Shown one piece after another: positions 1 to 64,000 of a DNA stretch of 64,000 nucleotides. This DNA is from Bolinopsis microptera. Its lineage: Eukaryota > Ctenophora > Tentaculata > Lobata > Bolinopsidae. The notes beneath the pieces were generated by a model that had not been told where the DNA came from, did not search any database, and saw only the letters and a list, made by a program, of their open reading frames with translations. Each line of letters begins with the position of its first letter. Position 1 is the first letter of the stretch. The stretch is taken from the NCBI RefSeq assembly GCF_026151205.1, contig NC_087079.1:10964635-11028634 (forward strand). The letters are read 5' to 3'. The position numbers were made by a program, and so were the translations under genes.

Positions 1-1
1 T

Positions 2-1909
2 ATGCAGAACAAATTCCCGACCAACAGGAAGCATGTCAAGACCAACATCAACCAGCTAAGACGTAAGATCACAAAGAGACTCAGAGATATCAACAACCGC
101 AGTGCTGACACACTCGTCGAAGAGATAAACAACACAGACGACGCCCGGAGATACTTTGTAACTTTGGAGCCTCTAAGATACTCGCCAAAGGATATGTTAG
201 ACCAGCTCTAACCGTCCACAACTCTGCTGGGAATATCGCAGGTACTAATGAGGAGAAAGCGAGGAGTATTAAGGAGTACTTTGAAGCTGAGTTCAACGAC
301 GCTGATGAGCCCACCCTTCCTGCCTTCCTTGACCCCCCATCTAGCCTTAACAGTCCCATCACCGTTGCAGAGATAGAGAGAGCCATCAGTAAACTCAAGT
401 CTGGTAAAGCAGTGGGTATTGATAAAGTTCCTGGCGAGGTCATGAAAGCCCTGAACAACCCCCTCCTTCATGAGGAGCTAGCTAAAGTGTTCAACGAGTC
501 TTTCGAGAAAAACATTCACATTGAAGCAATAGGAGCATGCATCCTCACACCACTGGCTAAGCCTGGTAAAACTCGTGGCCCAGTGAAGTCGATACGACCA
601 TTGACCCTACTGAATGTCTCTAGAAAGATCCTGTCACTGATAGTGCTAAACAGAATAGAGAGAGCTGTGGACAACTTCACCGGACCGTTCCAAGCTGCCT
701 ACAAAGCTGGCAGGAGCTGTGCCGACCTAGTTTGGGCACAGAGCATGCTCATATCTGTAGTAATGAAGAAGGAGTTTGAATGGAACAAAGTGAGTATCGA
801 CATGTCAGCTGCCTTCAATACCATCCGCAGAGGTACAACAATCAGACTACTAGAAGCTGCAGGATGCTCCAGAGACGACCTGAGGCTTGTACAATACCTC
901 ATGGCTAACACCACTCTAGTAGTCAGAGTGTGTTCTACTGACTCAGAGATGTTCTCTTTCAACATAGGAGCCTCCCAAGGAGACAGCACAGCTGGTAAAT
1001 TGTTTACCCTCAATCTAGCTGGAGCTGTAGTGCACATAAGAGCAGTCCTCCCCTCAAGACCCAACCCTCCGATAGCCGATAACCACATGCCTCTTGAGTC
1101 CGGCTATTCAGACGATGTAGAGGAGATTGGTGAAGATATGGAGGAGTTACAGGATATCTTTCAGATCTCCAAGAATATTCTCAGTGAATGGAGTCTCTTT
1201 GTCAATGACACAAAGACAAAGTTTACCAGGGTGTATTTGGAAGAAGTTGGTGCCTGTGACGAGTGGGGTAATGAACTAAGAGGAAAAGAGGAGTGGAGAA
1301 ACGAGACGCTTCTTGGTACAAAGCTTGGATCAGAGCAGGATGTTACTAATAGAATAAATCGAAAGCTAACTCTGCCTTCTGGTCATTTGACAAGCTGTGG
1401 TGCCAGGGATCAGAGAGGAGTCAAATAACTGAGAAGAGAAAGATCAAACTCTACGACTCACTAGTAGTATCAGTGCTCCTGTACAACTGCTGCTGCTGGG
1501 CCGTACCTCAGCATGTTCTAGAGTCTGTAGATGTTGTTCAGAGGAAGCACCTCAAGCGCATCCTACACATCTATTGGCCTAGCTCAATATCTAATAAGGC
1601 CCTCTACGCTCGTACCCAGACCAGGCCCCTTTCCGAGAGAGTGGAAAAGGCACGGTGGACAATGCTAGGTCATGTTCTACGCAGTGACAACGACACGCCT
1701 GCCTACCAGTCTCTGTTATTTGCTACACTAGGATGTCAAACACTAAAGGGACGAGTGGGTAGACACAGGACTAATTTGTATGATATTATTGTAAAAAAGG
1801 ACCTATTTAAGAGACAAATTTATTTGAAAAATGAAGATGATTTTACCAACTTAGTGAACTTAGCAAGAGAGAGTAGGATGGAGGAGTTTATTTACTTTGA
1901 GACATATTG
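2..1909 (+). mobile_element. Degenerate 5'-truncated LINE, reverse transcriptase and C-terminal tail
   Basis: This is the 3' part of a non-LTR retrotransposon whose intact form would copy its RNA into DNA at a genomic nick. It is readable in three frames: 2-211, about 220-1370 and about 1370-1909. The middle part holds the RT core: a substrate motif around IRPLTLLNVSRKILS, a first catalytic block KVSIDMSAAFNTI, the GASQGDSTAGKLF block and YSDDV. The usual FD of the first block reads FN here. The last part contains the LINE-type tail ARWTMLGHVLRSDNDTPAYQ. Frameshifts near 210-220 and 1365-1375 make the copy inactive. The endonuclease end lies beyond the left edge or is lost. The clade is uncertain (RTE- or CR1-like). 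Confidence 0.85.
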
Positions 1910-1988
1910 AACGAATGAGTCTTCGTAAGCGTAAATAGGCCAGCACTTTGCTGAGCCTCTTTAGGTGCTCTTTTGTTTATAGATGTTA

Positions 1989-2005
1989 TTATATATATAT
2001 ATATA
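1989..2005. repeat. (TA)n microsatellite after the LINE
   Basis: A run of alternating T and A sits about 80 bases after the last LINE codon. Such runs are common at LINE 3' ends, so this probably marks or lies near the element's end. Confidence 0.7.
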
Positions 2006-2784
2006 GTTTAATGATAGACTAGATGCTGAAAACGGTTAACGGAAGATATTCAAATGAGCTGCATTGTCACGACAGTTACTGCATTAGAAATTCGAATTCT
2101 GTTTAAACCCAAGCCATTCAACTATTGTCTATTATAGTCTAAAACTTGACGCCAGATATTCATCGGAATGTTTTAAATTACATACTGAGTATGTGATTTA
2201 AAACAGTATGTCATATGTGACAACTGACATACTCTAATTTTATCGTTTAGATTTTAAATGCTGCAATTAAAACATAATCTTGATGCTATGAGCTATCATA
2301 CTCTATATTCACAACCCTTAATCTTTTATTCTTATCTTTATTTGATAAAGAAAATATATCAAAGATCCACCGACAAAAAGCGCGGTTAAGTTTTGGTGAC
2401 GGCTTCAAGCTGTCGTCGAAACATTTTATTAAATACTTTTCAAATTCTGCAGAGCAAGCACAGATCAATATTTTATTATTCAAAAGCTTAATAATGAAAC
2501 AAAGACAACGCCCATCCAAACATTATTTGTAAATCACTTTCAAGTCAGCTGGTTTATCGTATTAGCCCAATCCTTTTATTAGATCCTTTTTCTTTTGTTC
2601 CTGAGATAGGTAGAAATAGACAACATACCTATCGGGCACTTGAAGCGTCTAGTTCTTAGATTTAATCTCTTTGTATTTGAGTTCCATTTAATTGGTCCAC
2701 GTACGTTCGTTTATTCGATCCAACTCTGTCCTCTAGTCATGCGAAATAAAACGACTTCATTCTTTTAGAATTCTAAGATGAGAA

Positions 2785-2847
2785 GTACGTACCGTACCCG
2801 GCTTAAAGTACGTACGGTACGAAGTTTTTTATTAGTACGTACCGTAC
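2785..2847. repeat. Cluster of GTACGTACCGTAC-type palindromic motifs
   Basis: Three 13-base motifs made of GTAC/CGTAC steps occur at 2785-2797, 2808-2820 and 2835-2847. The middle one has the last CCG/CGG step inverted. Related forms appear near 2699 and 3209. Each is nearly self-complementary, so adjacent copies can pair with each other. Confidence 0.75.
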
Positions 2848-3314
2848 AACCACTTTAAAGTACGACATTTTTCCGAAAAAAATGGTGTCCATTTTTTACC
2901 TTATTTTTCTATTGTTGTAAAATTGGCTGCAGGTATGTATGCAATTTTCAAACCACGATTTTGGTGCCAGTGAATGCTAAAGTCGAATTAAACAAGTTTT
3001 AAGACAATAAATTAATTTGAATAACTGCAATTATACTCAATAGGAGTACGCGTACAGTCATACCATTCTAATGATAGAAATATGAATGCGGCGACTTAAG
3101 TTTAGGTGTGCCCGTAGCGCCATTTCAAGTGTTCCTGTTATTATTTTTTCACGAAAGTCGGACTTCCCTCGAAAACCCATACATCGTACTTTATAACCAA
3201 TTTCATTAGTACGTAACGTACGAACTTATCAGCATAGTTTTAGATCTGCTCTTTTATTACCGATACGGTGGAGGATAGACAAGAAATCTATTTAGTATTG
3301 AGTATGTCTCTCTA

Positions 3315-3432
3315 GTCTAGTATCCTTCAATAACCTACACTCGGACTCTTCAGACTTCAAGCGTCTAGTATCCTTCAATAACCTACATTCGGACGCTTCA
3401 ACTTCTAGTATCCTTCAAGTTCAATAACCTTT
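3315..3432 (+). repeat. Imperfect tandem repeat, 40-48-base unit, about 2.5 copies
   Basis: The phrase CTAGTATCCTTCAATAACCT recurs three times (starting near 3317, 3365 and 3405), with CGGACTCTTCA / CGGACGCTTCA between copies. The third copy carries a small insertion. No coding potential is seen. Confidence 0.8.
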
Positions 3433-4276
3433 TTCAGTCGCAACGGACTTCAAAGGCAACGCTTTGCTTTTGAATAACATTTATGATGTCCGTTTGGCAT
3501 TTATGCTAATGTTCTTGAAATAGTTTAAGCTTCGTTTTTACCATGTAATTATTATGATAATATATTACCTAACTATTTTCCCTTTTAAATAATGATAATG
3601 AGTATAAACCGAACTTGTAATTTTCAAATGAGTCATTAAGTCATTACATATTTGTAAAACTCTGAATATAGAACGATTATCTATATATAAAGGGACTAGC
3701 TTTTCATTTAGCTCATGATTCACTATAACAAGACATTATCAACTAAACAAATAGACGTCGTTAAATCATTTACCTTTTGCCGTTTAAGACATCTATTGTT
3801 ATTTAGTTAGTGTACAGCTGTCGTAAACAACCACTTTCTAAGCTTCTGCGTGGAAAAATTTGATTAGTGAATAACTGTCTCAATAACTGTTTATCAACAA
3901 ACAGGCCGGGAGACACATAATAATAATCATACAATTTATTTCCTCCATTCTCATTCCCCAATCCATAATATGGAGTAATCGAGCTGGTTTAGCCGTGAAC
4001 TCCATTAGTATCTTGATGGACACCTCAAGAAAAACGTGACAACTGTTTACCCAGAGATTTGGGTAACAATGTACACACGTGGGCCGACTGCTCCTTTATA
4101 CATATAATGATAGCCTCATGAGCCACAATAAGATAGTATAAGTAATGGCAATGATGTTGGTTTTCTGTACCCACAGACATGACCACCTAATACTGGACTA
4201 ACGACATTATCGCTTGCAGCACACTTGATAGCTAACATGTCTTTTAAAGCCGGCGGTACCGTGGTATGAACCATAA

Positions 4277-4320
4277 TTAACGGTAAAAAAGGCCGGGATT
4301 TAACGGTAAAAAACAACCGG
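4277..4320 (+). repeat. Short tandem duplication, about 22 bases, 2 copies
   Basis: TTAACGGTAAAAAA followed by a CCGG-ending tail occurs twice in a row with few differences. Confidence 0.65.
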
Positions 4321-5742
4321 AAGTTTAAACTGTATTTTTGATGTTTTGTTAAACGTTTAAGACTTTAGACGTGCTATGAAGGTAGATTATGATAGCTCAA
4401 GCCAGAGGCATGATCAGGCTGTAAGATGGACTGGAGGCACGTGCAGAGACGTGGAAAAATATCGTTTATAGCTCCACTGCTCCAGGTTTAGGGCTCCAAC
4501 TTACAGATCATGTCACTGAAAGAACAAAGAAGTTGGCTCCGTTCATCACTGAACAGGCCAATATCTCGTATTAAGTCGTTAGTGCTTTTGATTTCAGGAG
4601 TTGCCATTTTTATATATTCTACATCATTGTGGTGTTTACAGCCTTAAGGTTGGCTATTTTTTAAGGGTTGTATCACTTGTAACTGGTAAGGATGAGTACT
4701 GCTTGAGACGGAACCAGTATGAGTATCTGTAATTGCCAATTGGAGACGATAACTCTGACGTTCAGCCTTTTTGGAGTTTACTTACGGTCTCGGATGACTT
4801 AAATAAAGTAAATTGAGCTTTTAGATGTTCACTTTCAAGAGAGATTATATATTACGATTACACATTTCGACTCCGAAACTTTTATTTGTAATTTCTCACA
4901 TTGTGTTTGATAGTTGCGCCCAGCCAGCAAGTTCTGAAGAATCGCTCCTCAAAATTAGGAGTTAGACGGTATTTGTTCTAACACCAGTATAATGTGCGGT
5001 CAATAGTTTACAAGTTTACAAGTTTACAATCCAACACTTTACTTGTTAAGAGGGTTTACTAGGTTGCAACCTGTCGGAATTGCTTTGGTTACAATAGCTG
5101 TCAGCCGTTGAAGCCTTTGCAGGACCTCAAACGATCAGATACCTGCAGCGATTTAAAAAATATGAAAAGATAGATTCATATCGCAAGCTATAGTCCCAGA
5201 GCTATCTCTCATCACTTCTTGAAGTAGCGACGATATCGTGTCATCCTCTACCAGGACATTAGTCGGGTATATAGCTGCAGGTAAAACGCGTCAAGTTTAA
5301 TAGCCTCAACTGATCCCGTCTCGGTCTATCACAAATCATCAGTTCATTACCACACTCTTCGCTTTTTAACTTTCACGGATCTAGAGACTTGATATTATCT
5401 GTCTTTCTCATGCTATAATACTTCCACCATGAGGAATGAGGATGCTTTTTAATCGTGAACAGCTCCGCTGATTTTCCCGAAAATGGATTGCCTTAATGTG
5501 ATTTTGTGATAAAATAGGTTTGATGTTCCGAAGTTGCTTCAATAACACTATGTAAAGTCACAAAGCGGAAAGCCACATTGATATAGAATCTTCCATTGAA
5601 CCCTCATTACTTCCATTTAAGTTGGGGAAGATAAATTGAATTTCATCAAATCAAGGCTCTCTTATTCAATTGATCCTCAATCCCTGGTCTCCATTCCATT
5701 TTATGGTTGAGTACTCTTCATGTTCCAGTAGAATGATGATAT

Positions 5743-5796
5743 TACCCTCAGAGTAGGTAGCCAGCTGACTACCCTCAGAGTAGGTAGCCAGCTGAC
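5743..5796 (+). repeat. Perfect 27-base tandem duplication
   Basis: A 27-base unit beginning TACCCTCAGAGTAGG and ending CCAGCTGAC is present twice, back to back (5743-5769 and 5770-5796). Identity suggests a recent slippage event. Confidence 0.85.
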
Positions 5797-7039
5797 AACC
5801 CTCCCAGGACTGAAGTGAGGTAGCGTGATGTACCAGTTGTCTAAGCAAAGCTTTAGGAAGCGTAATAATTAGTTAACTCCCGTGTGGATCTCAACATGTT
5901 GCCTCGTTACTACCTCGTGGTAGTGAGCCCACCCTGGATATTACCATAGTTAGCGACTACCAGCACTCATGTTTCCTTCATTAACCTCCTGTTATTAACA
6001 ACAACACGCAGATATATATACAGGCCACAATCAGGTATGTACCGAGCTGCTCGGTACAATGCAATACATCGCCACGTTATCAACTTGTTGCCCTTAGCAC
6101 ACTTACATATATCAGCCTAACTCTTCTTGATAAATGCGCTGCAATTAAACGGCCGATGAGACTCCTTTATAATGCCCATTATAATAGATCATGATCCTCA
6201 TCGTGGCTGTCAACAACGTTATTGTCCTTTATTGGTAAACTGTATCGATCACAATGTTTACCCTTTCTGGTTATTTCTTGTTTTATATATCGAGATATAC
6301 TAGACGAGCATGCACTGCTCTGATAGGCTAGTGTTTAGTCTTGGTTATCAGTCTTGAGTCCTGGTTACATAGTCCCTGGGTATCATCCGTCTACCATCGA
6401 GGTATGGGCGATAGAATATAAGAATAGGGTTACGACGATTTCGCTTAGTAATAGCGTCAAGCTTTAGTATCAGTCAGCGTCTTTGCAGTAAACCATTTAA
6501 CGCGCCTGTTTAACGCTCAGTTAGTCTACTAAAGAATATTATATTTAATAGTGGGCTTATTCTTTATTTAATGCTTTTAAAAATCTATTTATAGATTTTG
6601 TAGTTGATGAACTGGGTTTAAACTCTATCTGATCGTTTGCTTTAGTTTACAATTTTCTCTAAGATTAACTCCAATTGTTAAAACTATACGCCAACTAAAA
6701 TGACCACGGTTGCAATTATAACGGCACAGTATCGCATGCAGGTTATCTTAATTAGACTATTAAACGGACGTAGAATACACATCATGCAGGCTATTGAGCA
6801 ATGTTATTGGGTATCCCTAGCAATTGCTACAGAATTGGCTTGTGGTCAACAAAACAGCCGAGTTGAAATTTGATTGTACAAAAAATTTAGATGAAATCGT
6901 ACAGATGAGCCAATAGTCGGGCAGGAGCTCTGGCCACTGTTTACAGAGCTCCCGAGATTTACTCTAGTGATTCAGATTAATCGATTTGTTCTGTAATAGA
7001 ACGCAATTTGATATAATGATGTTATTTCGTGCTTTTATA

Positions 7040-7083
7040 ATCTTTGCCAAACGTTGTGATATATCACAACGTTTGGCGAAGAT
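7040..7083. repeat. 44-base near-perfect palindrome (hairpin)
   Basis: The sequence is self-complementary about the centre at 7061/7062 (GATATATC). A 32-base perfect core (7046-7077) is extended by six further paired positions after a single T/G position, which would still pair as a wobble in RNA. There is essentially no loop. No gene is close by. Confidence 0.9.
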
Positions 7084-9169
7084 ATACATAATACACTGTA
7101 TGTTGCCGTTTTAAGTTCCTTATTTGGATTTTAGTTTGCACGGGCTTGCGTTAATTTAATTAATGAGATGATTTTGTTGCTAACTGACACAGTATGGGAC
7201 CAGCTTCAGTACGTGGGTGCAACCCTGTACCTGGTACTTACTGGTAGGATTTGTCGCTGATTTGCCTTGATTTGCGAGAGATCATGACTTTTAGTATATT
7301 AAATTTAAATATATTGTAATTATGGATTGCACTGTGGACACAGTAGTCAATGACATTGCCTTTCATTAACCCTCGATTATTGAATTTTCGCACCATTCAC
7401 CGACCATTTATCGTCCAATTTACTCCAACAACTCAATAACAAGAGAATCTATTGAAGTATGAAAACGATTGACCTGTCAAATTTGACAATATAATAGCCA
7501 AACATCTGCTTCCAACCAAAATCTGATGCATGATCGGTATTGTATTGACATGATCTCCGGAATTATATCTGCAAAAACCATCATAATATAACATTACCGG
7601 TAGACTCCAGTCTTCAGAAAAACAGATAATTGATTTCATGTCCTCTAAGCTCTAGCCATCCACAGACATTAAATATCATCTATAAATACACATCAGACAG
7701 CCCAACGACCCCCTGCCGACCACCTTATCCCAAACCAACCAACCCCAGGTAACGCAGTAACGCAGTGATTAGCCTTGATACTAACGTCAGATCTATCACT
7801 GTATTGTCAATTTATAAAGACAACCCGACCCCGAACCTGGTAAGTGTTGTGATGAAGAATTGACCCGGTTGTGTTTAGTCCCCCGTTTATCTGGAGCCGG
7901 ATCTCTGGTTATCACATATTTACATATCACACACGCACCAGACACTGTGGTAAGACACAGGATTACGTTCTGATAGGTCTGTCAGCTCGGATACTTGCCA
8001 AACTCACCCCAGCCCTGGACACTGGACAGCAGTCAGGGGGAGGAGGCGACAAAGCAACATTTTAGCCCGCTGCATATAATATTGGATGATGTAGTCTCAG
8101 TTCTTAGGCCGTCCACCAGATGGTCCAACATTCCCTGGCCGCATTCATTAGTGCCCTCCCCCACCAATGTGCTGCTAGGATACCATTGGAGTTAGTGTTG
8201 CTATGTTACCTCACTAAACTGCCCCCACCTACCTTTAACTACCACTCGTCTGATCTGCACGTATAACCTAGCTAAACTTCGTTTTGCACCCATGAACCAC
8301 ATCAGATCTACGTTAATTCGCGAGGTTTTTTGTTTGATAAGAGCCACATTGAGACGAGGTGTAATTGGTAATGGTTTGTTGGGATCCTAACGACTACTTT
8401 ATTGTGTGGTGTCACCACAACCTGCAAGTGTTGAAGAACACCGCGTGGTTGGCAAATGATCACCATATTATTGTACACCGTGCTTTTCATTTTCCATGAG
8501 TTAGATCAAGATGATTACTGACTCTTTCTCCGCATTGGATAATATGTGCCCTCTCTTACTTCGTTCATTCGTACAATCTTACAATGTTTAATGCTTCTCT
8601 ATAGTTCTATTGTGTTGTGCAAAAAGGTTTATTCCAAATTGTGACGTCACATCAACAGAATTATAAACGGTTTACTTTGTTTAGAACTAAATAATTACTT
8701 AATTGATTTAGATCAATACAAATAATCTATTATTATCATTGATACCTATTATGTATTAGGCACACAATATAATGCACAATGGTCGTGATAATATACTCAT
8801 ATTTAATATTTATATAGCTATATCTCTCTCTACATGTGCTCGTTGGTGATATCAAATCCAATGTTGAATTATTGATGGCTCTGCACAGCATGGATTTATG
8901 ACGATATGTAGTAATTGGCAGTGATAGCATATTTAGGGTCATAATTAATTAACTACAAATATTACTGCTTCCCGACCCCGTCGAGAGTTAAATTAGAGAG
9001 ATAACTACAGGCCACAGGGTGGCTCAGAAGTAACTGCCTTTAATAATTCAAGTAATTCGTGTCAGATTATTGATTATAATAATATTGGTACCTAGAAGCT
9101 ATATACAGTAAGCTATAAGATTTTATCAAGTTTGCAGCTATCGTCATATTTACGTGCGCTAACCTACTT

Positions 9170-9270
9170 CAGCTCCATTTAACGTAGGAGTCCTTTTTTG
9201 GTGATGTTAGATATACCAGATACCTACTTCAGCTCTATTTAATTAAAGACTCCGTAATCCGTATTTGGTG
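9170..9270 (+). repeat. Diverged direct repeat pair, about 45 bases
   Basis: CCTACTTCAGCTC followed by ATTTAA, then GACTCC or GAGTCC, then TTTGGTGA, occurs at about 9172-9212 and again at about 9221-9270 with substitutions and indels. No function is apparent. Confidence 0.6.
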
Positions 9271-10784
9271 ACATTTCTGCTATTTATTCAACTTTGATTT
9301 CCTGCGAAATATTGAATATTAAGGAAGATACGATCAAAGACTTTGAATTACAGTAGCTTTACTGCTCTAGAACCTTATTCTACTGGAAACATCATTGCAT
9401 ACAAGCTTTTAGTTAATTCATTTATTCAGTGTTACGGATTCCGTCGAAGCCCGTTTTTCAATAAGCGCTAATAGAGTAACAAAGTTCACGCTGCAGATTT
9501 ACAGAATATCCAATAAAATATACTTGAAAATGTCTGACCACTTTGTCTCGTTTCAATTGGTGACTTAACTAGCTGGCTGCTAGATTTTTTTTAACGCATA
9601 TTTGTTTATTCGCCAACTATTTACAACACTACAAATCTATTACATTTATTGAGAATTATGTAACGTGATGGAAATATTTTAAACGGGTCATATCCTGTCC
9701 AAACCCAGGGTGCATAACACGAAGAATTTGTTGTAACTTTGTATGAAAAGCATTAATAATACATGGTAAAACCGGGGCCTCTAGTATTTATAGTTAACCC
9801 ATCTAGCAGTTTTAATATGACATTCCAAAATACAGGTTTGCAAATTTCTATTGTATATTCCTTATGTTGAGCCCTTTCCTTCTTTGGAAGGCGAATTTGT
9901 CAATTTGAGTGTGAGATGAATTATATCACCAAGATAATCAGTTTGTGCTAAATTCCTTTGTTTTAACCACCTGGTCGACTCCAACACAGAGTCAAGGTCG
10001 ATTTAGTCACCTTTAACACATTTACGGTAAAATAAACGATGCCGTTTCGTGCTTCATATCAATTTTAACATAACGATCTGGTAAGCCAGGTGTTTTAAAG
10101 CTTCGCTCGTGGGATTGTTCGTTGTTCGTTTCTCTTTTACGCGATTTAGACGAGGTCTTCTACAAGGTCTTGCTTTCAGAGCGATGGAGTATTTGGGTAT
10201 TAGTACAGATCATAATATCAGGTGCTGCAGCCACATATTGATACCAAAGCACTAATGATGTTTAAACGTTATCGTCTACTATCTAAATTACATGCCAAGA
10301 TTTTACGGTTTTATTTATGCATAACGGACATTTTTATTACTTTTCATAAATTTTAATTTGGAGCCCTCTCCGAGAAACGTGATTTTTGGCAAATCCCAGT
10401 CAAAAATTGCCGAAGTTTGTCCGTCGGTGCCTCCTTTTCTATAAACTGGTGAATGACGTGGTGCTAATCGTCCTCTTGCCAGACGCTGTCATTTTAACAA
10501 ACATTGCTCCATAAAAACACTTCGTCTTTAGCTAGCGGATATTTTGTGATTGATTATGCGCCAGGAAAACGATTTGTCTTTAGTTGGAGAATATACATTT
10601 TATTTTTTGCATTCTTAACCCACAATAAAAAGCTATACATTAAATATGTATATTTAATGTTATTTTTAAAGCTATATATTCTACATAATATAATGATGAA
10701 AATCTCAATTCAATATTCAAACTATCGGCTATTGATAATTTTACAAATCTCTACCCTAGGTATTATAGCAAGACAAAGTAAATT

Positions 10785-11888
10785 ATGGCTGAAGATGCCT
10801 TCCCAACGGATGGAGGATTGCTGGCTACTACAGACTACCTGAGTCCGAAGCCGTACGGTAACCACATGGAAGTAGTAATAGGAGTGGCGTACATCATCCT
10901 CATGATAATCGGAATACCTTCCAACATCGTGTCTGTTATCCACTTCACCCAACAGAGTGCGAGGTCGAGGTCAACACGGGAGTACTTCAAATGGGTTTAC
11001 TCCAACATTGCTGTGGTCGACCTTCTCATCACTATCTTCTGCTTCCCTGTCATAGCGGTGTTCCTGGACAGCAAACGTGATTCAATCTTCTTCCACAACG
11101 ACATGTTCTGCAAGTTCTGGGGCTTCCTTTGGGAGGTGCTGCCGTACTACTCAGTGTTTCTAGTACTGGTGCTCAGTATCTCCCGCATGCTCATTCTTGT
11201 TAAACCAATGACAGTGCTCAGCAAGAGACTTCTCTTCTTTACTCTGGCCATTTACAATATTTTACTGATCTCAGCCAAGGTAACTTTCTACATGGCAGAC
11301 ATAACCCAGATTGACTTCACCAAAAGAGACACTCTATGTATTCTAACGTACGTTGCTGACAATGCTGGTATTTACCCTGTGTACACGTTTTTCAACATAA
11401 TCCTCCTAGCAGTACCCATAATCCCTATCTGTATAAGCTGTGTATTATCTATTTCCCGCATGTACAAGTCATCCCAAGCAGTCCGCGGCACCAGGAAGTT
11501 GTCTAGCAACATTTCTAGACGAGTGAGCGTCAAGAAGTCCCAGATGCGGCATCGGAGAGCCACTATAACAGTTATCATTATGACGGCAACCTACATTGTG
11601 TGCAACATTCCCGTTTTTCTCAACTATGTCCTCTACGGTGTGTGGAGTGCTCTGACATGGACCACTGCGCCTGACTACACATCATTTTATAATACCACAT
11701 TCATGTTTTATTACAGCTGGAACAGCTGTCTGGTGTTGATGGTGCTGACAAATGCAGTGCTAAACCCCATAATTTATGTAACCAGGATGAAGGAGTTTAG
11801 ACTGTTTGTAGTTGGTAAGTTTCATAGTATGTTTCGGGATAACGTTAGAGATGTTACACATTATGATCAAACTGAGTCCCTTTCTTAG
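10785..11888 (+). CDS. Class A (rhodopsin-family) G protein-coupled receptor, intronless
   Basis: This is a 367-residue plasma-membrane receptor predicted to signal through heterotrimeric G proteins; the ligand cannot be told. Seven hydrophobic segments fit at about 29-53, 70-93, 113-137, 150-170, 196-221, 258-283 and 305-331. Family marks are N47 in TM1, D79 in TM2 (VVDLL), C109 before TM3 and C185 in extracellular loop 2 (probable disulfide), CNIPVF in TM6 in place of CWxP, and NPIIY at 327-331 in TM7. The DRY motif at the end of TM3 is replaced by SRM (133-135). N303 (NTT) lies in the third extracellular loop. The basic third loop (about 225-258) contains SRRVS. The ATG at 10785 gives a standard extracellular N-terminus. 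The length is normal for the family and there are no stops or frameshifts. A neuropeptide- or monoamine-like orphan receptor is plausible; the subfamily is unresolved. Confidence 0.93.
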   Translation: MAEDAFPTDGGLLATTDYLSPKPYGNHMEVVIGVAYIILMIIGIPSNIVSVIHFTQQSARSRSTREYFKWVYSNIAVVDLLITIFCFPVIAVFLDSKRDSIFFHNDMFCKFWGFLWEVLPYYSVFLVLVLSISRMLILVKPMTVLSKRLLFFTLAIYNILLISAKVTFYMADITQIDFTKRDTLCILTYVADNAGIYPVYTFFNIILLAVPIIPICISCVLSISRMYKSSQAVRGTRKLSSNISRRVSVKKSQMRHRRATITVIIMTATYIVCNIPVFLNYVLYGVWSALTWTTAPDYTSFYNTTFMFYYSWNSCLVLMVLTNAVLNPIIYVTRMKEFRLFVVGKFHSMFRDNVRDVTHYDQTESLS

Positions 11889-12461
11889 GTTAATTGTCTT
11901 TAAATAGACATTGCTAAGCACTGATATTCTCATTTTTGATTATGATTTCTATTCATGTAGACTTATCACTACTCCTTACTTATAACCGCCGAAATACACT
12001 ATCAAAGGATGATTATATTGCGAACCTGAATCCCAAAGCGATTTGAAAATGTGTAATGATAATTATGTTAGGTAGCATACCAATTACAGTTTGATAACTG
12101 TAAGTGATTCTTGAAGATTTCCTGTGTGTATAAATTTGACCCATATAAATTTAAATATCTTAAGGTTATCATTTCTATATAGCATAACTTACATAATTCT
12201 GTGATGCATAATGTAATGTACTACAGTCCTCTTTAACATCTTGACTAAGCTGTAGTCCAAGAAAAATGTAGATGATGATTTTAAAATGTAAATGATATAC
12301 ACAGTTGTAGTATGAAGTCAGTAACCTTAAATTAATATTACGAGCCTTATTACCTTTTTGCTTTGAATGTTATTATACTGTAGTTACAGACTTTCCCTAA
12401 TTTTACTTAATTTTGCACTATCCTGAAATTTCTGCACAGGAATTTGTATCATGTGTCAAGC

Positions 12462-12467
12462 AATAAA
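12462..12467 (+). promoter_or_regulatory. Candidate polyadenylation signal for the receptor gene
   Basis: AATAAA lies about 570 bases after the receptor stop codon, on the same strand, in AT-rich DNA followed by T-rich sequence. It is the clearest such signal downstream, but no transcript data confirm it. Confidence 0.4.
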
Positions 12468-14315
12468 ATCGTTTAACAATGTTTATTATATTTATTGTTG
12501 TTGCTGTTAAATTATTGTTAACTGCAATTCGTTATGCTGTGATCATTATGGTTAAATGCAAAATAACCTAAATAATTGTTGTAATAAACGTTAGCCTATT
12601 TATTTTGATATTCAAATTTAAATGAACTGAACATGATACCTTACTATCTTCAAGGTCATGAATGCAATTAATATCAAAATCAAATGAGAAATTTTGATCA
12701 TACTAATGATACAATGACTATTAAAATATAAAAAAGATAACCTCAAGAATATTGTACAGAAAATTTGAATTGATGAGTTAAAAACAAAACATGAAAATAG
12801 CAATTTTTAAAAAAGGATAAAATTTTAAAAATATCATTATGAAAAATTATCGTGAACGATCTGAAAGCACTAAAAACACGAGTTCAGATAGATCGACTCT
12901 CTCGTTGCGTTGTTACAGTGCAGAGAACATCTCTGATTCAGTTGCATTAGTAGCTTATGATTATCTTAAAACGATTCTACAATTTTTTAAACCAAGATTG
13001 GATCAATTTTACACAACATAATTAGAGGATAGGAATTAGGAACTATTTACAAAAATCATAGATAATTCCAAGGTCGTCAGAGTTGAACCTATTCTTTTCT
13101 ATTGGTAAGGAACCACTGTAGCAAGTGAACACTGTTATGTCATCTAAGTTCGAGGTAGGAGGAAGCTGTTGAAAATGAGTCCTGACATGTGGCTTAGACA
13201 GCTAAGTACAATGTACTAATGTAGGTGTGCACATCTGGATATCGAGTTAAAAAATGACCACCACTTTCACATCTCAACCTTGATTTTTTTCACATTAAGA
13301 CATCTTACAGGCCCAAATACTTCCCAAATACTAGCACTTGGCTTTGAGGAACACATCACAATTAACACCAGAATTCAAACATTTGGCTTCAGCAGCTGCA
13401 TCTGTCATAACATCAGGATGATCTTTAAAGAAGCATTTTGTCTAACAATCAAACAATAGGTAAAACCAAGATTCTGATTGCAATACTGTTGTTTGAAAGG
13501 TTATTATAATTAATATTAATAAATAAATTATGAAATATGGACCTAAGTCCTAAGTGATCTAAAAACAATGAAAGGTAATAATATGTCTTCATGAACTATA
13601 AATCGCACATGATTAATAGGTGATAAAATTGCACAGATAACATCATGAAAATCATGCTGGGGTATATTTGACATAATAAGGCATGATTGTCATGTGGGCC
13701 TAATAATCATGTGCAACTTGGGTTCTGGACTCTACAGCATTAAACTCTATGATGCGAGACTCTACAGCGCTAAAAAACAGGACTCTACACTCTACAGCTA
13801 CAGTATGGCATGGAGATGTGAAAAAAACAAGACTCTACAGCAGCAGCAAAATTTCGATAAAAATAGATTTAATTTTATATCTAACAAGGATGCCCTTGGT
13901 CACGGGGAGTGTTCTTTGAAAGTCAGTTTTTATCACATCAAGATATTCCATCCCGACCTAAGACAAAGCTGATGAAATGTAACACTGACTGGAAACAAAG
14001 TCATGACTTGAACAAACTAATAATAATTTCATTCCAATAATCTTTGGACAATTTTACCAAAATTGCATGCAATATTACCACCAACCTGATATGATGCAGT
14101 TTGTTCCATCTATTTTTTAACAGTTCACATTCAATATCATACCTTGCTCATTGTTCAATAATGTGCTGTCATTTGTTCATCACTGGCCTGTACAATTACA
14201 ACACTCTGATACCTGTTGGTGATGAAATTACTTCACGTAAGAATATTCAAATTAAATGGAGCATTCGCTAAAAGATTTTATATTTTGGCAGGGGCCTGTA
14301 TTATTTTTTAAATTA
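12468..14315. other. Intergenic DNA, AT-rich, no recognised gene
   Basis: Only short frames are present. At 13720-13840 the phrase GACTCTACAG recurs at irregular spacing, which creates a 92-codon open frame (13694-13972) of repetitive, non-protein-like composition. I see no gene here. Confidence 0.55.
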
Positions 14316-14332
14316 TTTTTTTTTTTTTTTTT
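14316..14332 (-). repeat. A17 run on the minus strand (T17 on +), possible LINE poly(A) tail
   Basis: Seventeen T's on the + strand read as a poly(A) tract on the minus strand, about 400 bases past the stop codon of the minus-strand LINE ending at 14738. This fits a retrotransposed poly(A) tail, although it could be a chance homopolymer. Confidence 0.5.
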
Positions 14333-14737
14333 GAAAATTCAATTAATCATTATATATATAAATCAAGCGTTACATTTCAGCCATGCAAAATTACAATGAC
14401 ATATTTTGATATACTAAATGATAAATGGTACTGCAATATAAGTTGCTTAATGTTTGGCCGGATGACAACTAACGAGAAAAATAAACTTGATTATATAATA
14501 ATTAATTCGGCTGAACCAACACATAGCAATAGCCACATTAACGTTGGGGCCGTCTACCAAATTTGAATGACAAACATTAACAAGAAATCAAACATATCAT
14601 AAATAATTATAAGGATTTTGTTCATTACAATTCCGTCACAACTGATAAAGAAAAAGAAAGGACAAGCAGATAGGAAATTGGACGGACAGAATTGTAACCA
14701 ACAAAAACAAATTTCTGAGACTCATAAGACTGATGAG

Positions 14738-17682
14738 CTAATCTGGCCAGACTGTATCGGCAGCCCAGAGGTACTTGATCAGTTTGGCCTTAAAAGTAGA
14801 AATCCGCTCTGACTGCCGGATACATACTGGTAGACTATTCCATTTCAGCATAGATCTATGAAAAAAGCTATTTCGGAAGGCATCCGAGCAGGCCACAGTG
14901 GTACTCATGTAAGTTGAAGTATCCGACATATCAATTATTTGAGCATTGTGCCTAGTGTATCGGGTGCCCTCTGGACGGCATAGGACTATATATGTAGGGA
15001 GCGAAACTGGAATTATGCTATTCACTATTTTATAGAAGGTCATAAGATCGTTATAAATAAACTTCTGTTTAACAGGGAGAGTATTTAATTTCTTTTGCTC
15101 TGTAGCAAGTTTATCGTCATTATAACTGGAGTAAGGTTCACCATTGATCCATTTAATAGCCCTCTTTTGGATAGCAACAAACTGTTGAAGATGAGTTGCA
15201 GATTGAGGGGACCATATGACAGAACAATGTTCAAATATAGACCTAATTAACGCTAAATAGAACGATCTTTTCTGCCTTTTATCAGTAGTGAAATGACATG
15301 TTCTCTTAAGTAGTCCAAGTCTAGAGGTAGCTTTGGAAACAAGCGCTTTACATTGTGCACCCCAATTAAACCTGGAGTTTATTGCGACTCCTAAATCTGA
15401 CTGAGAGGGCACAAAGTCAATATCACTTCCAGAAAGTTTATAAAAGAAGGTATTGAATGGCAAGTTATCCAGCACGTTTCTTTGCAGGGACACAGAGAGG
15501 GCTTTGCACTTTTGTGGGTGGAACTTCATTCGATTTCTCACTGACCAATCATATAATCTGTTGATGTCATTTTGGATTGTGTGATGGTCAGGGTAACCAA
15601 GGATCTCCCTCCAAATTTTAGTGTCATCTGCATAAAGGGCGATATTGGTGCCTTCAGAGACACAGAAGAACATGTCATTTATAAATATTACAAACAATAA
15701 AGGGCCAAGTATAGAACCTTGAGGGACACCAGACCGAACTGGTAGAGAAGAAGACGTTTGGCCTCCTATCACTACTTGTTGTTGTCGCCCCTCAAGATAG
15801 GACTTAATAAATTTAAGCATTAGTCCATCGACATTAAAAATATTCTTTAATTTACTTAAAATGAGGTCATGCGAAACCTATCAAACGCTTTCGCAAAATC
15901 AAAATATATTATATCAGTCCTGGACCTGTTATTCAATGCAAGTGCAAGATTGTCCGTGAAAGGTATCATTTGGGTTGTACATGAACGTTCATTAACAAAA
16001 CCGTGTTGTCGGTCATCCAACAGATCAGAACATGCAGCGTATAATGCAGTCTTTATGCACCTTTCAAAGACTTTCATTACAAGAGATGTTAACGAGATAG
16101 GCCTGTAGTTCTCAACCGAAGACTTATCGCCCTTTTTGTGCACTGGTACTACAAGTGCCAGCTTCCAATCAGGGGGTATGCATCCGCTCGAGAAAGACAG
16201 GTTAAATAAAACACTAAGTGGGTATGCAAGGCTTTGGGCACAGTTTTTGAGGACTCTCCCATGAATCCCATCAGGGCCAGGGGCCTTGTTAGGATTTAAC
16301 TTTTTAAGAATCAACAGAACATCTTCTCTACTAAACACAAGACTTGAAAAACAATCATCACGAAAATCTATGTCAATGCCATAATCGCTCTCTTGGGAAA
16401 ACTGCTCATAAAAATATTCGTTAAAAAGGGCAGCTTGATCAGATGGATTGTTTCGAAAGCGATTATGATATTTGACAGTTTCAGGGATCCTGGTTGACTT
16501 TGATTTAGATTTAACGTAGGTCCAGAATTTCTTGGAGATAAGAGCATCATCGGAGTCATCCTCAACACTGAGTCTCATTCTTTCGTCCATCAAATTTTTA
16601 AATTTCGTGCGAAATGCACGAAACTTTTGTTTATGAGACTCAGAGTTGCTCCCCTTATGCCTTATTCTCCATTTCTCCTTATTTCGTAGGAGACGATCAC
16701 ATTCGGAGTCATACCATGGGGGCTGGAACTGAGACTTAATGGTCTTTTTAGGGATCCATCGGTCACAGGCTGCACCGAGAACTCCTCTGAATCGACTCCA
16801 GGCAAGATAAGGATCATTACACTCAAATATACTATCCCAATCGATGCTAAATAACTCAGAATTCAGGCCCCTAAAATTACCTTTACTATAATTAAAGATC
16901 TTTCTTTTAGGCTGCTTAATATACTTGGTCTTAATATCAATGTCAAATGTGATACAATAGTGGTCGGACATACACATTTCGTTTTGATCTAAAACTTTAA
17001 CATTCTTAATAAGGTTTTGAATGTTAGTGAACACAAGATCTAAGGTGTTGCCTGACTTGTGAGTAGGGGAGCTAATAAGTTGCACTGTATGTCCGAGGTC
17101 ATCAGTGAGAAAATTTACAAAGCTAGAATGTAACTGGCAAGATGACTGACCATCTGGCCAGGAAATCGAAGCCAAATTAAAGTCACCTACCAGAATGTGC
17201 CTTTGCAATTTTCTGGCAGATGCTAAAGTAACAAAATGTTTCTTGAAAGATTCAAAATTATCTAAGCCAAGCGTTCCTACTCTATAAAATGTTGATATAC
17301 AAAAGTTTCTTCCACACTGAGTCTTAATTATGATGGATAATAATTCAGCTTGAACACTAACTTTAGAGAACTTTAGACTCGAGATATCAATGTCTGTTCT
17401 ATGGGCAATCAGAACACCACCACCGTTTTTTCTGAATTTCTTGGGCTGGGTTGCATCCACTGGATGCGATCTTAAGGATCGGTCAAGCCTAAATACTTTG
17501 TATTTGTCAGGGAGCACCTCATTACTGAGAATGGAATTTTTCAGCCATGTCTCGTTTAGAATAATGATGTGAGGCTTATGTTTGTAGATATAACCATGGA
17601 ATTCATGTATCTTGGTCATATTTAGTGGTGGTGTTCCTGATGCTAAATCGCGTGTATAAAATGTTTCAAACAGTATACACAT
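14738..17682 (-). pseudogene. LINE ORF2 (endonuclease plus reverse transcriptase) with one frameshift
   Basis: This is a Jockey/CR1-like non-LTR retrotransposon polyprotein read in two frames, 17682 to 15856 and then about 15880 to 14738. The first part has an AP-endonuclease domain (NETWL, GDFN, SDHYCITFD), then the RT start (NKAPGPDGIHGRVLK, HKKGDKSSVENYRPISLTS, HGFVNERSC, YFDFAKAFD). The second part continues with SGVPQGSILGPLLF, YADDTKI and the C-terminal thumb/tail. The frame breaks just after the first catalytic aspartate block, near 15880, and a one-base loss explains it. No other stop interrupts the two parts, so the insertion looks fairly young. ORF1 is not visible upstream, so the copy may be 5'-truncated or its ORF1 degraded. 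Confidence 0.9.
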
Positions 17683-17738
17683 AATGTCACAATGACCCTA
17701 TATAAAAATAACCCTTCAAAAACTCAATATTTTGAAAA

Positions 17739-18038
17739 TCACCCTTGGCCTTGCGGTCCAAGTTCAAATCTATTGACAAAGTTCTTTCTCGCCCCTCTGT
17801 CTCCCCGGAGAGAAATTACCGTCGTTCTTAAGATTTCGAAACGAAGGCGCTTCCTAATGTATCCCACAGCATCTGAGTACCTCTGCCCTGTGTGGTATTC
17901 CATCTTACTAGCCAGCTTCTTTACTAGTCTTTCAGCTTCAACACCCATTCCACCAGACGTTGAAAAAACTAACGGCATGAAGCTTCCTTTCTCTACTTTC
18001 AGGACCCTTGCATTGTACCACCGTTTGCATTGTAACAC
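17739..18038 (-). mobile_element. Retroelement C-terminal fragment
   Basis: A 99-codon minus-strand frame contains FMPLVFSTSGGMG, a GQRYSDAVGYIRKRLRFEIL block and TTVISLRGDRG. I associate this combination with the C-terminal end of invertebrate retrotransposon polyproteins, by memory only. It lies directly upstream of the frameshifted LINE and is probably a separate truncated insertion. No catalytic domain remains. Confidence 0.55.
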
Positions 18039-18071
18039 CGTTCCCCACTAACATTTTTCCTCAACAAAAAC

Positions 18072-18389
18072 AGGTACAAGAAAATTAACATCACAGGTAC
18101 TCACATCAGATGGCTAACATGGCTACTATCAGGACACAGCCCACTAGCATACTTCCAGACGGTAGCAAACAACTCCAAATTCGAAACACAAGACTGTGAA
18201 CACTGCCCAGGGGAAGCAGAAACATCACAGCACTTCCTATGTGAATGCATCCAGCTGATGACAACTAGAATGAGGATATTTGGTAAACCTATCCTAACAA
18301 TCGAGGAACTCATCAATAGTAAACTCGACCACATTATCAAATTCGTGGAACAGTCAACAAGGTTTGACAGAGAAGATCTATTTGGATAA
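18072..18389 (+). pseudogene. LINE C-terminal fragment with Cys/His tail (RNase H-side)
   Basis: An open frame without an ATG runs 105 codons to a TAA. It contains RWLTWLLSGHSPLAYF, then the Cys/His cluster CEHCPGEAETSQHFLCEC, then a charged tail ending at DREDLFG. The cluster resembles the CCHC segment at the end of I/Jockey/R1-type LINE polyproteins (family knowledge). The body of the element is missing upstream. The next 350 bases include CCCGCCAAAGAAGAA, which looks like such an element's 3' UTR. Confidence 0.7.
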
Positions 18390-18797
18390 GCATCTAGGAC
18401 ATACACCAAGGTTCAAAAACAACCATACATTAGACCCAAACAGGACTATCTCAGATAGTTCCACATATTCAGGTGTGGACCATGCTCGGAAGTCCCTCGC
18501 CTGCCCGCCAAAGAAGAACATCTGAAGTGGGTTTGCTCTGAGCAAGGTAGTAACAGCTTCGAGACTCCAAAGGTCTGTTGCGTTGATATCTAATATTATT
18601 CTATGTTTTTGTATACACTTAGGGAGTCCTGGAGTGTGGCTAGCAGGAGTCACACTCTGTGGGCACGGCGAGAAGGCCTCCCTCTTCACTAGGAGGCCAG
18701 AAACCGTTGAACAAAACAGAGAGAGAGAGAACACCGTTTTTTCTCATTTTCATGCATAAAAATCAAAATATTTTGTTTAAAAAATAGAGGTTGAGTC

Positions 18798-18828
18798 AAA
18801 ACAGGATTATAGACACACATCCTGTTTT
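18798..18828. repeat. 10-base perfect inverted repeat
   Basis: AAAACAGGAT (18798-18807) pairs with ATCCTGTTTT (18819-18828) across an 11-base loop. No gene-end context supports a terminator role. Confidence 0.6.
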
Positions 18829-19091
18829 TCCTTCTTTCAATCCCACCCGGTCTATCTGGATATCAAGCTCTTTGGAATTGGAACTGATGGACATAATCCA
18901 AAGGCTGCAAAAACAAATTTGAATCGTTGTTATTGTTGGGAGTGAAAAACTTTGAATTAGTGATAGATGGGGGATGTCTAGCACAAGGCAGACCCTCAAC
19001 AAACTCCCTGAAACAATAGGTTTTCGATGAATGAACTTGAATTGCAGTGACGAAAATTGTAGTCTGTTTCTGTGAAATTCTGTCTAACATG

Positions 19092-19454
19092 GCCGTAATT
19101 CCGGGGGGGATTGGGGAGTCGATCACCCCCAAGATTTTTGGGGATCTAATTTCTAATCGCTAAAAATTCACAATTTTAACTCGAAAAGTCAAAAATTTCT
19201 GGGAGCCATAAACAGAACACTGCCTCCAAACCCCTAGTATAGGCTCTTACGGTCAAAAAGACGTGTTTTCTGCTATGGAAACAAAAAAATACGTCTAGAA
19301 AGGTGTATCTAGAGTGCCTAGCGTATCGAGCAGAAAATGCCCGTAAGAGCTTCTACTACCCTGGCCTAGACACCGCTTTGTTCCAGATAGCTAACCGGAG
19401 CCGGGCTCGCTTTGCTCGGCCATGATCCCCTAAGTTCGAAACCGGAATTACGGC
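19092..19454. mobile_element. Small foldback element with nested inverted repeats
   Basis: The outer arms are a perfect 13-base inverted pair: GCCGTAATTCCGG at 19092-19104 and CCGGAATTACGGC at 19442-19454. Inner arms (GCTCTTACGG at 19244-19253, CCGTAAGAGC at 19341-19350) flank further related sequence, TTTTCTGCT and AGCAGAAAA. The roughly 363-base whole could fold back on itself. It has no coding capacity. This fits a non-autonomous foldback or MITE-type element. Target duplications were not identified. Confidence 0.6.
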
Positions 19455-19513
19455 TCTGCTGTCTAAATATGTTTCTAGCAGATTGCAGATCCTAGGGTAA
19501 ACTTATCTTAACA

Positions 19514-19530
19514 ACATAACATAACATAAC
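19514..19530 (-). repeat. Short ATAAC-type tail repeat at LINE 3' end
   Basis: ACATAACATAACATAAC lies about 60 bases beyond the stop codon of the minus-strand LINE ORF2. Short tandem tails of this kind, rather than poly(A), end many CR1/L2-like LINEs. Confidence 0.6.
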
Positions 19531-19587
19531 ATTATAAATAATGCCTCTCTGGGCATCTCAAAAAGAAATTCATAGAAAATGAACACT

Positions 19588-22500
19588 TTACGTTTGAAAC
19601 CATATAATTACAAACTTTTTAAAAAATTTAACTACGTAAATACCTTTGATATTAACCTTCTTCCTCTTAGCTACCAATGGATTATCTTTCATATAACTTA
19701 CATAACTATTCCTATTAGACACAGACACATCTATCCTATCAAAGATGTCATATGAAAGTTCCCAGTGATGACCAAGCTTATTAGCTCGATATCCATGAAG
19801 CCGAAAGGCATCTAATCCCCTCTTGAAACCAGTAACTGACTCACTAGCTTTCACAAGTGGTGGTAGACTGTTCCAATAGCGCAAGACCCTTTGGGCAAAG
19901 AAATCAGTCTCATTTGTGGTGAATCTATGAGTCTTTGATCTAGCAGCAACGGTCCTACCAGAACGACCAAATAAATCGGAACCATAACCCACAAAGCCTT
20001 CCTGGATCTTGAACATCTCAATGAGATCTCCACGAACCCTGCGTTCAAGCAGGGTTGTGAGGTTCAGCTTATCCAGTCTCTCTCTGTACGTCATGAGTCC
20101 CAATCCATCAATCATACGGGTGAACGATCTTTGAACACCTTCCAATTCAAGAATCAGTGACCAGTTTCCATGCCTAGCCATTGGAGCCCATGCCTGTGAA
20201 CAATACTCTATATGAGGCTTTACTAAAGACTTATACAAGCCCAGCATAACGCTTTTCTTCCTCGATATAATATTTCTTGTAAGCCAGGCAATGGTACTAT
20301 TAGCTTTAGCAATGCACTTTCTCACATGACCCTCAAAGTTGAAGCTGGTGTTAAAGACAACTCCAAGGTCCTTCTCGCTTTCAACACATCTCAAAGGCAC
20401 ACCACCAAACAAGTACTGATTCTTAGGATTACAAGAACCAATTTGCATGACCATACACTTATCTACATTAAAATTTAAACACCAACGAGACTCCCAAAGT
20501 TCTAGCAACTTCAAATCAGCTGTTAGATTAATAAAAGGATTAACAATCATTTTAACATCATCAGCAAAAAGTTTGATGATAGCTTTGATTCCTTCTGGAA
20601 GATCATTTACAAATAAAAGAAAGAGCAATGGTCCCAAAACACTGCCTTGGGGCACTCCTGAAAGTATATACTTAATCTCAGAAAATTCATCTCCTACTTT
20701 AACTTTCATAGACCTCCCTACTAAAAAGTTTTCTAAAATACCAATTATCTCCTCAGGAACACCAACATTTCTTAATTTAACTAATAAACGGTGGTGTGGT
20801 ACGCTATCAAAGGCCTTAGAGAAATCAAAGTATAATATATCAGCACAGCCACCTTCAGCCAGCAAGTCATTGACAGCGTCAATAGACTCCAGTAGGTTAG
20901 ATAAGCATGACCGACCCTTCATGAAGCCGTGCTGCGTGCTACTAAGCACCTGTTCAACACCATCGAGAATATACTCCCTAAGAAGCTTCTCATAGGCTTT
21001 GCATAGTATACAAGTCAGTGACACAGGCCTGTAATTATTAGGACTATGTACTGACCCCTTTTTGTGCAAGGCCACAACAGTGGCAGTTTTCCATACCTCA
21101 GGAATATACTGCTCAGAAGCACAGGCACTAAACAGCAACACAACCGCATCCACAAAGGAACTGTTCTCACTTAAATACCTCAGGAGTCTAGGATGAACAC
21201 CATCAGGACCCATAGCTTTACTAATATCTAGTGATCCCAAAATCTTGGCAACACTTTCAGGGTGCACCATAAATTTACTCCAGAAGTAATCATTATTACA
21301 TTCTGTATAACAATTTTGAGGCAGAGGGCCAAAAGGTTCAGGTTTAAAAACTGACTGGAAAAAATCAGCTAACACTTCTGCCGTTTCAGAAGGAGACTTG
21401 GTCTCAGAACCATCATCTGTTTTAAGTCTTTCTACAGATTTTCTTAAAACACTTTTAGATTTAAGGTAATTAAAAAGAGGTTTACAATTTAACTTAAACA
21501 ATTTAGTCACTTTATTCTCATATTTGATCTTTGCCTTAATCTCAGCGTTCTGGTACATCCGCTGCTCGTACTCGGCTGCGTTAAACATCACCATCGTAGG
21601 ATCCTCGTCAAAATCCTTCCATGCCCGGTCCTTGCACTTTCTTTTCCTAACCAGACTAGAGCAATCCCAGGGTAACCTCTGTAAGATCTCCCCACCTTTA
21701 GTTGTTTTAAGGTGGGTGGTTGGAACACGATCTGAAATGACACTAAGTTTTTGGTGTAATTCTTCCCACATCTCTTCGACCTGAAGATCTTCTCTAGAGT
21801 ACCCCCAGCTGATGTCTGATGACTGTGTGTTAACAAAGTCCTGATCCACCTTATACCAGCTTTTCTTCTTAGATGTAAGGAACTCGACATTGTTTTTGAC
21901 TTTCAGCTCGACCAGTAGTGATACATGATCGCTTTTACCCAGAGGAGCAAGGATATCAACATTATTTACAAAACAATCATTATTGCAGAAGACCTGATCA
22001 AGCAAGGAGCATTGAGTTGTATCACCAACCTTCCTGACACGTGTCAAAGACCCAGTGACATACCACTTCAAACCTTTCCTGGTAAAGACATTCAAGAATT
22101 CTGATTCCATCAGCAACCTTCTGTCACATGAGTTTGGTGGGCGCTCGACTAAACTTTTGTCCCAGTTAACATGAGGTAGGTTCACATCGCCAACTATCAC
22201 CAACTCTTCATCCGCATTAACTGGTAAACGTTCAAGAGCACCTAACAGGCCAGCATTGTCCTTCATATCAACAAGTGAAGTAGACCGATACAGACAAACA
22301 ACATTGAACCTAACAGAGTCGATTACAATATTTACCGCAAGTGATTCAAGACCAGTGAACCAATCCAATCGTTCTACCCTCAGTGCTTTGTGGACAAAGA
22401 TAGCAGATCCCCCAAAACGTGTATCATTAGGTCTGTCTGCACGAAAGAGGTTGAAATTAGGAATAGACACTTCAGCGTCAACAATATCTGAATTTAGCCA

Positions 22501-22599
22501 GGACTCTGTCACACAAATGATCTGAACGTCGTGAGTCTCTGACAAAACCATGAGTTCCGTCATCTTATTGTACAGGGAATTAGCATTAGTGTACAGCAT
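19588..22599 (-). CDS. Intact LINE ORF2: endonuclease and reverse transcriptase (CR1/L2-like)
   Basis: This 1003-codon frame without stops encodes the enzyme that nicks target DNA and copies the LINE's own RNA. The N-terminal AP-like endonuclease (about 1-235) shows N5, TESWL at 31-35, GDVN at 137-140 and SDH at 223-225. A linker rich in basic residues follows. The RT domain (about 430-740) shows GPDGVHPRLL, HKKGSVHSPNNYRPVSLT, D592 in YFDFSKAFD, SGVPQGSVLGPLLF and FADD at 678-681. All catalytic aspartates are present. It ends in the usual tail (RVLRYWNSLPPLVKAS). Its own ORF1 lies upstream and is interrupted, so this copy is probably not autonomous even though ORF2 looks functional. Confidence 0.92.
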   Translation of the reverse strand: MLYTNANSLYNKMTELMVLSETHDVQIICVTESWLNSDIVDAEVSIPNFNLFRADRPNDTRFGGSAIFVHKALRVERLDWFTGLESLAVNIVIDSVRFNVVCLYRSTSLVDMKDNAGLLGALERLPVNADEELVIVGDVNLPHVNWDKSLVERPPNSCDRRLLMESEFLNVFTRKGLKWYVTGSLTRVRKVGDTTQCSLLDQVFCNNDCFVNNVDILAPLGKSDHVSLLVELKVKNNVEFLTSKKKSWYKVDQDFVNTQSSDISWGYSREDLQVEEMWEELHQKLSVISDRVPTTHLKTTKGGEILQRLPWDCSSLVRKRKCKDRAWKDFDEDPTMVMFNAAEYEQRMYQNAEIKAKIKYENKVTKLFKLNCKPLFNYLKSKSVLRKSVERLKTDDGSETKSPSETAEVLADFFQSVFKPEPFGPLPQNCYTECNNDYFWSKFMVHPESVAKILGSLDISKAMGPDGVHPRLLRYLSENSSFVDAVVLLFSACASEQYIPEVWKTATVVALHKKGSVHSPNNYRPVSLTCILCKAYEKLLREYILDGVEQVLSSTQHGFMKGRSCLSNLLESIDAVNDLLAEGGCADILYFDFSKAFDSVPHHRLLVKLRNVGVPEEIIGILENFLVGRSMKVKVGDEFSEIKYILSGVPQGSVLGPLLFLLFVNDLPEGIKAIIKLFADDVKMIVNPFINLTADLKLLELWESRWCLNFNVDKCMVMQIGSCNPKNQYLFGGVPLRCVESEKDLGVVFNTSFNFEGHVRKCIAKANSTIAWLTRNIISRKKSVMLGLYKSLVKPHIEYCSQAWAPMARHGNWSLILELEGVQRSFTRMIDGLGLMTYRERLDKLNLTTLLERRVRGDLIEMFKIQEGFVGYGSDLFGRSGRTVAARSKTHRFTTNETDFFAQRVLRYWNSLPPLVKASESVTGFKRGLDAFRLHGYRANKLGHHWELSYDIFDRIDVSVSNRNSYVSYMKDNPLVAKRKKVNIKGIYVVKFFKKFVIIWFQT

Positions 22600-22631
22600 C
22601 CTGATACCCTGTGATTCCTTTACGCAACTCG

Positions 22632-23427
22632 CTACTCGTTTTTTGACTTCACAGCATTCTGGACAACATCTTCTTTATTATCCGCATGCTCTACATTTGT
22701 TACAGAAGCCACATCAGTTGGCAGTTCCTCTTTGGGTGGTTTGTCAGCAGTTACTTTGGTCCTCTTATCAGTTTCCAGTTTAGCATTGCGTGTGTTCCAC
22801 CGGATATCTCGATCCGCCTTGATCAAGTCAGGATTTATCCATACATCATCACTTTTCTTTTTTCCATGATAAGCAAACCCGCGTCCATGGTTGTGTGTGT
22901 AAGTAGCTAACTCTTCACTCTTTAGCTTCGCAATGACCATTCTTCCCCTGTACTTTGTACGGTTGACGTTGCCGAATACACCTATTCTCTTTGCTGATAC
23001 AATGTCACTCTGGTTAAGATCTGTTGCATGTCGACAGATGATAGCCTTTAGTTGTTCCTGACTCTCATTTTCCTTATCTTCATCAGGTAAGTTTGACAGA
23101 ACAATGTTATTCTCCCGCTTTTTCCTTTCCTGCATGTTAGCATCAATCTGTTGTGAGATGGTGGTTATTGCAGGGCCTGCTGCGTGCTGACACACTTCAG
23201 CTATCAATTTCTTCTCAGCCCAACTCTTGTGTATCTTCTTATTGGCTTCTGAAACAACATCATTTACAAGAACCTTCTGGATAGATTGTTCCACACTGGC
23301 GCTGACAGCAGTCTGTATAACACTTGTCAGTTCTTTAGCAACGTCATCAGTAAGTTTTTCAAATTTGAGTTTCTCAGGCAAAACGAAACAAAAGTGGCAG
23401 TTCCACACTGTCAGCTTCTTGACATCT
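22632..23427 (-). pseudogene. LINE ORF1, 3' part (RNA-binding-like region)
   Basis: Read on the minus strand, this begins inside a PHD finger (DVKKLTVWNCHFC carries its last Cys pair). It continues through a helical region (LTSVIQTAVSASVEQSIQKV) into a probable RNA-binding fold beginning RKKRENNIVLSNLP, then GRMVIAKLKSEE, and a charged tail. CR1-like LINE ORF1 proteins commonly join a PHD-type zinc finger to such a domain. The 5' part of the same ORF lies at 25514-25314, separated by an inserted LINE. It stops 32 bases before ORF2. Confidence 0.8.
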
Positions 23428-23483
23428 GTAACGTGTTGGGCATATTCATCGACCTGTAACGTGTTAGGCATATTCATCGACCT
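23428..23483 (+). repeat. 28-base tandem duplication at the 5' end of the inserted LINE
   Basis: Two head-to-tail copies (23428-23455 and 23456-23483) differ at one base; each begins GTAACGTGTT and ends CATCGACCT. The unit crosses the junction between the interrupted ORF1 and the RT sequence of the incoming element. Confidence 0.85.
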
Positions 23484-24693
23484 CAGCAAAGCTTTCGATA
23501 CTATAGATCACTCAACATTACTTACCAAACTAGAAAGGTATGGCATCCGTGGCGTGGCAAACGATCTGATCAAGAGCTACCTAACTAATCGATTTCAGTA
23601 CACTGATGTTGTAGGAGAAAAGTCCGACCTACTTCCAATAAAATTTGGGGTTCCCCAGGGGTCAATTCTCGGACCCCTTCTATTCCTACTTTACATAAAT
23701 GACATCTCTAATAGCTCTAGCTTGGGATCGTTTGTCACCTTTGCGGATGACACCAACATATTTGTTGTTGGTAAAACTGCACAAGAAGCATATGAACGCA
23801 GCAACGCCCTACTTTCAAACCTTCAAACATACATGCGGGCTAACAAGCTTCACATAAACATGTCAAAATGCTGCTACATTCACTTTAGACCTAAGTCACG
23901 TACTGAAGCAAACGTTGAAGAAGAATTCATAATGAATATAGACAACTACCCCATCAAAAGAGTAACGTCAGCTAGATTTTTAGGAGTCGTCATTGACGAA
24001 AATCTAACATGGGAAGAACATATAATAGCCCTAAAACGAAAGCTTAACCATGCCACCTCAACTCTGTGTCGTCTACGCTGCTCCCTCCCAGAATTTCTCC
24101 ACAGACAGTTATACTACACTCTTTTTGAATCCCATCTGTCGTACTGCATATCAGCATGGGGTGGGGCAGCTAAAAATCGTATAAGCTCAATATTCACTGC
24201 ACAGAAGTACTGTCTGAGGGTCTTGTTTGGTGATAGAGCAGCCTACCTGGATAAATTCAAAACGTGTGTTCGAACCAGACCATTTACTGACCAGAAACTT
24301 GATAGTAAATTCTATAAAAAGGAGCACACTAAACCTCTGTTTAAAAACAACGAGATACTCACTGTACAAAATCTTTATACTTACCATAGCTACATAGAAT
24401 TATTCAAGATCATGAAGTTTTCTACTCCTATGTCTATGTACGAAGAGTATTCTCGTTCTTCCAGGAAACCAATGCTTATTATCAATAAACCGGATCCCCC
24501 AGACAACCATAACACGAGGTCAACGAAAATATGGAATATAATAACCCCTAACCTTAAAATCTTTGATTGTTCTGTTAGTATTTCTTGCCTGAAATCCAAA
24601 CTGAAATCTTCACTACTTTCCAACCAGCATTGTCATGCCGTGTATGACTGGACAAATAAAGACTTTGATATTTGTAACCTTAAATTTTCGTAG
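23470..24693 (+). pseudogene. 5'-truncated LINE reverse transcriptase inserted in ORF1
   Basis: The frame is open from the RT catalytic block GIFIDLSKAFDTIDH through GVPQGSILGPLLFLLYIND and the second catalytic block FADDTNI to the C-terminal tail, stopping at 24693. Everything N-terminal to the first catalytic block is missing, as expected when reverse transcription stops early. The upstream continuation of the open frame is only the reverse complement of the interrupted ORF1. It differs in sequence from the two minus-strand LINEs, so it is a third family or subfamily. Confidence 0.88.
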
Positions 24694-24841
24694 GCTCCTG
24701 CAGGGATTCCACCTGACCTCCAAAATTTCATGACCAAATCGACATACTCTGCCAGCGTATTCCTCTGTCAAGTTAAATGTGATGTGTGAGTGAGTAAGTG
24801 TAGTGTAAAGAGATCCTATTTTTATATCCAATTTGAATTCT

Positions 24842-24847
24842 AATAAA
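24842..24847 (+). promoter_or_regulatory. Polyadenylation signal of the inserted LINE
   Basis: AATAAA lies 149 bases after the RT stop codon on the same strand, which is a plausible 3' UTR distance. The boundary of the element beyond it is unclear. Confidence 0.45.
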
Positions 24848-25313
24848 GACCCTAAGCATTATGATCAAATTTTTAGTACAATAGTTATATCAGGGCTGAC
24901 ATCTATGATTAATATTATAACCCAATATTCATTTCTTTTTCTCCCTTAAATTTAAACCCCCGGCCCCCATTGAACACCCAAAATACCTACCGTCCTTAAT
25001 AATCGTAAAGACCATTTGTTACAAAATAGCTGCTAGAATAATGCATGCCAAATATTCCCTCTTACACCCACAAATTATAATGCCTTCCTATCAACGCCTC
25101 TAATTTGGTCATTAATCAACCAGACTAGCGTTTTGGTGTGTATAAAAGCTACCAGCCAGTACATTCCTTGCCCCGCTAGTTGATTGTCAAAAAATCATAC
25201 AGCTCAGAACAAACGGCCATTTACCACTAAGAGCATTATATGTTTTCATTTGTTTAAATTTTATGCTGTAAAATGTGCTAAAACTTTGATTATTTGTTTA
25301 ATTGATTATTTGT
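24848..25313. other. Remainder of the insertion, no recognised gene
   Basis: This segment belongs to the insertion, since the minus-strand ORF1 resumes at 25314, but it shows no LINE protein. It holds a TATA-like site at 25141-25147 and ends in two copies of a 16-base unit starting TTGATTATTTG (25286-25317), which looks like a LINE tail repeat. A second element may be nested here. Confidence 0.5.
25141..25147 (+). promoter_or_regulatory. TATA-box-like site
   Basis: TATAAAA lies in the context GTATAAAAGCTAC. The same 13 bases recur at 53891-53903. No coding sequence clearly starts downstream. Confidence 0.3.
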
Positions 25314-25317
25314 TTAA
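25286..25317 (+). repeat. 16-base tandem repeat at insertion right boundary
   Basis: Two exact copies of a 16-base unit (TTGATTATTTG followed by TTTAA) abut the point where the interrupted ORF1 resumes. This fits the 3' tail of the + strand LINE. Confidence 0.65.
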
Positions 25318-25514
25318 TTGGTTAGACCAGCCAAACCGGCACAACTACTATGCCACCAATTCTCACATGTTGAACAACCTAGCCAAACAATCTTCTTTCT
25401 CGCAAGTGGTTCATCATACTTCTGACAATAGAAGCATATCTTCTTTCTCTCGTTAGTTTCTGTACTGGCTGGGTCACTATCGATGTGCCCCGTTTGCCCG
25501 CCATTGTTAGCCAT
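25314..25514 (-). pseudogene. LINE ORF1, 5' part with broken PHD zinc finger
   Basis: It starts MANNGGQTGHIDSD and runs into CFYCQKYDEP, CSTCENWWHSSC, the first six ligands of a C4HC3 PHD finger, then stops at the insertion. The missing last Cys pair is found at about 23390 in the ORF1 remainder. The two pieces therefore belong to the same minus-strand LINE as the intact ORF2 at 22599-19588. Confidence 0.82.
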
Positions 25515-25965
25515 CCCTCAAATTATTTGTTATATAGTAGTGTTGAAAGTATTAAAATCAGCTTTAAAAGAAATAAAGAATGCTAATCTTATACAACATC
25601 AGTTTGTGTTGAATTTTCTCCAAAAGTAGGAGGGAGGCGATAAGGGGTTGCAATATCCCGTGTACCCCATCTCCAGAAATTTTAAAACTTGCTAGGTACC
25701 TACAACTTTAAACCAAGTCTTTCTGAAAAACAATGTTTTATGCTGAAAACCGAAGTTCCGTTATCATAATAACTGTTGCCATAATTTGGAACTGCGACAG
25801 TTTCAAAACAAATACAAATCATGTGGGGTAGTGGATCTGAAAATCTCAAGGTATAGAAAACAAGCGCTAATAGTAATACGACCGGTTGGCCGACTGTGTA
25901 CATAATGTAGCGCTCGATTTTCACAGTTGACAGTACCGTATGGATCGGTTAAAATACAAACTATG

Positions 25966-25997
25966 CGCGGCGCGCTATTAAAAATATGCGCGCCGCG
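25966..25997. repeat. GC-only inverted repeat
   Basis: CGCGGCGCGC (25966-25975) and GCGCGCCGCG (25988-25997) are perfect reverse complements around a 12-base AT-only loop. This stands out sharply from the AT-rich surroundings. Confidence 0.8.
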
Positions 25998-26149
25998 AAT
26001 GAAAGGTTAGCTAATTTTTTAGTCTACTTTTCTACTAATTTTTTGACATACGTTGCATGCCACTTTTCGCGCGCCGATATTTGGGATACGTAACATGTAC
26101 CAACTAATTTTTAATATTTTGTTTTATTCATTATTCTAACTATAGACGT

Positions 26150-26210
26150 GTAGGTTTACAACCTGCTAAGCTAAAACGCGCGCCAAGTTAATTTGACTTA
26201 TTGACGGTCT
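26150..26210 (+). repeat. Duplicated module, copy 1
   Basis: GTAGGTTTACAACCTGCTA, then ACGCGCGCC, AGTT and GACGGTC occur in this order. Copy 2 at 26513-26563 keeps the same order with substitutions and a shorter spacer. The first part contains the inverted pair AGGTT/AACCT. Confidence 0.7.
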
Positions 26211-26512
26211 AATATCACCTTTTATTAATTATCAATTATCCCAGAATGTGTGTTTTCTCAATCAAGAAAACGGTAAGAGTTGCGGGACTGGTTTTTTTTG
26301 GCAAAGTGCCGGGTTACACTAATAATATAAGTTTTGGGTGTTAGCAGTTATGTTTTGGTACATAACAATATAGACATAATAGACCATAAGTCCCCGTAAA
26401 AAGCAAAATCAACGTGTATGAATCTACACAGCTTATAGAGTAGTCCAATTTTAATCACCACAATTGTTTGACTGTGATGCTTATAGTATGTGTGTGGCTC
26501 ATCTTACTTTTT

Positions 26513-26563
26513 GTAGGTTTACAACCTACTAGGACGCGCGCCGAGTTGGACTCGTCGACGGTC
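26513..26563 (+). repeat. Duplicated module, copy 2
   Basis: Diverged direct copy of 26150-26210, starting GTAGGTTTACAACCTACTA, with ACGCGCGCC and a terminal GACGGTC conserved. The two copies start 363 bases apart. Confidence 0.7.
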
Positions 26564-27456
26564 CTGTATATGGAACAGATATTTTACGAGTATCACCCGT
26601 TAACTTATTTTAATCTTGTATTAATTCTATTCCGATGATGGGAATTTAAATAGAACGAAATTAAAAAGATTCATATCATCCAGGACAATAAGTTCGTAGA
26701 AGATAATATCAATATTTATGTGAAAACATTTCAACGGATTTTGCTACGGACACTAAAATGAACGCTAGCGCTAGGGCCTCCGCCCTCCAGCGTCCAATTA
26801 ATGTTTGTTCAAATAAGGCCCGGCAAGATAGATTATTCATGCATGCAGTTCATGATTTGGTCTGAGGTATAATGTAAATTGTACAGTGCATCTGTATTGA
26901 TTTACCAGCAGGATTGAGAAATAATAAACGCTTTTGATCAAAACGCAGAATTATATAAATACAGAGCTTTTGGAAGCAAGTATCAATTTTACTGCATGCA
27001 TAATGTTTTTGAAAATGTCTGTACAAATATATTAACTTAAGCAACTTAATTATGTCAAATACTCGTTAACTCAGAACAAGATATTTGGCAACAAATCAGA
27101 AAATGAAACCTGCAAGTCGCACTCAACGTCAAATGAGATTGCAACAGCAAACTTCAAAAATGTCATCTCAGCCCGTAAAAACATAAACTTTAAGTTAAAT
27201 ATCTTTTATAAAATTAAAAGAAAAACATGTACATCCGTAAAAATTCAAATCAGAAATGCGATAAATGGAGTTCACGAAAGAAATAATTACGTTGTCTCTA
27301 AAGGTCGATAAATTTCCGAGCAAAGACCCCTTCCAAACATTAAAACAGTTTTAAATAAAACAACAGGTTAATCAGTAAATCAGTCTCTTCATAACCATTC
27401 TAAACAAGTTTCCACAAAACAAGGTCATCCCTCCCGAGAAATGAATCCTACTTTGC

Positions 27457-27669
27457 TTATCGTTCCCTAGCCCTGTTCCACTTAACGAAAGATTGGGTTC
27501 TGCGAGTTCCTCGATGAAATTGTCGTGGTTCTAGGGATCTCCATTGATTATCTTCAAATCCTCCCATGTCAAGGTCCTGGTTTGAAACCTTGGCGATCTT
27601 CACTTTGACGAACTGTGAGACTTTGTCCCACTTCGTAGACTTGATATCCGAGTTGTCAGACATGGCGTC
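27457..27669 (-). CDS. Espin-like gene, last coding exon
   Basis: The acceptor TTTCTCCAG precedes GAC (phase 0), and the frame runs 70 codons to TAA at 27459-27457. The protein segment starts DAMSDNSDIKSTKWDKVSQF and ends in a basic stretch (FHRGTRRTQSF, then KWNRARER). TKWDKVSQFVKVKI echoes TKWQSFKGKLTEAF in the preceding exon, giving two TKW-headed amphipathic segments. No known domain is recognised. It could also begin at the internal ATG (27663) in a short isoform. Confidence 0.75.
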   Translation of the reverse strand, partial: DAMSDNSDIKSTKWDKVSQFVKVKIAKVSNQDLDMGGFEDNQWRSLEPRQFHRGTRRTQSFVKWNRARER

Positions 27670-30600
27670 CTGGAGAAATTATTAAGTTAGTTTCAATTAT
27701 TAAAACTGAAAGTCGGGCAATTTACCCTCTAAGGGTAAGATTGATTGATGATAATTCTGAATTTATCAAGACATAAACTACATAAAGCAATTCTAGGGAG
27801 TAAAGGATGAAAATAACTTACGTTCAATTCGTTCCGTTTAGATTTGTGGAAAGCCTCCGTTAGCTTCCCTTTGAAAGACTGCCACTTCGTCTTAGGCTGA
27901 AGAAGATTATTATTAATGAAAAATTTCAATTTAATCTCGACAATCTTTCAATGGCAGTTTATCATGCATTAGTTGATCTGGGAAACATGGGAAAGCATCT
28001 ACCACCGAAATAAAACCCACCATTGATTCCTCCAGGACCGGATCATACTGGCCACCTCCCAGTATCTCATCGAGTATATCGCTGAGTCCGGACTCGAACC
28101 CGCTGTCAAAAGTACTCTTACTGTGTCGTTTGAAGGACATGGAGTCGGAACCGTCACGTGATGCAGCAAACTCTCGGTTACACTGGGGGTTAGGTTGTGT
28201 TAAAAGGGATTTGGCAATTTGTAATATATTATCAGGAATCAGGAATAGTTGAGCTTGTTATGTTTGACAATATATTACTTTGCTCCTAAAGTTAATTAAA
28301 CAACTTACTTTGCTTCTAAGATACGCTTGCACGTCCCCACTAGTACATATCGTATTGCTTCTCTTTAGAGGGTGCGACTCAAGGCTGTTTGCGGAGGAGG
28401 ATAAGTTAGGGTCCCGTTTAGGGGACAGCAGGGAGGAGTTCTCAGCTCGGCGGGGCGAGAACAGCCCTGTCTCTTTCCTGATATCGGGGCGGCGGCGCTT
28501 ATCCCGGCGAACTGTCAGGGATCCAACGTACGGGCTAAAGTCCTGTGGAAAACAAGGAGTTAGTAAATCCAGAAGGGACAGTGTGTGATTTTGGAGAATA
28601 TCCGGTCGAGATTTAAATATAAATTTGATATGTGAATCTGCGCTTCAAATGTTTTAAAATGTGATTTGAGATTAGTGTCATTACGTGACGGACTCGTGAG
28701 CAGTGTTAAGTAGTCTTACTCTAGAACGGACTTCGCAGGTTTAATTTAATGTGAGAGTAAGAAGAAATGGGGGAGGGAGGAAATATTGAGAGATTATTGG
28801 ATTGTCAGGATATTTTCAAATCAAATGTTTAGAGTGAGAACTAAACAGCAGGATAAAAACACCACGTCCAACGGACCTTTGGATACAAGATTTTAGTGGG
28901 AGCCACAACAAAATCAGTAGACATCGGACCCAGATGAATCTTATTATCTTCAACATCTTGAACAATTGAGGCAACCAGTTGATCATAATCCTGCTGGCAC
29001 TCGATAGGAACCCGGAACTCGGGACACTCGCTCCCATCATCAGGACACTTGCTTTCAACACTACGACACTCGTCTCCAGTGTCTCGACACTCGATCGTGC
29101 TTGTCCTGTAGTTCCTCTGGATGGTGTTGCAGCTACCCCACAGATTCTCCCTTTCCCACAGGGCTAAAGAGGGTGGTTCACTCTTCTCCTCCTGGAAATC
29201 AAACATGGCATCCACCCTCCTCCAAGTCGATTCGTAATCAGATTCGTCGCTATAAATCACCATGACAACTTGCTGTGAAAACTATATTAGACAAGGGTGA
29301 CCGATAAACTCAGCTCTAACAAAACCAGGATAACAACTAAACTTGTTCAATTAGGTTATACCCGGTACACAGGCCACCTCAAAGATACCGCGGTGAAAGG
29401 GGGCCAGGGAGGTAAGTAGGCATTGGCTCTGTTTCCAGGGTGATGTGTAACACGTGGAGGCGCGTGACATGTCACGTGTCATGTACCGTGGGAGAAATGC
29501 TGGTTTTTTATTGGCTGTTAGACAAGCCAGAAGGAAGGAGGGAGGGAGGGTTTGGCGGGAAGAAGCAATTACTATTTCGCAGGACCGGAGACAGTTGACT
29601 TACTCTGCCGTCCAGCCTTTACTTTTATATTTAATGCCAGTAAACATGAACATTGTATACTGTATAACCAGTCTAAAGTATGCGTGCAGATGTTTTTAAC
29701 TGGAAGCAACGTGACAATTGGAATAAAGGCTAAACTGGGCCACATTGTTCAAGACAACACTGTTCCCATGGCTGCTCTCTTCCGTGTTGATAATTTATTT
29801 GTAGACTTCTCACAGACCAAAGTAATAATTACTGTTTCTCAGCACCTAACAGTGTTAAGCAAGTCACAGGTATATAACCAGTATTATTTGTAGATTAGTT
29901 CCTGCCAAATTTAGTAATTTTAGAGCCCTCCCAACTCCCAATTAGGAAAATTAGGGCCTCGCAAGCTAGGGTCTACTACTCAGGGCCTCGCTACTTCAAC
30001 CTCTCAAGAAACCCCTCCAACAACAAACAAACAAACAATTACTGTAACAAAACCAGTGACCAGTATTAAACAAATCAACAAGCACAGGCCACACAACAAC
30101 ATGAGTTGCCACCCAACAGTCATTAAATCATCAGCCAGGATTTGCCCGCGGTTCACAGAATAGAACGCGGTTCATAGTTTCCACTAGCACCTAATTTGAA
30201 CCTACCGTGCTGTGTTGTGTTGCCCGTGATTTACTCCAACCAGACTCCTGGAACTCCATGATAAACTGGGAGAGGAGGACGGGATGACAACCGGAAGTAA
30301 GACGAAAGTTTAGACTCACTACCCTAACTTTGTTGCTGTGAGATGTCACAGTAATCATTGCGGACGAGTTCGCTCTGAGCTTGGCTGTTTGTTCGAGAAT
30401 ATTCGGTCGTTTGTAAATGTTGGTCTGGGTATTAAATCGTCTGTGGTTATGGAAAGTGCTGGATCGAATGTGTATGTCGGACGGTTCGTAAGTTTTAGAT
30501 CGGTCCACAGCGCAAATGTAAGATCGCCTACGATGATCAAAATAAGAGGTTCCAAAAGCCTTGTGTCGACCTTGAGAGGTGGAAATGGACCGGTATTCAA

Positions 30601-33600
30601 TATTCATATTTGCTCATTCGTTTGTTAAAGCAGTCATATCGGTCACATCCTCCGAGTAAGTCAGTTCGTTTGTGACGTCTGTTGTCACATATGATGTCCG
30701 TCAATTTTTGTCATTCTACACATCGTCATCAAGTATTATAAGCTTCAAAATAGTCTCACATTAATCGGAATTAAAATCACATCAGTGAAGTAAACGAAAG
30801 TCTTAATTGGTTGCATGTGCCCCAATAAATTTATCACAAGAACTGTATGGCTATCACAAACACGAAATACATGCCAAAGTAATCTTACATATCATGGATA
30901 AAACTAGAGGTATTTAGAAAGCAAACGCAAAGACGTTGCTTACAAATTGCACTATAAAATGTAGGCGGAGATCACAAGATATGAGTAGAGCGCATTTTAA
31001 ACGGTCCTAATTGGGAATTTTCCGGGCTCATTTGAGCAAGTATTATCAGAGAAAGTTGATAGGCTGGCCGGCCTATTTTCGACACCCGATCATTGATTAA
31101 AAGCACAAATTGGCAAATGGCAGCTCATAGTATTATGCGGCAATCGGAATAAATCTATTGTACGATTATACTATATTATGTAAAGCAACAGTTAGTATCA
31201 AAAGTAATGGTTTTGCTAAATTTAGCACCTAACTATCGAAGGAAATAGTTTTCATGTTAACACTTAACAATGGTTGAATAACAAGACTTGTTTTCTCACC
31301 TAACCTTACACAAGCAAGACAAACAAACAATGTGGTCTTGTTTACCCAGAACTAACACCCTCAACCCCCGGAGTAAGAAGAATAACGTAATGGTTCATAT
31401 TAAAGCCCCTCAACCAAGCAGCCTGCTGTGTCATGCAACCACTCAATATGCAAACAGCTGATTTCGTGGGTTCATTGCCACGCTACCATATTAGGAGATA
31501 TTCCTATCGAGAAACTAAAAGCGCTCTAATATTAGCTGTCGGGAACTACGGCGGAACAGCAGATTACTTCGATAAAATTACAGGTAAAATAGCTCCCAAC
31601 CTGTCTGAGGCAAGATGATAGGGTTCTCTCAGGATTGTGGGATGATTTGCCGAGTTGAGCCCTGTTGTAGGATTGAGTACGTGTAGGATAGCATGAGTGC
31701 CTACGTGTAGGATAGGTGGTGTTGAGACTGGAAGTAGGACGGGTAGGTGTGTTGGTGGATAGCTGGGTGTGTTTAGGAGCTAGGATGACGTCCAGACGGA
31801 GTGTGGAGTTCACGTCCACTGTCCGTACTAGACGGGGTTTCTGTAGAGCGGTGGGGAGGGAGCATCTTCTCTTTACCATCGTGTGTAAAACAAGGTGGAA
31901 CAAACAACAGAAACTAAACTAGTAGAGACAAAGTACGATATGCGAGTAGTTAGTGTGTTTTACGAAACCAAATATCTGTCAAATGAAGCAAGGTGGAACT
32001 GGTAAATTGAGGTTCCTTGAGGGGTATTATATGACCCTGGGGGGACAACGCAGCTGAAATCTAATCCAATATAGTTAAAACACGTGAGAATATTCCACGT
32101 GATCCAATCAGTGGTTGCTATGGTATCACGTGATGATCACACGTGGGATAAATGGCTAATCACGTGACCCACCTAACCAATCAGGGAAGGTTTGGCTCTG
32201 GAAGTGCTTATCAGAGCATGTCGATGTAGTGGACTGGATTGAGTGACAAGTGTAATGTTAAGAATGTAGATTGAACTAAATACTTGGCGCGACAAGGCAC
32301 CTTGTGGTATCTGTACAAAGTCATGTGGTACTTCGTATTCGGTGTCATGATGAACACGGAGATAAATAGATACTGATTGGAAACAGATCACCATATAACA
32401 AGCATTAGCTTACAAAGATTGAAACAATTAGACAATACCTATTGTGTTTCTGAAGAGTCAGAAACTTTTTTTGACTCTGACAGCACACAATAAATTGACC
32501 TATGTAAAGCTCTAGAAGGACCAACGTATCTAACACGTCAATTAATCAGCTAATAGGAACACTCTTTATTACTCCCAACTAACTGACCAGCAATAACCTC
32601 ACCTTGGAATCAGCTAGGAGAATATCCAAGAGCCACAAGTTACTGCCGATACTCATAAGACACAGGAAGAACTATAATAATAGGCTACACTACGCAACTA
32701 TATTAATAGCTAGACAGATCTACAAGCGTAGTAAGTCACGTGACAGATCCACAGTATAAACTTCAGGAAGCTTCTAGCAGTTTACACACAAACACAGGTG
32801 AAACTCTGATAAGTTTTATCAGGAATATCATTTGAAGGGTCGGTAGAGGGTAAGGAAACACCCCAGATTATACTGATTAATCGTTTTAAAAAAGGCTGTG
32901 ATATGCTATATTAAGAGTATGAGGCTGCGGTTGTAGGTTGGGAGGAAGTCGTTAAGACATTAGGTGATTGTGGTCGTAGGTTTGCACGCTGCAGGAGTAC
33001 AGCACGCTGCAGGAGTATGAAATAGTACGCTGCAGACTGAATCATCAGGTTTATAATTTAGGCAAATTCAAAGAAGGAATATATTGATAAGTTACAATTT
33101 GTCAATAATAAACGGACTAACAATAAACGGGCTAGTAGAGCAAATCTACGCTAAAATCTGTCAAATGACTCACTGTAAAATTGGGGAAGAGAAGCTGGCA
33201 GTCCTTGTCCATTCTAAACACTTTATGTTTGGATTCTCTCCCTCTGTAATTCCTCGCTCCTTCGGAACCAGAACTAACTTTACTTGTTCTGGACGAACAG
33301 CAACTTTTGGAGCGAGTCAGACTCCTATCTTTGGGAGGGATGGTGTTGTAGTCGCTGGAGCTGGCCCAGGTCCTTTTAAATTTATTTGGTTTCAAGGGTA
33401 TTTGCCGTTTCATTTGATGGTGGTTTGACATGTCGTTTGATTTGCGATTGATTGGCCGTTTCAGCTGATTTTTCCTCGGAAAATCGGTGCTCTTCGACCT
33501 CTGACAGTTTCCAACATTTTCCACTATGTGAGACTTTTTGAAAAATTCATAAGCGGAAACTGGTCGCGATCTTGCACCAGATCTTAAGTTTTCTTTTCCT

Positions 33601-36600
33601 TTATAATTTCTGATCACAGCCTTTTCATCGAGTTCCATGAGCTTGGGAAAGTCTGACATTGCTTCAGTGTATTTGACTTGTGAGAACGGAGCAGGGCCCC
33701 GTTTAGGGAAGGGTTTTGAAGGTAATCTCAGATAATCCAGCGCAGAATAACCCAAATTAGGACTCAGATAGCTTCTTTTACAGTTCACATACACTGGATA
33801 CCGACCAGTGTTCTGAACAGGTTCAGGAGAGTTGAAGACTGAGTCACACGGGGTGCTATCTGACAGCTTCACAGTACTGCCATCACTGGATAGTGGTGTC
33901 TCTAGGCTGGGGCAGAGGGTGATATCAGGGAGACCACGCCTCTTTACAGCTGTCTTGGGAGGCACCCTTTTATTAGACTCGGAACTGGGAGCTGGAGAGA
34001 CGATATCAAGATGTCGTGGGGGTGAGGTGGTGAAGGATACTGGGGACGCTCTGTCATCAGAGTCTGGTAGCAGTTTATCAGGGTCCGGGAACAGTTTATC
34101 AGGATCTGGTAGCACCTCAGGAGGGTGTGGTGTGGTTATCACAACACCGGGTGATTCCCCTCTCACAGCACCACCACAAGGTGTTATGACACCTTTAGTT
34201 ACACGCACCTCACCCGGTGACAACCAAGGTGTGCGTCTTTTATCTAACGTTCCCTGCTCGCTTCTTCCTCCATTTAATGCAACCATTAACTCATAGCTCT
34301 TCCTCCTCGTCCTTCTACTGGATCCAGCAGAAATGTTAGAGTCTCTATTGGATCGGTTGGAGTCTCTACAGGAGCCAGCTTCTACACTTGCTGAACTGGA
34401 ACAAGCAGTAGACTTAACCCTAGCTTCGGGTAGTGGTGTGAGCTGAGACTCAGGTAGTGGTATAGAGTCCTCAGTCAAGTAATAACTGTGAGATGTGTAG
34501 AAGTCCAGATATCGTTTCTTTAGAGCGATCACATAGCCCTCTGCGTCATTAATAGTAGATTCTTGATGATTAGCCATCTGTTGTATTCTAGGGTAAGCAA
34601 AAATCATACAAATTGAAAAACAACCACGCAAAAACAGGCTCGATTAACAAGTTCGTCACTAGCAGCAGCTATCATGCCGGAGATAGAAATATTCTCAAAA
34701 AGGTAAGCGAGAATTGGGGATCTAAGGCTTCCGAACAGGTGATGTAGGGCTTCTAGCTGTACTAACAGGTTAATTTGAAACGAGCAAGTGATGTAAAACA
34801 CAGGGCCAAAACTTCATTAAGTCATTACAATATCAACGACAGTCCCAGAATTACCAGCCAGGGTGCATGTTAGCGCATTATTTCTGCAAAATAGTCAGGT
34901 TTTAATGAGGAGGCATAACAATGTGCATAGTGCAGTTGTTTGGTAATTTGGTCACTAATATGTCACTAATTGGTTAAAAACTGGGTGGTCAAACAAGCTA
35001 TGTTTTTTGTGCTCTTCTCACGGGCTTGCTAATGAGATTTGTCTCTTATCTCGTTAGTGCTGAAAGAATGTATTTTTGGTATGATGTCACTTTACGGCCA
35101 AGGAGCCCAAACAAAAGCAACTACAACTCGAGACTTATGAACAACCTATCTCCAAACTGATGCATTAAACAGTGTTTACAGACAGATATCGGTGTTACAA
35201 AAACAAAGGGAGACCCACAACAGCAGACATCCTGATATAGCACTATTGTTAGTACTATGTTGTACATAGGACTATCTATACAGACAATTAAAATTGTAAA
35301 CAAGTGAAAGCAAAACGCGAGAATGGTCTAAATATTGTAATATCGGGAGACTTTTGGAGATTCGCGGCACACAGCAGTTTCATGGGCGGGAGCAAACATC
35401 TGCCAACATTACTTTACACAACAATACATTCCCGCCCTCGGAATGCGGGAAGTAGGAATGTCCGGATGAAATCTTACGAGCAGGGAAAGTTACTTTTACA
35501 GGATATGTCGACCTTCATTAAAGCAAGTTAGAGCAGCAGGACTCAAATAACAAATCAAGTTGCAAGTGCCAGGAATGCGTTAAATACGGGGAGGATTTGT
35601 GGATGGTGGTTTTTGATGAAAGGTGAGATAATACGACAGGAAACATGGGCACTAAGATCACTGGCAAGTAGACAACTGTGATCTATTGTAAACTCACAAC
35701 TGTGAATACAGTCTAAAACAACAAATTATGTAAATAACTTCTCTACCGGCACCTTTATTACTATTTGTTAAGCTTCCAGCATTTTGTCGTTAATAACCAA
35801 ATAAAGTAAAGAAGGGTAAGAGTAAACTTTGGCAAATAGTTATTGCACAATCCGTAAAAAAAGAAGAAAGAACGCCAACCTCATTTTAGTTACGACATAT
35901 CATATACCATATGTTGTAATTTACATATACCACTCTAATGATATCATGTAAATCATGAAATGTGGAACTTTAACTACAGCTTTACGTCACTGATAGTGGA
36001 GCGGCGATGCACAGCTGGCAGGACAGCTACAAAGCACGACCTCACAACAGCAGACTGTAGTGAGTGATAATGACTAATGAGTACCACATGTTACCCTCAT
36101 TATCAGATAGTAGTCACCTGGACTGAGCTACACCGGCTACATATCAGTAATCTCTCTTCTTCTTCTTCTTTATCTTCTCTCCAGAACAGGTGTCTCAAAA
36201 ACCTCCACATTTCTCAGCAAGCGGTAAACGACAAGAGCTTGATTTAGCTGTTCAATCAGACATTCAACAATAACACATAAAACAACGAAAAATGCTAGAA
36301 ATTGAATTCTGCAAAGCTTTGCATAAAAAATCTTGAGAAAATATGAAGGAGTTGCTCGCAAGCACTACGGGAGGTGTGAAAACTTCCAGATCACGTGGTA
36401 CCGGAAAAACAGTCACGTGTCCTGAAGTACTGTCTTTGTATCATGATGACGTCATCATATGGACCCACTGTGGCTAGAAACAGTGGATTTACAGCTTAGT
36501 AAGGAGTGCAGTAAGGAGGGAGAAGAAGGGCGGAGGAGTATGGAGCACGTAGTCAGTTGAGGTGAGGTGAATAGCAAGGTGGTGCATGATTATTGGTAAC

Positions 36601-39600
36601 TCTGCTCACTTGTGGCGGGAAATCTATAATAAGCGTTTTCAAATTTCATGGTCATCATCTGTGAAAATTATGTGAAGTGAAGATTATGTAATGTATAAAA
36701 ACTAATAAAATGTTTCTTACCTCGATGAGCTGAAGTCTCTTCCGCTCCTCTTCCAGGACTCGCAGCACCTCAGTTTGGTTGTACATCTGTGCAACTATCT
36801 CTGGGGTTCTACACTCGTTATCTTCCGAAGTTAACGGAACACCGCTGAAAAAGAAGCCAGTTTAGAGAAGGTATTTCATGAATTATTATTTGGGGTTAAA
36901 CATTGGACTTTATCGAGTTATCGGTAAATATTGCCGCTGTCTCAATGGAGTAGTCGGTAACTCGGTGAGGCGATTTGATTTGTCAACTCTCAAAATTTCC
37001 ATCGCAAACAAGAGCTCACATTAACGACTTCAGCATTACTTATTTCCATGAAGTCGTTATAAGAACAACAAATTATGGGTAAAAGCTGCGGTTTTTAAAA
37101 CCCCCGTTCCTGGAAATGATATTAGTAAATCATTTGACGCAAGTCTCCAACGGATTTAAGGAGCATGCAAATAATAACCCATATTTTAAAACACTAACCC
37201 CGGGTCCATATTACGACACTTTACTAACCACTACAATGGTAACAATACGATCTATCTAGTAGATAGAGTTTAGAGAGAACACACAACAGAGAGAGAGAGA
37301 GAGAGAGCGAGATTGCTCACTAGTAATGAGCTCAACTCACAAGCTACACAGAGCTCAGACTGAGAATTAGACCTCTCTCTCTCTATGTACTCCACACACA
37401 CGCTCAACCTCAATATACTCCCTGGAGCCTCCTCCTCCGCCTTTCCATACTGATTAATTAGGTCACGTGACATATGACATATCACCATGACAATACGTCG
37501 CTGTCACCATGGTTACGACGATTTGTTGCCAGGGATATGAGTATTTGTTGGATTTATGGTAAGTTTATTTCAATGTTGTAAATTAATGAGCTTCAAGTCG
37601 TGCATGATTGAGCGGGCCACATGCTGCGCTCGATGAACTGATTATTGAGAACTGCGGACAACTCCATGTAGCAATTTCTATAATGAACTCTGGAGCTTCA
37701 TGAAGCTTAAAGGTAAGACTTACAGCGTTCGAAGAGCATGGACGAAGAAGTCAGGTACTAAAACTAGCGTGAACAAGATATTGTAAGAAACACAGCAGCA
37801 GAGTGAACTTATGTGCAAGGGATAGAACTACAAGAAGTCCAGGTACCCTTACACAAGAACAGCTGTGCCTTCTGTAATCTTAACGATTAGATTCGTTAGG
37901 CTAGTAAATTCTAGCTGATTAGAGAGATCAACCAATCACATGATGTAGTACGGGTCACGTGTTGGCAGACCGCCAATAGGAGCTGGAGACGCCACGAGTT
38001 GAGGGTCATCCAGCTGCCAACTTAAATTGTGTTATGGTGTTAGCTACGCATAAAAATAGACTTAATAAATTTATTGGTGTATTATGTTAACAATATCGTG
38101 GCGATCATTTATGAGTGACTTATGCACTTCAAGGTATCAGTTATTGTTATTATTTTCTTAAACTTGTGACGTCATATTATTATCGGTGGGATTACAGCGA
38201 ATTCGTTACATTTGCAGCTAAATCTCATCTTAGATGTTTAACAGATTTTCTACGGTCGAATACACTTGGCGTCATCTGCATTTAAAATAATCCAGAACTC
38301 TGAAGTTTGCCGTGTGAAGAACAACAATTGTTAATCTACGGACATTGGACAAAAAGACGTTTCCCATCAATAAATTTAATTTTTGAACAGAATGGTGCGT
38401 CAATCTTACCTATCAAGACTGACTGTTTCCGCTTCCCAAGGTTTACAGCATCTAGGAGAAGAAATTGAACTATCGTTGCCAATAGACTCGATCCCCGCAC
38501 TGTCATTGGCTATGGACACGTCACGTGATTCAACAACAGAGTTTTGATTGGAGGTTGTGTTACTAGGGTAACGGAGTCTGCATAAGGATTCCTCGCTACC
38601 AGGCAGATTCTCTGACATGAATTTTTCGTCTAAAAGTTTGGAGAGTTGTTGTAGAGATTCCGAAATATCCTTTGACCTAGGGTTGGAAAGCTGGAAATTC
38701 TGTGACATGGAATGTTTTAAAACAGGCCGACTCTGGGATCCAGGCCTTTGGAGCTGGTGGAAATTCTGAGAAGTTGACCGCTGGATAATATTCTTTGGAC
38801 GGGCTAAAAGTTGGGAGTTGGATCGCCTCAAGTCCTGGAAACTGTGAGAGCTTGTTAATCTAGCAAGCCCATGGTCAACATCTCTCAACGACTCCTCCAT
38901 ATGCCTCAGATTCTCCACAGACTCGTAGTACGAAGGAGGAGGACACTCTTTTCTGGCACACGGGTCGAACCCTGGGGTCCAACACTCCGAGTAGTCCGGG
39001 TCAACTCTACGGGATGCTTGCGGAGTAACGCTAGTTCTGAGATCACGGTAAGAGGAGGTGGTAGCTACTGGTCCTCTGATTACCTCAACTGTGTGGCGTG
39101 GTGTGGTACCCACTGTAGTGGAGACTGGTCGAGGGGTTTGGTAGTCTATTGAGAGGGAACTAGGTCGAGGTCGGGGAAGTAAGGACAGTCTTAGAGCACC
39201 CATGTTCTCGTAGTGGGAGGGTGTGGGTTGAAGGCGAAGTTTCACGTTCTCGTAGGAACAGGTCGGGTCTTTACCTCGGAAATCATCAATGTTCTGATAT
39301 GTGTGATGGTCGCTTTTCTCAGATCTGTTTTCGTAGAGTGGTTCTTTGTCACAAAATAATTCGTCGTCTGATATCGCTGTTGAAACGCTGGAGATTGACA
39401 GCAAACTGTTTCGGAAATCAGAGGAAATGGTTGAGGAGGAACTGAACCGCCTGGTGTAGAAGACACTGGAATCATCATCCTCACCATCGGTGTAGTCTCT
39501 GATGACAGCTGCTTGGTAGGGTGGGATGACACCATCACAGCATGAGCTGGCATCGCTTCCACTTTCGTAAGAAGAGGAGGAGGAGGAGGAGTAGTGGGAT

Positions 39601-42600
39601 CGGGGAGGAGGGTAGTTGGTACAGAGTTCCGTGAAGTCCAGTGGTCTGACACCAACTGACATGATCCCTGGAGAGTCAAGAAAATGAGAATACTTGGAAA
39701 AATAAAGTGTAATCTCACAAACTAATGATACTGGTTAAATATTAAAGTGAGTAAGTTACAAAGTTACAATGATTTCAACCATCATGATTTAAAGTACTAA
39801 ATTACAAAGTTTCTGGCATATTCTCAGACCGCAAATTATTAAAGATTTCATTGTGTCTGATCGAACAAAGCGGATAAAATCATCAGTTCGTACAATGAAA
39901 GTCGCAACTAAACAACTGCTATTGTCCAAACTTACATTTTAACACGAGCAAGATTGTACTAAATCTAAAAAACAAACTCATAAAATTGCAACTATTAATA
40001 AAATGCAGTCTAAAACTAACACGATTTTAAGAAACCTAAAAAATAAATTCGGAGCGAATCCTACTGAAGATACAGTGTACTGCGGAGAGAGTGCCCGGCA
40101 GCGCGACTCAAGCACAACATTGCAAATAAATTACTAACTGACCCTTTGACCAAGACAGAATGTCACATCCACGCAACTTCCACTAACAAATTAAAAATTT
40201 AAGTAAAACTACTTACGTAACACAAAGCAAAATTAGGGAATGCACAGCAGGAGTGCAAACCTTAAGTTAGGTTTGTCACCACTCAATTTTAACCCGACTT
40301 GGCACCAAGGAAACTAAGTTCAAAGTCAGAAAACTACCGGCTCAACAGCATGCTACTTCTCCGGTCAACCAGACACTATTCTAGCTCTAGGAATGGGAAA
40401 TTCGAGGCAAAACTTGGAGGTTTTCAGAAGGGCACATAATATGTTAAACACATGTTGAGGAATGATATTTACGGGGAAGTATGGAGTCTTATAAGTACCG
40501 TGCTACTTAGAACAACCTTTACTGACCTACTAAGATTCTTGTGTTGGCACTACTGATATACTACACTATACTAATGGCTTTGTAAAACTCAACGATTAAT
40601 TTTAAGGCCATAAAACTAGTCTTAGCACCCCTTTGTAAAGCCAACATTAGTAATCAATCCGAGGCGCTAAGAGCTCGACATGTAAATTCTAAAACAATTT
40701 AACGAGCTTTTACAGACCAATGAAAGCTTTTGACTCTAAATCTCTAAAAGGCTCCGCCAATTCATTTCACGGTTCAATACTAACAAAAACCAAGTCAGAA
40801 CAAGAGGCAATAAAGGTGTTAAAAACCGGAGACTCTATAAATAACAGGAGGGTTTGTTTTAACAACTTTAGCTGAAAGGTTAGCTGGTGTATCAGTGACA
40901 CAGCTGAGCTAGACGGAGATACCTCTTCACAGACTCGCACCAGATGCAGCACAATCACCTGAATACTTTGCTAAGGACTTGCCGGACTGGCCCCATCTTA
41001 TGCCGTCTAGCTGCTGATGGAATTAACAATTACTGAATTGACGATATTGATATCGGTAGACGAGATTCGGATCAGATTGATCGAATCGGTTGACGGACTC
41101 TTTGTAACCATGTATATAATATCAACCGATAACCCGAAACCTAATCCTGGTACACAATTGGGCGGGAAGATAAGACGTGAGGTGGGAAGAAGACATAAAA
41201 TATAAATATTATTACGCCGCATTACCCCCTGCCCCTACTCCAATAATCCAGTATCTTTCAATCTGAGAGCAGTATAATAATCAGATTATCAGGCTACCCG
41301 CTCTTCAGCGAGCGAACAAATGATAAACGGTACAGTAATCCGCGGAACTCCGGGGCAAGGAACTTAGGGGGAACTTAAGTGGAACTCAGGGGCGAGGATC
41401 TCTCTTCAACCGATAATATATAAGAATTTACAACACCACCGTGGTTAATATTAGCACTTGCAGTAGGGACTAGAAATATGCATTAGGTGGGGTTAGCAGC
41501 TACCTTAGGTGCGAGGAGGAGGATGGCGCACAGTTGACGTGACTTTTCCAAGAATATGGCATCAACTCCGACACATATTATAGACGAATAATGCGAGCTC
41601 TATTTCCTATTCATATCAGATACAGGGTGCTAATCTAGAGATTAAAAGCCGGAAAATTAAAGCCCGACAGCATGACTCAAATCACGAGTACAACATCAGC
41701 CGTTTTAAATTCGACAGACTCTGACCGCGGGAAGCACAAAATATTGTCAAGATCAAATACAATCCGATTAAAATTATTCAAAGCAGTGACAACACGCTGA
41801 AACACACGCAGAGTAGGAGATATCTATTGACAATTGATAAATGTAGAGTCTAAATACAGCTACTGTAGTTGATGTAGCCGGTAATAATAAGCAGACTATT
41901 GCGGGGGAGGATTGTTTGTAGGTCGTCTAAAGTGAGTCTGAACTGTTCAGACGAGGGTGGCATCCCGGGCTCCCCAGGTGGCATCCAGTATCACTACTTT
42001 GAGTTTGGAGCAAGATCCCGTTATTCCCGGTACAGTGAGTTTAGTTTGGGTGAAGAATATGATGGGTGGGTGAGTTTAATATGTTTTGTAGGATGTTGCA
42101 GGCATTGATAAATACTTGTACAAGTATTACACAATCAGTTGAGAAAATAGTTCTTTAGAAGGAAATTTCGAAAGCATGACCACCAAAAGAAAGTTTATCT
42201 GAAACAATTGTAGCTGTGTAGGAGGTGCTAGCTAAAAGTAGCTGATTCTAGAGTAGGGCGGGACAGTCGGCAAAAGGTTCTGAGGTCACGGTCCGAGAAT
42301 AAAATCAGTATATTCATTATCATTACAGTAGGAGGGGGCTTGTTACTGTTCCTCTTGTTACGAATTAGTAATTACCGGCTGATTCTTATTCATGGTTACC
42401 ATTACGTCTGGCAAGGTTGGCGACAGGCCAATACTCCTCCAACCGTGACGTCACGTGACAGATAATAACGTCACGTGACATGGAGTACTAAACAAGCTGT
42501 TATGGAGAACAAGAGGGTGAAGCGGTTGCTTTGTCTTACGTCGGGACACCACAGTAATCCCTAAATATAGTCCTGATAATCACATCACGTGACATAGCCA

Positions 42601-45600
42601 ACTCAAGGAGGAGAACAAGAAGAGATTATGAATAATGGTTGAAGAGACGAGCAGCGTCTCGCCGTATTATCTGATATTTACACGCCTTGTACTCAATTCA
42701 CTGATCGTTTAGGCCCACTTCTCGCCACCATCTTTTGTTTAATCTGGGACATTTGCAACTACAACTGGACAGAATGGAGCTTATTTTAAACTAGGGTTGA
42801 ATAGATCAAGGACCAATTATTGGAAACAAAACAAAGAAGATTGTATAAGCGGGTCCAGTAACAGGTCCGGCAGCGTGAAGTAGGGATACAATAAGAAACA
42901 GCAAAGTTACTATCTCGAACGGTCGGCAGAACAACTATGAAAATACGGGACCTAAATTGTGTAATTTAGAGGATGAGCTCTCAGAAATTACGTAAAGCTC
43001 TTAACAGATGGTCAAAGAAAATGGAGATTTCTTTCAAGGCCTGATTTTTTGTCTGGTTAGCTGTTAAGTATCTACTCTAAAGTAGCAATTACAAAGAAAA
43101 GCTAGAATTCAGAGAATCTGGGAGAAAATCAAAATGCATACCAAAAGAAGCAACTAAAACCACATATTAACCACAATTATAATCAAAAGGAGACGGTAAT
43201 AGAGTAATAGGAGCTGTGGCTCTTACTTCAGCCGAATGTCGACCATCAACAGGCGAATGAAATGCACGGCTTGCTTACCAATAATTACAATTATTACCAA
43301 TGATATGAGTAGATCGATCGCGAAATCATATCAAATTCCATATAATCAGGGCGCAAATTTAAATTTCAAATCAAAGTATGAACACCCAGTTTCAAGTTCC
43401 AGACAAGGGAAGGGACGGTATAAAGTTCCAATTATAATACCTCTAAGTTAGCCCCGCTAAAGGTGGGGTGGACAGATGAGGTGCCCGAATGACAAGTGTG
43501 GCGGTGTCCTGAAACTGAATAACCACCCACTGTGAGAGACATCCTCATAAACCAATCAGGGGATATCTATTCAAGTAGTACACAATACAGGATCGTTGGT
43601 AACGACTCAATTAGGCCACTAGATACCTAATTAAAGGTCATTTACCAGGTATTTTCACGGGTTCAATGAGCGAGGAATTGTCAGCAGGTGGTAAACAAAG
43701 GTTAACGGCGTTAGGGACACCAAGGGTTGCTTTGTCGTAGCAGTAACCTATAATTCAACTCCAATTCACCAATACCGATCCGGTTGATCGAGTTGGGGAC
43801 TGTAGCAAATTTGCCACAGTTGACTGCTTTTACGGTGAAAACTATGGTATTTCATACCGAAAGGTTGTAATTGATACTCGACAAAAGCGCGAAAACGCTG
43901 AAAAGATTTGCCGCTCTCAACAAATTAGAGAACCTTCAAATCATCACTCAGTCACGAGTCCGGATCAAAGGAAAACTGAACAATGAATATAAAAATAGAA
44001 TTAGACGGATGAAACGCACCATAATTTGAGCATGTTAGGTAGTATTTAAGTAACGGATATAGAGGTGTCAAATATTTACCAAGCAAGTGTATGAGGTGTA
44101 TGAAGTGCGGCCTCTTTGTACCCTAAATGTACACAGAACGTTCAAATACTTTGAAATAGTTCACCTTGCTTTGATCGAAGAAGAATGTCAAACAGGCGTG
44201 GTTTAAATTGGAGGTAATTTACTAAAGAATCAGCAGAGATACTAGATGGAGAGATACTAGATGGAACAATTTTACGATGTGGGTTACTTACTAACTAGGT
44301 AGAGGTTACTAGGTGTTTACTAGGTGGTTACTAAGCTACTAGGCTAGGTCACTAGGTAACGCAGCAGATTTATTGAGGAGCTCGCACAAATACTGCAAAT
44401 ACTGAAGACAAGAGTGCACACAATTTCACGAATTGCGAAAATTAGCCGTTACATTACTTTTTGAGGAAAAAACGATTCTAATGTCAAATTTAGTGTGGAA
44501 AAAGAAGGTCTCCCATTCATCAAAATCAGAAGTCTCATCGAATAGACTCAAATCTAATTGAATCCAAGTTCACGATATTTAAAGGCTTCGCAGACCAATC
44601 TTAAATTTCAATCTTAATCCTTATAATCTCATACTGAAGTAAATTTAACTCGATGGTTATCGTAGTTGTAAGTGTATAATTAGTAAGGAATCTGTCTACA
44701 GACCAATCTGCCGACAAAATAAGATCAGCAAAGAGTGGCGAGCGCCGCTTGAATACCAGGGCCCCAGTGGGCCCCGGGGGTGACCCAGTAGCGGGACCGG
44801 TGGTGGTGACCCAGGCAAACAATGGTTTAGGGAGGAGGAGCTCCACGGTGCAGGCTGGAGGGCAGGCTGGGGGTCACGTTCAGAGCAATGACCCAACCAC
44901 GAGATCCTATTTTTACTGGATATGATGTCGTTAATGAAGATATGTAGAGCATCATAATATCTTGATTCATATCATTATAAGAGGTGTAATTATCTATTAT
45001 AATTATAATTGAATGGTCGTTTGTCTGCTACTATGATATGCATATTGATAGTGGTTTATCAAGGCAAAGCTTAAGAACACAATGGTGCGACTATGTGCAT
45101 GGTTATGGATCCTATTCTAGAATATGCTAATGCAGATTATATACCGCACGTTATACCATATATGGAGTTAAAATAGTTTGCATAACAAACGCTCCACAAG
45201 GCACAAATACACGATAACGTATAATTTCTACGCTCTAAAATATCAGGGCCGAGAAAGCTAGCACCATTACTATTAGGTCGAGGTATAAAACACACAGGGA
45301 AGGACAACAACACACAATAGAAGAACTAGAGCACGTGTAGAGATGAACTAGATCAGAACAAGACTAGGTAAGACTAAAGATTTAACTTTTAAGACTAAAG
45401 GTTATCAATACAGAGTACAGAGTATAGAGTACAGAGTAGAAGAGGATAGAGTAGAGTAGAAGAGGACAGAGTAGAGTTCAAAACAGCACACGACACTAAA
45501 GTACTACAGCACAGTTCAAATAACACGACACGCCTGACTAGCTGTTACTTAGGGATTACAATTTAGAAATTAGGCTCCAAAGTTCCCCCTACATTCAGAG

Positions 45601-48600
45601 CTGTTTGAGCGCAATGAGGGAGACACAGCCCCCTGGTGAGGGTCATCAGCTCCAATGTGGACTACTATTGTGGCCTCTAACGTGGACAGTAGTGATCTGT
45701 AGTCGTTATGGATAAATGATCTCACACTCACGGTAGTGGAACTGTACTACTAATAATCATCATCCCAATCAAGATAGCAGCTGTTGACAGAGCCACACAG
45801 GTGTTTCACCATCACAGTAATTGGTCACATGACCAGAATGGCGATATCGGAAACCGAATCTGGTCAGGGTACGGGGGAGAGGTCAGGATGTGATGTCATG
45901 TTGGTAAGTGTGGGGGTGAGTAATGGAGCTATAACGATTATTTGGGGATTAGTCTGGGAGAGCTATTATTAGATCCCCCATGTTCTATTCGGGGAGGGTT
46001 GCATGATGTTAGGGGATAGTTACAGGGGGTACAGAAAGGTTTGTGAAGGAGTAAAGGGGGGGATATGTTGGCAAGGAACGGGATTGTAGCCAAATCATGC
46101 AACTTGACGATCAGTCACAAAATAAGGAAACGTTTTTACAGCTCAATGTTAAAAGAGTTGGATTTAAATTCAGATTACCATTATGGCTACCATTTCGATT
46201 AAATTGATGATTTAATACATTAGGGGAGGGCTCAAATGCCATTAAAATAGCGTAAAGTAGCGATAATTTCAAAAAATGTAACCCTAGACTCAGAATTCAG
46301 GCAAAGAAGTGGGATTACGGAGTCGCTGAAGCTAGAAACTCGTCTCAAACGTCACGGTGTTTAGTAGGGAGCTGGGATATTTCATCGGAGTAAACGCGTA
46401 GGAGAAATAGAATTTTGAGCTAAAATCTAGATTATCTTAGTATTTCCTATAACTGTGTACCTTAGTTCCCAAAAATTTGTGTGCCATTATATTGAGCACA
46501 ATTTATTTGAGCCCGAAAAATTTGGGCAGAAAATTTGAACTCATTTGGGCGACCGAAAATTTGGGCACAAATTCTTCGAAAAATGAACGGTTTTCCACTA
46601 AAATTTCAGTTAAATATTTGCCTTAGTTCATTATTATTCCTTATTATTCCAGTCATTTTGCTTTCAATTTTAAGCATGAAGGTGGTAGTCTGAGTTGTTT
46701 CACATTATGAAATTTACGATCTGCCCAGTAACTACTAAAAAATACAGTGATGATGGCACAGTACAAAATGATAGATATACAATAGTGATATTTAGTCTCT
46801 CAATCAGATAGTTTAGTCTACTTACACTTAGCATATCTTATCATACCCCTTTCACATACAATGATCATTATGACGCCTCACCAGATAAGGAAAGGCTTTG
46901 AGAAGTCGGGTATAACTGATGCTTGTAGATCAGACTTTACGGTTGATGATAATTCATTTGCAGATCTTGTTTAAATCTCTAGCTATCCGTACCTCTAGCC
47001 ATTTGTTTTATTAGTAGCTGTTAGCTATTCCTGTTATTTCTATTCATTTAAAATATAATTTCGCTGGATTGTACAACTTTCGTCTTGGTAGATTCCAAAC
47101 ACAAGGAAATTTTCCTTCTGGTTGGTAATATACTCAATGATGGGAGTATAGTGTATTGGCTATGCCCCGCTTACTAGTTTAGCTCTTTCTAGTCCCCTGC
47201 TACACGGCATGTAAACAGGGATTGGCTAGTTAGAGGCGGTCCGTGTAGGCCTTACACTGTGCTTTCAGCAACACTCATAAGCCTTTTTACTTGGTCAAGC
47301 CATGAATGACAGATTAGAAAACTAAAATTTCAAATATTATTTCACTTGGATATGAAGAAAAAGCCATCTTTCTATAGATTTCAGGGCCACAGGCCAAATG
47401 CCAAAAGTTTGGTTAGCAACAAATTTAGCAGACGGAAAAGATTTATGCAATTAATTTGGTCTGCAAAAAATTTGGGCGAGAGGCCCGCTCAAATTTTTTG
47501 TCGCCCAAATTTTTGGGAATTAAGGTACTCAACACTTAAAGTATAAAGGAAAAGTAAACCAGACAACTAAAGACCCAGACACTTTGAAACGGAGTAAGCT
47601 GCATTATCGACAACTTTTAGACAACCGTAAGCGAACGCACGGTTAAAACGAATTTAAAACTACAAAATTGGCAGTGTCCATTACAAATTACTTTGATTCA
47701 TCTTGATCGCAGAGCTATCAATAACCAATTCATTAAAGACAGTAGTTAATCAAGCATCACGTTCTATTTTAAACACTCACGCCCTGTATGTAGGAGGCAA
47801 CAGAGCACACAAACAAAACTCCAACATTGTATTACAGCACTTTTTATTATCAACTCTCTGTTCAATCACTGTGTATTATTTTACCGTTAACGCGTGATAT
47901 GACGCGTGTTAGATGAGTTAGGGGAACTACCCCTGGGAAATTCTTAAAACAGAATAGAAAAGAATCTATAGATGACAACTCAAAAAATGAGAAAATGCCA
48001 ACAATGTCATAGTAATGGGATAATTTAGCATAATTCCGCATATATTCATAAGAAGATAAGTCGCGGTGTCAAGATAACAACTCATAAATTGCATCTACAA
48101 ATAGACGGAATTAGAAACCAGCCGAATAGAAGGCCAGTGTTTAAAACACTATTTAGCAAACAAGTTAAACCAAACTAAAGAGTTAAACTCGGGCAGCCGC
48201 ATCCAAAGTGTGTCGCCGTGTCGGTAACGGAATACTGTGAGCAGACATGTAACATCAGCTTGATACCAATGATCTGGAAACTGTGATCAGTACCAATTGA
48301 TGTAAAATGAGAAAACTTCGACTTTAATTGATTCAGTTAGACACCGATCCAAACAGCGCCGTTATTTGGATCGGTCTTTACTGGGTCAATTAAAGTGGTT
48401 ATTAACGGGTGCTAACTGCCCGATAATGATTTGTAGAAAAAACTGTGCTAGAAAGTATAATTGAAACAGGAGGTACTGAAAGAGGCCGATAAAACAAGAA
48501 GTGTAAAAGTTGACTGTTTAGTAATTATCAATTAACACAATACAGAGACTAGACAGTGCAGTATCGGAGGATGGAAGAGTGCAATTAAGTGGAACAGCTC

Positions 48601-51600
48601 GCACCACCCCACTTCCAATCTCAAAAACACCCCAGAAACGTGTTACAATCAATAATTCCCCCCTAATTACCCTCACAAAGAACACCCAGCTCCACATGAA
48701 AGGAACTCTGCTTGACCTGGCAAAGAACAAACCAGACACGGAGTCCCAGCTAAACGAGAGATTAGAGCCTTCAAAGAGAGCCCTCACAAAAACAAGAAGT
48801 GACAGCCAGGACAACAGATATCCCTGCCCAACACGACAGGGTAACAAATATATGAAAAACTATAGCACCCCAGACCACACACACACCGATTGAAGAGGGT
48901 ACCAAGATTAGAGAAACAGTACGTTCTACTTAGTTGTAGTGGTTATTTATTAGCTAGCTACTGGGCTGACAGATGGTCGGTATTGTCTGATATCACGGTT
49001 GGTCGCTCACGCAGAACTAATCCATTTAAACAAAGGAGATCATGTCTGAGTGTACTTGAGCCGGCACGAACCTAGATCTGGTGAGAGAGAGAGGGGGGTC
49101 TTTTGTTTTTATTACCCACAATTCTATAGAACACAGCTTTCCTGTGATGGGAAGAAGACCCCCCTTCAGCTACTGCAAGGGGGTCCTTTCAAAACTAATG
49201 TAATTATAGAAATTTTTCAAATCTTTTCACAGGTTGAGGTGGGCCCCAGTTAGGACCTACTTCAATTTGAGACTCTCATTGTACATCTGAGAAGTAGACT
49301 AGCGGACAGGATTCAATAGAGTGTGCTAACTAGGTTGGAACTAGTAGTGTAAGTGTTAATTTGAGGGATGACGGGAAATGTTTTAATTAAAAAGACAGCC
49401 TACAAAGGGACCAGTGAAGCGTGTGCTGAGTAACAGTACGGAGGTGAAATCTATCAAAACACAATAGACTGTGGCACTTCCTCACGAGCCGGGCACTGAA
49501 TTCAAAACCACGAAATGGTCGGTAACAGTTAAAGATCTCACGTACATCTGAACACCTGCTTAAACAGAGGGGGAGTTTTAAATGTGTTCTAGTTAGAAGG
49601 GTGTCTAGTTAATAGTTAATCACATTGGTGTCGGATTAGCACGATGCGTCTAGTGGGATATCGTAAAATTCTGAAGATATTACGAGGAAACCAGCTCAAC
49701 ATATCCCATTAGGTGAAACTGGGAGACACTGCATGTACAACTACAACGCACAAAATTAAAAACACAAATCTAATCAGCTAATTAAGTTGAAATAAGAGTA
49801 GTGCCGGGCACTACCACTCACGCTTCCTAAATGAATTTGATAGATCTGATCGTGTACTCCAGCCATTATGCTAGACAGTTATATTTCTGTGTTATATTTC
49901 TGTTTGACAGTGATACGAGATTAACTACCTGGAAGTTAAGTGAGAAGTAGTTACTGGGAGTCTAGGTAACGACTGTTTAGCTATTAAAAATACAAATTTC
50001 TTGTTACCGCCGTTATTCCCGGACCATTAAGAAGACTGTCGAAACACAGCTCAGTAGAGACGAAAAATTTTGGAGTTGTAAGTGCTACCCAGTACTTTCA
50101 CCGGGGTATATACCTAACAACAACGGCTAAACTAGACCTGTAAATACTCAAAATGGAGAGAGAGAGGTAGAGTTTTAAACTATAGCTGAAAGGCAGACAT
50201 TTCTAACTCGCAAGTTCAGTAATTCCAGATATTTTCTCGCTTATAACCTTATTTTACAGCAATTATATTCACTAAAATATTAAAACATAACGCCACCAAA
50301 AAACGACATAAAACCGGAAACCGAGGGTAAATTTAGGGGTAATAAATGTTATACCTCAACAAGAGTGGTCAAACTCAGGATCCCTTGAGGGTTGAAGGAA
50401 GAAATAGAGAAAACTACACTTGTACTAGTTGGTGAGAGGTCATTGGTGTCACGACCTACGATGGGCTAGGCAGTAAGGTAGCTAATAACATTTGGACGTG
50501 AATCAATGAGGGGCGGAGGTTTACATCAGCTGTCAGGACCGGGCCAGGGAGTTGTTGTTTCGCGTGGTTTGTATGACAAAACAAGACGTTTTAGAATTTA
50601 AGTGTTTTAAATTCTTTTAAAATGATTTCTACGATTTATTAAAATGCTTACTGAAATTGGATACGACATGTTACGTTGTATTTAATTTATATTGAGCTTT
50701 CAAGCAGTTGATACGAGAATCAAATGAGAGCAAGCGGATTAATTCTAAACAAAATATGCTTGAATAATATTTTGGAAATTGTGCGTTATTAAGGCCTCAT
50801 TTTGTCTCTCTAGGTACGAAAGTCAACAATATGGCATCCAATCTACTTAGAAATTCTCATTTAAGAAAAAGAAAAATCGAATATTTAATTTACATTTTCC
50901 CACATCTTACTTTAAAGTTTTAGCACGGAGGACATATTGTTAAACAAGGGAATTATAAACAGAAAATGGCAGGTTCGCAACTCCAGTCGAAAGCAATGGT
51001 CCACTCAGCAGTCAGCAGCAACACAAAATTGAGCTAACATTTAGACCATTAAAATTTCATGTCTAGGCCTTTGTCTAATCTTCTAATGTCTACGCTCGGA
51101 AAATTTCAAACTATTTTCTGACTAACCGACAATGCATTAAATCTTTTATTCAGAATTATAGAATTAAAAGATCAATCTCAATTTCTCTTCGTAGCATCGT
51201 AAAATAATTTGACGATTAACCATAGATTACTTAGATAGTTTATTTTATGTTGTTCAGACATAATCTGATCCCTCCAATCCAGACTACCAGGAACTGATAG
51301 CGTCATCAAATTAAAAGCACAGAGACAAATTAGTAATGAAAACGCGCCAATTTTTGGTATCCTGGCAACAATAAAATAAAATGAATGAACCAGTATTCAC
51401 AATGGACTTGTCCGTACCGTTCACGCGATGATAACAAATGATGACGCTGTAAATTTGTAGACAATTCAAACGAGCATTAATTTTGTTACAAAGGGGGTCA
51501 TCAAAGTGGAAGACGCAAAATGAGAAGGATATCAAAGTTTTAGAAAGAAGACAAACGTCGGTAATTTTATTTATCTGTGCATGTTGATGTTTGTTCCTCT

Positions 51601-54600
51601 GTTCGAACAGACAGTTGTTTCATGCGGCACACAAACTCCGAACACAACAATCACAGAAATCAAATACAAGACAATCACAGATAGCACCGATAGGAAGCAT
51701 ATCAATACGACTAATAGGTCTCTTAGAATCATAACGTGAATGCAAGTCACACAGAAAAGAACTCATGTTCTCTTAAATACCATAGTTGTATTGCTCATGC
51801 TGGAATGGGCAACGAGCCAAGGTTTGGTCGCGCTGTAATAAGTTGAGGGAAACAAAAAGAAGGGCTAATCGAAGAAAATAGGACGACGAACATAGAATGA
51901 AACGAAGATTAGTTCAATGATTTAGTACTGTGGCACCGCATAATTAATTAAGATTGAATTGGCAACTTATAGAATAATTAAAATAATTGATCTCTCCACG
52001 ACTAAATTCTAAGAACCTAAACAGATTAGTAAACCTGCCAAGTACGCTCGACTTGGTACCCTAAATACTCTTAACAACACAACAATAGCGTCCCTGAGAC
52101 CAAACTGTAGTCCTCTGAAAGAGACTCATTCAAGAGCCGTAACGAAGCTGTAAAGAAGCTATAGAGCAGCCTTAAAGCCTGTAAAGGAGCCTGCAGGCAG
52201 CCGTGTAAAGGAGCCTGCAGGCAGCCGTGTAAAGAACCATAACTAGACGCTCTGTAACTAGACGGACTAGTCGCCCTGTTAATATAAAACTAGACGAAAC
52301 GTCTGGAGAAATAAACCTTCAAATGTTCAACAGCATGGGAATGAGAAATGTAAACGAGGTAACAGTTTAAATCCCACAAAACTCATCTCATATCACTTTT
52401 AATACAGTACCACGCATACTACTAATTAATCAAATCAGTGGACACATGACAGGGTTTTAGCCAATGAGCAGTTAGAAGACGAGACATCAACCAATCAGAG
52501 GCAGGGTGAGATGATCACTCAATCAGTGATCAAGCTGCTTGATCAGGTAAGGTGTCAGTTGTTACTATGGTAACTACTCAGTGAAGGATCACACGATATG
52601 GATATCTGGATATGATCTGTCAACTAAAAGTCAATTAGCTACTCGGAGCAGAAAACTTGAGGCATTTCATGGAACTGAGTAGAGTGAATAGAAATAGAAA
52701 GAAACATACAACTTGTCAACCTTTTGATGGAAATGATCCAGGAAGCGACCAATCAACCGAGACAAACTGAACGAAAACAAAGGATGAAAATTAGCCAATA
52801 AATCATGTGGTAAGGTTTCATTTCAGACTTCAGAGCTAAGAAGCTAGATTTGTTTTGACTACATTACAAGTTAACAAATCGTTTGAAACTAGAATAAACA
52901 TGGTTCAGTACCGGTGGTATGATAGGTTCCAACAGTTCTCATCAGTATTTCCAGAGATTTCCCACGCTAAATGGCCTGTTAGCCCTACCAATCGGGACAT
53001 TAAACAATTCATTAAATGGTACATTGCAGAGCCACGCCCCGCCTACCCAAAAATACAAGTGCTCAAGTAGGAAAAGTACTCCGATATGAGTACCCAGGTA
53101 GATCACAACCAGCACAGTGGTTATGATTTGTTGACCTCTAGTTTAAACATGTGTGATGACGACACACAACATATTCATCTCATCAGCTGTATCGACACAT
53201 ACTTTAGCGTGACGTGGGAAAGTTTAACGTTCTAGTGACCCAAAAAATGGTCCAAATATAGACAAGAAAATCAACTCTCGCCGCATTTTGGGGACTAGCA
53301 TAGAAATTGGGATGTGGGAAAATTATTGGCGTGACCTAACGGCAATTAGTAACAAACTTTAACATGATGTAATAATACAAGAGCATGGAGACTGGACACA
53401 CCACTAACTTGTCTAGAACAGAGAGGATCATATCTCTGTGGTAGGTAACGTAAGTACATGGTATCAGGCAAAAGTAGCTGTAAATCTTCATTTAGAGTGC
53501 AGTGCTAGGGGTAATAAAATAAGGGTGGAGGAGGGTACCATAACCCGACCTAACCCCTGTCCCGACTCCCGTGATCGATTAAATATTGATACTACAATTT
53601 AGACATGAACGAGAGAAGAGGAACCTAGCTACTGCTACTACTAATAACCACCATCGTGTTCCCAAGTCATTCATCTCAAACTGCAACTGCCCGCTGAAAT
53701 GCAATACCTTCAGCACGCCACGTGACTTATCCTAGTGTTTCTATTGGTGGAGATGTGCACACGTGACTGCGCGTCCAGTTCCTATAGGCTTCTTGTTTTG
53801 TCACGTGGTGTCGTGAGGTCATGAGGCGGCGGTTTTAGGAGGATTTTCCCGTGACTAGCGATGCATGAATGGGGGCCAGAAGGCGGTGAGGTATAAAAGC
53901 TACGACGAATGATCTGACGACTGGTCGTGTAGTATGAAGTTCAGTGTGGAAACTAATTGAGTGTGGAGGCTGGATTCAGACTTCGGTTTGAAAAAAAGGA
54001 GAATTGTAGTGAGCATGATTATTATATACGCCGTTACTGTAACGTCCAGTTGAGTTAGACATTGGGCCTCCAATGTTATTGGATATTCCCAGCGATACTG
54101 TTATCATTTAACTACAGTCCAGCCCTAAACAGACTCTTAAACATGGTTGGTAATTTTTTATTTTACATTGCTCATCTATAAGGACGGGGAGCATCTCCGG
54201 TACCCTTCCCATTATTCCATTATTATTATATTCCGATATGGATTAGAAATAGATTGTTACGGCGAGGCAATCTGGGGGAGGTGAATAACGGAACACTTAA
54301 CGCCTAGCGTCGCGGTTTATAGGTTCAGAAAGCGAAATTCATTTGTCAGATTGAGTAGATTCAGGGGTCCTGACATCATGTTTATTGTTTTATTCCTAAA
54401 TGTTATTGAATATTAAGCTCTCTATCTGACAAATAACCTACAAATAAAATATTGGGAAGTACGAGATTTCCTGTTTGATAACGTAATACTGTAATATGAA
54501 AGGATCTGTCAAGAAGCTCCGATATCCGCTTGTGTGGGAGTAAGAGCTGTCTCTGTAAATTCGACTAGGAACTTTGCTCCAGACAGCCAAATCACGAGGT

Positions 54601-57600
54601 GAAAAGTTTCAAAATGGAACATTGGAACAAAAAGGGGAGTCGTCTGTAAACCCTTTGTGTTGCGCTGCGACCCTTTGGGTGTTGGATTGTTTTGGAATTA
54701 ACAGAGCAGGGTTTTTATCAACGTTCACTGGAAGGATGCTGCAGTTTGAGAAAATTTGACATTTCCCAACAAATCAACTGCCAAATTATCCTCTTTAAAC
54801 ACAGAACCCCCCCCCCCCCCCCCCTCACAGCATATTCCCACTGTCTTTAAAAGCAGCTGTCAGTTATACTGGGTGTATTAAATGTTTGCACTATCGTGTT
54901 ACCGAGTGGCGACTGTTTAGGTAAAAGTGTGTTGTATTAAAGTGACGGCAACTGCTATAATTGGAATGGAATGACTGATTTTACATGGGAATTTGGGGAG
55001 CGGAGCAAATTTCTGAGTGGTGAGTCATATACTAGTATGATAATAATCGTAAGGAGCGACGATTTTTTTAAAACAATCCATATCGGATAAAACAAAGATC
55101 CAACCCACCAAGACAAGCATACTGGGTTCTTAAACTCTACTACATCCCCTAGAAACTAACATGACAAACATAAGACGCATACATACCACATTATATATAT
55201 AGAACATGACATAACCACAAAAACCACACATTATAGCGCAGAATTATAACATTAAAATCAAAACCATGAAAACCATTCAAAAAACCACGAACCTTCTAAC
55301 GAAAGCCCGCACCAGAGTAACATGTCCCAGTTCACAAGCTAGATGGAGCGAAGTTGCTCCCATGTCGTCCACCTCCCGACCACACAGCTTAGTTTGCTTT
55401 AGTAACCACCCAACCACTGCTGTGCTGTTGTACTGGGTTGCTGGAGAGAGAGAGGGTTAGATTCAACACTCTCTTGCATATTATATATAGTACGTCAGAT
55501 TTCTTGAAAATGTATAATTTGTTAACATTGGAGTTAAACAAATTACTATAGACAGTTGGCACTGGACTGGACACATCACCCCAAACTTTGGACACGAGAA
55601 AATCAACCAGTGAAACCCGGTACATACCAATATGAAGCGGAGTGTTTCCCACATAGTCATGCGCACCGACGGGACACCCACCACTTGCCACTAGTCTCAG
55701 ACAGTGTAGATGGTTAAATTGGCTGGCAACGTGCGCTCCATTCTGTGACTTGTAGTTAGTCGCTAGAATATCCGCCGCCGTGTGTCGTATTATGTACTTT
55801 AGACAGTCGTACTGTCCGTGTTGAACTGTAGGTAGGTGGATTGTTTAGGAAAGTTGAGTCACTGTTGTGAAATCAGCTCTGAGAAGTCTGTGGTGAAATG
55901 CATGCAAGCACATGGTTTATGAATACGCGCGCGGTTTAAAAGCCGCGCATACTAAATGTTGACGGTATGCGCAATACTTTTCACATAAAATGTTCAGCTG
56001 CGTGCTACAAATAACTATGAAATTGCCGCGGAAATTTATCCTCTGGTAGGTTTTGAACGGACAGCTGTTAAACTGAGGAAATTGAATTAACACAGTCGCT
56101 TGACACAGGTTATCCTTGAACTCTCGCTTGGAAAGTATCCAAGTTGTTTACGAGCACGCCTTTAATTTAAACTCGCGGTTAGCAAGATGTAGAAAATTCC
56201 ATTTACCATTTCAATATAATTTCATCATTTACGACCATCAAATTATCTGACACCATTATACGGATGATTTAACACCAGATACGTTTGATACGATTCCCAC
56301 CATTTGGATAGAAGTAAGCCCTGTTGATACTTCAGACAAGGGCTGATCAGGGGTCACATATGGTAAATTTTTATCCGTGTATTAGAGATATTGATGAAAT
56401 AGCGTTATTGATGTGATAAAGATACTGATAAGTTATTATAATAAGTTGTCTTTGTTAAACTACTGAACCTTGACAGTATTATACCGATCGATAAAATTCC
56501 TCTTAAAAGTCTGATCGTTTCTATAAGATATAAAGGTATAAATATAACTCTATATGTATCTAGCTATTGTCTCCAGTATTATATACCAAATATAAATAGG
56601 CGAATTTTAACTTTCATTAGCTCTGGTTATTTTAACAACATTTCGGTTTTGTATTTGGAAGAGAGGTTAGTGGTGTTACGGCTAGGGTTTTTAAAACGGT
56701 TACGGTACAGAAAGAGTAGGAAGTTACTTTCGTGACAGGAGGTTTTGTTAGTCTATGGACAAATAATGTTCGCCAAATAAGGAAATTTCGATGTGGCGTT
56801 ACTTTCATAATATAGCTTCTAACGTAAGTTTACCTGCTATAATCCAAAAATTGCACTTTTTTCATCGATCTATGGCCTTAGGGATGTACAAAACAATTTC
56901 GGGAATAGGGAACATGACCTCACTTTCTCTTTCGTTATCCACAAGCAGTGACTCATACTAATTCATTTGGGAGTCGACTGTAAAATTTAAGTATGCACAG
57001 TGCACACATTGCACAGTGCACAATTTAGGCACGTCAGGTACTTAAACCAACTCACAAACATGCGACGGAATTAGTTCCTACATTATATTATATTTATATT
57101 AACTTACATTACATAATATAATATATTAACTAACTCTAATGAGTCACTAAACAATACAACTATATAATATCCCTCTACTTCTTGCCTTGCATTGGCCACA
57201 GACAAATGACTAGAGCACAGTTTAAGTATTGTACAGTACATCCCAGTACATTATTGGCCCCACTGGGCTGGATCACGACTGTATTCACTGCTACAGTTTA
57301 TACTTTATATCTCTTCTCTCCTCTTCATAGCCCCGCCCGCCTGGATCCCCCTTTGTTGAAGAGAGCAAAACAACAAATTATTACTTCTTCGCATTGTAAG
57401 GTAAAACAATAGAGTCTGGTTGCGCGGAAAGATTCTGATAGTGTGAAGGTGGGAACTATTGTCTTCTCAGATATTAGATTGGGAAATTTGTAATGAATTC
57501 GTCAGAGCTGCAAACTCCTTGCAAATACTGCACACTTACTGGGGCCAGTTCTGCAGTATGTAACGGCCTAATATGATGACATATGCTAGAGACTTGGCAG

Positions 57601-60600
57601 AGTTACATGAAGTAATCAGTGAGACAGTAGCAACATTAACGTGTAGCCCCGACTACAGTCACAGACTAGTCACAGACTATACAGTCACAGACTATACAGT
57701 CACAGACTATACAGTCACAGACTATACAGTCACAGACTATACAGTCACAGACTATACAGTCACAGACTATACAGTCACAGACTATACAGTCACAGACTAT
57801 ACAGTCACAGACTATACAGTCACAGACTATACAGTCACAGACTACAGTCACAGACTATACAGTCACAGACTACAGTCACAGACTACAGTCACAGACTACA
57901 GTCACAGTCTACACACACAGACTACAGTCACAGACTACAGTCACAGACTACAGCCACAGACTACAGTCACAGACTACAGCCACAGACTAAAGACTACAGT
58001 CACAGACATGGTGTTCTACACTCTACAGTCTACAGTCCCAAGTCATATCCACAGTCTCAATTGTAGACAATTGGTGTCACAGAGCATCTGTAGTGTAGTA
58101 GTCAAGGAGCAGCAACTGCAGCGCTACTGTACACCGTACAGTGCGCAATGGTAGTACTACAGTTGGCAGAGAAACATGGACTAATCAGAAATAGAGCAGC
58201 ATTAACGTGCACTACAACCCCAACTGTAGCCTCCAGACAATAGGAGCAGAGTGGAACTGTAGTATTACTGTACTGCTGTAATGGTTGGAGGGTCCTCTGC
58301 ATTGTCCTGACTCCAACATTTCACAACCTTGCAGTATTTTATAAAGGGTGCCCCATTGGATATGACGGAGGCTGACGTGGTTGCCTTTTACCACCTCAAA
58401 TAACATTACTACGGTATGGGCGAGGTCAGAAAATAGCAACAGTTTACACAATTTGCACATGCGGTATTTTACACAATTTGTACGTGTGGTAGTTAACACA
58501 ATTTGCAGGTGTGTTATCTACAGCAGTATTGGCTGTAATCACTTGGTTAACGTTCACATTTACAAAGTGCGAGAATATGTTTCAAGTTTTACGTCACTCC
58601 TCACCAGGGATATTTGGTAGATAGTCCAAAGACGCGCAGAGAAACAGTGAAAACTTGTAAGTTAGAAACAAATCCAGAATCCTCCATTAGATCCCACCAG
58701 GTGTCATGACATCAGATCACGTGTAATGATGTCACGCCTCGTGACTGTCAAGTGAAAACATGTAAGTTAGAAAGGAGTAAGAAAGATAGTGAGAGTTTGA
58801 CGTGTGAGTGGATTGTTCTCCGCATTTACACACACGGACACACGAAGAGAATGATTTAATGTAAGATACTTTTATGGTTTGCATGAGCTTAACTAAAAAT
58901 TAGCTGTTAAGTAACTCTGACAGCCCTGAGTTGATAGTACTACGTAACTAAGAGCAACATAACACTAACTAAAATTATGTAATCTGTAAACAAGGTTTGA
59001 CAACTCCATCCAAACACCCACTCATCCCTCGATCTCGCAGAAACTTCCCTCGACCCTCGTGTTACTGACGTATTCCTCAAACATCCCCCCAGCAGCACTT
59101 CCTCTCAATAATTAACCCTCGTCAATCCTTTACAATAAACTAATATACCTGTCAGGCACTTTCTACAAAGAGTGACTTATCACGTGACGTCACGTGACTT
59201 ATCACGTGACGTCACGTGACTTGAATTACCTGTCACGTGACTATACAGAACCAGATATTATGTTTATCGCGTACAAGAGAGCCCTGTTCAGTGCAGTAAA
59301 TGGTAGTTCTACATTGCTGGAACATATTCTGCCAGGTTGTTGGCAGGGAGATATGTATCCTGGACTTGGTAGCCAGGGGGAGTTTAAACAGATTTCTACA
59401 GAATTCTAGGGTCCTAGCATAGGAACTGTCTAATTTTGCTTTCTAGTGCTGTTCTTGACACTTACATTGTACTGCAATAAACTGAGATGTGGGGTGTTGG
59501 GAGAGGATTAGGTCACATTTCTTATCATCAGTTTATCATATTGAGTATTAACTAGGGTAAGATCATGTTCTGTCGGCCGGTAGTTACGCAATACCGTAAT
59601 ATTTAAAACACCCACAAGTGCTTTGTGTGTAACCCTCATTAATGTTACTCATTAATGTTATTCTATTCTCATTAAACACATAATAACACATTATTATGTA
59701 CATAACTGTGTTCCAGTTATCACAATAATATCACTAACTAAGTAACAGAGGGCTAAAACTTCAATATATTATTATAAAGCCCTTGCTCTATAACAAATGT
59801 TACATAAAGCTTCTCTCTCCGTCCAATCACAATATTACAATGCATGATTTGTTGTAAGGTATTAGTTTCACTAGATGTACAGGAGAGATTGTGCAATGTC
59901 ACTAAGATCCCCTACTACCTGCCCGTACCAGTCGATCTTGGGAGGCTGTTTCCGTGACGTCTAACTGCAATTGGTCACTAAACTTCCCGAAACTTCCCCC
60001 ACTATTACTTCTTTAGATGACAATATTTTATATTTCTATATTAAATATAAGTATAAAGTTATATTATAAAATATTTTATATTTCTATATTGAATATAAGT
60101 TATATTATACGATCAAAAGACCTCCGATAGTGTTATTAGAACACTGACACGTGCAGTTACGACAGTTTGAGTCAAAATAACAGGGATGAAGGCCAACACC
60201 TATGAAGCCATACAATTTCATTGTGAATACTTTAGTACTTTAGTATGTTAATACTAGAATACCTTAATACTTTAATAAATGATAGTAAACTATTCAGGAC
60301 CAACTCCTAACATAGGAATCCTAAGACCTAAATTTATAAGTGATGCAACGGAAACGTAAGCAAGAGGGACAACCAAGGTCCGGATGTTCTTGCCAACGGC
60401 CGGATACTATTTATCTCTCTGTTTGACTTCGAATTGAAGTTGAGTCAAAATACTGCAACTGGACACAACCCAGAATTGAGAATTGGGGTATGTGTTTTGA
60501 CTTTTGGCACATGTGATCAGATCACATATTTGGGATTCCGCTCACTAAAATCACAGCTCACAGACACAGGGTCTCCATAGTTAGTTCAGCACAAGGACGG

Positions 60601-63600
60601 TATTCAAGACACTAATTGAACTAACTTGTTAATGAGTCCAGCTAACAAACCCACCCCAAACAGTTCCAAAATAGTTCTCATTTTATACCTACACAGAGAT
60701 TACAAGAAATCAAATATTTCAAACTTATTTTACTGCTATCAATTATTTTTTCCCGATCCATGACTCGTGCCGAAGGCACAAAAGAGTCAAGGACAAGGGT
60801 TAGCGATCGAGGTTTTTTTTGTATATGGTAGCTTTGCGACCGTGCGTGCGTGCGTGCGTGCTTACGTGCCTGCGAGCACTGTTATCGCCCACGTGACTAC
60901 CTGCGCAAAGTTATTTTGCGTGATAATCTGAATTATATAATTGTTGGCGCGCGGCGCTGAACCAACCAAGTACATTATTAATTTCATCATGTACGTATCT
61001 CAATAGGCACTAATTGATAGCAATAGCATATTATTATTATTTTGAGTCAGTATTACTATTTTGCACAGATCCGTGTCAGGTTGCATAAACAATAAACATA
61101 TGGTTACATAGAAGTATACACGATTTTCAAATTCAATATAGAATTATATTAACTGGGCGGCGCTCGGCAGTCGGCATGTCACTTCGCCATATTTGCATGT
61201 TTATATAAACAGTAAAGACTGGGCCGTCCCCAGGTTGTATGGAATATGATAAATACGCCATCACGGATCGGGAAATTGAGCGGCCATCCACAAAAGAAAA
61301 TCGGCCGCATTTCTTGTTGTTATAATAGATTCATCTTTTACACAAAGGGTCACAGACCAGTATGAGTCTATAATCTCTTCCTTCATCCAAAACTCTGTTT
61401 TTTATTACATGTTACATGATCAGATAGAAGTCATATCAGCAGATTCTTGGACTCAAAAAGTTAAAATAATAGTCAAGGTTACAATGTCTTGGCTCTGTTA
61501 TACACTTAAACTATCTTGCTTAGAATTCGAGTCGTCTAAGAATTAATTAAATATGAACTCCACCCCGTAGTTAAGTCCATATAGGTTCAAACCCAAATTA
61601 GCAGGTATCCTTCGCCAAATATGGACATTCCCCGACGTTTTTGTAGGCAACTACGTAAAAGACTCATGATACTGTCACATATTTTACATTTAGGACTTTA
61701 GGTTATTTATGTATGTACGTATAATGAACTTATCACATCTCAGAGTTAAACATTATCAGCGTCACCTGACCTGATAAACAATCCAATAAGTAGAGATAAC
61801 ACCTTATCAATACCTTATCAATACCCCACAACCAGTCATGTCCCCATAATAACAGTTAACAATTTAACGTGTCCCCTTGACATGTCCATATAAAGTCAGC
61901 AGCACAGCGGCCAGTGGGGATAGCAGGGCTAGCGGACTGTAGCTGGGGTTGTCAACACATCCTGTGTTGAGTGCAATAACTTGACTTCAACTGCTGAGCT
62001 ATATATCTGCTGTACACCCGAGCACTGGCTTATATAAGATCATTCGTCAGAGTCAGGGGTCACGTGATCATGGTAACCACGTGATCTTATAGATCTAACA
62101 CGTGGGCGTGAGGTGAGAGCGGAACTAAAGACACCACACCATTGGGAACCAGCCACGTGATATACACAAATCAATGACTCGAACAGATAGCTCAACTCAG
62201 TACTTGATACACACCGATACACCCATAAATACAGGTTAAATGCATTAGTCCGGCTAGCTATGGTTTGAGAGGATATTGTGCCGTTGTTGTTGACACGATG
62301 GCAACACACTGACACATATTGTTACTGGTTTGACAGACACCCTGTTTAAAGTCTCGTCGCAAACCCCCGCTGAAGCCCTTTAAATACGGACCGTCAAAGA
62401 CAGTTCAAATTATTAGCGTGGTCATGGCTGTGGCTTATGCTTTATGTGCATAAATAATGTTGGTGTGTGACTAAATATAATACATGTTACTAATTTTTGT
62501 ACACTCGGGAAAGTTAGTTTTTGCTCCCAGTACAATGGTGTTCGACCCAATTATCAGATCAAGCTGAGCAAGCTGCTGAAGGTCCTGATAACACATTTGG
62601 TTCCATGGTGTGGTAGTAGTAGCTATGCTTCACTTGGTCCAGATTAGTTTTACTAAGTAATTAGATTAGTTTAGCTTAGTTGAAAATAATGATCCTAATT
62701 CTAATCCTATCCCAATTCACATACCTCAATTTTAACCTTAATCTCCTAAACATGATATTAAAATAACCACAAGAGGCTTAAAACTGAGTAAAGGAGCAGG
62801 GTTACTTATCGGAACAGTGTTAGTTTATCTTGGTAGGAGACGCCCCGCCATGCACGTAATTGTAGCTATTTAGAGAGAAATATCGAGACATAACGAATCC
62901 ATATTATTCCGGAGAATCATGAGAATGATAAATTCTTTTAATTAATTAATTAAATTCCCGCCTGACAGGCTGTAACAGTTCGGAACTGTTAAAATGAGAG
63001 TTAACACTAACGGCTAGCTTGATAGTCTCAAGTGTTTTCCTTGTTATGATTATATTCCACGCTGTGAGAAAATTTGCGAAGAGAACAGATTGCAGATAAT
63101 AAAAGTTTTAAATCCAAAGCTTGATTAATAAATAATAGCTGAATTCGATGTTGAATTCAATGCTGCAATACATCGGACAACATAGTACATTGATTAGAAT
63201 AGACGGGAGTGTTTTTGCCACATGGTGGACGAATTAGAGGCAGGCTTATACTCTTATAGTACGCGCCGCTCAGCTTATATGTTGTTTTTACCGGACTTAT
63301 ATTTACTACCCGGCTAGTGGTATGTATAATATATTGGAAACTTACTATGTTAATAAGTCACTAAGTCGCTTGTAAACTTGGCTACTATTACTAAGCAACT
63401 AAGCATCTTACTAGTAACTAAGTAACTAGTAGTAACTAAGTAACTAGTAGTAACTAAGTTTTAATAAACACAGTACACACCCTAGATAAGATAACGAGGT
63501 ATTTACCTGCCATAAGGAGAGGTGTCATTCCTTTCTCGTCCTGTAAAAGTGAGTGTCAACAATAAGTCACATCTTCTAGAACACAATATCTTATAACTTT

Positions 63601-63986
63601 ATAAATACCATCACACATTGGATATTGTTAGAGTTTACTAAAACTACCAGAATTCAGTGTTGATCTCCCGGAGAACCAATAATCCGGGAAAATTAAAACG
63701 AGAAAAAGAGGTGTGAGGCGGTTCTAACTAAATAGCTGACGGTCTATGGCGGTCAATGGCGGCTGCCTCGCGCCGCTGTTCCTGAAGAAGCCAACAAGAA
63801 ACGGAATCTTAATCCGCTGAGACAAAACTCGCTACAAAAGTACTTTACAGAAACCGGCAAAGTAATGAAGGAAATGCACCAACCTCCTGATCAAGGCTGT
63901 GTCTGTCGTATTTGTAGATCCAACTCAATAGATCTACGTGTCCATGTTCTGCGGCGTAGTGGGCTGCCACACTCCCACATTTAGAT
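27457..63986 (-). CDS. Large multi-exon ankyrin-repeat gene, espin-like (overall span, 5' end outside window)
   Basis: Twelve exons with matching splice sites and phases join into one minus-strand reading frame that enters from beyond 64000. One junction, between 55301 and 39667, is unresolved. The N-terminal part is an ankyrin array (exons at 63.9, 63.5, 55.8 and 55.4 kb). The rest is long, low-complexity, Ser/Pro/Tyr-rich and basic sequence. From memory of vertebrate espin, the array matches in order (SGGC before a GNTPLHIA repeat, VVGWLL, DDMGA..LHLA). The start of the 1.26-kb exon, MSVGVRPLDF then a Ser run, resembles the sequence just after espin's ankyrin domain. Espins bundle actin in microvilli and stereocilia. 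No WH2 or C-terminal actin-bundling module was recognised, so actin bundling is not claimed. A different ankyrin scaffold is possible. Confidence 0.75.
27822..27896 (-). CDS. Espin-like gene, 75-nt exon
   Basis: This exon has acceptor TCTTCTTCAG and the perfect donor GTAAGT. It is 25 codons, phase 0 at both ends, so it can be skipped without a frame change. It encodes PKTKWQSFKGKLTEAFHKSK followed by RNELN, a basic amphipathic helix candidate that could bind actin, membrane or calmodulin; this is inference only. Confidence 0.78.
28021..28182 (-). CDS. Espin-like gene, 162-nt exon
   Basis: The acceptor is ACCCCCAG and the donor GTGGGT. Both ends are phase 0, giving 54 codons. It starts CNREFAASRDGSDSM and continues through SFKRHSKSTFDSGFESGLSD to YDPVLEESM. 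STFDSGFESGLSD resembles a phosphodegron-like DSGxxS motif (DSGFES), which family knowledge links to beta-TrCP binding; whether it works here is unknown. The open frame runs on past the donor to 27931, so a weaker alternative donor cannot be excluded. Confidence 0.72.
28309..28542 (-). CDS. Espin-like gene, 234-nt exon
   Basis: The acceptor TTTTCCACAG and the perfect donor GTAAGT frame 78 codons, phase 0 at both ends. The segment begins DFSPYVGSLTVRRDKRRRPD, a strongly basic stretch. It continues with Ser/Pro-rich sequence (FSPRRAENSSLLSPKRD) and ends DVQAYLRSK. It is locally GC-rich against AT-rich introns, as the other exons are. No domain is recognised. Confidence 0.78.
28877..29272 (-). 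CDS. Espin-like gene, 396-nt exon
   Basis: The acceptor is TTTTCACAG and the donor GTCCGT, a weak site, but it joins in frame to the next exon. The exon has 132 codons, phase 0 at both ends. It encodes an acidic segment, QVVMVIYSDESDYESTWRRV, and a Cys-bearing stretch with repeated C-D-G-E-C spacing (ECRDTGDECRSVESKCPDDG). It ends APTKILYPK. An internal ATG (29263) could start a short isoform. No domain is recognised. Confidence 0.72.
30320..30607 (-). CDS. Candidate alternative or extra exon of the espin-like gene
   Basis: A 96-codon frame starts at an ATG (30607) and ends at a strong donor, GTGAGT, in phase 0. It would therefore splice in frame to the 29272 exon. It begins MNIEYRSISTSQGRHKAFGT and is Ser/Thr/Arg/Tyr-rich, as the flanking exons are. 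I see no good acceptor upstream, so an alternative first exon with its own promoter is more likely than a cassette exon. An overlapping frame on the same strand (30600-30355) is also open, so coding status is unproven. Confidence 0.4.
31601..31903 (-). CDS. Candidate alternative or cassette exon of the espin-like gene
   Basis: An open frame from ATG 31903, or from a possible AG acceptor near 31877 after a T-rich tract, reaches a GTTGGG donor in phase 0, which suits the downstream exons. The protein is basic and Thr/Arg-rich (KRRCSLPTALQKPRLVRT; PTRPTSSLNTTYPTRRHS). The donor is weak and composition is the main support. A run of CACGTG sites lies upstream at 32081-32166, consistent with a promoter for an alternative first exon. 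Confidence 0.35.
32081..32166. promoter_or_regulatory. Cluster of five CACGTG (E-box/M-box) sites with CCAAT motifs
   Basis: CACGTG occurs at 32081, 32096, 32127, 32140 and 32161, most in TCACGTGA or CACGTGG context. CCAATCA lies at 32104 and 32177. CACGTG is bound by bHLH-zip factors (MITF/TFE, USF, MYC families); GTCACGTGAC matches the CLEAR/M-box form. It could serve an internal minus-strand promoter. Function is inferred from the motifs only. Confidence 0.4.
33174..34577 (-). CDS. Espin-like gene, 1404-nt exon, disordered basic region
   Basis: This exon encodes 468 residues and is phase 0 at both ends. Its acceptor is AATACAACAG and its strong donor GTGAGT falls after FPNFT; the open frame continues only to 33132. 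The first 40 residues look structured (NDAEGYVIALKKRYLDFYTS). The remainder is Ser/Pro/Arg-rich with a short tandem repeat LPDPDKLFPDPDKLLPDSDD. It also has SPPRHLDIVSPAPSS, a conserved-looking SRPVSAYEFFKKSH and many basic Ser sites (RRKSYE, QRSKSTD, LTRSKSCC) suited to basophilic kinases and 14-3-3 binding. No catalytic domain is seen. It is probably a long scaffold region. Confidence 0.8.
36721..36844 (-). CDS. Espin-like gene, 124-nt exon, charged helix
   Basis: The acceptor TTCTTTTTCAG and donor GTAAGA are both good. The exon starts with one base that completes the split codon from 38410 and ends in phase 0. It encodes GVPLTSEDNECRTPEIVAQM, then YNQTEVLRVLEEERKRLQLIE. The second half is a clear amphipathic, coiled-coil-like helix. 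The neat match of a two-base donor phase with this one-base start is strong support for the junction. Confidence 0.85.
37270..37500. repeat. (GA)n tract and purine/pyrimidine-biased segment in an intron
   Basis: A GAGAGA run at about 37290-37312 and CTCTCTCTCT near 37373-37383 flank a minus-strand open frame (37488-37270) of low protein quality. GTCACGTGAC at 37461-37470 and a downstream TATGACATATC give it a promoter-like look, but no transcript start can be assigned. Confidence 0.4.
38410..39667 (-). CDS. Espin-like gene, 1258-nt exon with tyrosine-motif repeats
   Basis: The strong acceptor (TTTTCTTGACTCTCCAG) starts two bases before a codon, and the donor GTAAGA leaves two bases that pair with the next exon. 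Numbering from MSVGVRPLDF as 1, a Ser run (25-31) is followed by five spaced tyrosine motifs: YENR (110), YQNI (122), YENV (137), YENM (151) and YESV (246), the first four in Y-x-N form. PPSY (242-245) is a PPxY form. Residues 272-325 repeat basic-Ser phrases (RRSNSQ, QRSTSQNF, KHSMSQNF). The opening MSVGVRPLDF plus Ser run resembles espin just after its ankyrin domain, from memory. No enzyme domain is seen; it is probably a phospho-regulated scaffold. Confidence 0.85.
41951..42069 (+). CDS. Candidate internal exon of an unidentified + strand gene
   Basis: The acceptor CTGAACTGTTCAG and the strong donor GTGAGT frame 119 nt, starting after two bases of a codon and ending in phase 0. The peptide includes EGGIPGSPGGIQYHYFEFGA and RSRYSRYSEFSLGEEYDGW. 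It is protein-like and tyrosine-rich, while the other strand has stops. I do not recognise it. It lies antisense inside the large intron of the espin-like gene, with possible partners at 45.6 and 48.6 kb. Confidence 0.45.
42451..42480. repeat. Pair of ACGTCACGTGACA palindromic sites
   Basis: ACGTCACGTGACA occurs twice about 20 bases apart, each combining a CRE-like ACGTCA with the CACGTG core. A further TCACGTGACA lies at about 42586. These belong to the locus-wide CACGTG series. Confidence 0.5.
44730..44920. other. GC-rich island, possible exon of either strand
   Basis: About 190 bases of high GC in AT-rich surroundings. On + the frame reads GERRLNTRAPVGPGGDPVAG, then NNGLGRRSSTVQAGGQAGG, with a stop at about 44922. 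On minus a very good acceptor (AGCCTGCCCTCCAG) precedes a Pro/Leu-rich frame that is also open. Internal GGTGACCCAG occurs twice and GGGCCCC twice. Coding on one strand is likely, but I cannot choose. Confidence 0.35.
45412..45480 (+). repeat. Imperfect AGAGTA-type purine-rich tandem repeat
   Basis: GAGTACAGAGTATAGAGTACAGAGTA, broken into short units, is followed by two longer copies of AGAGTAGAAGAGGA-like sequence. This is simple-sequence DNA. Confidence 0.7.
45593..45696 (-). CDS. Low-confidence exon candidate of the espin-like gene
   Basis: The acceptor ACGACTACAG is poor in pyrimidines and the donor is GTAGGG. The 104 nt enters after two codon bases and leaves one base, exactly what the 39667 exon needs. 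The peptide reads SLLSTLEATIVVHIGADDPH, then QGAVSPSLRSNSSE. It overlaps the + strand candidate 45599-45635, which has better splice sites, so at most one is likely real. Confidence 0.25.
45599..45635 (+). CDS. Candidate 37-nt microexon of the unidentified + strand gene
   Basis: An excellent pyrimidine tract and acceptor (TTCCCCCTACATTCAG) and a good donor (GTGAGG) frame a peptide, LFERNEGDTAP, with two codon bases at each end. The two-base end matches an exon starting with one base at 48557, which would give an in-frame join. It is very short, so chance is a real alternative. Confidence 0.3.
46460..47525. mobile_element. 1066-bp terminal-inverted-repeat element (non-autonomous DNA transposon)
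   Basis: The left end CCTTAGTTCCCAAAAATTTG (46460-46479) and the right end, read from 47525 backward, CCTTAATTCCCAAAAATTTG, match at 19 of 20 bases. Each is flanked outward by TA, the target duplication typical of Tc1/mariner-type insertion. Subterminal AAATTTGGGC recurs several times at both ends. No transposase frame exists; the open frame at 47346-47546 is mostly terminal-repeat sequence. This fits a MITE-like or internally deleted element. Which transposase family mobilises it is inference. Confidence 0.8.
48557..48840 (+). CDS. Candidate exon of the unidentified + strand gene
   Basis: The frame from an acceptor at 48556 (AGACTAGACAG, poor tract) to a GTAACA donor is 284 nt. Without the donor, the frame continues to a stop at 48893-48895 and this could be the last coding exon. 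The peptide is clearly protein-like: AVSEDGRVQLSGTARTTPLP, then MKGTLLDLAKNKPDTESQLN and SKRALTKTRSDSQDN, rich in Lys/Arg/Ser/Thr with a charged helix. The reverse strand gives only a hydrophobic shadow. I do not recognise a family. Confidence 0.45.
49050..52180. other. Intronic or intergenic DNA, no recognised feature
   Basis: Frames are short and of poor protein quality. I saw no domain, no convincing exon pair and no larger repeat. A + frame at 49050-49253 and a minus frame at 51535-51311 were inspected and not supported. Confidence 0.5.
52181..52234 (+). repeat. 24-base tandem repeat, 2 copies plus a partial
   Basis: GTAAAGGAGCCTGCAGGCAG followed by CCGT occurs at 52181-52204 and 52205-52228; a third copy breaks down after GTAAAG. 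CCTGCAGG inside the unit is an 8-base palindrome. Confidence 0.85.
52900..53070 (+). CDS. Small ORF of 56 codons, unrecognised
   Basis: From ATG 52900 to TAG 53070 the peptide is MVQYRWYDRFQQFSSVFPEI, then SHAKWPVSPTNRDIKQFIKW, then a Pro-rich end (AEPRPAYPKIQVLK). It is rich in aromatic residues and reads like a small folded or mitochondrial-type protein, but I recognise no family. The frame is open upstream to 52855. It could be a microprotein gene, a processed fragment or chance. Confidence 0.3.
   Translation: MVQYRWYDRFQQFSSVFPEISHAKWPVSPTNRDIKQFIKWYIAEPRPAYPKIQVLK
53720..53925 (+). promoter_or_regulatory. Candidate + strand promoter with TATA box and CACGTG sites
   Basis: TATAAAA at 53892-53898 is preceded by CACGTG sites at about 53720, 53760 and 53803 and an inverted CCAAT (ATTGG) near 53744. 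A start about 30 bases after the TATA box would fall near 53925. An ATG at about 54143 followed by GGTAATT could be a first coding exon of only a few codons. No gene body is confirmed. GTATAAAAGCTAC is shared with 25140-25152. Confidence 0.35.
54808..54825. repeat. Poly(C) run
   Basis: About 18 consecutive C's end in CTCACAG. Long C homopolymers are rare in this AT-rich DNA and prone to length errors in sequencing. Confidence 0.85.
55301..55440 (-). CDS. Espin-like gene, ankyrin-repeat exon
   Basis: The strong acceptor CCCTCTCTCTCTCCAG supplies two bases that complete the split Ala codon from the previous exon, giving GNTPLHIA-TQYNSTAVVGWLL across the junction. It then runs REVDDMGATSLHLACELGHV, a well-formed ankyrin repeat. 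The donor is taken as GTTAGA after LVRAF (phase 0); GTGCGG just before it is another option. The next exon is not found. Confidence 0.8.
55628..55825 (-). CDS. Espin-like gene, 198-nt ankyrin-repeat exon
   Basis: The acceptor CACCTACCTACAG and donor GTATGT frame 65 codons plus split codons at both ends. It completes one ankyrin repeat (QHGQYDCLKYIIRHTAADIL), carries a second (NGAHVASQFNHLHCLRLVAS, then GGC) and starts a third (YVGNTPLHI). The TPLH-type turn and the LLxxG helix spacing are standard for ankyrin repeats. The SGGC/GNTPLHIA order resembles espin repeats 3-4. Confidence 0.88.
57594..57660 (+). repeat. Flanking repeat, left copy, beside the minisatellite
   Basis: TTGGCAGAG, ACATG, TAATCAG and CATTAACGTG occur here in order and again at 58163-58230 with about the same spacing. 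The two diverged direct copies bracket the 15-base minisatellite. Confidence 0.7.
57655..58008 (+). repeat. Minisatellite, 15-base unit with 12- and 13-base variants
   Basis: ACAGTCACAGACTAT repeats about a dozen times with near identity from 57670 to 57850, followed by shorter ACAGTCACAGACT variants to 58008. Because the main unit is divisible by three, long open frames exist on both strands (TVTDY repeats on +, VCDCI on -); these are by-products, not evidence for a protein. Confidence 0.92.
58163..58230 (+). repeat. Flanking repeat, right copy, beside the minisatellite
   Basis: Diverged direct copy of 57594-57660: TTGGCAGAG, ACATG, TAATCAG, CATTAACGTG in the same order. Confidence 0.7.
58446..58520 (+). 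repeat. 25-base imperfect tandem repeat, 3 copies
   Basis: ACACAATTTG starts units at 58446, 58471 and 58496, each followed by a variable G/T-rich half (CACATGCGGT, TACGTGTGGT, CAGGTGTGTT). Confidence 0.85.
59176..59219. repeat. Two exact 22-base copies of a palindromic CACGTGACGTCACGTG unit
   Basis: Each unit is CTTAT followed by CACGTGACGTCACGTG, a perfect 16-base palindrome that stacks two CACGTG cores around a CRE-like ACGT core. A further GTCACGTGAC lies 13 bases after the array. This is the densest of the CACGTG clusters in the locus. Confidence 0.9.
60022..60108 (+). repeat. AT-rich tandem duplication, about 45-base unit
   Basis: ATATTTTATATTTCTATATT followed by AAATATAAGT (or GAATATAAGT) and TTATATTATA occurs twice. 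Each copy is partly self-complementary. Confidence 0.7.
60761..60789. repeat. Bulged hairpin TGACTCGTGCC / GGCAC-GAGTCA
   Basis: TGACTC-GTGCC pairs with GGCAC and, after a 4-base AAAA bulge, GAGTCA, with a GAA loop. There is no gene context for it. Confidence 0.55.
60841..60862. repeat. (GCGT)n microsatellite
   Basis: Five consecutive GCGT-type units, followed by degenerate ACGTGCCTGCG. Confidence 0.85.
62060..62160. promoter_or_regulatory. CACGTG cluster (four sites)
   Basis: TCACGTGATCATGGTAACCA, then CACGTGATC, CACGTGGGCG and CCACGTGATA occur within about 100 bases. It is motif-level evidence only. Confidence 0.35.
63409..63460 (+). repeat. 18-base tandem repeat, about 3 copies
   Basis: AGTAACTAAGTAACTAGT repeats head to tail with near identity. 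Related CTAAG/CTAGT words precede it from 63361, and similar ACTAGGT words occur at 44290-44350. Confidence 0.75.
63507..63540 (-). CDS. Espin-like gene, 34-nt ankyrin microexon
   Basis: The acceptor CACTTTTACAG and donor GTAAAT frame DEKGMTPLLMA plus one base. Joined to 55825 this becomes DEKGMTPLLMA-V-QHGQYD, an unbroken ankyrin repeat. The short length is offset by exact phase agreement on both sides. Confidence 0.85.
63884..63986 (-). CDS. Espin-like gene, most upstream exon in the window (ankyrin repeat)
   Basis: The acceptor CACTTCTCTCCCAG is followed by one codon base, then SKCGSVAAHYAAEHGHVDLL, SWIYKYDRHSLDQE, a typical ankyrin repeat. The donor GTTGGT leaves phase 0 and joins in frame to 63540. 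The gene's start codon, promoter and any earlier repeats lie beyond the right edge. Confidence 0.85.
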
Positions 63987-64000
63987 CTGGGAGAGAAGTG

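Follow-up and report, generated by a model that had tools for sequence, protein, structure and literature searches.

Espins bind and bundle F-actin and bind myosin III, and espin 1 (ESPN), which has ankyrin repeats, WH2, an actin-bundling module and proline-rich runs, carries autoinhibition within one molecule. PMC3953818 describes espins as coming in size classes from one gene. The actin-binding peptide xAB maps to NIYMQTKNKLRHV, with NIY, K and LRHV being required (PMC3953818). In ESPNL, ankyrin repeats are joined to a tail; PMC10046292 presents it as lacking the bundling domain, and PMC3953818 attributes to it a piece of 27 residues that shares 74% identity with the beginning of the bundling module. 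Drosophila forked has a short ankyrin stack, given in PMC4758956 as five repeats that match espin repeats 5-9, and is placed at 35-39% identity to espins in PMC10046292. Since espin homologues are also reported from sponges, an invertebrate espin relative would in itself not be new (PMC4758956, PMC10046292, PMC4942974).

The locus described here lies in a window of 64,000 nucleotides, the whole stretch of Bolinopsis microptera DNA that was analyzed. It shares ankyrin repeats with espin 1 and ESPNL, a tail with ESPNL and a short ankyrin stack with forked; ankyrin-1 and ankyrin-2 occupy top rows of PDB searches with its ankyrin block, a similarity of generic repeats. A large exon, E5, holds weak xAB-like and SVQPLNF-like sequences as possible counterparts of those in espin 1. 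Unlike espin 1, this gene yielded no WH2, bundling module or proline-rich runs, and its xAB-like exon is probably an alternative to the ankyrin exons rather than a segment that follows them. Unlike ESPNL, it gave no module-start piece when the window was searched by tblastn with the espin module, and, in contrast to forked, it showed no comparable similarity to the espin comparison sequence outside the ankyrin block. We hold with moderate confidence that this would be one animal gene with two alternative N-termini sharing one tail. Its product is probably an ankyrin-repeat scaffold and possibly a diverged espin or ESPNL relative; any tie to actin is one that we infer.

Exon structure of the proposed minus-strand gene

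Between 63986 and 27457 on the minus strand, 12 exons can be named (Table 1), and judging from the sequence we take exons A to E12 to be real. The gene extends past the window edge, since exon A is already in phase 2 at 63986, and further ankyrin repeats may lie upstream. The chain A-D-E6-E7-E12 comprises 1002 open codons with a stop at 27457. Splice sites were scored by a simple weight matrix of the metazoan consensus, and because sites were chosen partly to keep the frame, the in-frame joins are only partly independent evidence.

Table 1. Exons of the proposed minus-strand gene and the xAB-like segment within E5, in window coordinates
Feature	Position	Strand	Phase in	Phase out	Acceptor	Donor	Content
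Exon A	63884..63986	-	2	0			first ankyrin repeat in window (SKCGSVAAHYAAEHGHVDLLSWIYKYDRHSLDQE)
Exon B	63507..63540	-		1	5.9	6.1	DEKGMTPLLMA
Exon C	55628..55825	-		1	2.4	4.0	ankyrin repeats 2-4 in part
Exon D	55293..55440	-		2	7.2	3.7	ankyrin repeats 4-5
Exon E5	38410..39667	-	1	2	8.4	6.3	large, Ser-rich
xAB-like YYESVENLRHM	38898..38930	-					inside E5
Exon E6	36721..36844	-	2	0			end of ankyrin repeat 5, repeat 6, then EEERKRLQLIE
Exon E7	33174..34577	-					468-aa tail piece; start uncertain
Exon E8	28877..29272	-					tail; start 29272 or 29191, both in frame
Exon E9	28309..28542	-			7.6	5.8	tail
Exon E10	28021..28182	-			1.6 (weak)	5.6	tail
Exon E11	27822..27896	-			4.3	5.1	tail; in gene-finder chain at penalty 9, not 12
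Exon E12	27457..27669	-			5.9		terminal, stop, basic

The original prediction named two split-codon junctions as restoring perfect ankyrin repeats; both proved exact and do restore ankyrin repeats. At the first, ...CTTATGGCAG/gtaaat (63507) joins acag/TTCAACACGG (55825), splitting a codon between exons B and C, with a Pfam Ank match on the exon C frame; at the second, ...CATATTG/gtatgt (55628) joins ccag/CAACCC (55440). These junctions yield MAVQHGQYDCLKYIIRH and PLHIATQYNSTAVVGWLL. Its further statement, that 12 exons join in frame apart from one gap, stands for the exons and junctions, the gap probably being mostly a product of wrong exon order. Six ankyrin repeats are visible in the window (exons A-D and E6), in the tandem 33-residue arrangement of a generic ankyrin-repeat protein. 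Pfam Ank_2 matches the joined exons A-D at E 6e-25 and reaches 6.5e-27 after the addition of E6 and the start of E7; N-terminal ankyrin repeats like those of espin are present, but are unspecific to espin.

Exon D is probably spliced directly to E6, which would close the gap noted earlier after 55.3 kb. D ends mid-repeat at 55293 in phase 2 and E6 starts in phase 2 with (S)GVPLTSEDNECRTPEIVAQMYNQTEVLRVLEEERKRLQLIE; together they form one repeat of exactly 33 residues, followed by another repeat. With an ankyrin matrix the E6 acceptor scores 2.0 and ranks first among 319 AG acceptors that lie from 55.2 to 27.5 kb and are followed by at least 30 open codons; the next scores -10.8, and the mean is -38.8 (sd 9.5). 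The best register of 33 for E6 is the one that the D/E6 join demands (2.0; next -18.6). A looser test (20 open codons, prefix maxima) gave E6 rank 2 of 508, a 23-codon stretch at 40630 coming first. Among the 859 phase-2 donors upstream of E6, that of D ranks first (23.7; next 2.7), with D's own repeat contributing most of this score, and the E5 donor ranks 45th. Adding E6 and the start of E7 raised the Pfam scores of Ank_4 (65.4 to 73.2 bits), Ank_2 (88.1 to 94.4) and Ank_5 (57.6 to 58.5) and lowered those of Ank (75.4 to 74.1) and Ank_3 (65.5 to 64.3). The espin match did not gain from E6, passing from 99.2 bits (row 19) to 93.5 bits (row 33, with the start of E7 added as well) in the PDB search and from 93.4 to 92.2 bits when compared locally with the espin sequence. 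Against the D/E6 join is the 18.4-kb intron that it implies. E6 has a codon score of 7.6, though it was outside the training set of the codon model. By splice phases and the ankyrin register of D/E6, the order first proposed (ankyrin exons, then the exon at 39.7 kb, then that at 36.8 kb) is probably wrong.

A small gene-finder was used for exon chaining, with a codon model trained on E5, E7, E8, E9, E10 and E12, whose own codon scores are thereby biased upward. It returned 31 exons at penalty 9 and 12 at penalty 12. The best chain at penalty 12 reached 180.4 on the minus strand vs 22.6 on the plus strand over the same stretch, a control biased by training on minus-strand exons and a chain that differs from the one adopted here. 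Exons A, C and E11 are missing from the penalty-12 chain, and its D exon ends at 55313. It connects D with E5 through 48716-48671 and sets E5 before E6, which counts against the D/E6 join; it also starts E7 at 34442 and includes extra exons at 31840-31601 and 30265-30206 between E7 and E8. These two extra exons may be part of the gene. We prefer the adopted chain because of the ankyrin-register test and the confirmed split-codon junctions. D has a stronger alternative donor (5.1) at 55313, in phase 0, and the candidate starts of E7 are 34577 (acceptor 1.8, phase 0), 34587 (4.4, phase 2) and 34442 (3.1, the gene-finder choice).

Domain searches of the tail returned little. A Pfam read-through of 27301-39700 and 40300-55298 in three minus frames gave no family at E 1; the same read-through was silent on the E6 half repeat, and is thus insensitive to half repeats and could miss very diverged motifs. 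Among the pieces searched with Pfam, no domain other than ankyrin repeats exceeded its cutoff. E7 had no Pfam match and four PDB matches (best E 0.19), neither E5 nor the C-terminal piece matched the PDB at E 1, and Rfam gave nothing at gathering scores. POB3_N on the terminal exon E12 (E 0.0035 and 0.022, under its cutoff) is doubtful, the structure model lending it no support but being too weak to decide against it; this single-sequence AlphaFold model has two helices at low confidence (mean pLDDT 65.9, pTM 0.27). Within coding exon E7, a 21-bp tandem repeat at 34056-34114 encodes LPDPDKLFPDPDKLLPD.

A candidate alternative start in E5

The incoming phase that E5 needs is 1, and where D ends, the donors with positive scores (55322, 55313 and 55293) are in phases 0, 0 and 2; on these splice phases, an order in which E5 connects D to E6 was rejected. 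None of 89 candidates was convincing as a single exon bridging D to E5 (best sum 14.1 vs 12.0 and 11.1 under two control phase settings), and Pfam read-through and the single-bridge scan found no convincing exon in the 15.6 kb between them. D and E5 share the out phase, 2, that E6 requires of alternative partners. The E5 acceptor is among the strongest, with 44 of 3724 minus-strand acceptors scoring above 6, and an ATG lies 5 bases past it, at 39662. The coding score of E5 is the highest of the 10 exons scored (83.5), E5 having been in the training set. Given the phases and the ATG, E5 probably serves as an alternative first coding exon, preceded by an untranslated leader, though it may be part of a separate nested gene.

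In the two-start model that we favor, the long product would consist of the ankyrin stack (A-D and E6) and then about 800 residues without recognizable domains. A second product would probably start at the E5 ATG behind an untranslated leader, through putative use of an alternative promoter. This start would swap the first five visible repeats for about 417 residues that are rich in Ser and carry Y-[EQ]-N motifs. The protein would likely serve as a cytoplasmic scaffold, the ankyrin groove holding one partner and the tail or the E5 segment, in a presumed docking role, holding others.

The Y[EQ]N motifs of E5 are YENR, YQNI, YENV and YENM, a total of four that was reached in 0 of 20000 shuffles (mean 0.07), and YE[NS][VM] followed by LR after 1-2 residues occurs three times, both patterns having been chosen after reading E5. 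This suggests that E5 holds an internally repeated docking segment. Y-[EQ]-N recalls SH2-docking sites of the pYxN type.

Espin-like features and rival readings

A rather unlikely reading, compatible with the two-start model, is that of a diverged espin/ESPNL-like gene in which the espin middle region would lie in E5 and the bundling module and WH2 would have been lost or replaced. Hints specific to espin are confined to E5 and are leads, not proof. SVGVRPLDF, the xAB-like PSYYESVENLRHM and an ARB-like stretch with STSQNFHQL follow one another there in espin order, and the spacing of PSYYESVENLRHM is as in published xAB. Of the eight required xAB residues, however, only Y, L, R and H are identical; V is conservatively replaced by M, and N, I and K differ. 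Y.{6}LRH[VILM], a pattern picked after the match was seen, has a single match over all six frames of the window (shuffle P 0.0004 in E5). By BLOSUM62 the xAB-like 13-mer falls outside the top 6 of 58442, and the richness of E5 in Y-E-x-x-LR repeats raises the chance of such a match. Alignment of the xAB-ARB region with the espin comparison sequence gave p 0.019 and 0.012 at gap 11/1 (0.013 when blocks of three were shuffled) and 0.003 (6/1), 0.004 (8/0.5) and 0.002 (8/1) at other gap settings; in the controls (E5 reversed, and E7 and the C-terminal piece each in both directions) p was 0.08-0.99. SVGVRPLDF at the start of E5 resembles VSVQPLNF of espin at p 0.02 in the first 60 residues, but at 0.11-0.13 against the whole of E5. 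Furthermore, espin order would place E5 after the ankyrin exons, where its phase does not fit.

The ankyrin block cannot choose a family, because espin and ankyrin-1/-2 score about alike (best single stretch: espin 51.2, ankyrin-2 50.4 and ankyrin-1 49.6 bits); the comparison sequences of espin and synphilin-1 are approximate. Ankyrins and designed repeats stood ahead of espin in the PDB search, and many of these are longer chains in which more stretches matched. The best espin stretch was 9-155 on 9-156; the stretch of 3-191 on 139-326, obtained once E6 was joined, favors the espin reading, but local comparison with the espin sequence found the N-terminal register best both with and without E6. 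BLAST of the block against espin gave two nearly equal registers (65.5 and 64.7 bits). The espin-type N-terminus with a novel long tail that had been proposed is supported as an ankyrin part with a long tail in which no WH2 or bundling module was found; its espin type is not supported, the block matching ankyrin-1/-2 about as well.

The earlier remark that no WH2 or actin-bundling module was recognised was borne out by Pfam read-through, tblastn and pattern scan; of the 39.7-55.3 kb for which a profile check had been suggested, 40300-55298 gave no Pfam family at E 1 in three minus frames. For WH2, Pfam had no match at E 1 in the minus frames of 27301-39700 and 40300-55298 (the human espin comparison sequence gives 24.2 bits), and a loose pattern matched seven times in six frames of the window, with no match in the named exons. 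The espin bundling module had no tblastn match in the window at E 10, whether or not low-complexity sequence was filtered; its pattern scan was empty, and alignment to E5, E7 and the C-terminal piece gave p 0.26-0.84. A strongly diverged bundling module may be present. There was no run of six prolines in three minus frames, and when the tails of espin and synphilin were compared with the window by tblastn, the hits remained at chance level (best E 2.2 with the low-complexity filter, 2.7 without). These absences weigh against the espin reading and would leave at most a distant kinship, though ESPNL too is without a bundling domain, according to PMC10046292. The gene cannot yet show how espins gained actin bundling, a bearing conditionally suggested for it, because the espin lead is weak and lies outside the ankyrin block, and because the exon order then proposed is probably wrong.

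It is tempting to speculate on a narrower version, which we consider improbable: an espin-related gene that would begin either with the ankyrin stack or with the xAB-like, tyrosine-motif-rich segment, as mutually exclusive first exons with a shared tail that lacks a bundling module. If this were true, autoinhibition would be split between two products, or would have evolved only once other lineages had acquired the bundling module. More generally, if the E5 signal were true homology, a bundling-free espin relative would help to date the ankyrin stack, xAB, WH2 and the bundling module. Otherwise the locus would add another ankyrin-repeat scaffold gene to those of animals, and its main use would lie in the corrected gene model.

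An unlikely explanation of the same exons is that they belong to at least two genes on the minus strand, one with the ankyrin exons A-D, which might end elsewhere, and another with the tail exons E5 to E12. In its favor, the 15.6 kb that separate D from E5 yielded no convincing exon, and the ankyrin exons have low codon scores against the tail-trained model (A 0.8, B 0.2, C -3.9, D 0.4). Against it, E6 completes an ankyrin repeat exactly in register, and its phase-0 end allows splicing to E7. A synphilin-1 relative, suggested by a local resemblance (WLL, EVD) of the ankyrin block to synphilin-1, is highly improbable and was rejected: BLAST gave it 41.6 bits vs 65.9 for espin, and PF16700, the SNCAIP alpha-synuclein-binding domain of synphilin-1, is absent from the joined A-D, E6 and start of E7 and from the C-terminal piece, whereas the synphilin-1 comparison sequence scores 80 bits. 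The single gene with two starts remains our preferred reading.

Other features of the window

Matches to RVT_1 occur at 196-1416 on the plus strand (clear) and at 15395-15676 and 20839-22674 on the minus strand (both under the cutoff), the last with endonuclease domains too; by their sequence, we regard all three as remnants of non-LTR type retrotransposons. A rhodopsin-type GPCR-like fragment lies at 10917-11156 on the plus strand (7tm_1 E 0.0023, below its cutoff). In the intron between exons B and C, a 15-bp minisatellite of about 23 copies extends over 57668-57989.
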